Shown here one piece after another: positions 1 to 64,000 of a DNA stretch of 64,000 nt. The notes under the pieces were generated by a model, which saw only the letters and a list, made by a program, of their open reading frames with translations, ran no database searches and was not told the origin of the DNA. Made by a program: the position numbers and the translations under genes. Source of the DNA: Crossaster papposus. Its lineage: Eukaryota; Echinodermata; Asteroidea; Velatida; Solasteridae. Position 1 is the first letter of the stretch. Each line of letters starts with the position of its first letter. The stretch is taken from contig JBAIAA010000352.1 of the NCBI GenBank assembly GCA_037893245.1, forward strand, positions 1,488,001 to 1,552,000, in the 5' to 3' direction.

Positions 1-54
1 TCTCTTGTAATATTTTTCAAGATGCTTGTTTACTTCATTCGATAGAGTGGCCAT
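1..54 (-). pseudogene. GPCR N-terminal stub (head fragment 1)
   Basis: The minus strand encodes an ATG at 52-54 and 18 residues (MATLSNEVNKHLEKYYKR) matching the start of GPCR-3. The match ends at the window edge, but in four sister copies (6286, 13232, 23638, 63813) homology stops at the same YYKR codon. The receptor body is missing. It is followed to about 240 by the type-B promoter. Confidence 0.75.
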
Positions 55-145
55 CACCCATGATGTGCAGTGTAGATTGGAGCTGCATTCAACATTTTTT
101 TGCAGATAGAGCGAAGCGCGTTTGTCCTATTTCAAGATTGCTCCA

Positions 146-153
146 GTTTTATA
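146..153 (-). promoter_or_regulatory. Type-B TATA box of orphan promoter
   Basis: The minus strand reads TATAAAAC about 95 nt upstream of the stub ATG, in sequence closely matching the 5' flank of GPCR-3. The promoter looks intact although no receptor follows it here. Confidence 0.5.
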
Positions 154-890
154 CTAATGGAAATATAACACCTTGAGATTTTCTTAAAGTGTGTAGTTGA
201 AACAGAAAGTTTTGTTGACATTCCCTCCATATTTTCCCACAATTCTCAAAGACCTATTTTGTAATGCACGTGATATGGATGTATCTCGTGACAGCAGTTA
301 CCAAAGCAGTCATTTCCGTTTCGCTACTGCCATTTTGAATTAAAGTTGTTTCAGTTTTTAGTATTATGTACAATCTGTATTTCCTTGATTGAAGTTGGTT
401 GATGTTACCGATAATGAAAAGTGACAATACTAAAGCTTTTTTAACCCTAACCCTCCCAAATCCATCCAAATCCATCCAAATCCATACCCTTGTTTTTGTT
501 TTTGTTTGTTTGTTTGTTTTTGTTGTTGTGGGGGAGGGACTTGGTCTTACAGGCCTGGGGTGAATACATTTGGATTATGACGGATGTTGGCACTGTTGGG
601 AGAATGGGACTGATTTTGTCCACCGTGCAGTACTAAGCTGTTGTTCATCAATATCAACCACCACTTGAGTGGATTTGGGTGGATTTGGTCCTGTACTTAA
701 AATGCAGTAGGGTATGGAACACCAAAGAGGCATAAACTCCAATCAACACATTGATCAGTCTTTTTTACATCGATCGTTCTTTTACATCTATTGATTGGTC
801 CTTCCATCTTTTACATCGATCGATTGGTCTTTTACATCGATCACACTTTGCAATTATGTGTCACAGTTTACATATACGTAAACCTAAACT

Positions 891-1390
891 ACCCTCAATC
901 AAACACACATTTATTTCCTCTTCTCAATTGACATAGATACAAAATTATATACATGTAAGTATTGAATGACAAGATATAAATGCCAGAGGTGGCAAAACCT
1001 TGTAAGCAAAGCTTGTATTAGGCATGCCATTAAACAAAAACAAACGAACGGACAACATAATTATAGGAAAACAATCATACTTCTAAGCAGTAAAAAAACA
1101 TATAATACAATACTGGGCTACATGTAGGATTGCCATACCAAGTTCATTTGCACATGGATACATGAAGTTTATAATATATTACATTAGGTACAATTTAAGT
1201 TTCCGTTTAAAAATATTATATGACCTTGAACATCTAAGAGAGAATGGTAAATCATTCCACAATTTAGGTCCGGAGTTTTTGATGTGTTGAAAAGCAGATG
1301 TTCTACGGTATGTTGCGGTATATGAAAATGTAAGTTAGTGGGCATACAACTTGTTATAGTTATGTAAGTTACAGTTAAGTACAAATGAGT
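891..1390 (-). mobile_element. LINE 3'-end remnant (RT C-terminus), copy 1
   Basis: One minus-strand frame reads FQHIKNSGPKLWNDLPFSLR followed by CSRSYNIFKRKLKLYL. This is the generic extreme C-terminus of CR1/Jockey-type non-LTR reverse transcriptases. About 300 bp of apparent 3' UTR follow at lower coordinates. An in-frame stop lies just before the motif, so it is dead. The boundaries come from comparison with three units that lack the insert. Confidence 0.65.
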
Positions 1391-1631
1391 CCCCTATGAA
1401 TTCCCTTTCAAATACAATCCTTATGAAGTCTGCCTGCCTTGACCAACAAACTCATAGATTTTAAACCTTTTCATGTATGTTTTATTTTGACAACAAAAAA
1501 TGACTTTAGGTTTTTTTTCAGTCATATGAATCCTGGTAATCTGCAGACCACATTTAAGTTAAAATCAATGAAACATTTTTTAATAATGAATCTATATTTG
1601 AGTAAAACTCAAAAGGTATTGACTAAGTATC

Positions 1632-1771
1632 TTTAACCAGTTTGCGTCGGATGGCGTGTACCGGTTCCCAAGAATGCCAGCCTGAACCCGTCTCGGATCG
1701 TGGTTCATGAAAAATAATCCCTTGCCTGGGCCCGGTCAATGTCAAAATAATCCCGGGGCGAACTGGTTAAA
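1632..1771. mobile_element. M2 foldback element, copy 1
   Basis: The termini are inverted (TTTAACCAGTTTGCG and CGAACTGGTTAAA), with a 140-bp body containing 'aaaataatccc' twice. It is a non-autonomous DNA element or foldback of unknown superfamily. It recurs at a matching place in most units. Confidence 0.65.
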
Positions 1772-2220
1772 AAGCACAAAGGTAGATTTCATTGTGAAAG
1801 GTAATCTCTGTCGGTGATGGACAATATGGCTTTGTGCTCATTTCAGTGTAACATTTACAAATTACAAGTATATAAGAAGTATGCATCTGTACATTTACTC
1901 ACTTATTTACAACTTCAATAACATAATAATAATAATAATAATTACATATTGCACGCATTCCATAAAAATATGTTCACGTGCGCTAATCACTCGAGCATTA
2001 CTGAAACATTTTACTATACATGTATTTAAACAAAATTCTCACAAGTTCTTGTTGAACAGAAATGAAATATAGGTAAAAAATTAATATTAATTGTTTTAGA
2101 AAGAAAAAAAAAGGGTTTGAAATGTCTGAAGTTTAGACTTGTGTGGTACCGGTAGGTCCTATTTGATTTATATTGAGAGTCGGCAATATATCATCATTGA
2201 AACATTGTAGTATTAAGAAT

Positions 2221-2425
2221 ACGCAGTGGCTATCATTAAGGCAGTTGACGATCTGATTCCTTGACTTACCCAGCACGACATTGACAAAAATATCGGGATA
2301 TCGCTCTTTAAACCAGACTATTTGATAGTCGGGTTCGAAGAGTAAAAGGTTCAGATTATTGTCAATGTCGGGCTTGGTAAGTCAGGGAATCAGATGATCA
2401 ACTGCTGTAACGATAGTCACTGCGT
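2221..2425. mobile_element. F1 foldback element, copy 1
   Basis: A near-complete inverted repeat: the left arm begins ACGCAGTGGCTATCATTA and the right arm ends with its complement, TAACGATAGTCACTGCGT allowing for mismatches. The arms are about 70 bp and include GACTTACCCAGC and its complement. It lies about 650 bp past the GPCR-1 stop. Nine of ten receptor units carry it. Confidence 0.75.
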
Positions 2426-3081
2426 TAAGAATATCCCTGAAAAGAGAGAACACATTGTATTGACATTTTATAGTGAGCTTTTCAGTATTTTGCCAACATT
2501 TTGTTCAGTATCAGTATGTTTTATCACATCATTTGGTATGGTTTGATATCAGAAATACATGTGTGTTTAACTGGAATATCTCCCAAGCCTAATCAAAACA
2601 ACTTTGACAATTATTCAGTACCGGAGCTCGAATAATGTTTCTACGTTGATTTGAGAGGTGGATATAACATTAAGTTCTAAGTTCATGCTTCCTTGCATTG
2701 AAATCTCAGCATCAGTCAATCCTGGATCATTGTTACTGACAACTTGCATCTTTCGAAAAGATAATTCCTCATGGTGTCTCTGCAAACCCTCAGAACTTTA
2801 TTCTGGATCATTGTTACTGAAAACTTGCAAGTGTTGCTAGTACTCTTGAGAGCGCTGTTCTCCTTGCAGGGATGGGTTGCTGCTGTCCTTACATGGATGG
2901 CTTGCACACATCAGTTACCAGAGAACATTGGTCTTGACAATCTTCCAATGATTGACTCCCTTCTGGTTCTGGATGTGCATACTGCTGCCCTTGTGATGAT
3001 GGCTCGGTGACAGTCAGCCCTGGACATTGCCCCTGAGTACTTGCAAGTGACTGCTGGCTCTGCCGGTTCTGGATGTACACA

Positions 3082-4365
3082 CTATTCTCCTTGCATAGAT
3101 GGCTTGCAGTCAGTCAGACTAGAGCATTGTTTCTGGGGAGAACTTGCAAGCGCTGGGGTCCCCGCTGGTTCTGGATGTACTTCAACATGCACTTGAACAT
3201 GCTGCTGACTGTGAATGGATGCCTTGCTGCTGCTTGGCATGGAACATTGTTCTTGACAGCTGTCTAGTGACTGCTGACTCTCTGGGTGTTGTGCATGCTC
3301 TTGGCTTGGTGGCTTGCTGCTGTTTGGCCTGGCAGCATGGTGCTCTTGGTCATTTTCTGCCTGTGGAATCACACGAAGCTCAATCTGCCTCCCAGGCTGC
3401 GATGATCGGCTGGGATTCTGTCTTGGGCAGCAACGACAGCACAGTTTGAGGAATGAGAAAGCCTTGACTACAGCTGCACGATAGTCTGCGTTTGTGGCAC
3501 TGTAGACCAGGGAATTGATTGAACTATTGATAAGCTCAAAACTGTTATGACATATAAACAGAATATATATTTTTTCTGTAAGTTGTATAAATTCAACAGT
3601 ATGTGAATTTGTATGTACGGAAATGTTTTGGTGCACAATTAAAAGAATTGACAATGCAGTGCCCATTAAGTTCAAAATGAAGAAAACAGCAGTATTGATG
3701 ATCACCATACAGAGGACCTTGCCTGCTTGCTTGGGACTGTTTGGCAACAGGGCTGATTGTCTGCGCACTTTCACTACCACATAGATGTACAAAGCAAGAG
3801 TTGCTATCAAGCAAACAATGGCAATAATGGAATTAATCCAAAAGACAACTTTATCAAAGATAGTCTTTGGTAAGAATATCAGAATCAAACCAACAATGAT
3901 TGTAGGCACCCAGAGTCCTGCAGATATCTTTGCTGCTCGAGATTTAGAGGCTTTCTCTTTGTGTGTCAGAGGATTACGCACTGCAGAGAATCTCTCAAAT
4001 GCTATGGTGACCACAAAGAAAAAAGAATCAGCAAGAAGCGTGTATCTGACAACTCTCCATACGTTTTGAACAAGGAGGTTGTACTTGAAGGGTGAACATA
4101 ATGCAAATATAAAGTCACTCATAAGGAAGAGCGAGTCACCCACAGCCAGATTGGATAAGTAGATGTTGATGATTGTACGCATGGACTTCACTCGAAAGAC
4201 TGTGAAGAGAAACACAAAGTTGAAGAGGATGCCGATTGGTGCAATGATTTCAGCACTTAACCACGTTATTTCGTTTGTTCTGTCTCTACTCTTGTAATAG
4301 CTCTCAAGATGCTTGTGTACTTCAGGTGACAGAGTAGAGTTGTCTTCTTGGTAGCCATCAGCCAT
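3082..4365 (-). CDS. GPCR-1: atypical rhodopsin-like receptor, 427 aa
   Basis: A single-exon seven-helix receptor predicted at the cell surface; the ligand is unknown. Residues 1-37 are a short ectodomain with one N-glycosylation sequon (N9-S-T). TM1 spans about 38-58 with N49 (N1.50). TM2 has SNLAVGD with D77 (D2.50). TM3 ends in E124-R125-F126. W152 is W4.50. TM7 has N284-S-L-V-Y288 in place of NPxxY, followed by a CCRCC palmitoylation-like cluster. The usual TM3 and ECL2 cysteines, the TM5 proline and TM6 CWxP are absent. The tail from about 340 is Ser/Gln/His-rich. The TAG stop replaces the CAG of GPCR-2 and -5, and a 2-nt deletion follows, so the tail is truncated. G76, M82 and F123 differ from nearly all paralogs. 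It forms a close pair with GPCR-4. Confidence 0.85.
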   Translation of the reverse strand: MADGYQEDNSTLSPEVHKHLESYYKSRDRTNEITWLSAEIIAPIGILFNFVFLFTVFRVKSMRTIINIYLSNLAVGDSLFLMSDFIFALCSPFKYNLLVQNVWRVVRYTLLADSFFFVVTIAFERFSAVRNPLTHKEKASKSRAAKISAGLWVPTIIVGLILIFLPKTIFDKVVFWINSIIAIVCLIATLALYIYVVVKVRRQSALLPNSPKQAGKVLCMVIINTAVFFILNLMGTALSILLIVHQNISVHTNSHTVEFIQLTEKIYILFICHNSFELINSSINSLVYSATNADYRAAVVKAFSFLKLCCRCCPRQNPSRSSQPGRQIELRVIPQAENDQEHHAARPNSSKPPSQEHAQHPESQQSLDSCQEQCSMPSSSKASIHSQQHVQVHVEVHPEPAGTPALASSPQKQCSSLTDCKPSMQGE

Positions 4366-4495
4366 AGTTTATGTACAGTGTAGCATTTCCAACATTATTT
4401 GCAGATGCAGTGTAGGTATTCTTGTTGTAAGAACACTAACAGAGAATCTTTGAGGTGTGTGCAGTTGAAACTGAAATCTGCTTTGTGTCCTCTCC

Positions 4496-4506
4496 CCTTT
4501 TATATA
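4496..4506 (-). promoter_or_regulatory. Type-A TATA box of GPCR-1
   Basis: The minus strand reads TATATAAAAGG about 130 nt upstream of the ATG, followed by a GGGGAGA stretch. The same block precedes GPCR-2, GPCR-9 and the 61.8-kb pseudogene, and a variant precedes GPCR-4. This predicts a 5' UTR of about 100 nt. Confidence 0.6.
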
Positions 4507-4660
4507 TTCTCTTTGTTTATTTAGGATAAGTTTGTATACATTGTTTGTAAATTACGTTGGTGATGAAGGAAACATAAACAGTATTCAATTTACCGGTACA
4601 TCATCCCGACACTAATTGAAACATTTGGTTGCGGAACTCGCTGCTATTGGGATTTCAACC

Positions 4661-4740
4661 AGCTAGCCAAACCCTGGCTAGTAATAATGCATCTGCAATA
4701 GAAAGCAGGAGGCTGTGGGTTCGAGTCCCACCCAAGTGAA
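4661..4740 (+). repeat. tRNA-derived SINE head, copy 1
   Basis: It contains a perfect T-arm, GTGGG-TTCGAGT-CCCAC (4715-4731), with a B-box-like core. A candidate anticodon arm (CTGC/GCAG) and a gctagccaaaccctggctag hairpin precede it. There is no coherent cloverleaf, so this is a SINE and not a working tRNA gene. Confidence 0.55.
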
Positions 4741-4866
4741 ATTTTTGTTTATAAAAAACGTTGGTAGCTACGGGTAAAATACTTTTGGCCATGCACAGGG
4801 AAGATGGGTTAGTCCATAAATAAGGGGTCCAAAAGTGTGACATTTGTGGGTGTCCTGGTTACACCT

Positions 4867-5105
4867 GGGGCCAATTACATGTATAAGCACAAAAATGTGC
4901 TTAGCACAAAAAGGTCTTGCTCAGTAAAAACAGGTTATTGGTCAAAACTCCACAGACTTTTCATTCAAAGCAAAAACCAGCTGAATACCAGTTACACAAA
5001 ATAAACATCATCTGAAATGTTGGTTTGTAACCCTGTTTTTTTCCCAAGGAAGAATGTTCATGCTCAGCAAATGTTGGTGCTCACACGTTTCATGAAATTG
5101 GCTCC
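4867..5105. mobile_element. GGGGCCAATT foldback element, copy 1
   Basis: The ends are inverted (GGGGCCAATT and AATTGGCTCC). Inner arms such as aagcacaaaaatgtgcttag and agcaaatgttggtgctcac, and aaaaacaggtta against aaccctgttttt, also pair. It resembles abundant short elements I associate with echinoderm genomes. That link is memory-based and was not searched. Confidence 0.6.
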
Positions 5106-5609
5106 TGGTCTAGTAATTTACAATGCAAGTGTCACTGAAATTGACTTCAAACTTTTTATATAATTTGTTTTGCAGGTACTGGTACTTTTCTTTATGTAAA
5201 TCACTCTTTTAGAAAGAAGACATCAAAGAATGCTTGCTGAATTTAAAATAATATTTTAATGTCAAATGTAACAGGCACATGAGAAATTTGACCCCGAATT
5301 AAAAGACAGTCCTGGATAGAAAATAATAAAAGAATGTCATTTCTAAAGATGCGCCTCAGAGACGCATGTTTGCAAATGTCCATTAGTAGTTGATTTGTAA
5401 TCTACGAATGGTGTGCGCAATCCTTTAAACGATGCACATGCGTGCATTGGAGCTGGTAATTGATTGGTTGCTGTGCGTGACATGATTCAGCTGCAATTGG
5501 CTGAACAAGAACGTAACCTGAATGCTGATTGTAGTCGCAATTCAAATTTTGGACTCGGCAAATTTGGAGCTGCAATCACAATCATAAAATATTGTTTTCT
5601 TGTACTATA

Positions 5610-6030
5610 CAGGGTGGCCCATTAATAAAAACCAGACAAGTATATTTTCACTACCCTGAGGCCAAAACTACCCATACCAATGGATGGAGAATCTTTCTAG
5701 AAGAAAAATTACACCAAGATATCTCGATTTGGGCTAGTAGTTTTAGCTCCAGACCCTGTTTTGTGAAGCACAGCCGAGTCAGTGGTCCTTTCGCACCGAG
5801 AAATAACTAAACCGTGATTTAGTTATTTTTTGATGCGAAAGAACCACTGACTTCACTTCATTAAATAGAATCTGGAGCTAAAACTACTAGTCCGAATTGA
5901 GACCTCTTGGTTTCATCGTTCTTCAAGAAACATTCTGCATTCGTTGGTATAGGTAGTTTTGGCCTCATGGTAGTGGAAGTATATGCTTGTAGGTTGGAAT
6001 ATTATTTTCAATATTTTGGAGGCCACCCTG
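5610..6030. mobile_element. Mariner-like foldback MITE, copy 1
   Basis: The termini CAGGGTGGCC and GGCCACCCTG are flanked by TA on both sides, as expected for Tc1/mariner-type insertion. The whole 421 bp folds back on itself; for example tagttttagctccaga pairs with tctggagctaaaacta, and gtggtcctttcgca with tgcgaaagaaccac. There is no transposase. Confidence 0.7.
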
Positions 6031-6285
6031 TATAGCATTGAGAGTGCCAACACTTAATCAATTGAGTTTGTATGCACCTTTCTTTCGGTTTTGAGCACCT
6101 TTGCTGCTTCAAATGACAAACATGCACAACTGACAATTGGTGTATATGACCTGCTCCAACGGAACCCAGATAAAGTTGACAATTTTAGTTATTTAGATTT
6201 TGCTTTTTTTTTTTAATTCTCTAGGTTCTCAACTGTAAAATGATGTATCATTTACACATGTACCCCCACCCTACATGTACAAGTA

Positions 6286-6339
6286 TCTCTTGTAATAGTT
6301 TTCAAGATGCTTCTTTACGTCATTCGATAGAGTGGCCAT
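6286..6339 (-). pseudogene. GPCR N-terminal stub (head fragment 2)
   Basis: The minus-strand ATG is at 6337-6339 and reads MATLSNDVKKHLENYYKR. Homology to receptors then stops at the same codon as in fragments 1, 3, 4 and 5. A type-B promoter follows to about 6540, but its TATA is changed (ccagttttctac on the plus strand). Confidence 0.7.
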
Positions 6340-7147
6340 CACCTGTGATGTGCAGTGTATAGCTTGGAGCTGCATCCAACATTTTCTGGAGATACAGCGA
6401 AGCGCGTTTGTCCTATTTCAAGATTGATCCAGTTTTCTACTAATGGGAATATAACACCTTGAGATCTTATAAAAGTGTGTAGTTGAAACAGAAAGTTTGG
6501 TTGACATTCCCTCCATATTTTCCCACAATTGTATTGTAATGCACATGATATGCAATGTGTCTCGTGACAGCAGTTACTAAAGCAGACAAATAAGTTTCGC
6601 TTCTGCCATTTAGAATTAAAGTTGTTTCAGTTTTTATCATTACACAATGTATGTACAATGCGTATTTCCTTGATTGAAATTGCTTGATGTTACCAATAAT
6701 GAAAAGTGACAAAACTAAAGCTTCTTTAACACTAACCCTTGTTGTTTTGTTTGTTTTTGTTTTTGTTTTGTTAGGGTAGGAGGGGGAACTTGGTCCTGTA
6801 GGCCTGGGGTGAATATATTTGGATTATGATGGACGTTGGCACTGCTGGGAGAATGGGTCTGATTTTGTCCATCGTGCAGTGATGAGCTGTTGTTCATCAA
6901 TATAAACCACCACTTGAGTAGATTTGAGTGGATTTGGTCCTGTACTTAAAATGCAGTAGGGTATGGAACACCAAAGAGGCATAAACTCCAATCAACACAT
7001 TGATCAGTCTTTTTTACATCGATCGTTCTTTTACATCTATTGATTGGTCCTTCCATCAAATGGTCTTTTACATCGATCGATTGGTCTTTTACATCGATCA
7101 CACTTTGCAATTATGTGTCACAGTTTACATATACGTAAACCTAAACT

Positions 7148-7646
7148 ACCCTCAATCAAACACACATTTATTTCCTCTTCTCAATTGACATAGATACAAA
7201 ATGATATAAGTATTGAATAACAAGATATAAATGCCAGAGGTAGCAAGACCTTGTAAGCAAAGCTTGTATTAGGCATGCCATTAAACAAAAACAAACGAAC
7301 GGACACCATAATTATACGAGGAAAACAATCATACTTCTAAGCAGTAAAAAAACATATAATACAATACTGGGCTACATGTAGGATTGCCATACCAAGTCCA
7401 TTTTCACATGGATACATGAAGTTTATAATAATTACATTAGGTACAATTTAAGTTTCTGTTTAAAAATATTATATGACCTTGAACATCTAAGAGAGAATGG
7501 TAAATCATTCCACAATTTAGGTCCGGAGTTTTGGATGTTGTGTTGAAAAGCAGATGTTCTACGGTATGTTGCGGTATATGGAAATGTAAGTTAGTGGGCA
7601 TACAACTTGTTATAGTTATGTAAGTTACAGTTAAGTACAAATGAGT
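7148..7646 (-). mobile_element. LINE 3'-end remnant, copy 2
   Basis: The same RT C-terminal fragment (LWNDLPFSLRCSRSYNIF in a minus frame) and 3' UTR as at 891-1390, at the same position in the unit. Confidence 0.6.
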
Positions 7647-7913
7647 CCCCTATGAATTCCCTTTCAAATACAATCCTTATGAAGTCTGCCTGCCTTGACC
7701 AAAAAACTCACGGATTTTCAACCTTTATGTTTTATTTTGACAACAAAAAATGCTTTTAGGGGGTTATTTCAGTCATATGAATCCTGGTAATCTGCAGACC
7801 ACATTCAAGTTAAAATCAATGAAACATTTTTTAATAATGAAAAATGACAATTTAAAAATAAATCTATATTTGAGTAAAACTCAAAAGGTATTGACTGAGT
7901 ATCTTTAACCAGT

Positions 7914-8043
7914 TTGCGTCGGATGGCGAGTACCGGTTCCCAAGAATGCTAGCCTGAACCCGTCTCGGATCGTGGTTCATGAAAAATAATCCCGCGCCTG
8001 GGCCCGGTCAATGTCAAAATAATCCCAGCGCAAACTGGTTAAA
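7914..8043. mobile_element. M2 foldback element, copy 2
   Basis: Inverted TTTAACCAGTTTGCG and CAAACTGGTTAAA ends in the same unit position as copy 1. Confidence 0.6.
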
Positions 8044-8490
8044 AAGCACAAAGGTAGATTTCATTGTGAAATGTACTTGTAATCTCTGTCTGTGATAGAC
8101 AATATGGGTTTGTGCTTATTTCAGATGAACATATTTACAAATTACAAGTATAAAAGAAGTATGCATCTGTACTCACTTATTTACAACTTCAGTAACATAA
8201 TAATAATAATAATAATTACATTTATATAGCTCGCATTCCATACAAATATGTTCATGTGCGCTAATCACTCGAGCATTACTGAAACATTTTACTCTACATG
8301 TATTTAAACAAAAGTCTCACAAGCTCTTGTTAAACAGAAATGAAATATAGGTAAAAATAAATATTAATTGTTTTAGAAACAAAAATGTGGGCTTGAAATG
8401 TCTGAAGTTTAGACTTGTGCGGTAGGTCCTATTGGATTCATTTTGAGATTCAGCAATATATCATCACTGAATCATTGTATTATTAAGAAT

Positions 8491-8694
8491 ACGCAGTGGC
8501 TATATTATTGCGACAGTGAACAATCTGATTCCTTGACTTACCCAGCCCTACATTAACAAAAATATCTGGTTATCGCTCTTGGAACCAGACTATTTGATAG
8601 TCAGGTTCAAAGAGTAAAAGGTTCAGAGTATTGTCAATGTCGCGCTGGGTAAGTCAGGGAATCAGATGATCAACTGCTGTAACAATAGTCACGG
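8491..8694. mobile_element. F1 foldback element, copy 2
   Basis: Same inverted arms as copy 1, about 470 bp past the GPCR-2 stop. The right terminus is degenerate (cacggct in place of cactgcgt). Confidence 0.65.
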
Positions 8695-9166
8695 CTTTAA
8701 GAATATCCCTAAAAAGAGAACACATTGTATTGACATTTTATAGTGAGCTTTTCAGTATTTTGCCATTTGAGAGGTGGATATAACATTAAGTTCTGAGTTG
8801 AAATCTCAGCATCAGTCAATCCTGGATCATTGTTACTGACAACTTGCATCTTTCGAAAAGAGAATTCCACATGGTGTCTCTGCAAACCCTCACAACTTTA
8901 TCCTGGATCATTGTTACTGAAAACTTGCAAGTGTTGCTGGCACTCTTGAGACCGCTGCTCCCCTTATGGTATGGATGGGTTGGAGGTCAGTCGCCCTTGA
9001 ACATTGTTTGTGACAGTTTTTGAGTGACTCGCTGCTGGTTCTTGATGTGCATAATACTGCTCTTAATCTTATGGCACTTGGCTGTTGTGCCTGGAACATT
9101 GTTTGAGTGTTACTTACAAAGTGATTGTTGACTACATGTATCTGCTGACTGTGCATACTGCTGACC

Positions 9167-11185
9167 TTACATGGATGGTTTGCACTCATCAGTTACCAGA
9201 GAACATTGTTCTTGACAACTTTCTAACGATTGACTCCCTTCTGGTTCTGGATGTGCATATTGCTGCCCTTGTGATGATGGCTCGGTGCCAGTCAACCCAG
9301 GACATTTTTCCTGAGTACTAGCAAGTGACTGCTGGCTCTCTGCTGGTTCTGGATGTACACACTGTTCCCTTTGCATGGATGGCTTTTTGTCAGTCAGACT
9401 AGAGCATTGTTTCTGGTGAGAACTTGCAAGCGCTGGGGTCCCCGCTGGTTCTGAATGTACCTCAACATGCACTTGAACATGCTGCTGACTGTGTGTAGAT
9501 GCCTTGCTGCTGCTTTGTCTAGAACATTGCTCTTGACAGCTGTCCAGTGACTGTTGACTCTCTGGGTGTAGTGTATGCTCTTGGCTTGGTGGCTTGCTGC
9601 TGCTTGGCCTGAAACATTGTTCTTGATAGCTGTCCAGTGCCTGCTGACTCTCTGGGTGTTGTGCATGCTCTTGGCTTGGTGGCTTGCTGCTGCTTGGCCT
9701 GAAACATTGTTCTTGATAGCTGTCCAGTGCCTGCTGACTCTCTGAGTGTTGTGACTGCCCTTGGCTTGGTGGCTTGCTGCTGCTTGGCCTGGAACATTGT
9801 TCTGGACAGCTGTCCAGTGACTGCTGACTCTCTGGGTGTTGTGCATGCTCTTGGCTTGGTGGCTTGCTGCTGCTTGGCCTGAAACATTGTTCTTGATAGC
9901 TGTCCAGTGCCTGCTGACTCTCTGGGTGTTGTGCATGCTCTTGACTTGGTGGCTTGCTGCTGCTTGGCCTGAAACATTGTTCTTGATAGCTGTCCAGTGC
10001 CTGCTGACTCTCTGAGTGTTGTGACTGCCCTTGGCTTGGTGGCTTGCTGCTGCTTGGCCTGGAACATTGTTCTGGACAGCTGTTCAGTGACTGCTGACTC
10101 TCTGGGTGATTTGCACGCCCTTGTCTTGGTGGCTTGCTGCTGCTTGGTCTGGCAGCATGCTGCTCTTGGTCATTTTCTGCCTGTGGAATCACAAGAAGCT
10201 CAATCTGCTTCCCTGGCTGCGATGGTCGGCTGGGATTCCGTCTTGGGCAGCAACGACAGCACAGTTTGAGGAACGAGAAAGCCTCGATAACAGCTGCACG
10301 ATAGTCTGCGTTTGTGGCACTGTAGACCAGGGAATTGATTGAACTATTGATAAGCTCAAAAATGTTATGACATATAGTCAAAATGTACACTTTTTCTGCT
10401 AGTTGTAAAATTTCAACAACCTGTGAAGGTGTATGTATGGAAAACTTTCTTAGCACAATTACAAGAATTGACAATGCAGTGCGTATCGAGTTCAAAATGA
10501 AGAAAACAGCAGTATTGATTATCACCATACAGAGGACCTTGCCTGCTTGCTTGGGACGGTTTGGCAACAGGGCTGATTGTCTGCGCACTTTCACTACCAC
10601 GTAGATGTACAAAGCAAGAGTTGCTATCAAGCAAACAATGGCAATAATGGAATTAATCCCCCAAACTACATTATCAAAGATAGTCTCTGGTAAGAACATC
10701 AGAATCCCCCCAACAGTGATTGTAGGCATCCAGACTCCTGCTGATATCTTTGCTGTTCGAGATTTAGAGGCTTTTTCTTTGTGTGTCAGAGGATTACGCA
10801 CTGCAGAGAATCTTTCAGCTGCTATGGTGACCACAAAGAAACTAGAAACAGCAAGAAGCGTGCATCTGACACTTAAATATGCTTTTTGCCCAAGGAAGTT
10901 GTACTCGATTGGTGAACACAATGCAAATATAAAGTCACGTGTAAGGAAGAGTGAGTCAGCCACAGCCAGATTGGATAAGTAGATGTTGATGATTGTACAC
11001 ATGGACTTCACTCGAATGACTGTGAAGAGAAACACAAAGTTGAAGAGGATCCCGATTGGTGCAATGATTTCAGCACTTAACCACGTTATTTCGTTTGTTC
11101 TGTCTCTACTCTTGTAATAGCTCTCAAGATGCTTGTTCAATTCAGGTGACATAGTGGAGTTGTCTTCTTGGTAGCCATCAGCCAT
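9167..11185 (-). CDS. GPCR-2: receptor with expanded repeat tail, 672 aa
   Basis: The longest receptor in the array. Residues 1 to about 310 form the atypical seven-helix core: GILFN in TM1, AVAD in TM2, AAERF after TM3, GVW in TM4, NSLVY in TM7 and CCRCC after helix 8, with no CWxP and no ECL2 cysteine. Residues about 346-555 are seven tandem 30-residue units with the pattern RPSSSKPPSQ...HPESQQ..DS.QEQC. Three more diverged units (about 34 aa) follow to KPSM. Units 2-4 repeat as units 5-7, so a three-unit (270-bp) block duplicated. The tail is Ser/Gln/Pro-rich, probably disordered and cytoplasmic, with one QEQC or PEQC cysteine per unit. The start MADGYQED is shared with GPCR-1, -4, -6, -8 and -9. 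The type-A TATA lies about 130 nt upstream. Confidence 0.85.
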   Translation of the reverse strand: MADGYQEDNSTMSPELNKHLESYYKSRDRTNEITWLSAEIIAPIGILFNFVFLFTVIRVKSMCTIINIYLSNLAVADSLFLTRDFIFALCSPIEYNFLGQKAYLSVRCTLLAVSSFFVVTIAAERFSAVRNPLTHKEKASKSRTAKISAGVWMPTITVGGILMFLPETIFDNVVWGINSIIAIVCLIATLALYIYVVVKVRRQSALLPNRPKQAGKVLCMVIINTAVFFILNSIRTALSILVIVLRKFSIHTPSQVVEILQLAEKVYILTICHNIFELINSSINSLVYSATNADYRAAVIEAFSFLKLCCRCCPRRNPSRPSQPGKQIELLVIPQAENDQEQHAARPSSSKPPRQGRANHPESQQSLNSCPEQCSRPSSSKPPSQGQSQHSESQQALDSYQEQCFRPSSSKPPSQEHAQHPESQQALDSYQEQCFRPSSSKPPSQEHAQHPESQQSLDSCPEQCSRPSSSKPPSQGQSQHSESQQALDSYQEQCFRPSSSKPPSQEHAQHPESQQALDSYQEQCFRPSSSKPPSQEHTLHPESQQSLDSCQEQCSRQSSSKASTHSQQHVQVHVEVHSEPAGTPALASSHQKQCSSLTDKKPSMQREQCVHPEPAESQQSLASTQEKCPGLTGTEPSSQGQQYAHPEPEGSQSLESCQEQCSLVTDECKPSM
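9520..10150 (-). repeat. 90-bp coding minisatellite in GPCR-2 tail
   Basis: Seven copies of a 90-bp unit, in frame with the receptor. Because 90 is a multiple of three, two other frames are also open and give spurious 180-aa ORFs. The order A-B-C-A-B-C of unit subtypes shows a 270-bp block duplication by unequal exchange. Confidence 0.9.
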
Positions 11186-11315
11186 AGTTTATGTACAGTG
11201 TAGCATTTCCAACATTATTTGCAGATGCAGTGCAGGTATTCTTGTTGTAAGAACACTAACAGAGAATCTTTGAGGTGTGTGCAGTTGAAACTGAAATCTA
11301 CTTTGTGTCTTCTCC

Positions 11316-11326
11316 CCTTTTATATA
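11316..11326 (-). promoter_or_regulatory. Type-A TATA box of GPCR-2
   Basis: TATATAAAAGG on the minus strand, 131 nt upstream of the ATG, within a block nearly identical to the GPCR-1 promoter. Confidence 0.6.
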
Positions 11327-11666
11327 TTCTCTTTGTTTATTTAGGATAAGTTTGTATACATCGTTTGTAAATTACGTTGGTGATGAAGGAAACATAAACA
11401 GTATTCAATTTACCGGTACATCATCCCGACACTAATTGAAACATTTGGTTGCGGAACTCGCTGCTATTAACCATAGCCAAACCCTGGCTAGTAATAATGC
11501 ATCTGCAATAGAAAGCAGGAGGCTGTGTGTTTGAGTCCTGCCCAAGTGATATTTTTGTTTATAAAAAACTTGGTAGCTACGGGTAAAATACTTTTGCCCA
11601 TGCACAAGGAAGATGGATTATAGTCCATAAATAAGTGTGACATTTGTTGGTGTCCTGGCTATACCT

Positions 11667-11904
11667 GGGGCAAATTACATGTATAAGCACAAAAATGTGC
11701 TTAGCACAAAAAGGTCTTGCTCAGTAAAAACAGGTTATCGTTCAAAACTCCACAGACTTTTCATTCAAAGCAAAAACCAGCTGAATACCAGTTACACAAA
11801 ATAAACATCATCTGAAATGTTGGTTTGTAACCCTGTTTTTTCCCAAGGAAGAACGTTCATATACAGCAAATGTTGGTGCTCACACGTTTTATGAAATTGG
11901 CTCC
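11667..11904. mobile_element. GGGGCCAATT foldback element, copy 2
   Basis: Inverted ends as in copy 1 with one change on the left (GGGGCAAATT). Confidence 0.55.
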
Positions 11905-12406
11905 TGGTCTAGTAATTTACCAAACAAGTGTCACTGAAATTGACTTCAAACTTTTTATAAAATTTGTTTTGCAGGTACTTTGCTTATATGTAAATCACTC
12001 TTAGAAATAGAAGGCATCAAAGAATGTGTGCTAAATGTAAAAATAATATTTTAATGTCAAATGTAACAGGGGCATGAAAAATAAGACCCCTAATGAAAGG
12101 ACAGTCCCGGATAGAAAATAATAAAAGAATGTCATTGCCAAAGATACGCGTCAGAGATGCATGTTTGCAAATGTCCATTAGTAGTTGGTTTGTAATCTAC
12201 GAATGGTGTGCGCAAGCCTTTGAACGATGCACATGCGTGCATTGGAGCTGGTAATTGATTGGTTGCTGTGCTTGACATGATTCAGCTGCAATTGGCTGAA
12301 CAAGAACGTAACCTGAATGCTGATTGTGGTCGCAATTCAAATTTTGGACTCGGCAAATTTGGGGCTGCAATCGCAATCATAAAATATTGTTTTCTTGGAC
12401 TATATA

Positions 12407-12980
12407 CACGGTGGCCCATATTAAAAAACAGACGAGCATACTTCCACTACCCTAAGATTTAAAACTCTACATTGTATACCAATGGATGAAGAATGTTTCC
12501 AGAGGAAAAATGATACCAAGATATCTCGATTTAGGCTAGTAGTTTCAGCTCCAGAGACTCTGTTTTGTGAAGCACAGCCGAGTCAGTGGTCCTTTCGCAC
12601 CGAGAAATAACTAAAACGTGGATTAGTTATTTTTTGATGCGAAAGAACCACTGACTTCACTTCACTAAATAGAATCTGGAGCTAAAACTACTAGCCCGAA
12701 TTGAGACACCTTGTATCATTGTTCTTTAAGAAACATTCTCCATTCGTTGGTATAGGTAGTTTTGGCCTCAGGGTAGTGGAAGTACAAGAGATACATGTAG
12801 GGTGGGGTTAAAATGAAAATTGAGATTTTGATTTCATCATTTAAAGCTTGTTTAGCTTTAAATGATGAAATCAAAATCTCAAATTTTATTTTTGCCTCAA
12901 AGTGTCTCATTTACTCGTGCTGGGTCACATATGCTTGTCCGTTGTGATATTATTGTACAATTTTTTTTTAAGCCACCCTG
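12407..12980. mobile_element. Mariner-like foldback MITE, copy 2, with truncated inner palindrome
   Basis: TA-flanked CACGGTGGCC and GCCACCCTG ends. It is longer than copy 1 because its right part holds a second palindrome (about 12811-12930: tgagattttgatttcatcat and its complement). The left end of that inner element is replaced by agagatacatgtagggtggg. Confidence 0.6.
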
Positions 12981-13231
12981 TATTATTGATAGTAGTAACA
13001 CTTAACCAGGTGAGTTTGTATGCAACTTTCTTTCGATTTTAAGCACCTTTGCTGCTTCAAATGACAAACATGCGCAACTGACAATTAGTGTATATGTGAC
13101 CTGCTTCAACGGAACCAAGACAAAGTTGACAATTTTAGTTATTTAGATTTTGCTTTTTTAAAAAATTATCTACCGGTAGGTTCTCAACTTTAAAATGGTG
13201 TATTATTTTATACATATGTACCCCAACCCTA

Positions 13232-13285
13232 TCTCTTGTAATAATTTTAAAGATGCTTGTTTACTTCATTCGATAGAGTGGCCAT
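13232..13285 (-). pseudogene. GPCR N-terminal stub (head fragment 3)
   Basis: ATG at 13283-13285; the frame meets a TAA after HL, so even the stub is broken. Homology ends at the shared breakpoint (tctcttgtaata). The type-B promoter continues to about 13500. Confidence 0.7.
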
Positions 13286-14371
13286 CACCCATGATGTGCA
13301 GTGTAGATTGGAGCTGCATCCAACATTTTCTGCAGATATACATGTAGCGAAGCGTGTTTGTCCTATTTCAAGATTGCTCCAGTTTTATACTAATAGGGAA
13401 TATAACACCTTGAGATCTTCTAGAAGTTTGTAGTTGAAACAGAAAGTTTTGTTCACCCTTCCCCTATATTTTCTCACAATTCTCAAAGACCTATTGTTAT
13501 GCACGTGATATGCATGTATCTCGTGACAGCAGTTACCAAAGCAGACAATTCAGTTTCGCTGCTGCCATTTAGAATTAAAGTTGTTTCAGTTTTTATTATT
13601 ACGTATTTAATGCGTATTTCCTTGATTGAAATTGGTTGATGTTACCGATAATAAAAAGTGACAAAACTCAAACTTCTTTAATTTAACTCTAACCCTCCCA
13701 AATCCATTAAAATCCATACCCTTGTTTTTGTGTTTTTTGTTGGGGGGGACGGGGGACGGGGGAACTTGGTCTTGAAGGCCTGGGGTGAATATATTTGGAT
13801 TATGATGGACGTTTGCACTGCTTGGAGAATGGATCTGATTTTGTCCATCGTGTAGTGATGAGCTGTTGTTCATCAATATCAACCACCACTTGAGTGGATT
13901 TGGGTGGATTTGGTCCTGTACTTAAAATCGATCGATCGATCGGTCTTTAATTTACATCTATCGATTGGTCTTTTACATCTATTGATTGGTCCTTCCATCA
14001 ATCGATCTTTTACATCAACGATCGGTCTTTTACATCGATCACACTTTGTAATTATGTGTCTACATTATACGTAAACCTAAACTCCCCTATAAGTTCCCTT
14101 TCAAATACAATGCCTTTGAAGTCTGCCTGCCTTGACCAAGAAACTCACGGATTCTAAATTTGTATATTTTGTTTTAAAAGAAATAAAATCACTTGAGGGG
14201 GTTATTTTAGTCATATGAATCCCGGTAACCTGCAGACCATGTTTAGGTTGAAATCAATGATTTTTTTTGTAATAATGAAACGCGAACTACTTCTTGGTTT
14301 GTCAGAGATGGTAACAAAAAATTACAAGTACAATTTAAATCTAATATCCTCAAAAAGTATTGACTGAGATC

Positions 14372-14510
14372 TTTAACCAGTTCGTGTCGGATGGCATGTA
14401 CCGGTTCCCAAGAATGCTGGCCTGAACCAGTCTCGGATCGAGGTTAATGAAAAATAATCCCGCGTCTGGTCCCATTCAATGTTAAATAATCCCGGCACGA
14501 ACTGGTTAAA
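14372..14510. mobile_element. M2 foldback element, copy 3
   Basis: TTTAACCAGTTCGTG and CACGAACTGGTTAAA inverted ends; the termini pair better here than in copy 1. Confidence 0.65.
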
Positions 14511-14958
14511 AAGCACAAAGGTAGATTTCATTGTGAAAGGTAATCTCTGTCGGTGATGGACAATATGATTTGTGCTTCTTTCAGTGGAACAGTTACAAAT
14601 TACAAGTATATAAGAAGTATGCATCTGTACATTTACTCACTTATTTACAACTTCAATAACATAATAATAATAATAATAATAATTACATTTATATTGCACG
14701 CATTCCATAAAAATATGTTCATGTGCGCTAATCACGCGAGCATTACTGAAACATTTTACTATACATGTATTTAAACAAAATTCTCACAAGTTCTTGTTGA
14801 ACAGAAATGAAATATAGGTAAAAAATAAATATTAATTGTTTTAGAAACAAAAATGTGGGCTTGAAATGTCTGAAGTTTAGACTTGTGTGGTAGGTCCTAT
14901 TGGATTTATTTTGAGAGTCGGCAATATATCATCACTGAAACATTGTAGTTTTAAGAAT

Positions 14959-15163
14959 ACGCAGTGGCTATCATAAAGGCAGTTGACGATCTGATTCCTC
15001 GACTTACCCAGCCCGACATTGACAAAAATACCTGTATATCGCTTTTGAAACCAGACTATTTGATAGTCAGGTTTGAAGTGTAAAAGGTCCAGAGTATTGT
15101 CATTGTCGGGCTGGGTAAGTCAGGGAATCAGATGATCAACTGCTGTTACGATAGTCACTGCGT
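14959..15163. mobile_element. F1 foldback element, copy 3
   Basis: Same termini and arms as copy 1, about 850 bp past the GPCR-3 stop. Confidence 0.7.
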
Positions 15164-16010
15164 TAAGAATATCCCTGAGAGAGAACACATTGTATTGACA
15201 TTTTATAGTGAGCTTTTTAGTATTTTGCCAACATTTTGTTCAGTATCAATATGTGTTATCAGATCATTTGTTAGGTTTGGTACCACAAATACATATGTTT
15301 AACTAGAATATCACCCAAGCCTAATCAAAATAACTTTGAATATTATTCAGTACCGGAGCTCGAATAATGTTTCTACGTTGATTTGAGAGGTGGATATATA
15401 ACAGTAAGTTCTGAGTTCATGTTTCCTTGCATTGAAATGTCAGCATCAGTCAATTCTGGATCATTGTTACTGACAACTCGCAAGTGTTGCTGGCAGTCTT
15501 GAGACCACTGCTCCCCTTGCATGGATGGGTTGGAGTCAGTCAAGCTGGAACATTGTTCTGGACAGTTTAGGAGTGATTGACTCTCTGCTGGTTCTTGATG
15601 CATACTCTTCCTATGGCATACTGCTGTTGTGCCTAGAAGATTTACTTACAAAGTGATTGTTGACTATCTGCTGACAGGATGGCTTGCACACATGACACAT
15701 CAGTTACCAGAGAACATTGTTCTTAACAACTTTCCAAGGATTGACTCCTTTCTGGTTCTGGATGTGCATACTGCTGCCCTTGTGATGATGGCTCGGGGCC
15801 AGTCAGCCCAGGACATTGTTCCTGAGTACTTGCAAGTGACTGCTGGCTCTCTGCTGGTTCTGGATGTGTATACTGCTGCCCTTGTGATGATGGCTCGGTG
15901 CCAGTCAGCCCAGGACATTGCTCCTGAGTACTTGCAAGTGACTGGTGGCTCTCTGCTGGTTCTGAGTGTACACATACACTGTTAATCTTGCACGGATGCC
16001 TTGCAATCAG

Positions 16011-17228
16011 TCAAACTATACTAGAGCATTGATCCCGATTAGAACTTGCAAGTGCTTGGGTCTCGGCTGGTTCTGCATGTACCTCAACATGCACTTGAAC
16101 ATGCTGCTGACTGTGTGTGGATGCCTTGCTGCTGCTTTGTCTAGAACATTGTTCTTGACAGCTGTCCAGTGACTGCTGACTCTCTGGGTGATTTGCACGC
16201 ACTTGGCTTAGTGGCTTGCTGCTGCTTGGCCTGGCAGCATGGTGCTCTTGGTTATTTTTTGCCGGTGGAATCACACGGAGCTCAATCTGCTTCCCTGGCT
16301 GCGATGGTCGGCTGGGATTTAGTCTTGGGCAGCAAGGACAACACAGTTTGAGTAATGGGAAAGCCTCGACTACAGCTGCACGATAGTCGGCGTTTGTGGC
16401 ACTGTAGACCAGGGAATTGATTGAACTATTGATAAGCTCAAGAATTGTATAACATGAAAACAGAATGTACATTTTGGCTGTAAGTTGTAGAAGTTCAACA
16501 GCCTGTGAAGTTGAATACTTGCTTTGCACAATAACAAGAATTGACAATGCAGTGCGTATTGAGTTCAAAATGAAGAAAACAGCAGTATTGATGATCACCA
16601 TACAGAGGACCTTGCCTGCTCGCTTGGGACGGTTTGGCAACAGGGCCGATTGTCTACGCACTTTCACTACCACATAGATGTACAAAGCAAGAGTTGCTAT
16701 CAAGCAAACAATGGCAATAATGGAATTAATCCCAAAAACTACATAATCAAAGATAGTCTCTGGTAAGAACATCAGAATCACACCAACAATGATTGTAGGC
16801 ATCCAAACTCCTGCTGATATTTTTGCTGCTCGAGATTTAGAGGCTTTTTCTTTGTGTGTCAGAGGATTACGCACTGCAGAAAATCTCTCAGCTGCTATGG
16901 TAACCACAAAGAAATGAGAAACAGCAAGAAGCGAGTATCTGACAACTACCCATACTCTTTGACCAAGAAAGTTGTACTCGATGGAACACAATCCAAAGTT
17001 ACTCGTAAGGAAGAGTGAGTCAGTCACAGCCAGATTGGATAAGTAGATGTTGATGATTGTACGCATGGACTTCACTCTAATGACTGTGAAGAGAAACACA
17101 AAGTTGAAGAGGATGCCAATTGGTGCAATGATTTGAGTACTTAACCACGCTATTTGGTCATTTCTGTCTTCACTCTTGTAAAAGTTTTCAAGATGATTGT
17201 TTACTTCATTCGATAGAGTGGCCATCAC
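16011..17228 (-). CDS. GPCR-3: atypical rhodopsin-like receptor, 405 aa
   Basis: Seven-helix core as in the paralogs, with AVTD in TM2, AAERF, GVW and NSLVY. The N-terminus (MMATLSNEVNNHLENFYKS) is a different class from MADGYQED receptors and has no N-glycosylation sequon. The segment before TM3 is shortened (SNFGLCSIEYNF). Its TM6-TM7 link (SKYSTSQAVELLQLTAKMYI) is almost identical to that of GPCR-8. The tail stops early (SSIV) because five extra bases relative to GPCR-1 shift the frame; tail-like coding continues beyond the stop. Either of the two first ATGs could be used. It sits directly under an intact type-B promoter with no module X between. Confidence 0.85.
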   Translation of the reverse strand: MMATLSNEVNNHLENFYKSEDRNDQIAWLSTQIIAPIGILFNFVFLFTVIRVKSMRTIINIYLSNLAVTDSLFLTSNFGLCSIEYNFLGQRVWVVVRYSLLAVSHFFVVTIAAERFSAVRNPLTHKEKASKSRAAKISAGVWMPTIIVGVILMFLPETIFDYVVFGINSIIAIVCLIATLALYIYVVVKVRRQSALLPNRPKRAGKVLCMVIINTAVFFILNSIRTALSILVIVQSKYSTSQAVELLQLTAKMYILFSCYTILELINSSINSLVYSATNADYRAAVVEAFPLLKLCCPCCPRLNPSRPSQPGKQIELRVIPPAKNNQEHHAARPSSSKPLSQVRANHPESQQSLDSCQEQCSRQSSSKASTHSQQHVQVHVEVHAEPAETQALASSNRDQCSSIV

Positions 17229-17330
17229 CTAATCATGTGCAGTGTACATAGCTTGGAGCTGCATTCAACATTTTCTGCAGATAAAGCGAAGCGTGTTTGC
17301 CCTAATTTAAGATTGCATCAGTTTTATACT

Positions 17331-17338
17331 ATTGGGGA
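17331..17338 (-). promoter_or_regulatory. Type-B TATA box of GPCR-3
   Basis: The minus strand reads TATAAAAC about 105 nt upstream of the ATG. This is the one place where the type-B promoter still drives a complete receptor with the same N-terminal class as the orphan head fragments. Confidence 0.55.
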
Positions 17339-18070
17339 ATATAACATCTTGAGATCTTCTAAAAGTGTGTAGTTGAAACAGAAAGTTTTGTTGACATTTC
17401 CTTTTAATTTCCCCTTAATTCTCAAAGACCTATTGTAATGCACGTGATATGCATGTATCTCATGACAGCATTTACCAAAGCAGTCATTTTCGTTTCGCTA
17501 CTGCCATTTAGAATTAAAGTTGTTTCAGTTTTTAGTATTATGTACAATCTGTATTTCCTTGATTGAAGTTGGTTGATGTAACCGATAATGAAAAGTGACA
17601 ATACTAAAGCTTCTTTAACCCTAACCCTCCCAGATCCATCCAAATCCATCCAAATCCATACCCTTATTTTGTTTTTGTTTGTTTGTTTGTTTTGTTGTTG
17701 TGGGGGAGGGACTTGGTCCTACAGGCCTGGGGTGAATATATTTGGATTATGATGGATGTTGGCACTGTTAGGAGAATGGGACTGATTTTGTCCATCGTGC
17801 AGTGATGAGCTGTTGTTCATCAATATCAACCACCACTTGAGTAGATTTGGGTGGATTTGGTCCTGTACTTAAAATGCAGTAGGGTATGGAACTCCAAAGA
17901 GGCATAAACTCCAACCAACACATTGATCAGTCTTATTTACATCGATTGGTCTTTTACATCTATTGATTGGTCCTTCCATCAATCGGTCTTTTACATCGAT
18001 CGATTGGTCTTTTACATCGATCACACTTTGCAATTATGTGTCACAGTTTACATATACGTAAACCTAAACT

Positions 18071-18561
18071 ACCCTCAATCAAACACACATTTATTTCCTC
18101 TTCTCAATTGATATAGATACAAAATTATATAAGTATTGAATAACAAGATATAAATGCCAGAGGTGGCAAAACCTTGTAAGCAGAGCTTGTATTAGGCATG
18201 CCATTAAACAAAAACAAACGAACGGACAACATAATTATAGGAAAACAATCATACTTCTAAGCAGTAAAAAAACATATAATACTGAGCTACATGTAGGATT
18301 GCCTTACCAAGTCCATTTTCACATGGATACATGAAGTTTATAATATATTACATTAGGTACAATTTAAGTTTCCGTTAAAAAAATTATATGACCTTGAACA
18401 TCTAAGAGAGAATGGTAAATCATTCCACAATTTAGGTCCGGAGTTTTTGATGTTGTGTTGTAAAGCAGATGTTCTACGGTATGTTGCGGTATATGGAAAT
18501 GTAAGTTAGTGGGCATACAACTTGTTATAGTTATGTAAGTTACAGTTAAGTACAAATGAGT
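18071..18561 (-). mobile_element. LINE 3'-end remnant, copy 3
   Basis: Same RT C-terminal fragment and boundaries as copy 1. Confidence 0.6.
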
Positions 18562-18813
18562 CCCCTATGAATTCCCTTTCAAATACAATCCTTATGAAGT
18601 CTGCCTGCCTTGACCCAAAAACTCACGGATTTTCATGCATGTTTTATTTTGACAACAAAAAATGACTTTAGGGTTTTTTAAGTCATATGAATCCTGGTAA
18701 TCTGCAGATCACATTTAAGTTAAAATCAATGAAACATTTTTTAATAATGAAAAATGACAATTTAAAAATAAATCTATATTTCAGTAAAACTCAAAAGGTA
18801 TTGACTAAGTATC

Positions 18814-18953
18814 TTTAACCAGTTTGCGTCGGATGGCATGTACCGGTTCCCAAGAATGCTAGCCTGAACCCGTCTCGGATCGAGGTTCATGAAAAATAAT
18901 CACGTGCCTGGGACCGGTCAATGTCAAAATAATCCCGGGGCGAACTGGTTAAA
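18814..18953. mobile_element. M2 foldback element, copy 4
   Basis: TTTAACCAGTTTGCG and CGAACTGGTTAAA ends; same unit position as copy 1. Confidence 0.6.
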
Positions 18954-19376
18954 AAGCACAAAGGTAGATTTCATTGTGAAAGGTAATCTCTGTCGGTGAT
19001 GGACAATATGGCTTTGTGCTCATTTCAGCTGAACAATTACAAATTACATGTATATAAGAAGTATGCATCTGTACATTTACTCACTTATTTACAACTTCAA
19101 TAACATAATAATAATAATTACATATTGCACGCATTCCATAAAAATATGTTCATGTGCGCTAATCACTCGAGCATTACTGAAACATTTGTTACTCTATTTA
19201 AACAAAATTCTCACAAGTTCTTGTTAAACAGAATTGAAAAATAGGTGAAAATAAATATTAATTGTTTTAGAAAAAAAATATGTGGGCTTGAAGTTTAGAC
19301 TTGTGTGGTAGGTCCTATTGGATTTATTTTGAGAGTCGGCAATATATCATCACTGAAACATTGTAGTTTTAAGAAT

Positions 19377-19581
19377 ACGCAGTGGGTATCATTATGGCAG
19401 TTGACGATCTGATTCCTTGACTTACCCAGCACGACATTGACAAAAATATCGGGATATCGCTCTTTAAACCAGACTATTTGATAGTCGGGTTCGAAGAGTA
19501 AAAGGTTCAGATTATTGTCAATGTCGGGCTGGGTAAGTCAGGGAATCAGATGATCAACTGCTGTAACGATAGTCACTGCGT
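19377..19581. mobile_element. F1 foldback element, copy 4
   Basis: Closest to copy 1, sharing 'aaaaatatcgggatatcgct' in the loop. Confidence 0.7.
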
Positions 19582-20240
19582 TAAGAATATCCCTGAAAAG
19601 AGAGAACACATTGTATTGACATTTTATAGTGAGCTTTTCAGTATTTTGCCAACATTTTGTTCAGTATCAATATGTGTTATCAGATCATTTGGTATCAAGG
19701 TTTGGTATCACAAATACATGTGTGTTTAACTGGAATATCTCCCAAGCCTAATCAAAACAACTTTGACAATTATTCAGTACCGGAGCTCGAATAATGTTTC
19801 TACGTTGATTTGAGAGGTGGATATAACATTAAGTTCTAAGTTCATGCTTCCTTGCATTGAAATCTCAGCATCAGTCAATCCTGGATCATTGTTACTGACA
19901 ACTTGCATCTTTCGAAAAGATAATTCCTCATGGTGTCTCTGCAAACCCTCAGAACTTTATTCTGGATCATTGTTACTGAAAACTTGCAAGTGTTGCTAGT
20001 ACTCTTGAGAGCGCTGTTCTCCTTGCAGGGATGGGTTGCTGCTGTCCTTACATGGATGGCTTGCACACATCAGTTACCAGAGAACATTGGTCTTGACAAT
20101 CTTCCAATGATTGACTCCCTTCTGGTTCTGGATGTGCATACTGCTGCCCTTGTGATGATGGCTCGGTGACAGTCAGCCCTGGACATTGCCCCTGAGTACT
20201 TGCAAGTGACTGCTGGCTCTGCCGGTTCTGGATGTACACA

Positions 20241-21524
20241 CTATTCTCCTTGCATGGATGGCTTGCAGTCAGTCAGACTAGAGCATTGTTTCTGGGGAGA
20301 ACTTGCAAGCGCTGGGGTCCCCGCTGGTTCTGGATGTACTTCAACATGCACTTGAACATGCTGCTGACTGTGAATGGATGCCTTGCTGCTGCTTGGCATG
20401 GAACATTGTTCTTGACAGCTGTCTAGTGACTGCTGACTCTCTGGGTGTTGTGCATGCTCTTGGCTTGGTGGCTTGCTGCTGTTTGGCCTGGCAGCATGGT
20501 GCTCTTGGTCATTTTCTGCCTGTGGAATCACACGAAGCTCAATCTGCTTCCCAGGCTGCGATGATCGGCTGGGATTCTGTCTTGGGCAGCAACGACAGCA
20601 CAGTTTGAGGAATGAGAAAGCCTTGACTACAGCTGCACGATAGTCTGCGTTTGTGGCACTGTAGACCAGGGAATTGATTGAACTATTGATAAGCTCAAAA
20701 CTGTTATGACATATAAACAGAATATATATTTTTTCTGTAAGTTGTATAAATTCAACAGTCTGTGAATTTGTATGTACGGAAATGTTTTGGTGCACAATTA
20801 AAAGAATTGACAATGCAGTGCCCATTAAGTTCAAAATGAAGAAAACAGCAGTATTGATGATCACCATACAGAGGACCTTGCCTGCTTGCTTGGGACTGTT
20901 TGGCAACAGGGCTGATTGTCTGCGCACTTTCACTACCACATAGATGTACAAAGCAAGAGTTGCTATCAAGCAAACAATGGCAATAATGGAATTAATCCAA
21001 AAGACAACTTTATCAAAGATAGTCTTTGGTAAGAATATCAGAATCAAACCAACAATGATTGTAGGCACCCAGAGTCCTGCAGATATCTTTGCTGCTCGAG
21101 ATTTAGAGGCTTTCTCTTTGTGTGTCAGAGGATTACGCACTGCAGAGAATCTCTCAGCTGCTATGGTGACCACAAAGAAATAAGAATCAGCAAGAAGCGT
21201 GTATCTGACAACTCTCCATACGTTTTGAACAAGGAGGTTGTACTTGAAGGGTGAACATAATGCAAATATAAAGTCACTCGTAAGGAAGAGTAAGTCAGCC
21301 ACAGCCAGATTGGATAAGTAGATGTTGATGATTGTACGCATGGACTTTGCTCGAAAGACTGTGAAGAGAAACACAAAGTTGAAGAGGATGCCGATCGGTG
21401 CAATGATTTCAGCACTTAACCACGTTATTTCGTTTGTTCTGTCTCTACTCTTGTAATAGCTCTGAAGATGCTCGTTTACTTCAGTTGACAGAGTAGAGTT
21501 GTCTTCTTGGTAGCCATCAGCCAT
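20241..21524 (-). CDS. GPCR-4: atypical rhodopsin-like receptor, 427 aa (sister of GPCR-1)
   Basis: By my count it differs from GPCR-1 at 12 of 427 residues. Ten lie before residue 130: four in the ectodomain (P14T, H17N, K18E, E21Q) and the rest in TM1-TM3. It keeps the consensus A76, T82 and A123 where GPCR-1 is unusual, but has A59 (FRAKS) and L78 (ADLLF). The core motifs are otherwise the same: N49, D77, ERF, W152 and NSLVY. It has the same truncating TAG and the same 2-nt deletion past it, so the truncation predates the duplication. The 5' flank is the TATAAAAAGG variant of type A. Confidence 0.85.
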   Translation of the reverse strand: MADGYQEDNSTLSTEVNEHLQSYYKSRDRTNEITWLSAEIIAPIGILFNFVFLFTVFRAKSMRTIINIYLSNLAVADLLFLTSDFIFALCSPFKYNLLVQNVWRVVRYTLLADSYFFVVTIAAERFSAVRNPLTHKEKASKSRAAKISAGLWVPTIIVGLILIFLPKTIFDKVVFWINSIIAIVCLIATLALYIYVVVKVRRQSALLPNSPKQAGKVLCMVIINTAVFFILNLMGTALSILLIVHQNISVHTNSQTVEFIQLTEKIYILFICHNSFELINSSINSLVYSATNADYRAAVVKAFSFLKLCCRCCPRQNPSRSSQPGKQIELRVIPQAENDQEHHAARPNSSKPPSQEHAQHPESQQSLDSCQEQCSMPSSSKASIHSQQHVQVHVEVHPEPAGTPALASSPQKQCSSLTDCKPSMQGE

Positions 21525-21657
21525 TATAGTTCATGTTCAGTGTAGCATTTCCAACATTATTTGCAGATGCAGTGCAGGTATTCTTGATGTAAGAACACTA
21601 ACAGAGAATCTTTGAGGTGTGTGCAGTTGAAACTGAAATCTGCTTTGTGTCCTCTCC

Positions 21658-21667
21658 CCTTTTTATA
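21658..21667 (-). promoter_or_regulatory. Type-A TATA box variant of GPCR-4
   Basis: TATAAAAAGG on the minus strand, about 135 nt upstream of the ATG; one T longer than in GPCR-1 and GPCR-2. Confidence 0.55.
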
Positions 21668-21867
21668 CATTCTCTTCGTTTATTTAGGATAAGTTTGTCC
21701 ATTGTTTTGACAGTGCTGTTACCAACACTTTCTCTTGTGACAACACTATACAGCATTTATAAATTACGTTGGTGATTAAAAACAAATTATCCAGTATTCA
21801 ATTTACATCACCCCAATGCAAATTTAAAAATTTGGTTGTGGAACTCGCTGCTATTGGGATTTTTACC

Positions 21868-21945
21868 AGCTAGCCAAACCCTGGCTAGTAATAATGCATC
21901 TGCAATAGAAAGCAGGAGGCTGTGGGTTTGAGTCCCACCCAAATG
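21868..21945 (+). repeat. tRNA-derived SINE head, copy 3
   Basis: T-arm GTGGG-TTTGAGT-CCCAC is present; the rest is as in copy 1. Confidence 0.5.
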
Positions 21946-22077
21946 ATATTTTTGTTTATAAAAAAACGTTGGTAGCTACGGGTAAAATACCTTTTGGCCA
22001 TGCACAAGGAAGATGGGTTATAGTCCGTAAATAAGGGGTTGAAAAGTGTGACATTTTTTAATGTCCTGGTTACACCT

Positions 22078-22312
22078 GGGGCCAATTATGTAAGCACAAA
22101 AATGTGCTGATCACATAAGTCTTGCTCAGTAAAAACAGGTTTTCGGCCAAAACTCCACATGTTTTTCATTCAAAGCAAAAACCAGCTGAATACCAGTTAC
22201 AAACAATAAACATCAACTGAAATGTTGGTTTGTAACCCTGTTTTTTTCCACAAGGAAGAATGTTCATGCTAAGCAAATGTTGGTGCTTACACGTTTTATG
22301 AAATTGGCTCCC
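22078..22312. mobile_element. GGGGCCAATT foldback element, copy 3
   Basis: GGGGCCAATT and AATTGGCTCC ends, same inner pairing as copy 1. Confidence 0.55.
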
Positions 22313-22819
22313 TGGTCTAGTAATTTACCAAGCAAGTGTCACTGAAATTGACTTCAAACTTTTTGTAAAATTTGTTTTGCAGGTACTTTGCTTTATGTAA
22401 ATCACTCTTAGAAATAGAAGGCATCAAAGAATGTGTGCTGAAATTAAAAATAATATTTTAATGTCAAATGTAACAGGGATATGAACAATTAGACCCCTAA
22501 TTAAAGGACAGTCCCGGATAGAAAATAATAAAAGAATGTCATTTCTAAAGATGCGTCTCAGAGACGCATGTTTGCAAATGTCCATTAGTATAGTTGATTT
22601 GTAATCTACGAATGGTGTGCGCAATCCTTTGAACGATGCACATGCGTGCATAAGAGCTGGTAATTGATTGGTTGCTGTGCGTGACATGATTCAGCTGCAA
22701 TTGGCTGAACAAGAACGTAACCTGAATGCTGATTGTTGTCGCAATTCAAATTTTGGACTCTGCAAATTTGGAGCTGCAATCACAATCATAATCATAAAAT
22801 ATTGTTTTCTTGTACTATA

Positions 22820-23397
22820 GAGGGTGGCCCATATTAAAAAACAGACAAGCATACTTCCACTACCCTAAGGTTTAAAACTCTAAATTGTATACCAATGGAT
22901 GAAGAATGTTTCCAGAGGAAAAATGATACCAAGATATCTCGATTTAAGCTAGTAGTTTCAGCTCAAGACCCTGTTTTGTAAAGCACAGCCGAGTCAGTGG
23001 TCCTTTCGCACCGAGAAATAACTAAAACGTGGTTTAGTTATTTTTTGATGCGAAAGAACCACTGACTTCACTTCACTAAATAGAATCTGGAGCTAAAACT
23101 ACTAGCCCGAATTGAGACCTCTTGGTTTCATCGTTCTTCAAGAAACATTCTGCATCCATTGGTATAGGTAGTTTTGGCCTCAGGGTAGTGGAAGTACAAG
23201 AGATAGGGTGGGGTTAAAATGAAAATTGAGATTTTGATTTCATCATTTAAAGCTTGTTTAGCTTTAAATGATGAAATCAAAATCTCACATTTTATTTTTG
23301 CCTCAAAGTGTCTCATTTACTCGTGCTGGGTCACATATGCTTGCCCGTTGTGATATTATTGTACAATTTTTTTTTTAGGCCACCCTGTATCATTGAT
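22820..23397. mobile_element. Mariner-like foldback MITE, copy 3
   Basis: TA-flanked, with ends GAGGGTGGCC and GGCCACCCTG. It carries the truncated inner palindrome (about 23221-23340) preceded by agagatagggtggggtt, as in copy 2. Confidence 0.6.
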
Positions 23398-23637
23398 AGT
23401 ACTAACACTTAATCAGGTGAGTTTGTATGCACCGTTCTTTCGGTTTTTGAGCACCTTTGCTGCTTCAAATGACAAACATGCACAACTGACAATTAGTGTA
23501 TGTATGTGACCTGCTTCAACGGAGCCAAGACAAAGTTGACAATTTTAGTTATTTAGATTTTGCTCTTTTTTTTAAAATTATCTAGGTTCTCAACTTTAAA
23601 ATGGTGTATTATTTTATACATATGTAACCCCACCCTA

Positions 23638-23691
23638 TCTCTTGTAATAGTTTTCAAGATGCTTGTTTACTTCATTCGATAGAGTGGCCAT
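23638..23691 (-). pseudogene. GPCR N-terminal stub (head fragment 4)
   Basis: ATG at 23689-23691; reads MATLSNEVNKHLENYYKR and breaks at the shared point. The type-B promoter with an intact TATA follows to about 23910. Confidence 0.75.
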
Positions 23692-24536
23692 CACCCATGA
23701 TGTGCAGTGTAGATTGGAGCCGAATCCAACATTTTCTGCAGATATACATGTAGCGAAGCGTGTTTGTCCTATTTCAAGATTGCTCCAGTTTTATACTAAT
23801 GGGGAATATAACACCTTGAGATCTTCTAAAAGTGTGTAGTTGAAACAGAAAGTTTTGTTGACATTTCCTCTATATTTACCCGTAATTCTCAAAGACCTAT
23901 TGTTATGCACGTGATATGCATGTATCTCGTGACAGCAGTTACCAAAGCAGACAATTCAGTTTCGCTACTGCCATTTTGAATTAAAGTTGTTTCAGTTTTT
24001 AGTATTATGTACAATCTGTATTTCCTTGATTGAAGTTGGTTGATGTAACCGATAATGAAAAGTGACAATACTAAAGCTTCTTTAACCTTAACCCTCCCAA
24101 ATCCATCCAAATCCATACCCTTGTTTTGTTTTTGTTTGTTTGTTTGTTTGTTTTTGTTGTTGTGGGGGAGGGACTTGGTCCTACAGGCCTGGGGTGAATA
24201 CATGTACATTTGGATTATGACGGATGTTGGCACTGCTGGGAGAATGGGTCTGATTTTGTCCATCGTGTAGTGATGAGCTGTTGTTCATCAATATCAACCA
24301 CCACTTGAGTGGATTTGGGTGGATTTGGTCCTGTACTTAAAATGCAGTAGGGTATGGAACACCAAAGAGGCATAAACTCCAACCAACACATTGATCAGTC
24401 TTTTTTACATCGATCGTTCTTTTACATCTATTGATTGGTCCTTCTATCAATCGGTCTTTTACATCGATCGATTGGTCTTTTACATCGATCACACTTTGCA
24501 ATTATGTGTCACAGTTTATATACGTAAACCTAAACT

Positions 24537-25040
24537 ACTCTCAATCAAACACACATTTATTTCCTCTTCTCAATTGACATAGATACAAAATTATATAAGT
24601 ATTGAATAACAAGATATAAATGCCAGAGGTGGCAAAACCTTGTAAGCAAAGCTTGTATTAGGCATGCCATTAAACAAAAACAAACGAACGGACACCATAA
24701 TTATAGGAAAACAATCATACTTCTAAGCAGTAAAAAAAAATATATAATACAATACTGGGCTACATGTAGGATTGCCATACCAAGTCCATTTTCACATGGA
24801 TACATGAAGTTTATAATATATTACATTAGTTACAATTTAAGTTTCCGTTTAAAAATATTATATGACCTTGAATATCTAAGAGAGAATGGTAAATCATTCC
24901 ACAATTTAGGTCTGGAGTTTTTGATGTTGTGTTGAAAAGCAGATGTTCTACGGTATGTTGCGGTATATGGAAATGTAAGTTAGTGGGCATACAACTTGTT
25001 ATAGTTATAAAATGTAAGTTACAGTTAAGTACAAATGAGT
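24537..25040 (-). mobile_element. LINE 3'-end remnant, copy 4
   Basis: Same fragment as at 891-1390, same position in the unit. Confidence 0.6.
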
Positions 25041-25188
25041 CCCCTATGAATTCCCTTTCAAATACAATCCTTGTGAAGTCTGCCTGCCTTGACCAAAAAA
25101 CTCACGGATTTTCAACCTTTATGTTTTATTTTGACAACCAAAAATGATTTTAGGGGGTTATTTCAGTCCTATGAATCCTGGTAATCTG

Positions 25189-26102
25189 GGGCCGTATTCA
25201 CAAAACGACTTAAGTCCCAAAAAAATAAGCACCCCACTTAAATACCCGACTTAGACACATCTGAATGACTTAGCGGTATTCACAAAACAATTTTGCTAAG
25301 TACCCCACTTATTTTCAAGTCTTAAATCTAAGTGTGGTCTGACTAGTCTTAACTCAATTAAGCAGGGCGCTTAGGTGTCATGGCGGCTTTTTTCTGTCCT
25401 TCGGTTTGTACATTTTGGGCACAAAATTAGATATTCTAGGGGCTATGGGAAATCTCGTCAGTATCGAATTATTGTAAAAGGAAGCCAATTTGAAGTTAAT
25501 GTGTGACAGCTCTAGAATTGTAGTTCGCTGACATTCTAACGATTTTTTTCGATCGATTTGTTAAATTTTAGGCGGGCGGAATGATTGCGATTGATGACAT
25601 GTTACGTTAACGTTAACAAATGACATGCAATACACGTGACTGTCGACTATAAAATACAAAAGAACTATCTTACCTTCCAGCATGTTTAAAAGAATGCGGA
25701 TAAATCACCATCACAATTTGTTTCACAATCGAGAGTAAATAAAATGAATTTTTCACAACTATTCTGTGTTAAAACATCTAAAACGTGCATGACGAACTCG
25801 TTTAACGCGCGCGTGACGCAGACTATTTTGGTGCACTAACTTGGGCTTGAAAACTGCGTCGCTAGCTGTGTGCGTGTGCGCGCGCGCATGATAAACTGCG
25901 CAGATATAGTAAATTTTCATTGCGTAGGAACGTTTATGACGAAAATGCTTTAAACACTTAAGTTAAGTGGAGCACTAAGATAAGTGGGTTGCTTAGATCT
26001 TTTGTGAATACCAAATTTAGCGCGGCACTTAAGTTAGCAGGGTGCTTAGATTTAGGTCTGACTTAAGTATTCTCCCAAGTTTAAGTTTTGTGAATACGGC
26101 CC
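25189..26102. mobile_element. Harbinger-like non-autonomous element with CTG duplication
   Basis: The termini are inverted: GGGCCGTATTCACAAAACGA on the left, and the right end reads TTTTGTGAATACGGCCC. CTG is duplicated at 25186-25188 and 26103-26105. Sister units carry the empty site aatctgcagacc, which fixes both borders. Inner arms rich in acttaagt also pair. A 3-bp CWG target site is known for some PIF/Harbinger groups, so that superfamily is inferred. The 914 bp hold no transposase. Confidence 0.75.
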
Positions 26103-26214
26103 CTGCAGACCACAGTTAAGTTAAAATCAATGAAACATTTTTTAATAATGAAAAATGACAATTTAAAAATAAATCTATATTTGAGTAAAACTCAAAAGAT
26201 ATTGACTAAGTATC

Positions 26215-26355
26215 TTTAACCAGTTTGCGTCGGATGGCGTGTACCGGTTCCCAAGAATGCTGGCCTGAACCCGTCTCGGATCGAAGTTCATGAAAAATAA
26301 TCCCGCGCCTGAGCCCGGTCAATGTCAAAATAATACTCCGGCCCAAACTGGTTAA
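26215..26355. mobile_element. M2 foldback element, copy 5
   Basis: TTTAACCAGTTTGCG and CAAACTGGTTAAA ends. Confidence 0.6.
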
Positions 26356-26821
26356 AGAGCACAAAGTTAGATTTCATTGTGAAATGTACTGTAATCTCTG
26401 TCTGTGATAGACAATATGGTTTTGTGCTGATTTTAGCTAAACAATTACAAATTACAAGTATAAAAAAAAATGCATCTGTACATTTACTCACTTATTTACA
26501 ACTTCAGTAACTTAATAATAATAATAATAATAATAAGAATAATAATTATTATTTATATAGCGCGCATTCCATAAAAATATGTTCATGTGCGCTAATCACT
26601 CGAGTATTACTGAAACATTTTACTCTATTTAAACAAAATTCTCACAAGTTCTTGTTGAACAGAAATGAAATATAGGTAAAAATGAATAGTAAACATTTTA
26701 GAAAAAAAAATATGGGCTTGAAATGTCTGAAGTTTAGACTTGTGTGGTAGGTCCTATTGGATTTATTTTGAGAGTCGGCAATATATCATCACTGAAACAT
26801 TGTACATGTAGTATTAAGAAT

Positions 26822-26994
26822 ACGCAGTGGCTATCATTACGACAGTTGACGATCTGAATCCTTGACTTACCCATCCCGACATTGACAAAAATACCTGGAT
26901 ATCGCTTTTGGAACCAGACTATTTGATAGTCAGGTTCGAAGAGTAAAAGGTAAGTCAGGGAATCAGATGATCAACTGCTGTAACGAGTCACTGC
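26822..26994. mobile_element. F1 foldback element, copy 5 (right arm deleted in part)
   Basis: The left arm is intact. About 30 bp of the right arm is missing between gagtaaaagg and taagtcaggg. Confidence 0.65.
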
Positions 26995-27620
26995 AAAAAG
27001 AATATCCCTAAAGAGAGAACAAATTTTATTGACATTTTATAGTGAGCTTTTCAGTATTTGGCCAACATTTTGTTCATTATAAATATGTGTTATCAGATCA
27101 TTTGTTAGGTTTGGTACCACAAATACATATCTTTAACTGGATTATCACCCAAGCCTAATCAAAACAACTTTGAATATTAATCAGTATCGGAGCTCGAATA
27201 ATGTTTCTACGTTGATTTGAGAGGTGAATATATAACATTAAGATTTGAATGCATGCTTCCTTGCATTGAAATGTCAGCATCAGTCAATCCTGGATCATTG
27301 TTACTGACAACTTGCATCTTTTGAAAAGAGAATTCCACATGGTGTCTCTGCAAACCCTCACTACTTTATTCTGGATCATTGTTACTGAAAACTTGCAATT
27401 GTTGCTGGCACTCTTGAGACCGCTGCTCCCGTTGCAGGGATAGGTGAGAAGTCAGTCACCCTGGAACATAGTTCTTGACAGTTTTGGAGTGACTGGTTCT
27501 TGATGCGCATAATATACTGCTTCTATGACACTAGGCTGTTGTGCTTGAAACATTGTTTGAGAGTTACTTACAAAGTGATTGTCGACTACATGTATCTTCT
27601 GACTCTGCACACTGCTGACC

Positions 27621-29096
27621 TTACATGGATGGCTTGCACTCATCAGTTACCAGATAACATTGTTCTTGACAACCTTCCAATGATTGACTCCCTTCTGGTT
27701 CTGGATGTGCATACTGCTGCCCTTGTGATGATGGCTCGGTGCCAGTCAGCCCAGGATATTGCTCCTGAGTACTTGCAAGTGACTGCTGGCTCTCTGCTGG
27801 TTCTGGATGTACACACTGTTCTCCTTGCATGGATGGCTTGCAGTCAGTCAGACTAGAGCATTGTTTCTGGGGAGAACTTGCAAGCGCTGGGGTCCCCACT
27901 GGTTCTGCATGTACCTCAACGTGCACTTGAACATGCTGCTGACTGTGAATGGAGTCCTTGCTGCTGCTTTGTCTAGAACATTGTTCTTGACAGCTGTCTA
28001 GTGACTGCTGACTCTCTGGGTGTTGTGCACACTCATTGCTTGGTGGCTTGCTGCTGCTTGGTCTGACAGCACGCTGCTCTTGGTTATTTTCTGTCTGTGA
28101 AATCACACAAAGCTCAATCAGCTTCCCAGGCTGCGATGGTCGGCTGGGATTCAGTCTTGGGCTGCAACGACGGCACAGTTTGAGGAATGAGAAAGCCTCG
28201 ACTACAGCTGCACGATAGTCTGCGTTTGTGGCACTGTAGACCAGAGAATTGATTGAACTATTGATAAGCTCAAACATTTTATAACATATAAACAGAATGT
28301 ATATTTCTTCCGCAATTTGTAGAAGTTCAATAGCCTGTAAAGATGTATGTATGGAATACTTGCTTAGCACAATTACAAGAATTGACAATGCACTGCGTAT
28401 TGAGTTCAAAATGAAGAAAACAGCAGTATTGATGATCACCATACAGAGGACCTTGCCTGCTCGCTTGGGACGGTTTGGCAACAGGGCTGATTGTCTGCAC
28501 ACTTTCACTACCACATAGATGTAAAAAGCAAGATTTGCTATCAAGCAAACAATGGCAATAATGGATAAAATCAAACAAACTACATAATTAAAGATAGTCT
28601 CTGGTAAAAATACCAGAATCACAGCAACAATGATTGTAGGCACCCAGACTCCTGCTGATATCTTGGCTGCTCGAGATTTAGAGGCTTTTTCTTTGTGTGT
28701 CAGAGGATTACGCACTGCAGAGAATCTCTCAGCTGCTATGGTAACCACAAAGAAATTAGAAACAGCAAGAAGCATGCATCTGACAACTGCCCATACTTTG
28801 TGCCCAAGGAAGTTGTACTTGATAGGTGAACACAATGCAAATATAAATTCACTTGTAAGGAAGAGTGAGTCAGCCACAGCCAGATTTACCAAGTAGATGT
28901 TGATGATTGTACGCATGGACTTCACTCGAAAGACTGTGAAGAGAAACACAAAGTTGAAGAGGATCCCGATTGGTGCAATGATTTCAGCACTTAACCATGT
29001 TATTTGATTGGTTCTGTCTTCACTCTTGTAATAGGTCTCAAGATGCTTGCTTACTTCATTTAATAGAGTGGAGTTGTCATCGTAGCCATCACCCAT
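27621..29096 (-). CDS. GPCR-5: receptor with full-length tail, 491 aa
   Basis: The start is placed at MGDGYDDN (29096), the position used by paralogs. An upstream in-frame ATG at 29126 would add MIELQATLLM, which is type-B 5'-UTR sequence read through. The core has GILFN, AVAD, AAERF, GVW and NSLVY. TM4-TM5 is its own variant (NYVVCLILSI). It keeps CVHPEPAESQQSLAS and the next two tail units to KPSM followed by TAA, so with GPCR-2 and GPCR-10 it has one of the three untruncated tails. A LINE fragment (29120-29837) lies between the ATG and its former promoter. It is the sister of GPCR-7. Confidence 0.85.
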   Translation of the reverse strand: MGDGYDDNSTLLNEVSKHLETYYKSEDRTNQITWLSAEIIAPIGILFNFVFLFTVFRVKSMRTIINIYLVNLAVADSLFLTSEFIFALCSPIKYNFLGHKVWAVVRCMLLAVSNFFVVTIAAERFSAVRNPLTHKEKASKSRAAKISAGVWVPTIIVAVILVFLPETIFNYVVCLILSIIAIVCLIANLAFYIYVVVKVCRQSALLPNRPKRAGKVLCMVIINTAVFFILNSIRSALSILVIVLSKYSIHTSLQAIELLQIAEEIYILFICYKMFELINSSINSLVYSATNADYRAAVVEAFSFLKLCRRCSPRLNPSRPSQPGKLIELCVISQTENNQEQRAVRPSSSKPPSNECAQHPESQQSLDSCQEQCSRQSSSKDSIHSQQHVQVHVEVHAEPVGTPALASSPQKQCSSLTDCKPSMQGEQCVHPEPAESQQSLASTQEQYPGLTGTEPSSQGQQYAHPEPEGSQSLEGCQEQCYLVTDECKPSM

Positions 29097-29119
29097 CATG
29101 AGCAGTGTAGCTTGGAGCT

Positions 29120-29837
29120 CAATCAATCATCTGCATAGACAGCAAAGGTCCGTCGTGCCGATCTTCTGTGCCAACGTCCTACAGCCTAATTTCACATATA
29201 GTCAATCTCGCTAGGCCGTCCCAGTTGTTTCGACCAGGATGATCTTGGACGGCCATGGGGTCTCTTCCAGCCGGGAGTTGGCGGTTGACCTCTCCTGGAA
29301 CTGATGGCAATGCCCAGAGCATTTTTGGCTGTAATGTTGTCAGCAGGCGAGCGACGTGACCAAAGAAGGTGGTTCGGCGACGTTGGATTTGGTGGTTGAT
29401 GGTTGGCAATCTTGTTCTGCGGGTGACCTTGTTATTACTGACGAAGTCAAACCACTGGATACCTAGGATCGAGCGTTGACACCTTTGGTGGAATGACTTA
29501 AGTCTTCTGAGATCGGATTTGAAGAGTGTCCAGGTTTCTGAGCCGTACAGCAGGACAGGAATGACACATGTCTGGTATATACCCAGTTTGATGGCGAGTT
29601 TTAACTTTTTTAGCCTCCAGATTTTGCGTAGGCCGAGTCGTCTGAGGATGTCAGGTTTACTGCGCTCAGTGTTGGAGATCTTGCTTCTAAGATATACAAA
29701 ATCCTCCACAATGTCGACAGACTGTCTGTTCACTGTAATGTGAGAGGGAGTGCTGGTGCTGCTTGGGGTCAATACTTGGATTTTGGTTTTCTGCCAGGAG
29801 ATGTTGAGTCCAAGATTGGCAGCAATCTCCCCATCCC
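29120..29837 (-). mobile_element. 5'-truncated non-LTR retrotransposon (LINE) fragment, copy 1
   Basis: The minus strand encodes the end of a reverse transcriptase: GLNISWQKTK after the catalytic region, then FVYLRSKIS, KLGIYQTCVIPVLLYGSETW, CQRSILGIQWFDFV and RRRTTFFGHVARL. Target duplication CTTGGAGCT lies at 29111-29119 and 29838-29846. The 3' end carries short gattgattg repeats. The catalytic domain is missing, so it is dead on arrival. A continuous ORF runs through it into old promoter sequence, but this is accidental. Confidence 0.8.
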
Positions 29838-29846
29838 CTTGGAGCT

Positions 29847-30240
29847 GCATCCAGCTTGGAGCTGCATCCAACTTGGAGCTGCATCCAACACTTTCTGCAG
29901 ATAGAGCGAAGCGCGTTTGTCTTATTTCAAGATTGCTCCAGTTTTCTACTAATGGGAATATAACAATGATTTTAGCACCTAACCATAACCATTGATCTGT
30001 ATTGACTGTTGTCAAAGTTCATAAGATGTTTCAAAAGTTCTTCAATTGTATCGAGTAGAGCTGTCTTGGTAGCAGTCACCCATATTTCATGTACAGTGTA
30101 GCATTGATCTCCATGTCCAACATTTTAGTTCAGTAAAGCGAAGAGTGGTCTGCCCTATTTCAAGATCACTCCAGTTTTATACTCACAGGGAATACAGGAC
30201 CTTAAGAAATGTGTAGTTAAAAGTAAAAGCAAAAGCTTCA
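29847..30240 (-). pseudogene. Truncated type-B promoter plus type-D GPCR head remnant
   Basis: First come three tandem copies of a ttggagctgcatccaa motif and a type-B promoter with a mutated TATA (gttttctac on the plus strand). Next, 29975-30083 on the minus strand encodes a decayed receptor start (MGDCYQDSSTRYN then a stop, and further on DQWLWLGAKII, like the DQITWLSAEII of intact receptors). A separate TATAAAAC lies at 30174-30181. Confidence 0.55.
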
Positions 30241-30419
30241 TTTTTTCCCACAGTATTTTGCATAAGATATGGTAAAGTACTTTGTTTTTTATTTTGACAG
30301 CTAACAAAACCAAAGTAGACAATAGAGTTTCACAGTTGACATTGGCATAGATGAGTTGTTTCAGGCTGTAATATTAAAGAAAATAAATTTCTCCACACAA
30401 GGTTTAATGTGACATGTTT

Positions 30420-30737
30420 AAGTACGATGTCCTCGAGGATAGGGGATGGGGAGGATATATCCCTACTGTTTGACTAGTGGGATTGGGCCATGGGACCTCA
30501 AGTACGATGTCCTTAAGGATAGCGGATGAGGAGGATATATCCCTACTGTTTGACTAGTGGGATTGGGCCATAGGACCTAAAGTACGATGTCCTCAAGGAT
30601 AGGGGATGGGGAGGATATATCCCTACTGTTTGACTAGTGGGATTGGGCCATAGGACCTAAAGTACGATGTCCTCAAGGATAGGGGATGGGGAGGATATAT
30701 CTCTACTGTTTGACTGGTGTGATTGGGCCATGGAACC
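30420..30737. repeat. 80-bp minisatellite, about 4 units
   Basis: Tandem 80-bp units running from aagtacgatgtcctcgagga to ggattgggccatgggacctc. It is homologous to the 42.0-42.9 kb array, which has about 11 units. Confidence 0.9.
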
Positions 30738-30987
30738 ACACACCAGATTGTTGTGGCAATAAAAAAATGTCGATATTGTGATTACTGTATTTCATAATAA
30801 CACAATGAAAACACATTTTGGAATGGATTGGATTTATTTTATACATCTTGTGGCCAAACGGCCAAATTGCAGATATGTTACAATTACATGTATAATGAAA
30901 AAATAATAAAAATAATTTTAACAAAATTGAATTAATGAAAAATATTGTAAAACAAAGAAATTCAAAAGAAGGGTGTAATTTATATAT

Positions 30988-31313
30988 ACTCATCACAAAA
31001 AGTATCGAGACACTTCAAAATGAGCCAATAATTACGATGTTGCATAGCGAAGTTATTGTCATTTCAATGGTCGTAGGTCCAGTTTCAAAAGTGACAATTA
31101 TCCCTGTAGAAGCAGGTTTGCATTATTGTTTTGAATGATCAGTTTCTGCTTCTGCTTCTGCTTCTATAGGGATGATTGTCACTTTTGAAACTGGACCTAC
31201 GACCATTGAAATGACAATAACTCAACAATCGAGGTGTCTCGATTAATCCATACCCTTTCGGGCCGTTAATTATTGGCTCATTTTGAAGTGTCTCGATACT
31301 TTTTGTGATGAGT
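30988..31313. mobile_element. Foldback MITE with ACTCATCACAAAAAGTATCG ends
   Basis: The first 46 bp are repeated inverted at the right end, and a second inner pair (ggtcgtaggtccagtttcaa and its complement) also matches, so the 326 bp folds almost completely. The loop has a gcttct microsatellite. No clear target duplication. Confidence 0.75.
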
Positions 31314-31532
31314 TTATTTATATCTTAATTCAACTGCGTAGCCTATTCAGTATAATTCACTGATATCCCATTGGTCCCAGTAACGAGAAGACAAAGTGAG
31401 GAAATTACAGTTTTAGATATGGGAGAAAAACCCCAGAAGAACATTCTGAGGAAAACCCACGGAATCAGGCAGGGACTGAAAACCCTATCCATATATTGGT
31501 TTAGCGGGCATTCGAACGAAGGTCACAGTGGT

Positions 31533-31694
31533 GAAAAGTTCTCAACTTGAACTTTCCACTCATTTGAAGAATTAGCGCTGTTTTGGTAGCCATCACCCAT
31601 AGTTTATGTACAGTGTTGCATAATTGTCGCTGTATCCAACAAAATATTCAGATGTAGCAAATCTACTTTATTTTATGATCACTCCAGTTTTATA
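31533..31694 (-). pseudogene. Type-C GPCR head remnant with promoter
   Basis: ATG at 31598-31600 reads MGDGYQNSANSSNEWKVQVE, matching only the GPCR-10 N-terminus, and then breaks. A TATAAAAC at 31687-31694 and the sequence up to about 31870 match the GPCR-10 promoter. Confidence 0.7.
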
Positions 31695-33124
31695 TCAACA
31701 GAAACAGAAAGACTTTTGGAAATGTGTAGTTGAAACAGAAAGTGGCTTCACATTTTTTCCTTCTTTTTTCCTCCCACGTTTCTCTTAGCCTTTTTTAATT
31801 GCGCGTGACCGTAGTGTTGCAATAACCGTTGCAAAGAAACTTGGTAATGGTGTAGACTGACTTCGTCTTTGTCTTTGGTTTAAGACGATTTTAGATTCCC
31901 GACTGCGAGATCCCCTGACACATTTGTATGCCTGTTGTGCTTTAGAAACATTCAATCGATTGATATGAACCCAAATGTTAGACTATTTTTAATTTGCTTT
32001 AATTTCTATTTGCTTCTCAGTGATTCGGAATTCGGAGGCGAAGTCGAAGAGGAAGCAAAGTTTTTGAAAAGGCCCAAAGTAAACTCAGTGACCATTAATA
32101 CAATCATCACTACATAGAAGCAAAGTTGTTTCTTTTTAAGGACTTCTGCACATCTGATAACCTACATGTATGAGGAAACATAACACCTACAGTGTAGAAC
32201 AGTATTGACATTTTATACTGATTTTGTTCTCAGTTTTTTGGTGTTTCAAAGTGGGATACACCATTGGTAATTGCTTGAATTATCAAGAATTGGTGGGATT
32301 GTATTTTATAGTAAATAAAATTGAACTGACCTGACCTGTTTTTGCAATAATTGATGCTGAGAAAAAAAGCAAGAAAAACGATAAATTTGTCAGCATATTA
32401 CAGGATATCTAATACGATCCTTTTTCTGTATGCCTAGAATTATTATTTACTTTTAAATAAGTAAGATATTTCTTATTAATTCGGTAGTAACATTTTTTTG
32501 ATATCTGCAAATGGTGATCATTGTTCAGTATCAAAATCCATCGTCACATCATGGTTAGGCACAAAAGCACTGTACCCGGCGTAACCCTCCAAAATTCTCC
32601 AAAAAGAATTTAGTTTTGCACACACCCTAGCGAGTTAGGGTTAATTATTAAAACTAAAATATCGTCCAAGCCTATACATTTACTAAATAATTCTGACTTT
32701 TAATTTGGTAAGCTTGAACACTTTTATTACAAGGCAAATTCTGAATGCATACACTACTTTCTTGCAAGTGTTGCTAGCACTCTTTAGACCGCTAGCGCTG
32801 TTCCTCTTGCAGGGATGGGTTGGAAGTCAGTCACCCTGGAACATTGTTCTCGACAGTTTTGGAGTGACTCCCTGCTGGTTCTTGATGCATATAAAACTGC
32901 TCCTACAGTATGGCACTTGGCTGTTGTGCCTGGAACATTGTATGAGAGTTACTTACAAAGTGATTGTTGACTACATAATGTACAAAGTGATTGTTGACTA
33001 CAGTATCTGCTGTCTCTGCACACTGCTGCCCTTACATGGATGGCTTGCACTCATCAGTTACCAGAGAACATTGTTCTTGACAATCTTCCAATGATTGACT
33101 CCCTTCTGGTTCTGGATGTGCATA

Positions 33125-34513
33125 CTACTGCCCTTGTGATGATGGCTCGATGCCAGTCAGCCTGGGACATTGCTCCTGAGTACTTGCAAGTGACTGCTGG
33201 CTCTCTGCTGGTTCTGGATGTACACACTGTTCTCTTTGCATGGATGGCTTGCAGTCAGTCAGACTAGAGCATTGTTTCTTGTGAGAACTTGCAAGCGCTG
33301 TGTCCGCCACTGGTTCTGCATGTACCTCAACCTGCACTTGAACATGCTGCTGACTGTGAATGGATGCCTTGCTGCTGCTTTGTCTAGAAAATTGTTCTTG
33401 ACAGCTGTCCAGTGACTGCTGACTCTCTGGGTGTTGTGCATGCTCTTGGCTTGGTGGCTTTCTGCTGCTTGGCCTGGCAGCATGGTGCTCTTGGTCATTG
33501 TCTGCCTGTGGAATCACACGAAGCTCAATCTGCTTCCCTGGCTGCGATGGTTGGCTGGGATTCAGTCTTTGGCAGCAACGACAGCACAGTTTGAGGAATG
33601 AGAAAGTCTTGACTACAGCTGCACGATAGTCTGCGTTTGTGGCACTGTAGACCAGGGAATTAATTGAACTATTGATAAGCTCAAAAATTCTAAGACATAT
33701 AAACAGAATGTTAATTTTTTCTGCAAGTTGTAGAAGTTCAACAGCTTGTGAAGGTGTATGTATGAAATTCTTGCTTTGCACTATTACAAGAATTGACAAT
33801 GCACTGCGTATTGAGTTCAAAATGAAGAAAACAGCAGTATTGATGATCACCATACAGAGGACCTTGCCTGCTTGCTTGGGACGGTTTGGCAACAGGGCTG
33901 ATTGTCTGCGCACTTTTACTACCACATAGATGTACAAAGCAAGAGTTACTATCAAGCAAACAATGGCAATAATGGAATAAATCAAAATAACGACATCATC
34001 AAAGATAGTCTCTGGTAAAAAAATCAGAATCACACCAACAATGATTGTAGGCACCCAGAGTCCTGCTGATATCTTTGCTGCTCGAGATTTAGAGGCTTTT
34101 TTTTTGTGTGTCAGAGGATTACGCACTGCAGAGAATCTCTCAGCTGCTATGGTAACCACAAAGAAATTGGAAACGGCAAGTAGCGTGTCTCTGACTCCTA
34201 TCAATACTTTTTGAGCAAGGAAGTTGAACTTGAAGGGTGAACACAATGCAAATATCAAGTCACTCGTAAGGAAGAGCGAGTCAGCCACAGCCAGATTGGA
34301 TAAGTAGATGTTGATGATTGTACGCATGGACTTCACTCGAAAGACTGTGAAGAGAAACACAAAGTTGAAGAGAATCCCGATTGGTGCAATAATTTCAACA
34401 CTTAACCATGTTATTTGATCAAAACTGTCTACACTCTGGTAATAGTTCTCGAAGTGCTTGTTTACTTCATCAGTTGACAGAGTAGAGTTGTCTTCTTGGT
34501 AGCCATCAGCCAT
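33125..34513 (-). CDS. GPCR-6: atypical rhodopsin-like receptor, 462 aa
   Basis: MADGYQED start with an NST sequon. One extra residue lies in the ectodomain (STDEVNKH). Core: SVEIIAPIGILFN, AVAD, AAERF, GLW and NSLVY. The extracellular segments differ from all sisters (FKFNFLAQKVLIGVRDTLLA before TM3). The tail runs through CVHPEPAESQQSLAS and ends in EPSSQGQ, where TAG replaces a CAG found in GPCR-2, -5 and -10; the tail coding remains readable beyond this nonsense change. Upstream, the type-A leader is cut off and joined directly to a type-B head, giving an upstream ORF and a type-B TATA. Confidence 0.85.
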   Translation of the reverse strand: MADGYQEDNSTLSTDEVNKHFENYYQSVDSFDQITWLSVEIIAPIGILFNFVFLFTVFRVKSMRTIINIYLSNLAVADSLFLTSDLIFALCSPFKFNFLAQKVLIGVRDTLLAVSNFFVVTIAAERFSAVRNPLTHKKKASKSRAAKISAGLWVPTIIVGVILIFLPETIFDDVVILIYSIIAIVCLIVTLALYIYVVVKVRRQSALLPNRPKQAGKVLCMVIINTAVFFILNSIRSALSILVIVQSKNFIHTPSQAVELLQLAEKINILFICLRIFELINSSINSLVYSATNADYRAAVVKTFSFLKLCCRCCQRLNPSQPSQPGKQIELRVIPQADNDQEHHAARPSSRKPPSQEHAQHPESQQSLDSCQEQFSRQSSSKASIHSQQHVQVQVEVHAEPVADTALASSHKKQCSSLTDCKPSMQREQCVHPEPAESQQSLASTQEQCPRLTGIEPSSQGQ

Positions 34514-34591
34514 ACCGGTAGTTCATATACAGTGTAGCATTTCCAACATTATTTGCAGACGTGCAGTGCAGATATTCTTGTTGTAAGAACA

Positions 34592-34702
34592 CTAACAGAG
34601 AATTTTTGAGGAGTGTGCAGTTGAAACTGAAAGCTGAAAGTTCATAAGATGCTTGTTTACTTCATTCGATAGAGTGCAGCTGTCTTTGAAGCCATCACCC
34701 AT
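34592..34702 (-). other. Upstream ORF in the GPCR-6 leader (36 codons)
   Basis: A type-B receptor start (MGDGFKDSCTLSNEVNKHL) runs into type-A leader sequence (LSVSTAHSS) and stops at TAG, 79 nt before the GPCR-6 ATG. If transcription starts at the type-B TATA, this small ORF precedes the receptor in the mRNA. Confidence 0.55.
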
Positions 34703-34785
34703 CATGTGCAGTGTAGCTTGGAGCTGCATCCAACATTTTCTGGAGATACAGCGAAGCGCATTTGTCCTATTTCAAGATTGCTCCA

Positions 34786-34794
34786 GTTTTTATA
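34786..34794 (-). promoter_or_regulatory. Type-B TATA box, presumed for GPCR-6
   Basis: TATAAAAAC on the minus strand. It is the only TATA-like site upstream of GPCR-6, since the type-A TATA was lost at the junction. It lies about 275 nt from the receptor ATG. Confidence 0.45.
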
Positions 34795-35161
34795 CTAATG
34801 GGGAATATAACACCTTGAGATCTTCTAGAAGTGTGTAGTTGAAACAGAAAGTTTTGTTGACATTCCCTCCATATTTTCCCACAATTCTCAGCGACCTATT
34901 GTTATGCACGTGACATGCATGTATCTCATGACAGCAGTTACCAAAGCAGACAATTCAGTTTCGCTGCTGCCATTTGGAATTAAAGTTGTTTCAGTTTTTA
35001 TTATTTTGTACATGTGTATTTCCTTAATTGAAATTGGTTGATGTTACCGATAATGAAAAGTGACAAAACTAACGCTTTTTTAACCCTAATCCTCCCAAAT
35101 CCATCCAAATCCATACCCTTGTTTTGTTTTTGTTTGTTTGATTGTTTTTGGTTCTGGTGGT

Positions 35162-35185
35162 GGGGGGGGGGGGGGGGGGGGGGGG
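35162..35185 (+). repeat. 24-base G homopolymer
   Basis: An uninterrupted run of G after a gttctggtggtgg stretch, at the position where sister units have a shorter G/T tract. The opposite-strand poly-proline ORF is an artefact. Confidence 0.9.
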
Positions 35186-35557
35186 AGGGATGGGGACTTG
35201 GTCCTGCAGGCCTTGCGTGAATATATTGGGATTATGATGGATGTTGGCACTGTTGGGAGAATGGGACTGATTTTTTCCATCGTGCAGTACTAAGCTGTTG
35301 TTCATCAATATCAACCACCACTTGAGTAGATTTGGGTGGATTTGGTCCTGTGTACTTAAAATGTAGTAGGGTATGGAACACCAAAGAGGCATAAACTCCA
35401 ATCAACATTGATCAGTCTTTTTTACACAGATCGTTCTTTTACATCTATTGATTGGTCCTTCCATCAAATGGTCTTTTACATCGATCGATTGGTCTTTTAC
35501 ATCGATCACACTTTGCAATTATGTGTCACAGTTTACATATATACGTAAACCTAAACT

Positions 35558-36051
35558 ACCCCCAATCAAACACACATTTATTTCCTCTTCTTGACATAGA
35601 TACAAAATTATATAAATATTGAATAACAAGATATAAATGCCAGAGGTGGCAAAACCTTGTAAGCAAAGCTTGTATTAGGCATGCCATTAAACAAAAACAA
35701 ACGAACGGACACCATAATTATAGGAAAACAATCATACTTCTAAGCAGTAAAAAAATATATATAATACAATACTGGGCTACATGTAGGATTGCCATACCAA
35801 GTTCATTTGCACATGGATACATGAAGTTTATAATATATTACATTAGGTACAATTTAAGTTTTCGTAAAAAAAATTATATGACCTTGAACATCTAAGAGAG
35901 AATGGTAAATCATTCCACAATTTAGGTCCGGAGTTTTTTATGTTGTGTTGAAAAGCAGATGTTCTACGGTATGTTGCGGTATATGGAAATGTAAGTTAGT
36001 GGGCATACAACTTGTTATAGTTATGTAAGTTACAGTTAAGTACAAATGAGT
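35558..36051 (-). mobile_element. LINE 3'-end remnant, copy 5
   Basis: Same RT C-terminal remnant as copy 1, same site. Confidence 0.6.
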
Positions 36052-36314
36052 CCCCTATGAATTCCTTTTCAAATACAATCCTTATGAAGTCTGCCTGCCT
36101 TGACCAACAAACTCATAGATTTTCAACCTTTACATGTATGTTTTATTTTGACAACAAAAAATGACTTTAGGGGGTTATTTCAGTCATATGAATCCTGGTA
36201 ATCTGCAGACCACATTTAAGTTAAAATCAATGGAACATTTTTTAATAATGAAAAATTACAATTTAAAAATAAATCTATATTTGAGTAAAACTCAAAAGGT
36301 ATTGACTAAGTATC

Positions 36315-36455
36315 TTTAACCAGTTTGCGTCGGATGGCGTGTACCGGTTCCCAAGAATGCTGGCCCGAACCCGTCTCGGATCGAAGTTCATGAAAAATAA
36401 TTCCGCGCCTGGGCCCGGTCAATGTCAAAATAATACCCCGGCACGAAATGGTTAA
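36315..36455. mobile_element. M2 foldback element, copy 6
   Basis: TTTAACCAGTTTGCG left end; right end CACGAAATGGTTAAA with one mismatch. Confidence 0.6.
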
Positions 36456-36626
36456 AAAGCACAAAGGTAGATTTCATTGTGAAAGGTAATCTCTGTCGGT
36501 GATAGACAATATGGCTTTATGCTCATTTCAGCTGAACAATTACAGATTACAAGTATAAAAGAAGTATGCATCTGTACATTTACTTACTTATTTACAACTT
36601 CAATAACATAATAATAATAATAATAA

Positions 36627-38009
36627 CTAGACATGTGTTTGTGGACAAACACAGAGCTGTTTCGGATGTCTAAGATAACTTTCATTATGTGTGTGCCAAG
36701 TCTGAAATCCCGATGATGTCATCATGATGTCATCTTAATTTTCGTCTTTTACACATTCTGGAATACTTGCATACCAAGTTTGGCCCCAATCAGACATGTA
36801 CTTCCAGAGATAGAGGGTCCTAAAATCTGCCCCTTTAATGTGACGTCATATGACCCACGATGACGTCATCCTGACGATTTCCCCCTTGGCCCTCCTGGGT
36901 ATGGTGGTCGAGATGTGTGCCAAGTCTGAAGTCGATCGGATTTACCAAATTGTCAAATTCAATAGTCTGAAGAAAAACGTGTACAAAACCTATGGAGAAA
37001 ATTGAACCTTTAATGTGACGTCACATGACACCCGATGATGTCATAATTACGTCTTCCTATTTTTTGTCTATAACACATCCTCGAATACTTGCAAACCAAG
37101 TTTTACCCCAACCGGACTTGTACTTTCAGAGTTAGACGGTCTTAAAAACTACACCTTTAATGTGACGTCACATGACCCCCGATGACGTCATCTTGATTAT
37201 TTTGTTCTTGACCCTCCTAAGGATGGTGGTCGAGGTCTGTGCTAAGTCTCAAGTCGATCGAATTGACAGAAGTGTCAAATTCAATATTTTGAAGAAAAAC
37301 GTGTACAAATCCTATGGGAAAAACTGCACCTTTAATGTGACGTCACATGATACCCGATGATGTCATCATGATGTCATCTTAATTTTCGTCTGTAACACAT
37401 CCTGGAATACTTGCATACCAAGTTTGACCCCAATCGGACATGTACTTCTAGAGATAGAGGGTCCTTAAAACTAAACCTTTAATGTGACGTCACATGACCC
37501 ACGATGACGTCATTATTACGATTTTTCCCTTGGCCCTCCTGGTGATGGTGGTCGAGTTATGTGCTAAGTCTGAAGTCGATAAAATTCACGAAAGTGTCAA
37601 AGTCAATAGTCTAAAGAGAAACGTGTACAAACCCTATGGGGAAAAAAATTGCACCTTTAACTTCACGTCACGTGACCTTGAATGACGCAATCGTGCCATA
37701 TTTATTTCAGAAACATCTGGGGGTGGTATTCTAAGTGTATGCCAAGTTTCAAGTCGGTCGGATTTACCGAAGTGCCAAAGTCAATAGTCTGAAGAAAAAC
37801 GTGTACAAAACCTATGGGGAAAATTAAACCTTTAACGTGACGTCACGTGACCTTGAATGACGCAATCGAGCCAAATTTCTTCTAGGACCATCTGTGGGTG
37901 GAGGTCTAAGTGTATACCAAGTCTCAAGTCGATTGGATTCAGCAAAGTGCCAAAGTGTATTGGCAGAACAAACGTGTGTAAATCCTATGGGTAAAAACAC
38001 TGAAAGTGG

Positions 38010-38057
<48 letters not shown>

Positions 38058-38102
38058 TTAACGAAAACAAAAGCTGTTTCGGTGAAAAACCGAAACAGCT
38101 AA
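36627..38102. mobile_element. Insertion with CRE-site tandem repeats, possibly Helentron-like
   Basis: It splits a (TAA)n tract that is continuous in sister units. AGCTGTTTCGG near the left end (36655-36665) recurs near the right end and again inverted (CCGAAACAGCT, 38090-38100), making a terminal hairpin followed by CTAA. A second hairpin (GTGTTTGTGGACAAACAC) sits at the left end. The body is about six diverged tandem units with nine perfect TGACGTCA sites and a repeated aaaaacgtgtacaaa..cctatgg motif, then poly-A (38010-38055). A 3' hairpin plus CTRR end with no clear target duplication suggests a Helitron/Helentron derivative, but the left end is not canonical. Confidence 0.5.
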
Positions 38103-38378
38103 TTACATTTATATTGCACGCATTCCATAAAAATATGTTCATGTGCGCTAATCACTCGAGCATTACTGAAACATTTTACTATACATGTATTTAAACAAAA
38201 TTCTCACAAGTTCTTGTTGAACAGAAATGAAATATAGGTAAAAAATAAATATTAATTGTTTTAGAAACAAAAATGTGGGCTTGAAATGTCTGAAGTTTAG
38301 ACTTGTGTGGTAGGTCCTATTGGATTTATTTTGAGAGTCGGCAATATATCATCACTGAAACATTGTAGTTTTAAGAAT

Positions 38379-38583
38379 ACGCCGTGGCTATCATTACGGC
38401 AGTTGACGATCTGATTCCTTGACTTACCCAGCCCGACATTGACAAAAATACCTGGATATCGCTTTTGGAACCAGACTATTTGATAGTCAGTTTCCAAGAG
38501 TAAAAGGTTCAGACTATTGTCAATGTCGGGCTGGGTAAGTCAGGGAATCAGATGATCAACTGCTGTAACAATAGTCACTGTGT
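38379..38583. mobile_element. F1 foldback element, copy 6
   Basis: Arms as in copy 1, about 840 bp past the GPCR-7 stop. Confidence 0.7.
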
Positions 38584-39419
38584 TAAGAATATCCCTAAAA
38601 AGAGAACACATTGTATTGACATTTTATAGTGAGCTTTTCAGTATTTTGCCAACATTTTGTTCAGTATCAATATGTGTTATCAGATCATTTGTTAGGTTTG
38701 GTATCACAAATACATGTTTAACTGGAATATCACCCAAGTCTAATCAAAACAATTTTGAATATTATTCAGTACTGAAGCTCGAATAATGTTTTTACGTGGA
38801 TTTGAGAGGTGAATATACCGGTAACATTAAGTTCTGAGTTCATGCTTCAGTCAATCCTGAATCATTGTTACTGACAACTTGCATCTTTCGAAAAGAGAAT
38901 TCCACATGGTGTCTCTGCAAACCCTCACTACTTAATCCTGGATCATTGTTACTGAAAACTTGCAAGTGTTGCTAGCACTCTTGAGACGGCTGTTCCCCTT
39001 GCAGGGATGGGTGAGAAGTCAGTCACCCTGGAACATAGTTCTTGACAGTTTTGGAGTGACTGGTTCTTGATGCGCATAATATACTGCTCCTATGACACTA
39101 GGCTGTTGTGCCTGGAACATTGTTTGAGAGTTACTTACAAAGTGATTGTCGACTACATGTATCTTCTGACTCTGCACACTGCTGACCTTGCATGGATGGC
39201 TTGCACACATCAGTTACCAGAGAACATTGTTCTTGACAACTTTCCACTGATTGACTCCCTTCTGGTTCTGGATGTGCATACTGCTGCCCTTGTGATGATG
39301 GCTCGGTGCCAGTCAACCCAGGACATTGCCCCTGAGTACTTGCAAGTGACTGCTGGCTCTCTGCTGGTTCTGGATGCACACACTGTTCTCCTTGAATAGG
39401 TGGCTTGCAGTCTGTCAGA

Positions 39420-40667
39420 CTAGAGCATTGTTTCCCGGGGAGAACTTGCAAGTGCTGGGGTCCCCGCTGGTTCTGCATGTACCTCAACATGTGCTTGAAC
39501 ATGCTGCTTCTGCGTGGATAACTTGCTTCTGCCTTGCCTGGAACATTGTTCTTGACAGCTGTTCAGTGACTGCTGACTCTCTGGGTGTTGTGCACGCACT
39601 TGGCTTGGTGGCTTGCTGCTGCTTGGCCTGGCAGCACGCTGCTCTTGGTCATTTTCTGCCTGTGGAATCACACGAAGCTCAATCTGCTTCCCTGGCTGCG
39701 ATGGTTGGCTGGGATTCAGTCTTGGGCAGCAACGACAGCACAGTTTGAGAAATGAGAAAGCCTTGACTACAGCTGCACGATAGTCTGCGTTTGTGGCACT
39801 GTAGACCAGGGAATTGATTGAACTATTGATAAGTTCAAAAATTCTTAAACATATAACCAGAATGAAACTTTTTTCTGCAAGTTGTAGAAGTTCAACAACC
39901 TGTGAAGGTGTGGGTGTGGAATCCTTGCTATGCGCAATAACAACAAGAATTGACAATGCAGTGCGTATTGAGTTCAAAATGAAGAAAACAGCAGTATTGA
40001 TGATCACCATACAGAGGACCTTGCCTGCTCGCTTGGGACGGTTTGGCAACAGGGCTGATTGTCTGCGCACTTTCACTACCACATAGATGTACAAAGCAAG
40101 AGTTGCTATCAAGCAAACAATGGCAATAATGGAATTAATCCAGAAGACGACATCATTAAAGATAGTCTCTGGTAAGAACATCAGAATCACACCAACAGTG
40201 ATTGTAGGTGCCCAGAGTCCTGCTGATATCTTTGCTGCTCGAGATTTAGAGGCTTTTTCTTTGTGTGTCAGCGGATTGCGCACTGCAGAGAATCTCTCAG
40301 CTGCTATGGTGATCACAAAGAAACTAGAAACAGCAAGAAGCATGGATCTGACACTTACACATACTTTTTCCGCAAGGAAGTTGTTTAACTTGAAGGGTGA
40401 ACACAAAGCATATATAAAGTCACCTGTAAGAAGGAGTGAGTCGGCCACAGCCAGATTGGATAAGTAGATGTTAATGATTGTACGCATGAACTTCACTCGA
40501 AAGACTGTGAAGAGAAACACAAAGTTGAAGAGGATGCCGATTGGTGCAATGATTTCAGCACTTAACCATGTTATTTGATCGGTTCTGTCTTGACTCTTGT
40601 AATAGCTCTCAAGATGCTTGCTTACTTCATTTAATAGAGTGGAGTTGTCATCGTAACCATCACCCAT
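39420..40667 (-). CDS. GPCR-7: atypical rhodopsin-like receptor, 415 aa
   Basis: Start placed at MGDGYDDN (40667); an in-frame ATG at 40697 would add ten residues of leader. Core: AVADSLLLTGD in TM2, AAERF, GLW and NSLVY. One extra residue lies before TM3 (FKLNNFLAEK), and the TM6-TM7 link is distinct (VIAHSKDSTPTPSQVVELLQ). The tail lacks one residue block (SKLSTQKQHVQAHVEVH) and ends abruptly in SSPRETML because one extra C in a CCCGGGG run shifts the frame. The original tail frame stays open to 39131. A LINE fragment separates it from promoter sequence, as in its sister GPCR-5. Confidence 0.85.
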   Translation of the reverse strand: MGDGYDDNSTLLNEVSKHLESYYKSQDRTDQITWLSAEIIAPIGILFNFVFLFTVFRVKFMRTIINIYLSNLAVADSLLLTGDFIYALCSPFKLNNFLAEKVCVSVRSMLLAVSSFFVITIAAERFSAVRNPLTHKEKASKSRAAKISAGLWAPTITVGVILMFLPETIFNDVVFWINSIIAIVCLIATLALYIYVVVKVRRQSALLPNRPKRAGKVLCMVIINTAVFFILNSIRTALSILVVIAHSKDSTPTPSQVVELLQLAEKSFILVICLRIFELINSSINSLVYSATNADYRAAVVKAFSFLKLCCRCCPRLNPSQPSQPGKQIELRVIPQAENDQEQRAARPSSSKPPSQVRAQHPESQQSLNSCQEQCSRQGRSKLSTQKQHVQAHVEVHAEPAGTPALASSPRETML

Positions 40668-40690
40668 TATGAGCAGTGTATCTTGGAGCT

Positions 40691-41425
40691 CAATCAATCA
40701 TCCGCATAGACAGCAAAGGTCCGTCGTGCCGATCTTCTGTGCCCACGTCCTACAGCCTCATTTCACATATAGTCAATCTCGTTAGGCCGTCCCAGTTGTT
40801 TCGACCAGGATGATCTTGGACGGCCATGGGGTCTCTTCCAGCCGGGAGTTGGCGGTTGACCTCTCCTGGAACTGATGGCAATGCCCAGATAATTTTTGGC
40901 TGGAATGTTGTCAGCAGGAGAGCGACGTGACCAAAGAAGGCGGTTCGGCGACGTTGGATTTGGTGGTTGATGGTTGGCAATCTTGTTCTGCGGGTGACCT
41001 CGTTATTACTGACGAAGTCAAACCACTGGATACCTAGGATCGAGCGTTGACACCTTTGGTGGAATGACTCAAGTCTTCTGAGATCGGATTTGAAGAGTGT
41101 CCAGGTTTCTGAGCCGTACAGCAGGACAGGAATGACACATGTCTGGTATATACCCAGTTTGATGGCGAGTTTCAACTTTTTTAGCCTCCAGATTTTGCGT
41201 AGGCTGTTCATGAAGTAAGGCCGAGTCGTCTGAGGATGTCAGGTTTACTGCGCTCAGTGTTGGAGATCTTGCTTCTAAGATATACAAAATCCTCCACAAT
41301 GTCGACAGACTGTCTGTTCACTGTAATGTGAGAGGGAGTGCTGGTGCTGCTTGGGGTCAATACTTGGATTTTGGTTTTCTGCCAGGAGATGTTGAGTCCA
41401 AGATTGGCAGCAATCTCCCCATCCC
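40691..41425 (-). mobile_element. 5'-truncated LINE fragment, copy 2
   Basis: Duplicate of 29120-29837, with the same flanking CTTGGAGCT (40682-40690, 41426-41434). It has 17 extra bp around 41205-41220 (encoding MNSLRKIW in one frame), so its RT reading frame is split in two. The longer form matches the usual RT pattern, so the 29-kb copy probably lost these bases. Confidence 0.8.
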
Positions 41426-41434
41426 CTTGGAGCT

Positions 41435-41850
41435 GCATCCAGCTTTGAGCTGCATCCAACTTGGAGCTGCATCCAACACTTTCTGCAGATAGAGCGAAGC
41501 GCGTTTGTCTTATTTCAAGATTGCTCCAGTTTTCTACTAATGGGAATATAACAATGATTTTAGCACCTAACCATAACCATTGATCTGTATTGACTCTTGT
41601 CAAAGTTCATAAGATGTTTCAAAAGTTCTTCAATTGTATCGAGTAGAGCTGTCTTGGTAGCAGTCACCCATATTTCATGTACAGTGTAGCATTGATCTCT
41701 ATGTCCAACATTTCAGTTCAGATGCAGCGAAGAGTGGTCTGCCCTATTTCAAGATCACTCCAGTTTTATACCGACAGGGAATACAGGACCTTAAGAAATG
41801 TGTAGTTGAAAGTAAAAGTAAAAGCTTCTTCATTTTTCCCACAGTATTTT
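41435..41850 (-). pseudogene. Truncated type-B promoter plus type-D head remnant, copy 2
   Basis: Same structure as 29847-30240: ttggagctgcatccaac repeats, mutated type-B TATA, decayed type-D start with ATG at 41669-41671, and a TATAAAAC at 41763-41770. Confidence 0.55.
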
Positions 41851-42006
41851 GTATAAGATATGGTAATTTACTTTGTTCTTTATTTTGACAGCTAACAAAA
41901 CCAAAGTAGACAATAGAGTTTCACAGTTGACATTGGCATAGATGAGTTGTTTCAGTAATATTAAAGAAAACAAATTTCTCCACACAAGGTTTAATGTGAC
42001 ATGTTT

Positions 42007-42897
42007 AAGTATGATGTCCTTAAGGATAGGGGATGGGGAGGATATATTCCTACTGTTTGACTATAGTGGGATTGGGCCATGGGACCTCGAGTACGATGTC
42101 CTCAAGGATAGGGGATGAGGAGGATATATCTCTACTGTTTGACTAGTGGGATTGGGCCATGGGACCTCAAGTACGATGTCTTCAATGATAGGGGATGAGG
42201 AGGATATATCCCTACTGTTTGACTATAGTGGGATTGGGCCATGGGACCTCAAGTATGATGTCCTCAAGGATAGGGGATGAGGAGGATATATCCCTACTGT
42301 TTGACTATAGTGGGATTGGGCCATGTGACCTCAAGTACAATGTCTTCAATGATAGGGGATGAGGAGGATATATCCCTACTGTTTGACTAGTGGGATTGGG
42401 CCATGGGACCTCAAGTACAATGTCTTCAATGATAGGGGATGAGGAGGATATATCCCTACTGTTTGACTATAGTGGGATTGGGCCATGGGACCTCAAGTAT
42501 GATGTCCTCAAGGATAGGGGATGAGGAGGATATATCCCTACTGTTTGACTATAGTGGGATTGGGCCATGGGACCTCAAGTACGATGTCCTCAAGGATAGG
42601 GGATGGGGAGGTTATATCCCGACTGTTTGACTAGTGGGATTGGGCCATGGTACCTTAAGTAAAATGTCTTCAAGGATAGGGGATGGGGAGGATATATTCC
42701 TACTGTTTGACTATAGTGGGATTGGGCCATGGGTCTTCCGTATGATGTCCTCAAGGATAGAGGATGGGGAGGTTATATCTCTACTGTTTGACTAGTGGGA
42801 TTGGGCCATGGGACCTCAAGTACGATGTCCTCAAGGATAGGGGATGGGGAGTTTATATCCCTACTGTTTGACTATAGTGGGATTGGGCCATGGGACC
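42007..42897. repeat. 80-83-bp minisatellite, about 11 units
   Basis: Same unit as at 30.4 kb. Units alternate between gactagtggg and gactatagtggg forms, giving 80- and 83-bp lengths in a partly regular order. Confidence 0.9.
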
Positions 42898-43028
42898 ACA
42901 CACCAGATTTCTGTGGCAAGAAACATATGTTGATATTGTAGTTATTTCATAGCTTTACTATTGTCCACATTTATCAAACACTTAAAAAAATACACAATAA
43001 AAACACATTTTGGATTGAACTGAATTGC

Positions 43029-43150
43029 ATTGGACTGGACTGGACTGGACTGGACTGGATTGGATTGGATTGGATTGGATTGGATTGGACTGGATTGGTT
43101 TGGACTAGATTGGATTAGATTGGATTGGATTTGATTGGATTGGATTTGAT
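43029..43150 (+). repeat. (TTGGA/CTGGA)n pentanucleotide array
   Basis: About 24 copies of a 5-bp unit, with a CTGGA block then a TTGGA block. The 30.8-kb sister region has only a couple of copies. Confidence 0.9.
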
Positions 43151-43207
43151 TTTTTGTATACATCTTGTGGCCAAATGGCCAAATTGCAGATATGTTACAG
43201 GCAGATA

Positions 43208-43386
43208 TGATTGTACGCATGGACTTCACTCAAAAGACTGTGAAGAGAAACACAAAGTTGAAGAGGATGCCGATTGGTGCAATGATTTCAGTACTTAACC
43301 ATATTATTTGAACGGTTCTGTTTTCACTCTTGTAATAGTTCTCAAGATGCTTGTTTACTTCAGTCAATAGAGTGGCTATCGCCCAT
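43208..43386 (-). pseudogene. GPCR fragment (ectodomain to ICL1)
   Basis: The minus strand encodes ATLLTEVNKHLENYYKSENR through STEIIAPIGILFNFVF to KSMRTII. The expected ATG is ATA, and a TGA replaces the Arg codon after TM1. It is cut at tgattgtacgc, the same base as the 61.6-kb fragment. The type-B promoter follows to about 43590. Confidence 0.75.
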
Positions 43387-44557
43387 CATTTGCGGTGTAG
43401 CTTGGAGCTGCATCAAACATTTTTTGCAGATACAGCGAAGCGCGTTTACCCTGTTTCAAGATTGCTCCAGTTTTATACTAATGATGAATATAACACAATG
43501 AGATCTTCTAGAAGTGTGTAGTTGAAACAGAAAGTTTTGTTCACCCTTCCTCTCTATTTTCTCACAATTCTCAAAGACCTATTGTAATGCACGTGATGCA
43601 GTGTATCTAGTGACAGCAGTTACCAAAGCATACAATTCAGTTTCGCTACTGCCATTTAGAATTAAAATTTGTTTCAGTTTTTATCATTATGTATGCAATG
43701 TGTATTTCCTTGATTGAAATTGGTTGATGTTACCGATAATGAAAAGTGACAAAAGTAAATCCTCTTTAACACTAACCCTTTTTGTTTTTAGTTTTTAGTT
43801 TTTTTGTTTTTGTTTTGTTATGGTGGGGGAAAACTTGGTCCTGCAGGCCTGGGGTGAATATATTTGGATTATGATGGACGTTGGCACTGCTGGGAGAATG
43901 GGACTGATTTTGTCCATCCTTCAGTACTGAGCTGTTCATCAACCACCACTTGAGTGGATTTGGGTAGATTTTGTACAGTACTTCCACATCAATGTTACTT
44001 TATTTTCCACATAACAAAAGGCAAACCATACAAGAGCATAACCAGATTACTTAAAATGTAGAAGGGTATGGAACACCAAGGAGGCATAAAGTCCTATCAA
44101 CACATTGATCAGTCTTTTACATTGATCGATCGGTCTTTTACATCTATCAATAGTTCTTTTACATCTATTGATTGGTCCTCCCATCAATCGGTCTTTTACA
44201 TCAACGATCGGTCTTTTAAATCGATCACACTTTGTAATTATGTGTCTACATTATACGTAAACCTAAACTCCCCTATAAGTTCCCTTTCAAATACAATGCC
44301 TTTGAAGTCTGCCTGCCTTGACCAAAAAACTCATGAATTCTAAATTTGTATATATTTTTTTTTAAGAAATAAAATCACTTGAGGGGGTTATTTTAGTCGT
44401 ATGAATCCCAGTAACCTGCAGACCACGTCTAGGTTGAAATCAATGATTTTTTTAGTAATAATGAAACACGAACTACTTTTTGGTTTGTCAGAGATGGTAA
44501 CAAAAAATTACAATTACAATTTAAATCTAATATCCTCAAAAAGTATTGACTGAGATC

Positions 44558-44697
44558 TTTAACCAGTTTGTGTCGAATGGTGTGTACCGGGTCCCAAGAA
44601 TGCTGGCCTGAACCCGTCTCGGATCGAAGTTTATGAAAAATAATCTCCCGCCTGGGCCCGGTCAATGTCAAAATAATCCCGGCACGAACTGGTTAAA
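44558..44697. mobile_element. M2 foldback element, copy 7
   Basis: TTTAACCAGTTTGTG and CACGAACTGGTTAAA ends. Confidence 0.6.
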
Positions 44698-45139
44698 AAG
44701 CACAAAGGTAGATTTCATTGTGAAAGGTAATCTCTGTCTGTGATAGACAATATGGCTTTGTGCTCATTTCAGCTGAACAATTACAAATTACAAGTATAAA
44801 AGAAGTATGCATCTGTACATTTACTTACTTACAACTTCAGTAACATAATAATAATAATAATAATTACATTTATATAGCGCGCATTCTATAAAAATATGTT
44901 CACGTGCGCTAATCACTCGAGCATTACTGAAACATTTGTTACTCTATTTAAACAAAATTCTCACAAGTTCTTGTTGAATAGAGATGAAATATAGGTGAAA
45001 ATAAAAATTAATTGCTTTAGAAAAAAAATGTGGGCTTGAAATTTCTGAAGTTTAGACTTGTGCGGTAGGTCCTATTGGATTTATATTGAGAGTCTGCAAT
45101 ATATCGTCACTAAAAATATGTAGTACATGTCTTAAGATT

Positions 45140-45340
45140 ACGCAGTGGCTATCATTACGGCAGTTGACGATCTGATTCCTTACCCAGCCCGACATTGACA
45201 AAAATATCTGGATATCGCTCTTGGAACCAGACTATTTGATAGTCAGGTTCAAAGAGTAAAAGGTTTCAGAGTATTGTCAATGTCGGGCTGGGTAAGTCAG
45301 GGAATCAGATGACCAACTGCTGTAACGATTGTCACTGCGT
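45140..45340. mobile_element. F1 foldback element, copy 7
   Basis: Same arms as copy 1; the left arm lacks a few bases (gattccttacccagc). Confidence 0.65.
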
Positions 45341-45813
45341 TAAGAATATCCCTGATAAGAGAACACATTGTATTGACATTTTATAGTGAGCTTTCAGTAT
45401 TTTGCCAACATTTTGTTCAGTATCAATATGTGTTATCAGATCATTTGTTAGGTTTGGTACCACAAATACATATGTTTAACTGGAATATCACCCAAGCCTA
45501 ATCAAAATAACTTTGAATATTATTCAGTACCGGAGCTCGAATAATGTTTCTACGTTGATTTGAGAGGTGGATATATAACAGTAAGTTCTGAGTTCATGCT
45601 TCCTTGCATTGAAATATCAGCATCAGTCAATCCTGTATCATTGTTACTTACAACTTGCATCTTTCGAAAAGAGAATTCCACATGGTGTCTCCGCAAACTC
45701 TCACTACTTTATCCTGGATCATTGTTACTGAAAACTTGCAAGTGTTGCTGGCACTCTTGAGACCGCTGTTCCTCTTGCAGGGATGGGTGGGAAGTCAGTC
45801 GCCCTGGAACATA

Positions 45814-46782
45814 AGGCGCTTTCACAATGTCCAAAATCTGGGGGTTGGAACCGGTTGCAACCCCGAGATTTTTTTCAACCCTTTTCACACTACTAAAATT
45901 TCAACCCGGTTCCAACCCGGGTAGCATGCTCTAGCCGGATCGAAATCAACCCTGGTAGGGACCAGGGTTGAAAATCTCAACCCGGATTGAAATCGCATTT
46001 TTCGTCGTGAACCGTGTCGAAAATGATAGTGTGAACTGCCCCGGGTTGAGTTCGCTTACCGCCGATCCGTGTTGAGTTGTGGCGCGAAATCCTACAGAAA
46101 TCGGACACGCGCGGTACAAGGTCAATAAATAATCAGTTCTGCGATCGACGTGACACGTACATGGATATGTATACATGTGCGTGTACATGTATGTACATTT
46201 ACTGGCACGTCATGCATGTTTTGCATATGTGCTACACGTAGTTCTTCACCAAACCCAAATACAACAGCAACAACACGCATCCAGGCATTTCTCTTCAATT
46301 TTGTTCGAAAATGGGTCCCAAAAAGACCGACAATAAAGCTGAAAGACAAAGAAAGGACAAAGAAGTAAAGGCCATGTTGACGATTTGGTCGGACGATGCG
46401 GTTTATTCGCAACTGGACGGCACGACAAGAAATAAGGTGTTCGCGAAAATGTCTGACTCTGAGGATCTCGAAGGCCAGGGAATCCACGACAAAACGCTGA
46501 GTCAGTGCCGCATAAATTAACAAATTTGAGGCGGGATTATAAGCATTGTGGGATCGGGCAAATCATCACAGCGCGCCTTTTTGAATGCGATCCGTGTTGA
46601 GAAATGGGTAGTGTGAATGCACGGCGGCTCTAGCCGGATTGAACGTTACACGGTTCACTAGCGGCTGGTTTGCCGCATGAACAGTGTGAACGTTGCGTCT
46701 CCGTGATCCGTGTCGAAAACAACCCATGCTGAACCGGGTTGGTTTCAACACGGTTCGAAACTGAGATAGTGTGAAAACGCCT
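45814..46782 (+). mobile_element. Non-autonomous DNA transposon with Myb/SANT-like ORF
   Basis: Inverted ends AGGCGCTTTCACA and TGTGAAAACGCCT. ATA is duplicated (45811-45813, 46783-46785), and sister units carry the empty site gaacatagttcttgac. Subterminal ggttgaaaccgg-like motifs occur at both ends. It encodes a broken Myb/SANT-like protein (46311-46520). Harbinger transposons carry such a second protein, so a Harbinger-type origin is inferred. No DDE nuclease is present. Confidence 0.75.
46311..46520 (+). pseudogene. Broken Myb/SANT-like DNA-binding protein of the transposon
   Basis: MGPKKTDNKAERQRKDKEVK then TIWSDDAVYSQLDGTTRNK and an SQC motif. This is the Trp, LDG.TRNK and QCR pattern of the Myb/SANT-like DNA-binding domain. 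The frame ends in TAA just after QCRIN. In the next frame KLTNLRRDYK follows at once, as the family expects, so a one-base indel near 46510 broke the domain. Only the N-terminal part remains. Confidence 0.65.
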
Positions 46783-47205
46783 ATAGTTCTTGACAGTTTT
46801 AGAGTGACTCCCTGCTGGTTCTTGATGCGCACATTACTGGCTGCTCCTATGGCACTTGACTGTTGTGCCTGGAACATTGTTTGAGAGTTACATGTACTTA
46901 CAAAGTGAGTGTTGACTACATGTATCTGCTGACTCTGCACACTGCTACCCTTACATGAATGGCTTGCACTCGTCATTTACTAGAGAACATTGTTCAATTG
47001 ACAACTTTCCAATGATTGACTCCCTTCTGGTTCTGGATGTGCATGCCGCTGCCTTCGATGATGGCTCAGTGCCAGTCAACCCATGACATTGTTTCTAAGT
47101 TCTTGCAAGTGACTGTTGGCTCTCTGCTGGTTTTGGATGTACACACTGTTGTTCTTGTACAGATGCCTTGCAATCAGTCAGACTATACTAAAGCATTGAT
47201 CCCGA

Positions 47206-48519
47206 TTAGAACTTGCAAGCGCTGGGGTACGTCCCCGCTGGTTCTGCATGTACCTCAACATGCACTTGAACATGCTGCTGACTGCGGGTAGATAACTTGC
47301 TGGTGCCTTGCCTGGAAAATTGTTCTTGATAGCTGTCCAGTGACTGCTGACTCTCCGAGTGTTGTGCATGCTCTGGGCTTTGTGGCGTGCTGCTGCTTGG
47401 CCTGAAACATTGTTCTTGATAGCTGTCCAGTGGCTGCTGACTTTCTGGGTGTTGTGCACACTCTTGGCTTAGTGGCTTGTTGCTGCTTGGCCTGGCAGCA
47501 CGCTGCTCTTGGTCATTTTCTGCATGTGGAATCACACGAAGCTCAATGTGCTTCCCTGGCTGCGATGGTTGGCTGGGATTCTGTCTTGGGCAGCAACGAC
47601 AGCACAGTTTGAGGAATGAGAAAGCCTCGACTACAGCCGCACGATAGTCTGCGTTTGTGGCACTGTAGACCAGGGAATTGATTGAACTATTGATAAGCTC
47701 AAGAATTGTATGACATGAAAACAGAATGTACATTTTGGCTGTAAGTTGTAAAAGTTCAACAGCCTGTGAAGTTGAATACTTACTTTGCACAATAACAAGA
47801 ATTGACAATGCAGTGCGTATTGAGTTCAAAATGAAGAAAACAGCAGTATTGATTATTACCATACAGAGGACCTTGCCTGCTCGCTTGGGACGGTTTGGCA
47901 ACAGGGCTGATTGTCTGCACACTTTTACTACCACATAGATGTACAAAGCAAGAGTTGCTATCAAGCAAACAATGGCAATAATGGAATTAATCCAAAAGAC
48001 GACATCATCAAAGATAGTCTCTGGTAAAAATATCAGAATCACAGCAACAATGATTCTAGGCACCCAGACTCCTGCGGATATCTTTGCTGCTCGAGATTTA
48101 GAGGCTTTCTCTTTGTGTGTCAGAGGATTACGTACTGCAGAGAATCTCTCAGCTGCTATGGTAACCACAAAGAAATGAGAAACAGCAAGAAGTGTGTATC
48201 TGACACCTCCATATACTTTTTGAACAAGGAAGTTGTACTTGAAGTGCGAACACAATGCAAATATAAAGTCACTTGTAAGGAAGAGCGAGTCAGCCACAGC
48301 CAGATTGGATAAGTAGATGTTGATGATTGTACACATGGACTTCATTCGAATGACTGTGAAGAGAAACACAAAGTTGAAGAGGATGCCGATTGGTGCAATG
48401 ATTTCAGCACTTAACCACGTTATTTCGTTTGTTCTGTCTCTACTCTTGTAAAAGCTCTCAAGATGCTTGTTCAATTCAGGTGACAGAGTAGAATTGTCTT
48501 CTTGGTAGCCATCAGCCAT
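47206..48519 (-). CDS. GPCR-8: mosaic atypical receptor, 437 aa
   Basis: The ectodomain and TM1 match GPCR-2 (MADGYQEDNST.SPELNKHLES, RDRTNEITWLSAEII). The TM6-TM7 link (SKYSTSQAVELLQLTAKMYI) matches GPCR-3. Core: AVAD, AAERF, GVW and NSLVY. The tail has two 30-residue repeats of the GPCR-2 type (LDSYQEQCFRPSSS) and ends in AGTYPSACKF because four extra bases (ACGT duplication) shift the frame. As in GPCR-6, the type-A leader is fused to a type-B head and promoter. Confidence 0.85.
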   Translation of the reverse strand: MADGYQEDNSTLSPELNKHLESFYKSRDRTNEITWLSAEIIAPIGILFNFVFLFTVIRMKSMCTIINIYLSNLAVADSLFLTSDFIFALCSHFKYNFLVQKVYGGVRYTLLAVSHFFVVTIAAERFSAVRNPLTHKEKASKSRAAKISAGVWVPRIIVAVILIFLPETIFDDVVFWINSIIAIVCLIATLALYIYVVVKVCRQSALLPNRPKRAGKVLCMVIINTAVFFILNSIRTALSILVIVQSKYSTSQAVELLQLTAKMYILFSCHTILELINSSINSLVYSATNADYRAAVVEAFSFLKLCCRCCPRQNPSQPSQPGKHIELRVIPHAENDQEQRAARPSSNKPLSQECAQHPESQQPLDSYQEQCFRPSSSTPQSPEHAQHSESQQSLDSYQEQFSRQGTSKLSTRSQQHVQVHVEVHAEPAGTYPSACKF

Positions 48520-48589
48520 AGTTCATGTACAGTGTAGCATTTCCAACATTATTTGCAGATGCAGTGCAGGTATTCTTGTTGTAAGAACA

Positions 48590-48700
48590 CTAACAGAGAA
48601 TCTTTGAGGAGTGTGCAGTTGAAACTGAAAGCTGAAAGTTCATAAGATGCTTGTTTATTTCATTCGATAGAGTGCAGCTGTCTTTGTAGCCATCACCCAT
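48590..48700 (-). other. Upstream ORF in the GPCR-8 leader (36 codons)
   Basis: Type-B start (MGDGYKDSCTLSNEINKHL) fused to type-A leader and ending in TAG 70 nt before the receptor ATG; same junction as GPCR-6. Confidence 0.55.
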
Positions 48701-48783
48701 CATGTGCAGTATAGCTTGGAGCTGCATCCAACATTTTCTGGAGATACAGCGAAGCGCATTTGTCCTATTTCAAGATTGCTCCA

Positions 48784-48792
48784 GTTTTTATA
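48784..48792 (-). promoter_or_regulatory. Type-B TATA box, presumed for GPCR-8
   Basis: TATAAAAAC on the minus strand, the only TATA-like site left upstream of GPCR-8, about 265 nt from the ATG. Confidence 0.45.
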
Positions 48793-49157
48793 CTAATGGG
48801 GAATATAACACCTTGAGATCTTCTAGAAGTGTGTAGTTGAAACAGAAAGTTTTGTTGATATTCCCTCCATATTTTCCCACAATTCTCAAAGACATATTGT
48901 AATGCACGTGATATGAATGTATCTCGTGACAGCAGTTACCAAAGCAGACAATTCAGTTTCGCTACTGCCATTTGGAATTAAAGTTGTTTCAGTTTTTATT
49001 ATTTTGTATATTTCCTTGATTGAAATTGCTTGATGTTACCGATAATGAAAAGTGACAAAACTAACGCTTTTTTAACCCTAATCCTCCCAAATCCATCCAA
49101 ATCCATACCCTTGTTTTGTTTTTGTTTGTTTGATTGTTTTTGGGTTGTGGTGGTGGT

Positions 49158-49187
49158 GGGGGGGGGGGGGGGGGGGGGGGGGGGGGG
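49158..49187 (+). repeat. 30-base G homopolymer
   Basis: An uninterrupted G run after ggtggtggtg, homologous in position to the run at 35162. Confidence 0.9.
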
Positions 49188-49548
49188 CTTGGTCCTGCAG
49201 GCCTGGGGTGAATATATTTGGATTATGATGGATGTTGGCACTGTTGGGACAATGGGACTGATTTTTTCCACCGTGCAGTACTAAGCTGTTGTTCATCAAT
49301 ATCAACCACCACTTGAGTAGATTTGGGTGGATTTGGTCCTGTGTACTTAAAATGCAGTAGGGTATGGAACACCAAATAGGCATAAACTCCAATCAACACA
49401 TTGATCAGTCTTTTTTACACCGATCGTCCTTTTACATCTATTGATTGGTCCTTCCATCAAATGGTCTTTTACATCGATCGATTGGTCTTTTACATCGATC
49501 ACACTTTGCAATTATGTGTCACAGTTTACATATACGTAAACCTAAACT

Positions 49549-50019
49549 ACCCTCAATCAAACACACATTTATTTCCTCTTCTTAATTGACATAGATACAA
49601 AATTATATAAGTATTGAATAACAAGATATAAATGCCAGAGGTGGCAAAACCTTGTTAGCAAAGCTTGTATTAGGCATGCCATTAAACAAAAACAAACGAA
49701 CGGACACCATAAATTATAGGAAAACAATCATACTTCTAAGCAGTAAAAAAAACATATAATACAATACTGGGCTACATGTAGGATTGCCATACCAAGTCCA
49801 TTTTTACATGGATACATGGTTTATAATATATTACATTAGGAACAATTTAAGTTTCTGTTTAAAAAAAATTATATGACCTTGAATATCTAAGAGAGAATGG
49901 TAAATCATTCCACAATTTAGGTCTGGAGTTTTTGATGTGTTGAAAAGCAGATGTTCTACGGTATGTTGCAGTATATAACTTGTTATAGTTATGTAAGTTA
50001 CAGTTAAGTACAAATGAGT
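49549..50019 (-). mobile_element. LINE 3'-end remnant, copy 6
   Basis: Same RT C-terminal remnant as copy 1, with a small internal deletion near 49975. Confidence 0.6.
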
Positions 50020-50282
50020 CCCCTATGAATTCCCTTTCAAATACAATCCTTATGAAGTCTGCCTGCCTTGACCAACAAACTCATAGATTTTAAACCTTTA
50101 CATGTATGTTTTATTTTGACAACAAAAAATTACTTGAGGGGGTTATTTCAGTCATATGAATCCTGGTAATCTGCAGACCACATTCAAGTTAAAATCAATG
50201 AAACATTTTTTAATAATGAAAAATTACAATTTAAAAATAAATCTATATTTGAGTAAAACTCAAAAGGTATTGACTGAGTATC

Positions 50283-50404
50283 TTTAACCAGTTTGTGTCG
50301 GATGGCGTGTACCGGTTCCCAAGAATGCTAGCCTGAACCCGTCTCGGATCGTGGTTCATGAAAAATAATCCCGCGCCTGGCCCGGTCAATGTCAAAATAA
50401 TCCA
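50283..50404. mobile_element. M2 foldback element, copy 8 (right end lost)
   Basis: The left end TTTAACCAGTTTGTG is intact; the right inverted end is deleted. Confidence 0.55.
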
Positions 50405-50771
50405 GGCACAAAGGTAGATTTAATTGTGAAAGGTAATCTCTGTCGGTGATGGACAATATGGCTTTGTGCTCATTTCAGCGGAACAATTACAAATTACATG
50501 TACAAGTATATAAAAAGTATGCATCTGTACATTTACTCACTTATTTACAACTTCAGTAACGGTAATCACTCAAGCATTACTAAAACATTTGTTACTCTAT
50601 TTAAACGAAATTCTCACAAACTCATGTTGAACAGAAATGAAATATAGGTGAAAATAAATATTAATTGTTTTAGAAAAAATGTCTGAACTTTAGACTTGTG
50701 TGGTAGGTCCTATTGGATTTATTTTGAGAGTCGGCAATACATCATCACTGAAACATTGTAGTGTTAAGAAT

Positions 50772-50976
50772 ACGCAGTGGCTATCATTATGTCAGTTGAC
50801 GATCTGATTCCCCGACTTACCCAGCACGACCTTGACAAAAATATCTGGATATCGCTCTTTAAACCAGACTATTTGATAGTCGGGTTTAAAGAGTAAAAGG
50901 TCCAGAGTATTGTCAATGTCGGGCTGGGTAAGTCAGGGAATCAGATCATCAACTGCTGTAATGATAGTCATTGCGT
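50772..50976. mobile_element. F1 foldback element, copy 8
   Basis: Arms as in copy 1; about 830 bp past the GPCR-9 stop. Confidence 0.7.
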
Positions 50977-51805
50977 TAAGAATATCCCTAAACAGAGAAC
51001 ACATTGTATTGACATTTTATAGTGAGCTTTTCAGTATTTTGCCAACATTTGTTTTAGTATCAATATGTGTTATCAGATCATTTGGTATCATGGTTTGGTA
51101 TCACAAATACATGTTTAACTGGAATATCACCATTGATAATTTGAATATTAATCAGTACCGGAGCTCGAATAATGTTTCTACGTTGATTTGAGAGGTGGAT
51201 ATAACATTAAGTTCTGAGTTCATGCTTCCTTGCATTGAAATCTCAGCATCAGTCAATCCTGTATCATTGTTACTTACAACTTGCATCTTTCGAAAAGATA
51301 ATTCCACATGGTGTCTCTGCAAACCCTCACTGCTTTATCCTGGATCATTGTTACTGAAAACTTGACAGTGTTGCTAGCACTCTTGAGACCGCTGTTCCTC
51401 TTGCAGGGATGGGTGGGAAGTCAGTCACCCTGGAACATAGTTCTTGACAGTTTTGGAGTGACTGGTTCTTGATGCGCATAATACATGTATACTGCTCCTG
51501 TGAGACTAGCCTGTTGTGCCTGGAACATTGTTTGAGAGTTACTTACAAAGTGATTGTCGACTACATGTATCTTCTGACTCTGCACACTGCTGACCTTGCA
51601 TGGATGGCTTGCACACATCAGTTACCAGAGAACATTGGTCTTGACAATCTTCCAATGGTTGACTCCCTTCTGGTTCTGGATGTGCATACTGCTGCTCTTG
51701 TGATGATGGCTCCGTGCCAGTCAACCCAGGACATTGTTCCTGATGAGTACTTGCAAGTGACTGCTGGCTCTCTGCTGGTTCTGGATGTACACACTCATGT
51801 TCCCC

Positions 51806-52411
51806 TTATATGAATGGCTTGTTGTCAGTCAGACTAGAGCATTGTTTCTGGTGGGAACTTGCAAACTCTGGGATCTCCGCTGGTTCTGCATGTACCTCAA
51901 CATGCACTTGAACATGCTGCTGACTGGGCTTGGATAACTTGCTTCTGCTTTGCCTGGAACATTGTTCTGAACAGCTGTCCATTGACTGCTGACTCTCTGA
52001 GTGTTGTGACTGCCCTTGGCTTAGTGGCTTGCTGCTGTTTTGCCTGCAACATTGTTCTGGACAGCTGTTCAGTGACTGCTGACTCTCTGGGTGTTGTGCA
52101 CACTCTTTGCTTGGTGGCTTGCTGCTGCTTGGCCTGGCAGCACGCTGCTCTTGGTCATTGTCTGCCTGTGGAATCACACGAAGCTCAATCTGCTTCCCAG
52201 GCTGCGATGGCTGGCTGGGATTCAGTTTTGGGCAGCAACGAAAGACTGTGAAGAGAAACACAAAGTTGAAGAGGATGCCGATTGGTGCAATGATTTCAGC
52301 ACTTAACCATATTATTTGTTTTTTTCTGTCTACACTCTTGTAAAAGTTCTGAAGTTGCTTGTTTACTTCAGTTGACAGAGTAGAGTTGTCTTCTTGGTAG
52401 CCATCAGCCAT
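51806..52411 (-). pseudogene. GPCR-9: TM1 fused in frame to the tail, 201 aa
   Basis: Residues 1-58 are a normal receptor start (MADGYQEDNSTLSTEVNKQL, SAEIIAPIGILFNFVFLFTV). They are followed directly by CCPKLNPSQPSQPGKQIELR and a full tail with two QEQC/PEQC-type repeats. TM2-TM7 are deleted (about 755 bp compared with sisters). The junction shares CGA with both parents, which suggests a microhomology deletion. The frame is intact, the start is standard and a type-A TATA lies upstream, so a single-helix protein with the receptor tail could be made. It cannot be a GPCR. Whether it is expressed is unknown. Confidence 0.8.
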
Positions 52412-52541
52412 AGTTCATGTACAGTGTAGCATTTCCAACATTATTTGCAGATGCAGTGCAGGAATTCTTGTTGTAAGAACACTAACAGAGAATCTTTGAG
52501 GTGTGTGCAGTTGAAACTGAAAACTACAGTTTGTCTTCTCC

Positions 52542-52552
52542 CCTTTTATATA
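52542..52552 (-). promoter_or_regulatory. Type-A TATA box of GPCR-9
   Basis: TATATAAAAGG on the minus strand, 131 nt upstream of the ATG, in an intact type-A promoter block. Confidence 0.55.
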
Positions 52553-52749
52553 TTCTCTCTGTTTATTTTTTATAAATTTTACCAACACTTTCTCTTGTGA
52601 CAACACTGACTATACAGCGTTTATAAATTATGTTGGTGATGAAGGAAACAAAAACATATTCAATTTACATCACCCCGACGCAAATTGGAACATTTGGTTG
52701 CAGAACCCGCTGCTAATGCTATTGGGATTTCAACCAGCTAGCCAAACCC

Positions 52750-53910
52750 TAGTCTAGCCCTAGACCCTTGTGTTATTTCGGCGCCCACCACGCGCGCAGA
52801 TTCGTTAACGCTGTCTCTTTTTCAAATCCCGGCTTCGTGTGCGTTTTGGTCTCACGCATGCGTAGTTTACAAAATGCGGCTGGATCCATGTTCGCACTGG
52901 AGCCGACGTTTGACAAACGTACATGATTTTGGATTCCCCTAAGGGTCTAGCACTAGTTGGCAATCAATTGTTAACTTTAACCTTAGTTTTCGACGATTCT
53001 CCCTCGCTTTTCCGAGGGATCCAATCAGCGACCGAGTTTGAGCCTCATCATGAATTATTCATTATACACAAATACAGGATATGACTGGGTATGTGTACAC
53101 AAGACAGTGTACATGTAATGTACATTGTACATGTACAGTGTATGTGATGGCGACTGTATGCACGTATAGTATGCATTGCGCGAAATGTGCAGACTTAATA
53201 GCATTGTGTGGCCGATCATCCCGCCGGGGCAGTGCTACTAGTGCAAGCTAGCTGCAGCCGCCAACCGGCGCGGCCTGGCCGCATTGTACCCGTACCAATC
53301 TTGTCGAGTCCCGCTGCAGCATCGCTTCAGGAGTTAGTAATGTGGTGCCGCGGAGAAGGGACGTTTTTTTTTATTCCAGTGTATGGAACCATAGAGAAAG
53401 GAATAGATCGAACGTACGTCATTTTGGCTACGTTTCCCTGAAATCAAAGGAATTAAACATTATCATTTCGTGGTTTCACTCATCACAAATTTAAACACCA
53501 AAGACAAATACTTCTGCACCCGCAGTCACAAATAAACGCCGGGGCAGCCATAATTTGCTGTGTCGATGTATAATCATGGAGGAATTCCTCCATGGTATAA
53601 TGTACATTGTACATGTACATGTACATGTGTACACAGGTCAATCGCGGCGAGTCTGGACATGTTTTGCGCGACACAATAACCCTCAGGTCTGCACGTATTT
53701 GCTTAACTGTCCATCATTATCACGTGATATGAATAATGCATATATTACAATAGTCTGACCACGCCCACAATGTGCCAACTTGTCCAAGACCTTCAACAGG
53801 GTCCAGTTCACGGGTGGCGGTTCGTCGTGAAATAGCGCCCTCTATAACATCGGTGGTTTGTGTCAGTGATCGCGAAATAAACAACACGAAGGTCTTGGAA
53901 CCAAGACTAG
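52750..53910. mobile_element. TIR element with 8-bp target duplication
   Basis: CCAAACCC is duplicated at 52742-52749 and 53911-53918; sister SINE copies give the empty site. The ends are imperfectly inverted: TAGTCTAGCCCTAGACCCTT on the left and AAGGTCTTGGAACCAAGACTA on the right in complement. An 8-bp duplication suggests hAT-like. The body is more GC-rich than its surroundings (53200-53340), with palindromic tacatgtacatg runs. No transposase is recognised. Confidence 0.6.
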
Positions 53911-54092
53911 CCAAACCCTGGCTAGAAATAGAAAGCAGGAGGCTGTGGGTTTGAGTCCCACCCAAGTGATATTTGTATTTATAAAAATAAATAAGTAGCT
54001 ACGGGTAAAATACTCTCGGTCATGGACCAGAAAGATGGTCCTTAAATAAGGGGTCCAAAACTGTAACATTTTTTGGTGTCCTGGTTACACCT

Positions 54093-54330
54093 GGGGCCAA
54101 TTACATAGAAGCACAAAAATGTGCTTAGCACTGACAATTCTTGCTCAGTAAAAACAGGTTATCGGTCAAAACTCCACAGGCTTTTTATTAAAAGCAAAAA
54201 CCAGCTGAATACCAGTTACACAAAATAAACATCATCTGAAATGTTGGTTTGTAACCCTGTTTTTTCCCCAAGGAAGAATGTTCATGCTAAGCAAATTTTG
54301 GTGCTCACATGTTTAATGAAATTGGCTCCC
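54093..54330. mobile_element. GGGGCCAATT foldback element, copy 4
   Basis: GGGGCCAATT and ATTGGCTCCC ends as in the other copies. Confidence 0.55.
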
Positions 54331-54845
54331 TAGTCTAGTACATGTAATTCACCATGCAAGTGTCACTGAAATTGACTTCAAACTTTTGAAAAAATTTCTT
54401 TTGCAGGTACTGGTACTTTTCTTTATGTTAATCACTCTTTTAGAAAGAAGACATCAAAGAATGTGTGCTGAATTAAAAAATATTATTTGAATGTGAAATG
54501 TAACAGGGATATGAACAATTAGACCCCTAATTAAAGGACAGTCCTGGATAGAAAAATAATAAAAGAATGTCATTGCCAAAGATACGCGTCAGAGACGCAT
54601 GTTTGCAATTGTCCATTAGTAGTTGATTTGTAATCTACGAATGGTGTGCGCAAGCCTTTAAACGATGCACATGCGTGCATCGGAGCTGGTTTAATTATTG
54701 GTTGCTGTGCGTGACATGATTCAGCTGCAATTGGCTGAACAAGAAAGTAACCTGAATGCTGATTGTGGTCGCAATTACAATTTTGGACTCGGCAAATTTG
54801 GAGCTGCAATCGCAATCTTAAAATATTGTTTTCTTGGACTATATA

Positions 54846-56150
54846 CATGGTGGCCCATATTCAATAACAGACGAGCATACTTCCACTACCCTAAGATTTA
54901 AAACTCTACATTGTATACCAATGGATGAAGAATCAGGCCTTCATTTTAATAAATCTGAGGAGAGCTGTGCATCGCTCTCCTTAAATCAAAAGGTGAATTA
55001 AGGAGAGTGATTTTAAAATCGCTCTCCTTAAATCAAAACAATGAATTAAGGAGAGTGATTTGCTCTCGCTAACAAAACGCAAGTTTAAAGGCCCTGGACA
55101 CTATCTGTAGTTACTCAAAATGACAACCAAAGGTGTCTATGCCTTTGATAAACACATACTCAAGAAAAGGAACACAACATTCACCAGTAGTTCAACTTTT
55201 GGTTAAGAGAATGATGGCGCTTTCCCATCCAGTGACATTTCTCTCTCTGTGACTTGTATGGCTTAATTAAGCGTGAATTAGTCTAGGCCCGTTATGTCCG
55301 AAATAAATGGAATGGGCGAACACGAAAGACTAGATGACCGTTGTTGGTATAAGATAAATCTGATGTGATTTTATTTGGGGGTGCGAGTAGCGTGCAAAGC
55401 GGCGTGGCATGGTGGATGATACCGTGTTGTGATTGGTCATCGTATTATCCAATGGGTGCTCGGATGCGGTAGTGCGGAAAACAGAGCCTGGGTTGTGAAC
55501 TCATGTTGTGGTTTTGGGCTAAAAGTGTGTTTGTTTTTTGTTTGAAAAAGCCATTATTTCTATTTTCCTATTTTGGAAAATAGTTAAATGAGGTATGGGC
55601 TTTTAGATAATTTTTTCTTCTATCTTTTGATTAAGAAAAAAACGTAACATCTAACCGTGTGCGGTGATGGAAAGAGATGTTTTTTTTTTTTTTTTTTTTT
55701 TTTTTTGCTCTTGTTAAAATTGTAAGGAGCGCTTTTTTTTGCTCTCCTTAAAATTTTTAAGGAGCGCGGGGGAGCGCGAGCGCGATCGCGCTCCTTTAAA
55801 ATGAAGGCCTGAAGAATGTTTCCAGAGGAAAAATGATACCAAGATATCTCGATTTGGGCTAGTAGTTTCAGCTCAAGACCCTGTTTTGTAAAGCACAGCC
55901 GAGTCAGTGGTCCTTTCGCACCGAGAAATAACTAAACCGTGGTTTAGTTATTTTTGATGCGAAAGAACCACTGACTTCACTTCACTAAATAGGGTCTGGA
56001 GCTAAAGCTTCTAGCCCAAATCAAGATATCCTTGTCTAATTGTTCTTCTAGAAAGATTCTCCGTCCATTGGTATAGTTTTGACCTCAGGGTAGTGGAAGT
56101 ATTTGCTTGTTCGTTGTGATATTATTGTACATTTGTTTTAGGCCACCCTG
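54846..56150. mobile_element. Mariner-like foldback MITE, copy 4, interrupted
   Basis: TA-flanked CATGGTGGCC and GGCCACCCTG ends. The left arm is split at about 54933 by an 878-bp element. Confidence 0.6.
54934..55811. mobile_element. TIR element CAGGCCTTCATTTTAA with 6-bp duplication
   Basis: Perfect 16-bp inverted ends (CAGGCCTTCATTTTAA and its complement). AAGAAT is duplicated at 54928-54933 and 55812-55817. It contains tandem 'ggagagcgatt/gctctcctt' segments at both ends, a ccctggacacta segment of another repeat near 55090 and a 26-T run (55681-55706). The CAG..CTG ends look hAT-like, but hAT normally duplicates 8 bp. Confidence 0.7.
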
Positions 56151-56177
56151 TATAGCATTGAGAGTGCTAACACTTAA

Positions 56178-56758
56178 AGATGGACTACAACGAAAACTCA
56201 CACATTAAATTTATTATCGGACCTTGTTTATGTTGTGTTCAGGTAACACTTTATTGTTACGGTCATGTTTTTCTCTAAATAATTTTGTTGCAATTTGACC
56301 GAAAAAATTAGACCTCGATTCTTCGATTTTGAAATTTCCCGCCCTGTACTGGTTCCCGGCAAAGATCCACTGAAAACCACAATGAAATCCACGATATAGT
56401 ACCAGCGGACTTGTAAACCAGCGAAAAGTGATGACGTACTACCCATGAGCAACCGAGAGTAAACAAAAGACGCCATGTTATTCCGCATTGCATTGTACGG
56501 TAAAAATGCACGCACACGATCGACCCGAGTAAATCGTCATGGGTAGTACGTCACACACAAAGTATGAATTATTCATGAGTTAAGGGCTTTTGCTGAAACT
56601 GAGTTTTTCTGGGTCGTAGAACGCCGATCAATTTTGTTGTTTTTTTTGCATGAAGGAACAAGTTTGATTGAATACTAATGATATATTAGTAATCATTATA
56701 CATTTCTCGAACAAAAACAGCAACACAGCCTTTATCATTATTCCGTTGTAGTCCATCT
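56178..56758. mobile_element. TTAA-flanked element
   Basis: Inverted ends AGATGGACTACAACG and CGTTGTAGTCCATCT, with TTAA on both sides (56174-56177, 56759-56762). TTAA duplication is typical of piggyBac-type elements. The right flank does not match sister units, so the empty site cannot be confirmed. Confidence 0.5.
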
Positions 56759-57044
56759 TTAACATGTTCGCACCGGAAGATGTACACGAAAATTTTTTTC
56801 CAGATTTAAAACGAATGACGCATAAACACATCATGAGCAAGGCTGGAAATGTCTGTCGGTAGCAAGCAAGGCCGGAAATGCGTGGGTGTGCTTCCCGGTA
56901 CCATTGGCCTGAACCTGCCTCAGATCGAGTTTCGTTAAAAATAATCCCGCGCCTTGGCTCGGTGATAATAAAATAATCCCGACGCGAACTGGTAAAAATG
57001 CAGTAGGGTATGAAACACCAAAGACGCATAAAAACCAGTCAACA

Positions 57045-57262
57045 CATTGATCAGTCTTTTACATTGATCGCTTGATCGTTCTTTTACATCTATTAATTGG
57101 TCTTTTACATCTATTGATTGGTCCTTCCATCAATCGGTCTTTTACATCGATCGATTGTTTTTTTTAATTGATCGATCGGTCTTTTACATCGATTGATCGG
57201 TCTTTTACATCGATCGATTGGTCTTTTACATTGATCGATCGGTCTTTTACATCGATCACCCT
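57045..57262. repeat. cgatcgattggtcttttaca tandem array
   Basis: About ten imperfect 20-22-bp units. Other units have three to five copies at the same place (757-850, 7000-7110, 13926-14045, 17923-18030, 24400-24500, 35407-35512, 44105-44228, 49405-49505). Confidence 0.8.
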
Positions 57263-57599
57263 TTGCTATTAATGTGTCACAGTTTACACATACGCAAACC
57301 TAAACACCGCTATAAGTTCCCTTTTAAATACAATTGCCTTTGAAGTCTGCCTGCCTTGACCAAAAAACTCATGGATTTTCAACCTTGTTTTATTTTGACA
57401 ACAACAAATAACTTTAGGTGGTTATTTCAGTCATATGAATCCCGGTAATCTGCAGACCACATTTAAGTTGAAATCAATGAAACATTTTGTAATAATGAAG
57501 CATGAACAACTTTTTGGTTTGTCATAGATGTTAACAAAAATTACAACTTAAAAATAAATCTATTGTTGAGTGAAACTCAAAAAGTATTGACTGAGTATC

Positions 57600-57738
57600 T
57601 TTAACCAGTTCGCGTCGGATGGCGAGTACCGGTTCCCAAGGATGCTAGCCTGAACCCGTCTCTGATCGAGGTTCATAAAAATAATCTAGGGGCCTGGGCC
57701 CAGTTAATGTCAAAATAATCCCAGCGCGAACTGGTTAA
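57600..57738. mobile_element. M2 foldback element, copy 9
   Basis: TTTAACCAGTTCGCG and CGCGAACTGGTTAAA, the best-preserved inverted ends of the family. Confidence 0.7.
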
Positions 57739-58109
57739 AAAGCACAAAAATAGATTTCATTGTGAAAGGTAATCTCTGTCGGTGATGGACAATATGGCTT
57801 TGTGCTCATTTCAGCTGAACAATTACAAATTACAAGTATATTTAGAAGCATGCATCTGCATTTACTCACTTATTTACAACTTCAGTAACGGTAATCACTT
57901 GAGCATTACTGAAACATTTGTTACTCTATTTAAACAAAATTCTCACAGGTTCTTGTTGAACAGAAATGAAATATAGGTGAAAATAAATATTAATTGTTTT
58001 AGAAAATAAATGTGGGCTTGAAATGTCTGAAGTTTAGACTTGTGTGGTACCGGTAGGTCCTATTTGATTTATATTGAGAGTCGGCAATATATTGTCCCTA
58101 AAAAAGAAT

Positions 58110-58315
58110 ACGCAGTGGCTATCATTAAGGCAGTTGACGATCTGATTCCTCGGCTTACCCAGCCCGACATTGGAAAAAATATCTGGTTATCGCTCATGGA
58201 ACCAGACTTTTTGAAAGTCAGGTTCAAAGAGTAAAAGGTTTCAGACTATTGTCAATGTCGGGCCGGGTAAGTCAGGGAATCAGATGATCAACTGCTGTAA
58301 CGATAGTCACTGCGT
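58110..58315. mobile_element. F1 foldback element, copy 9
   Basis: Arms as in copy 1; about 580 bp past the GPCR-10 stop. Confidence 0.7.
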
Positions 58316-58896
58316 TAAGAATATCCCTAAAAAGAGAACACATTGTATTGACATTTTATAGTGAGCTTTTCAGTATTTTGCCAACATTTTGTTCAGTATC
58401 AATATGTGTTATCAGATCATTAGGTATCATGGTTTGGTATCACAAATACATATGTTTAACTGGAATATCACCCAAGTCTAATCAAAACAACTTGAAATAT
58501 TAATCAGTACCGGAGCTCGAATAATGTTTCTACGTTGATTTGAGAGGTGGATATAACAGTAAGTTCTGAGTTCATGCTTCCTTGCATTGAAATGTCCGCA
58601 TCAGTCAATCCTGGATCATTGTTACTGACAACTTGCATCTTTTGAAAAGAGAATTCCACATGGTGTCTCTGCAAACCCTCACTACTTAATCCTGGATCAT
58701 TGTTACTGGAAACTTGCAAGTGTTGCTAGCACTCTTGAGACCGCTGTTCCTCTTGCAGGGATGGGTGGGAAGTCAGTCACCCTGGAACATAGTTCTTGAC
58801 AGTTTTGGAGTGACTGGTTCTTGATGCGCATAATATACTGCTTCTATGACACTAGGCTGTTGTGCCTGGAACATTGTTTGAGAGTTACTTACAAAT

Positions 58897-60426
58897 CTAT
58901 TGTCCACTACATGTACATGTATCTTCTGGCTCTGCACACTGCTGACCTTGCATGGATGGCTTGCACACATCAGTTACCAAATAACATTGTTCTTGACAAC
59001 TTTCCACTGATTGACTCCCTTCTGGTTCTGGATGTGCATACTGCTGCCCTTGTGATGATGGCTCGGTGCCAGTCAGCCCAGGACATTGTTCCTGAGTACT
59101 TGCAAGTGACTGCTGGCTCTCTGCTGGTTCTTGATGTACACACTGTTCCCTTTGCATGGATGGCTTGCAATCAGTCAGACTAGTGCATTGTTTCTTGTGA
59201 GAACTTGCAAGCGCTGTGTCCGCCGCTGGTTCTGCATGTACCTCAACCTGCACTTGAACATGCTGCTGACTGTGCGTGGATGCCTTGCTGCTGCTTTGTC
59301 TAGAACATTGTTCTTGACAGCTGTCCAGTGACTGCTGACTCTCTGGGTGATTTGCACGCACTTGGCTTAGTGGCTTGCTGCTGCTTGGCCTGGCAGCATG
59401 GTGCTCTTGGTCATTTTCTGCCTGTGGAATCACACGGAGCTCAATCTGCTTCCCTGGCTGCGATGGTCGGCTGGGATTCCATCTTGGGCAGCAACGACAG
59501 CACAGTTTGAGGAATGAGAAAGCCTCGACTACAGCCGCACGATAGTCTGCGTTTGTGGCACTGTAGACCAGGGAATTGATTGAGCTGTTGATATATCGCA
59601 GGATTTCTGAACATAGATCCACTATGATTGCTTTTTCTCCAAGTTTCAAATATTCAACAATCTGGGAAGTCGCATCGAAAGGGGGATACAGGTTTAAAAC
59701 AGTGATAATAATTATGGCGGATAAGTCTACTAAGTACAAAATGAAGAAAACAGCAGTATTGATGATCACCATACAGAGGACTTTGCCTGCTCGCTTAGGA
59801 CGGTTTGGCAACAGTGCTGATTGTCTGCGCACTTTCACTACCACATAGATGTACAAAGCAAAAGTTGCTATTAAACATACAATGTTGATAATGGAAGGAA
59901 TCCAAAAGATGAGGTTGGCAAAGACAGTCTCTGGTAAGAACATCAGAATCACAGCAACAATGATTGTAGGCACCCAGAGTCCTGCGGATATCTTTGCTGC
60001 TCGAGATTTAGAGGCTTTTTCTTTGTGTGCCAGAGGATTACGCACTGCAGAGAATCTCTCAGCTGCTATGGTAACCACAAAGAAACTAGAAACAGCAAGA
60101 AGCATGCATCTGACACTTAAATATGCTTTTTGCCCAAGGAAGTTGTACTCGATGGGTGAACACAATGCAAATATAAAGTCACTCGTAAGGAAGAGTGAGT
60201 CAGCCACAGCCAGATTGGATAAGTAGATGTTGATGATTGTACGCATGGACTTCACTCGAATGACTGTGAAGAGAAACACAAAGTTTAAGAGGATGCCGAT
60301 TGGTGCGATGATTTCATTACTTAACCATTTGATTTGATCAATTTTATCTTGACTCTTGTCAAAGTTTTCAAGTTCAACTTTCCACTCATTTGAAGAATTA
60401 GCGCTGTCTTGGTAGCCATCACCCAT
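58897..60426 (-). CDS. GPCR-10: most divergent receptor, 509 aa, full tail
   Basis: The N-terminus is its own class (MGDGYQDSANSSNEWKVELE, sequon at N10). ECL1 and TM3 match GPCR-2 (SPIEYNFLGQKAYLSVRC). The TM6-to-TM7 region is highly divergent (LVDLSAIIIITVLNLYPPFD, SEILRYINSS) between blocks identical to the paralogs (NTAVFFIL and SSINSLVY). Core: GILLN, AVAD, AAERF, GLW and NSLVY. The tail is untruncated and reads past KPSM (CAA where GPCR-5 has TAA) to EDTCTCSGQ. The type-C promoter (TATAAAAC at 60513-60520) differs from the A and B types, and only this gene and the 31.5-kb remnant have it. Confidence 0.85.
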   Translation of the reverse strand: MGDGYQDSANSSNEWKVELENFDKSQDKIDQIKWLSNEIIAPIGILLNFVFLFTVIRVKSMRTIINIYLSNLAVADSLFLTSDFIFALCSPIEYNFLGQKAYLSVRCMLLAVSSFFVVTIAAERFSAVRNPLAHKEKASKSRAAKISAGLWVPTIIVAVILMFLPETVFANLIFWIPSIINIVCLIATFALYIYVVVKVRRQSALLPNRPKRAGKVLCMVIINTAVFFILYLVDLSAIIIITVLNLYPPFDATSQIVEYLKLGEKAIIVDLCSEILRYINSSINSLVYSATNADYRAAVVEAFSFLKLCCRCCPRWNPSRPSQPGKQIELRVIPQAENDQEHHAARPSSSKPLSQVRANHPESQQSLDSCQEQCSRQSSSKASTHSQQHVQVQVEVHAEPAADTALASSHKKQCTSLTDCKPSMQREQCVHQEPAESQQSLASTQEQCPGLTGTEPSSQGQQYAHPEPEGSQSVESCQEQCYLVTDVCKPSMQGQQCAEPEDTCTCSGQ

Positions 60427-60512
60427 AGTTTATGTACAGTGTTGCATAATTGTCGCTGTATCCAACAAAATATTCAGATGTAGCAAATCTACTTTATTTT
60501 CTGATCACTCCA

Positions 60513-60520
60513 GTTTTATA
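60513..60520 (-). promoter_or_regulatory. Type-C TATA box of GPCR-10
   Basis: TATAAAAC on the minus strand about 90 nt upstream of the ATG, in a block shared with 31601-31870. Confidence 0.5.
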
Positions 60521-60699
60521 TCAACAGAAACAGAAAGACTTTTGGAAATGTGTAGTTGAAACAGAAAGTGGCTTCATATTTTAAATTATTTCCCCCACGT
60601 TTCTCTTAGCTTTTTGTAAAAGTTTGGGCGTGACAGTAGTGTTGCAATAACTGTTGCAAAGAAACTTGGTAATGATGTAGACTGACTAGGCTCACACGA

Positions 60700-61638
60700 T
60701 TCGTCTATGGCGATTGAAATAGTTATTTTAAAAGGGAGGATAAATCAGTTTTTTATAAAAAAAATCATGATCGCCAGATGGCGATTGAAAAAAAAACCAA
60801 AACAACATTACATGTACATGTAAGAACCAATGCCCGACGCCGGTTGAAAACAAATTATGTATTTCTTGCTTTTTTCATCATCTTTGATTGTAAAACTTCG
60901 GACAGGTCAGATAAACGATACTTACTATAAAATACAACCCCAAAATCCACCCATTCGTGATCATTCAAGCAATCACCAATGGTTTATCCTACCTTTATTA
61001 GAAAATGTAAAAGTCGTATTAAAAGAAATTTACAAATTACAGTCAATGAGAAATATACATTTTAACTTAAACATTTCTACAAGTCTAGAACCTAAATATG
61101 TATGTTAGAGAAAATAAAACGTGAACTTTAAATGACTCAAAAGTGTGCAGAAGTGGAGTTTGGGAGTAAATGTGCCATTCTAAAAAATGCTGCAGTATTC
61201 AGTATAACCAGGTACGTTTCCGTGTGTAATATAATGTGAATAAGATTAATACTGCTGCAAACTGCTTACTGGCTGGAATGACCTGAAATATACAAATCAA
61301 ATAAGTTAAGAGGGCCTAATATTTCGATCTTAACAAGATCTTCTTCAGAGACTAAATGACTGTGTACAAGAAACAAACATATATAGGGCAATGTACAGCA
61401 TGATGCACATCATGGGCACTGAAAAGAAACAAAGCACAGAGTTCAATGGAACAAACAACAAAAGGAGGATTAGGCTGAGGGATTAAAGGGTGAGGTCAGT
61501 GTGGGTAGGATCAAAGGCGAGGTAGGAACAAAAACAGAAAGGGTAAAGCCACAAGGAAAGGGGTCCAGGGTGGAGATCAAAGGGAAGGACTAACAAATAA
61601 GTATGAATAGGAGTAATGAAGATGGGGGGGGGGGGGTT
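60700..61638. other. Unassigned spacer
   Basis: No gene is recognised. The 83-codon ORF at 60857 lacks recognisable features. A tttcgatcttaacaagatct palindrome followed by tcttcagaga lies near 61323-61350; it looks like a dispersed repeat end. A short poly-G (61625-61636) abuts the next receptor fragment. Confidence 0.5.
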
Positions 61639-61815
61639 TGATTGTACGCATGGACTTCACTCGAAAAACTGTGAAGAGAAACACAAAGTTGAAGAGGATG
61701 CCGATTGGTGCAATATTATTTGTTTTTTTCTGTCTACACTCTTGTAAAAGCTCTCAAGATGCTCGTTTACTTCAGTTGACAGAGTAGAGTTGTCTTCTTG
61801 GTAGCCATCAGCCAT
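61639..61815 (-). pseudogene. GPCR fragment (ectodomain to ICL1)
   Basis: MADGYQEDNSTLSTEVNEHL and a VDRKKQII segment as in GPCR-9. About 19-20 bases are then deleted at the start of TM1, shifting the frame. It ends at tgattgtacgc, the same base as the 43.2-kb fragment. The type-A promoter with TATATAAAAGG (61949-61959) follows. Confidence 0.8.
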
Positions 61816-62085
61816 TATAGTTCATGTACAGTGTAGCATTTCCAACATTTTTTGCAGATGCAGTGTAGGTATTCTTGTTGTAAGAATACTAACAGAGAAT
61901 CTTTGAGGTGTGTGCAGTTGAAACTGAAATCTGAATTGTGTCTTCTCCCCTTTTATATATTCTCTTTGTTTATTTAGGATAAGTTTGTATACATCGTTTG
62001 TAAATTACGTTGGTGATGACATCACCCCGACACAAATTGAAACATTTGGTTGCGGAACACTGCTACATGTATTAGGATTTTAACC

Positions 62086-62164
62086 AGCTAGCCAAACCCT
62101 GGCTAGTAATAATGCATCTGCAATACAAAGCAGGAGGCTGTGGGTTTGAGTCCCACCCAAGTGA
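62086..62164 (+). repeat. tRNA-derived SINE head, copy 5
   Basis: T-arm GTGGG-TTTGAGT-CCCAC intact; otherwise as in copy 1. Confidence 0.5.
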
Positions 62165-62291
62165 TAGTTTATAAAAAACGTTGGTAGCTACTGGTAAAAC
62201 ACTTTTGGCCATAAGCATGCACAAGGAAGAAGGTTAGTCCGTAAATAAGGGGTTCAAAAGTGTGGCATTTTTTAATGTCCTGGTTACACCT

Positions 62292-62529
62292 GGGGCCAAT
62301 TACATGTAAGCACAAAAATGTGCTTAGCACAAAAAAGTCTTGCTCAGCAAAAACAGGTTATCGGCCAAAACTCCACAGGCTTTTCATTCAAAGCAAAAAC
62401 CAGCTGAATACCAGTTACAAACAATAAACATCAATTGAAATTTTAGTTTGTAACCCTGTTTTTTTTCCAACGAAGAATTTTCATGCTAAGCAAATGTTGG
62501 TGCTCACACGTTTTTAGAAATTGGCTCCC
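62292..62529. mobile_element. GGGGCCAATT foldback element, copy 5
   Basis: GGGGCCAATT and ATTGGCTCCC ends. Confidence 0.55.
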
Positions 62530-63034
62530 TGGTCTAGTAATTTACCAAGCAAGTGTCACTGAAATTGACTTTAAACTTTTTTATATAATTTGTTTTGTAG
62601 GTACTGGTACTTTTCTTAATGTAAATCACTTTTTTAGAAAGAAGACGTCAAAGAATGCGTGCTGAATTTAAAAATATTATTTTAATATCAAATGTAACAG
62701 GGATATGAACACTTAGACCCCTAATTAAAGGACAGTCCTGGATAGAAAATAATAAAAGAATGTAATTTCTAAAGATGCGCGCCAGAGACGCATGTTTGCA
62801 AATGTCCATTAGTAGTTGATTTGTAATCTACGAATGGTGTGCGCAAACCTTTGAACGATGCACACGCGTGCATTGGAGCTGGTAATTGATTGGTTGCTGT
62901 GCGTGACATGATTCAGCTGCAATTGGCTGAACAAGAACGTAACCTGAATGCTGAATGTGGTCGCAATTCAAATTTTGGACTCGGCAAATTTGGGGCTGCA
63001 ATCGCAATCTTAAAATATTGTTTTCTTGGACTAT

Positions 63035-63565
63035 TGGTGGCCCATAAACAAACATACAAGCATACTTCCCCTACCCTTAGGCCAAAACTACCTATACCAG
63101 TAGATGGAGAATCTTTTCAAGAGAAAAATGATACCAATATATCTTGATTTGGGCTAGTAGTTTTAGCTCCAGACCCTGTTTTGTAAAGCACAGCCGCGTC
63201 AGTGGTCCTTTCGCACCGAGAAATAACTAAAATGTGGTTTATTTATTTTTTGATGCGAAAGAACCACTGACTTCACTTCACTAAATAGAATCTGGAGCTA
63301 AAACTACATTCTCCATTGTTGGTATAGGTAGTTTTGGCCTCAGGCTAGTGGAAGTATATGTGACCCAGCACGAGTAAATGAGACACTTTGCGGCAAAAAT
63401 GAAAATTGAGATTTTGATTTCATCATTTAAAGCTTGTTTAGCTTTAAATGATGAAATCAAAATCTCAACTTTTATTTTTGCCTCAAAGTGTCTCATTTAC
63501 TCGTGCTGGGTCACATATGCTTGTCCGTTGTGATATTATTGTACATTTTTTTTTAGGCCACCCTG
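63035..63565. mobile_element. Mariner-like foldback MITE, copy 5
   Basis: The left end is shortened (TATTGGTGGCCC); the right end GGCCACCCTG is intact. It hosts a nested palindromic element. Confidence 0.55.
63359..63515. mobile_element. Near-perfect palindromic MITE nested in copy 5
   Basis: The arms begin TGTGACCCAGCACGAGTAAA and pair over almost the full 157 bp, with a few mismatches and a short central loop. TA is duplicated on both sides. The copy 1 sequence (gaagtatatgcttg near 5970) gives the empty site. Confidence 0.8.
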
Positions 63566-63812
63566 TATCATTGATAGTACTAACACTTAATCAATTGAGT
63601 TTGTATGCACCTTTCTTTCGGTTTTGAGCACCTTTGCTGCTTCAAATTACAAACATGCACAACTGACAATTCGTGTTTATGTGACCTGCTCCAACGGAAC
63701 CCAGATAAAGTTGACAATTTTAGTTATTTAGATTTTGCTCTTTTTAAAAAAATTCTCTAGGTTCTCAACTTTAAAATGGTGTATTATTTTATACATATGT
63801 AACCCCACCCTT

Positions 63813-63866
63813 TCTCTTGTAATATTTTTCAAGATGCTTGTTTACTTCATTCGATAGAGTGGCCAT
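63813..63866 (-). pseudogene. GPCR N-terminal stub (head fragment 5)
   Basis: ATG at 63864-63866, MATLSNEVNKHLEKYYKR, broken at the shared point. A type-B promoter with ccagttttatact follows to the window end. It is the closest match to head fragment 1. Confidence 0.75.
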
Positions 63867-64000
63867 CACCCATGATGTGCGGTGTAGATTGGAGCTGCAT
63901 TCAACATTTTCTGCAGATATACATGTAGCGAAGCGTGTTTGTCCTATTTCAAGATTGCTCCAGTTTTATACTATTGGGGAATATAACACCTTGAGATCTT

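Follow-up and report, generated by a model that had tools for sequence, protein, structure and literature searches.

Class A receptors commonly, though not universally, carry a TM3-ECL2 disulfide, the W6.48-x-P6.50 motif and prolines in TM5 and TM7. Melanocortin-type receptors have no TM3-ECL2 disulfide, a very short ECL2 and no P5.50, and retain CWxP and the TM7 proline; vertebrate olfactory receptors are encoded by a single coding exon in tandem arrays, lack CWxP, have a variable pocket and keep C3.25, a long ECL2 and P7.50. Familiar peptide receptors are low-copy, and recognition families typically show diversifying sites together with block exchange.

Among echinoderms, the ApORs of the crown-of-thorns starfish are described, in the available parts of the report, as rhodopsin-like receptors in tandem arrays with variable extracellular loops, one cluster holding 12 genes in 140 kb (PMC5442662). 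The same excerpts give cysteines conserved at 80% in TM7 and also in TM3 and the extracellular loops, genes that point in either direction, and a variable third intracellular loop and C-terminus (PMC5442662). The sea urchin surreal-GPCRs are, in the partial accounts available, another echinoderm lineage-specific rhodopsin-type expansion; they resemble the present array in style, by description only, and belong to a different echinoderm class than its host, the starfish Crossaster papposus. The mitochondrial gene order agrees with a starfish: the 16S-ND2-ND1-tRNAs block adjoining COX1 is inverted, the feature described as separating starfish from sea urchins (PMC3308324), and a sea urchin host is accordingly not favoured. 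The same excerpt groups starfish with brittle stars by gene order and calls brittle stars often rearranged, so that on this marker a brittle star would be a less likely alternative (PMC3308324). COX1 was recognised by Pfam and 16S by Rfam, ND1 and ND2 by inspection of their ORFs, and COX1 is consistent with translation table 9. A hit to the bindin core carried no weight here, as bindin is present in starfish and sea urchins alike.

Gene content of the window and extent of the array

The window is the whole 64,000-nucleotide stretch analysed here. An ORF scan revealed nine ATG-to-stop receptor ORFs (404-672 aa) and one 201-aa ORF, all on the minus strand between 3082 and 60426 (Table 1). The initial annotation had listed nine receptors and one deletion product on one strand, and this inventory holds with its coordinates, although two N-terminal fragments and several 5' remnants had been overlooked. 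Genes A and D are near-identical duplicates, and the tail of gene B is enlarged by a 90-bp (30-aa) repeat at 9503-10151. The N-terminus of gene C is shorter than those of its neighbours, apparently because a small deletion has moved the start to an internal ATG. Product I differs from gene D by an in-frame loss of 759 nt that begins where TM1 ends and reaches the C-tail, so that TM1 is joined to the tail.

Table 1. Features located in the window
Feature	Position	Strand	Remarks
Receptor gene A, 427 aa	3082..4365	-	ORF; 7tm_1 56.7 bits
Receptor gene B, 672 aa	9167..11185	-	ORF; 7tm_1 48.7 bits
Receptor gene C, 404 aa	16011..17225	-	ORF; 7tm_1 match
Receptor gene D, 427 aa	20241..21524	-	ORF; 7tm_1 match
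Receptor gene E, 492 aa	27621..29099	-	ORF; 7tm_1 match
Receptor gene F, 462 aa	33125..34513	-	ORF; 7tm_1 match; two leaders in series
Receptor gene G, 415 aa	39420..40667	-	ORF; 7tm_1 match; upstream sequence like that of gene E
Receptor gene H, 437 aa	47206..48519	-	ORF; 7tm_1 match; two leaders in series
Deletion product I, 201 aa	51806..52411	-	ORF; TATA-like and leader motifs upstream
Receptor gene J, 509 aa	58897..60426	-	ORF; 7tm_1 59.4 bits
N-terminal gene fragment, matching residues 10-66 of D	43206..43376	-	Downstream of B-type leader
N-terminal gene fragment, matching residues 1-33 and 41-65 of D, broken frame	61640..61815	-	Preceded by a TATA box with A-type leader
Short 5' remnants (about 16-26 codons)	4-51, 6289-6336, 13235-13282, 23641-23688	-	tblastn E <=1.3e-4
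Short 5' remnants (about 16-26 codons)	34628-34705, 48635-48703, 63816-63863	-	tblastn E <=1.3e-4
Gene A promoter-like module	4457..4504	-	TATAAAAG box, 28 nt apart from an Inr-like leader of A type
Gene B promoter-like module	11277..11324	-	TATA box and A leader
Gene D promoter-like module	21619..21666	-	TATA box and A leader
Product I promoter-like module	52503..52550	-	TATA box and A leader
Gene F A-type leader	34613..34632	-	119 bp 5' of ATG; without TATA module
Gene H A-type leader	48611..48630	-	111 bp 5' of ATG; without TATA module
Gene C B-type leader	17365..17384	-	159 bp 5' of ATG
Gene J B-type leader	60548..60567	-	141 bp 5' of ATG

The array extends beyond the window, which covers a small portion of it, and lies mostly on one strand. 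A coding 27-mer common to the nine genes occurred at 200 sites in the assembly at up to 3 mismatches (reversed control, 0). Among 20 copies spread over these sites, 15 were open from the ATG through TM7 and 5 were broken; this sample was picked from exact motif sites and thus underestimates decay. For the comparisons below we used 28 copies, namely the nine window genes and 19 open copies from elsewhere in the genome. The set leaves out L001 (gene J itself), L002 (a J allele), L003 (broken frame), L008 (a duplicate of L007) and L036, L037, L039, L043 and L053 (broken), and is biased towards J-like copies because L004-L007 were drawn from the best matches to J.

The receptor genes are probably without introns, since their frames are open and promoter-like sequence lies 111-142 bp upstream of some of them. 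Promoter motifs were located by simple matching, and the TATA module was found in only 5/10 genes or products of the window, the distal module of J included. Motif matching in the window detected no leader directly upstream of genes E and G; retroelement-like sequence takes its place upstream of gene E, and the upstream sequence of gene G is similar. We considered that an insertion might have separated gene E from its leader and dropped the idea, since the leader found 2.6 kb upstream precedes a J-like 5' end and not the start of E. Genome-wide, the leader pattern occurred at 238 sites and the TATA module at 76 (reversed controls, 0), and the upstream modules are putative promoters. We do not favour a 3' splice site as the meaning of the leader motif, because B-type leaders have no AG and several A-type leaders have a TATA box 28 nt upstream. 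Receptor copies may have spliced upstream first exons; the 5' remnants that precede genes A, B and D stop at about the same point, with no obvious donor there.

Class A identity and missing motifs

All nine full ORFs matched PF00001 (7tm_1) at 48.7-62.6 bits, above the cut-off of 30.5 bits, and product I gave no match to this profile. The profile, the motifs and the genome-wide counts bear out the initial description of an atypical rhodopsin-like GPCR tandem cluster. N1.50, D2.50, E3.49, R3.50, F3.51, W4.50, S7.50 and Y7.53 were each present in 28/28 copies and N7.49 in 27/28, so that the N1.50, D2.50, E-R-F, W4.50 and N-S-x-x-Y residues are kept as first annotated. R3.32 was present in 24/28 copies and C7.37 in 27/28, with C2.63 and C7.37 together in 24/28.

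The losses named in the initial annotation were likewise recovered, with one qualification. None of the 28 copies had a cysteine at 3.25 or within residues 148-173, in agreement with an absent TM3-ECL2 pair; single copies had a cysteine at 174 or at 175. Tryptophan within residues 171-312 was confined to positions 174 (2 copies), 175 (17), 309 (1) and 312 (1), leaving TM6 and TM7 without tryptophan in every copy, and proline was absent from residues 213-243 (TM6) and 260-300 (TM7) in all 28; the TM6 CWxP motif is therefore missing. The TM5 proline is missing from most copies only, being found at residue 177 in 4/28 and at residue 190 in 1/28. Among 32 other receptors of the same genome, chosen mostly for a high 7tm_1 score, pattern matching gave xWxP in 29/32 and (N/D)PxxY in 30/32.

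Relative to the ECL2 of other receptors in the genome, that of the array copies was in most cases shorter by 10-20 residues. The consensus contained hydrophobic stretches for all seven helices, TM7 of gene J falling below the threshold used. Two structure models showed seven long helices and helix 8 at a poor mean pLDDT of only 43.5 and 45.1; a Foldseek search with a poor model gave no match at E <= 0.001, its top, non-significant match being MC5R.

Comparison with described receptor families

The best sequence matches to solved structures reached 41-44 bits, covered TM1-TM4 and were spread across CCK1R, BRS3, SSTR4 and TRHR (60 best matches listed). With gene J as the only query, a few weak matches (delta opioid, KISS1R; about 29 bits) extended along most of the receptor. 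Of the 32 other genome receptors, the QRFP-type receptor L030 came closest (44 bits), whereas L030 itself aligned to the QRFP receptor along most of its length with 246 bits. We therefore rejected assignment to a named peptide-receptor family, the placement that the initial annotation had offered as grounds for refutation. The array could instead be lineage-specific neuropeptide receptors for internal signals that expanded alongside a diversifying peptide family. That the leading structure matches listed and the nearest relative are peptide receptors speaks for this reading; the matches, however, are weak and scattered over many families, and about 200 sites with diversifying pockets are unlike the low copy number of familiar peptide receptors. 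We regard it as quite unlikely.

Like melanocortin-type receptors, the array has no TM3-ECL2 disulfide, a short ECL2 and a lost P5.50, but it also lacks CWxP and the TM7 proline. With vertebrate olfactory receptors it shares the single exon, the tandem layout, the missing CWxP and the variable pocket, but it lacks C3.25, a long ECL2 and the TM7 proline. Of the 60 top-scoring sequence matches listed, none belonged to either family.

In the available text on echinoderm OR-like receptors, the TM2 motif is LxxPxYxxxxxLxxxDxxxxxxxxP (PMC7042368). The present receptors depart from it: gene J has M61, I64, N66, L72, D76 and I85 at the six motif places (2/6 kept), the first five being invariant in the nine genes. 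According to the same excerpts, clades OR-l3 and OR-l4 likewise retain only LxxxD (PMC7042368). As far as the ApORs are described in the sections available, the likeness lies in a rhodopsin-like starfish tandem array with variable extracellular loops and a TM7 cysteine (here C7.37); unlike them, the present receptors lack the TM3 (3.25) and ECL2 cysteines, have a nearly invariant ICL3 and form a larger array, mostly on one strand (PMC5442662).

Selection and exchange among copies

The pN/pS ratio was 0.35 (CI 0.25-0.49) over 150 cytoplasmic-side codons and 0.89 (0.73-1.08) over 130 extracellular-side codons, the whole extracellular side thus not exceeding 1. It reached 1.31 (1.02-1.75) in 48 codons of ECL1, TM3ext, TM6ext and ECL3, a set pooled post hoc with the per-region table already seen. 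Synonymous difference was about twofold higher on the extracellular side (0.235 vs 0.111), so the contrast may derive partly from a homogenised framework or from older outer blocks. In our own implementation, M2a was preferred over M1a (2dlnL 270, omega 3.8), with 35 sites at posterior >0.9, of which 32 lay in the N-terminus or the extracellular half. Mean entropy was 1.50 at a list of pocket positions (n 21) vs 0.81 at their neighbours (n 32; p 0.0016). Mosaic pairs numbered 9/378 against a clonal mean of 0.09, a value reached in 0/300 simulations; a PHI-type recombination test was marginal (99/2000 permutations <= the observed value). These results indicate that sites in the extracellular half, above all pocket positions, are under diversifying selection and that blocks have been swapped between copies.

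The positive-selection signal might nevertheless be an artefact of copy exchange and alignment gaps in ordinary chemoreceptors under purifying selection. Clonal evolution was rejected, two ECL3 columns were gapped in 10/28 copies, the whole extracellular ratio is that given above, and sea cucumber receptors are under purifying selection in the available excerpts of PMC7042368, all of which favour such an artefact. The signal, however, stayed significant in four blocks with a separate tree for each, and the tree-free pairwise pN/pS exceeded 1 in the four-region set, albeit one chosen after the fact. We consider an artefact unlikely.

Decaying amplification, with copies spread by unequal exchange, little function and merely relaxed variable parts, would account for the broken spread copies, the 5' remnants and deletion product in the window, the many copies with stops in the tail and the lost activation motifs. 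Against it stand the clear purifying selection in the framework and the codon-model site class above neutrality, which make it highly improbable.

As a control we analysed another single-exon tandem array of the genome, C532, whose receptors are more ordinary; it gave the same contrast (0.90 vs 0.33). The idea that the selection pattern is special to this family was therefore rejected: the evolutionary mode is general in this genome, and the unusual part is the scaffold. Diversification could also serve immune or gamete/conspecific recognition (of self, mates or microbes) and not general chemosensation, as the diversifying sites and block exchange observed here would allow; since the class A architecture and the parallel pattern in C532 fit chemosensation equally well or better, we think this very unlikely.

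A probable chemosensory-type receptor array

We conclude that the array is a divergent class A subfamily, most likely, and on balance probably, of chemosensory receptors facing the outside world. It is a large tandem array of single-exon receptors, part of the copies with a short promoter-like module. All copies have the same cytoplasmic half, sodium-site residues (D2.50, S3.39, N7.45, S7.46 and N7.49) among them, and are therefore predicted to share one G-protein partner. The outward half differs from copy to copy at the top of TM2, ECL1, the tops of TM3, TM5 and TM6, ECL3 and the top of TM7, through point changes under diversifying selection and block exchange; R3.32 may be a shared ligand anchor. 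Echinoderm receptors of similar style have been reported from sensory organs, in the parts of the reports available (PMC5442662, PMC7042368). Style is no proof of role, since chemoreceptor candidates of A. planci were expressed outside sensory organs too by RT-PCR, according to the available portion of PMC6267866.

The lost motifs could mean impaired signalling. More tentatively, and with considerable doubt, we suggest a starfish class A lineage whose signalling dispenses with the TM3-ECL2 disulfide, with the toggle tryptophan and with the canonical TM5-TM7 prolines, possibly aided by an alternative C2.63-C7.37 bridge, and that swaps pocket blocks among some 80+ neighbouring single-exon copies, exchange homogenising the signalling half. 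If these receptors are active, they would show the extent to which the class A activation machinery is reducible with the sodium site and G-protein face intact, the array would offer dozens of pockets on a constant frame as a natural library, and the starfish chemosensory repertoire would become accessible to ligand screening.

Gene content of the window

The initial annotation had described a tandem receptor cluster, and the open reading frames bear it out: nine full ORFs of 404–672 aa (genes A–H and J) and one of 201 aa (product I) were recovered, all on the minus strand. All nine full ORFs matched Pfam 7tm_1 (48.7–62.6 bits; cut-off 30.5), and product I gave no 7tm_1 match in Pfam; relative to gene D, it carries an in-frame deletion of 759 nt that runs from where TM1 ends to the C-tail. 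Two N-terminal fragments were also present, as were seven short 5' remnants at other places of the window, each with an E value no worse than 1.3e-4. The Ser/Gln/Pro-rich C-tail is lengthened by 90-bp coding repeats, and in-frame stops are a second source of variation in its length. The related ORFs directly upstream of E and G, which we take to resemble C-terminal pieces of reverse transcriptases, gave sub-threshold Pfam matches only.

Features of the window
Feature	Position	Strand	Remarks
Receptor cluster	3082–60426	minus	nine full ORFs and product I
N-terminal fragment	43206–43376
N-terminal fragment	61640–61815
90-bp coding repeats in C-tail	9503–10151; 47298–47494; 51938–52136
Intergenic minisatellites	30420–30731; 36709–37676; 42007–42897		units of 80–82 bp and 322 bp
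ORF upstream of E/G	29179–29850	minus	DUF6451 and OrfB_IS605, sub-threshold
ORF upstream of E/G	40750–41211	minus	DUF6451, sub-threshold
B-type leader, then J-like 5' end, upstream of E	31535–31741	minus	about 22 codons; tblastn E 0.011
B-type leader and about first 25 codons, then unrelated sequence	208; 6494; 13445; 23851	minus

Family size and genome setting

The assembly comprises 1.02 Gb in 1841 contigs, and the window occupies C352:1488001–1552000. A genome search with the gene J protein scored 84 of 1927 candidates and gave 93 matches, a low count, since it includes just three of the nine window genes. All nine window genes share, without mismatch, a coding motif of 27 bases. When up to three mismatches are allowed, this motif has 200 sites genome-wide, 70 of them forward and 130 reverse; the reversed control gave none. 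Among the 100 exact places listed, 75 fell in C352:727–1517 kb (71 minus, 4 plus); because four window genes are absent from these 100, the interval holds at least 79 sites. The window array is therefore part of a larger array. Of 20 copies sampled from exact places, 15 were open from ATG through TM7 and 5 were broken.

Contig C717 carries near-identical family copies in opposite orientation that match several separate parts of C352. This likeness suggests an uncollapsed second haplotype; segmental duplication may be mixed into it, since the matching parts of C352 are several and separate.

The mitochondrial genome is contig C1841 (16,330 bases), in which COX1 reads properly with translation table 9 (AAA as Asn at a conserved place). 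Minus-strand 16S, ND2 and ND1 are followed by a cluster of tRNA genes and by COX1 on the plus strand, with 16S identified by Rfam and ND2 and ND1 as ORFs recognised by eye. An inversion of this 16S–ND2–ND1–tRNA segment next to COX1 is the published difference between starfish and sea urchins (PMC3308324), and gene order is described as conserved within asteroids (PMC7947835). As gene order also places starfish together with brittle stars (PMC3308324), we term the host starfish-type. Contig C8 (5,301,754 bases) holds three COX1-family PF00115 matches (L010, L012, L013), stop-free under the standard code, one of which outscores the mitochondrial gene; this contig, of bacterial-chromosome size, may be a symbiont or contaminant. 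Separately, on C356, a Bindin core (PF02084; L009) adjoins a repeat-containing stretch.

Receptor scaffold

We compared 28 open copies, namely the nine window genes, L004–L007 and the 15 open sampled copies. The motifs reported as kept held across this set: N1.50, D2.50, E3.49, R3.50, F3.51, W4.50, S7.50 and Y7.53 were present in 28/28 and N7.49 in 27/28, and S3.39, N7.45 and S7.46 were also invariant. The reported losses in TM3 and TM6 likewise extended to all copies, with Cys at 3.25 in 0/28, no Trp in TM6 and no Pro in residues 213–243. The loss of the TM5 proline held for most copies only, as Pro occurred at 177 in four and at 190 in one (TM5 and TM6 numbering by eye alignment). TM7 contained no Trp and residues 260–300 no Pro in the 28 copies. 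C2.63 was found in 25/28, C7.37 in 27/28 and both in 24/28.

The distance from W4.50 to a putative Y5.58 was 41–43 residues, ungapped in 28/28. A pattern script gave candidates for this spacing in 30 of 32 other receptors of the genome, a set mostly picked by high 7tm_1 score and thus biased to canonical ones; 27 had spacings of at least 50 only (first candidate up to 73), and L017, L019 and L030 had additional candidates at 38, 38 and 44. By pattern, xWxP was present in 29/32 and (N/D)PxxY in 30/32, and Cys lay within three residues of 3.25 in 27/32 (two not locatable, three probably mis-anchored). The family scaffold is unusual. Two predicted structures showed seven long helices plus helix 8 at a mean pLDDT of only 43.5 and 45.1; a fold search returned GPCRs as top matches, though with a best E of 0.028. 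No weight is placed on these structural results.

Relatives of the family

A nine-gene profile matched CCK1R, BRS3, SSTR4 and TRHR at 41–44 bits over TM1–TM4. The nearest of the 32 genome receptors was L030 (44 bits), followed by L058 (39 bits), a member of another tandem array whose own matches were diffuse, near 90 bits. L030 scored 246 bits against the QRFP receptor, which served as a yardstick for an orthologue-level score in this genome. Neither the profile comparison nor the 32 receptors provided a named-family home. The weak TM1–TM4 matches, set against those 246 bits, point to the window family as a divergent lineage within class A.

Mosaic divergence and selection on the two halves

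Divergence differed between blocks of the same pair: B and J differed by 3.6% in TM2–TM3 and 42% in TM6–TM7, and C and H by 2.4% in TM6–TM7 and 20% in the N-terminus. Mosaic pairs (one block at most 2.5% different, another at least 20%) numbered 9/378, compared with a mean of 0.09 and a maximum of 4 in 300 clonal simulations, and the mean block-to-block rank correlation was 0.47, compared with 0.81 in the simulations. A PHI-type recombination test was marginal (99/2000).

The extracellular/cytoplasmic split was fixed before pN/pS was calculated, but after the nine-gene alignment had been viewed. pN/pS was 0.35 (bootstrap 0.25–0.49) on the cytoplasmic side (150 codons) and 0.89 (0.73–1.08) on the extracellular side (130 codons), with synonymous differences of 0.111 and 0.235, respectively. 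Per-region dN/dS exceeded 1 in TM3ext (1.76), TM6ext (1.32), ECL3 (1.28), ECL1 (1.17) and the tail start (1.13); the first four, pooled after the per-region table, gave 1.31 (1.02–1.75). In our own implementation, M2a was favoured over M1a (2dlnL 270), and 32 of the 35 sites above 0.9 lay in the N-terminus or extracellular half; four blocks, each with its own tree, gave 19.1, 45.9, 32.3 and 98.3. Within outer TM2, TM3 and TM7, entropy was 1.50 at presumed pocket positions and 0.81 at the rest (p 0.0016).

An evolutionary mode special to the window family was ruled out by 20 copies from a control array of more ordinary receptors on C532, with values of 0.90 (0.67–1.21) for the extracellular and 0.33 (0.19–0.55) for the cytoplasmic half. 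This similar contrast indicates a mode common to at least one other array. Besides this cluster at C532:452–582 kb, single-exon class A receptor clusters were noted on C459, C35, C334 and C686.

Upstream leaders

Six ORFs (A, B, D, F, H and I) have a 20-base A-type leader 111–119 bp ahead of the start codon; in four of them (A, B, D and I) a TATA box sits 28 nt upstream of the leader. The B-type leader precedes C (159 bp) and J (141 bp), and J has a further TATA and A-leader module 1.5 kb upstream, preceding a gene fragment. No leader stands immediately before E or G; theirs, 2.6–2.9 kb off, precede other truncated 5' ends. Copies of the B-type leader with about the first 25 codons also lie 2.1–2.3 kb in front of A, B and D, and another is near position 208. 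These leader-plus-25-codon pieces end at about the same point in the three readable to it; the repeat unit probably carries them along as a remnant.

Genome-wide, the leader pattern occurred at 238 sites and the TATA module at 76 (reversed controls 0). The 100 leader places listed were all on contigs bearing the 27-mer; three of the 76 TATA-module places were on C21 and C170, which have no exact 27-mer among the places listed. The modules look like putative promoters with a start-site motif.

Interpretation

Sea cucumber OR-like genes are described in PMC7042368 as largely single-exon genes that lie in tandem arrays and evolve under purifying selection, and starfish ApORs are described in PMC5442662. 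No published description of the window family was found in the titles and abstract beginnings among the matches listed. The array most likely encodes chemosensory receptors, with confidence lowered slightly by the lack of an own leader in E and G and by an A. planci expression report (PMC6267866).
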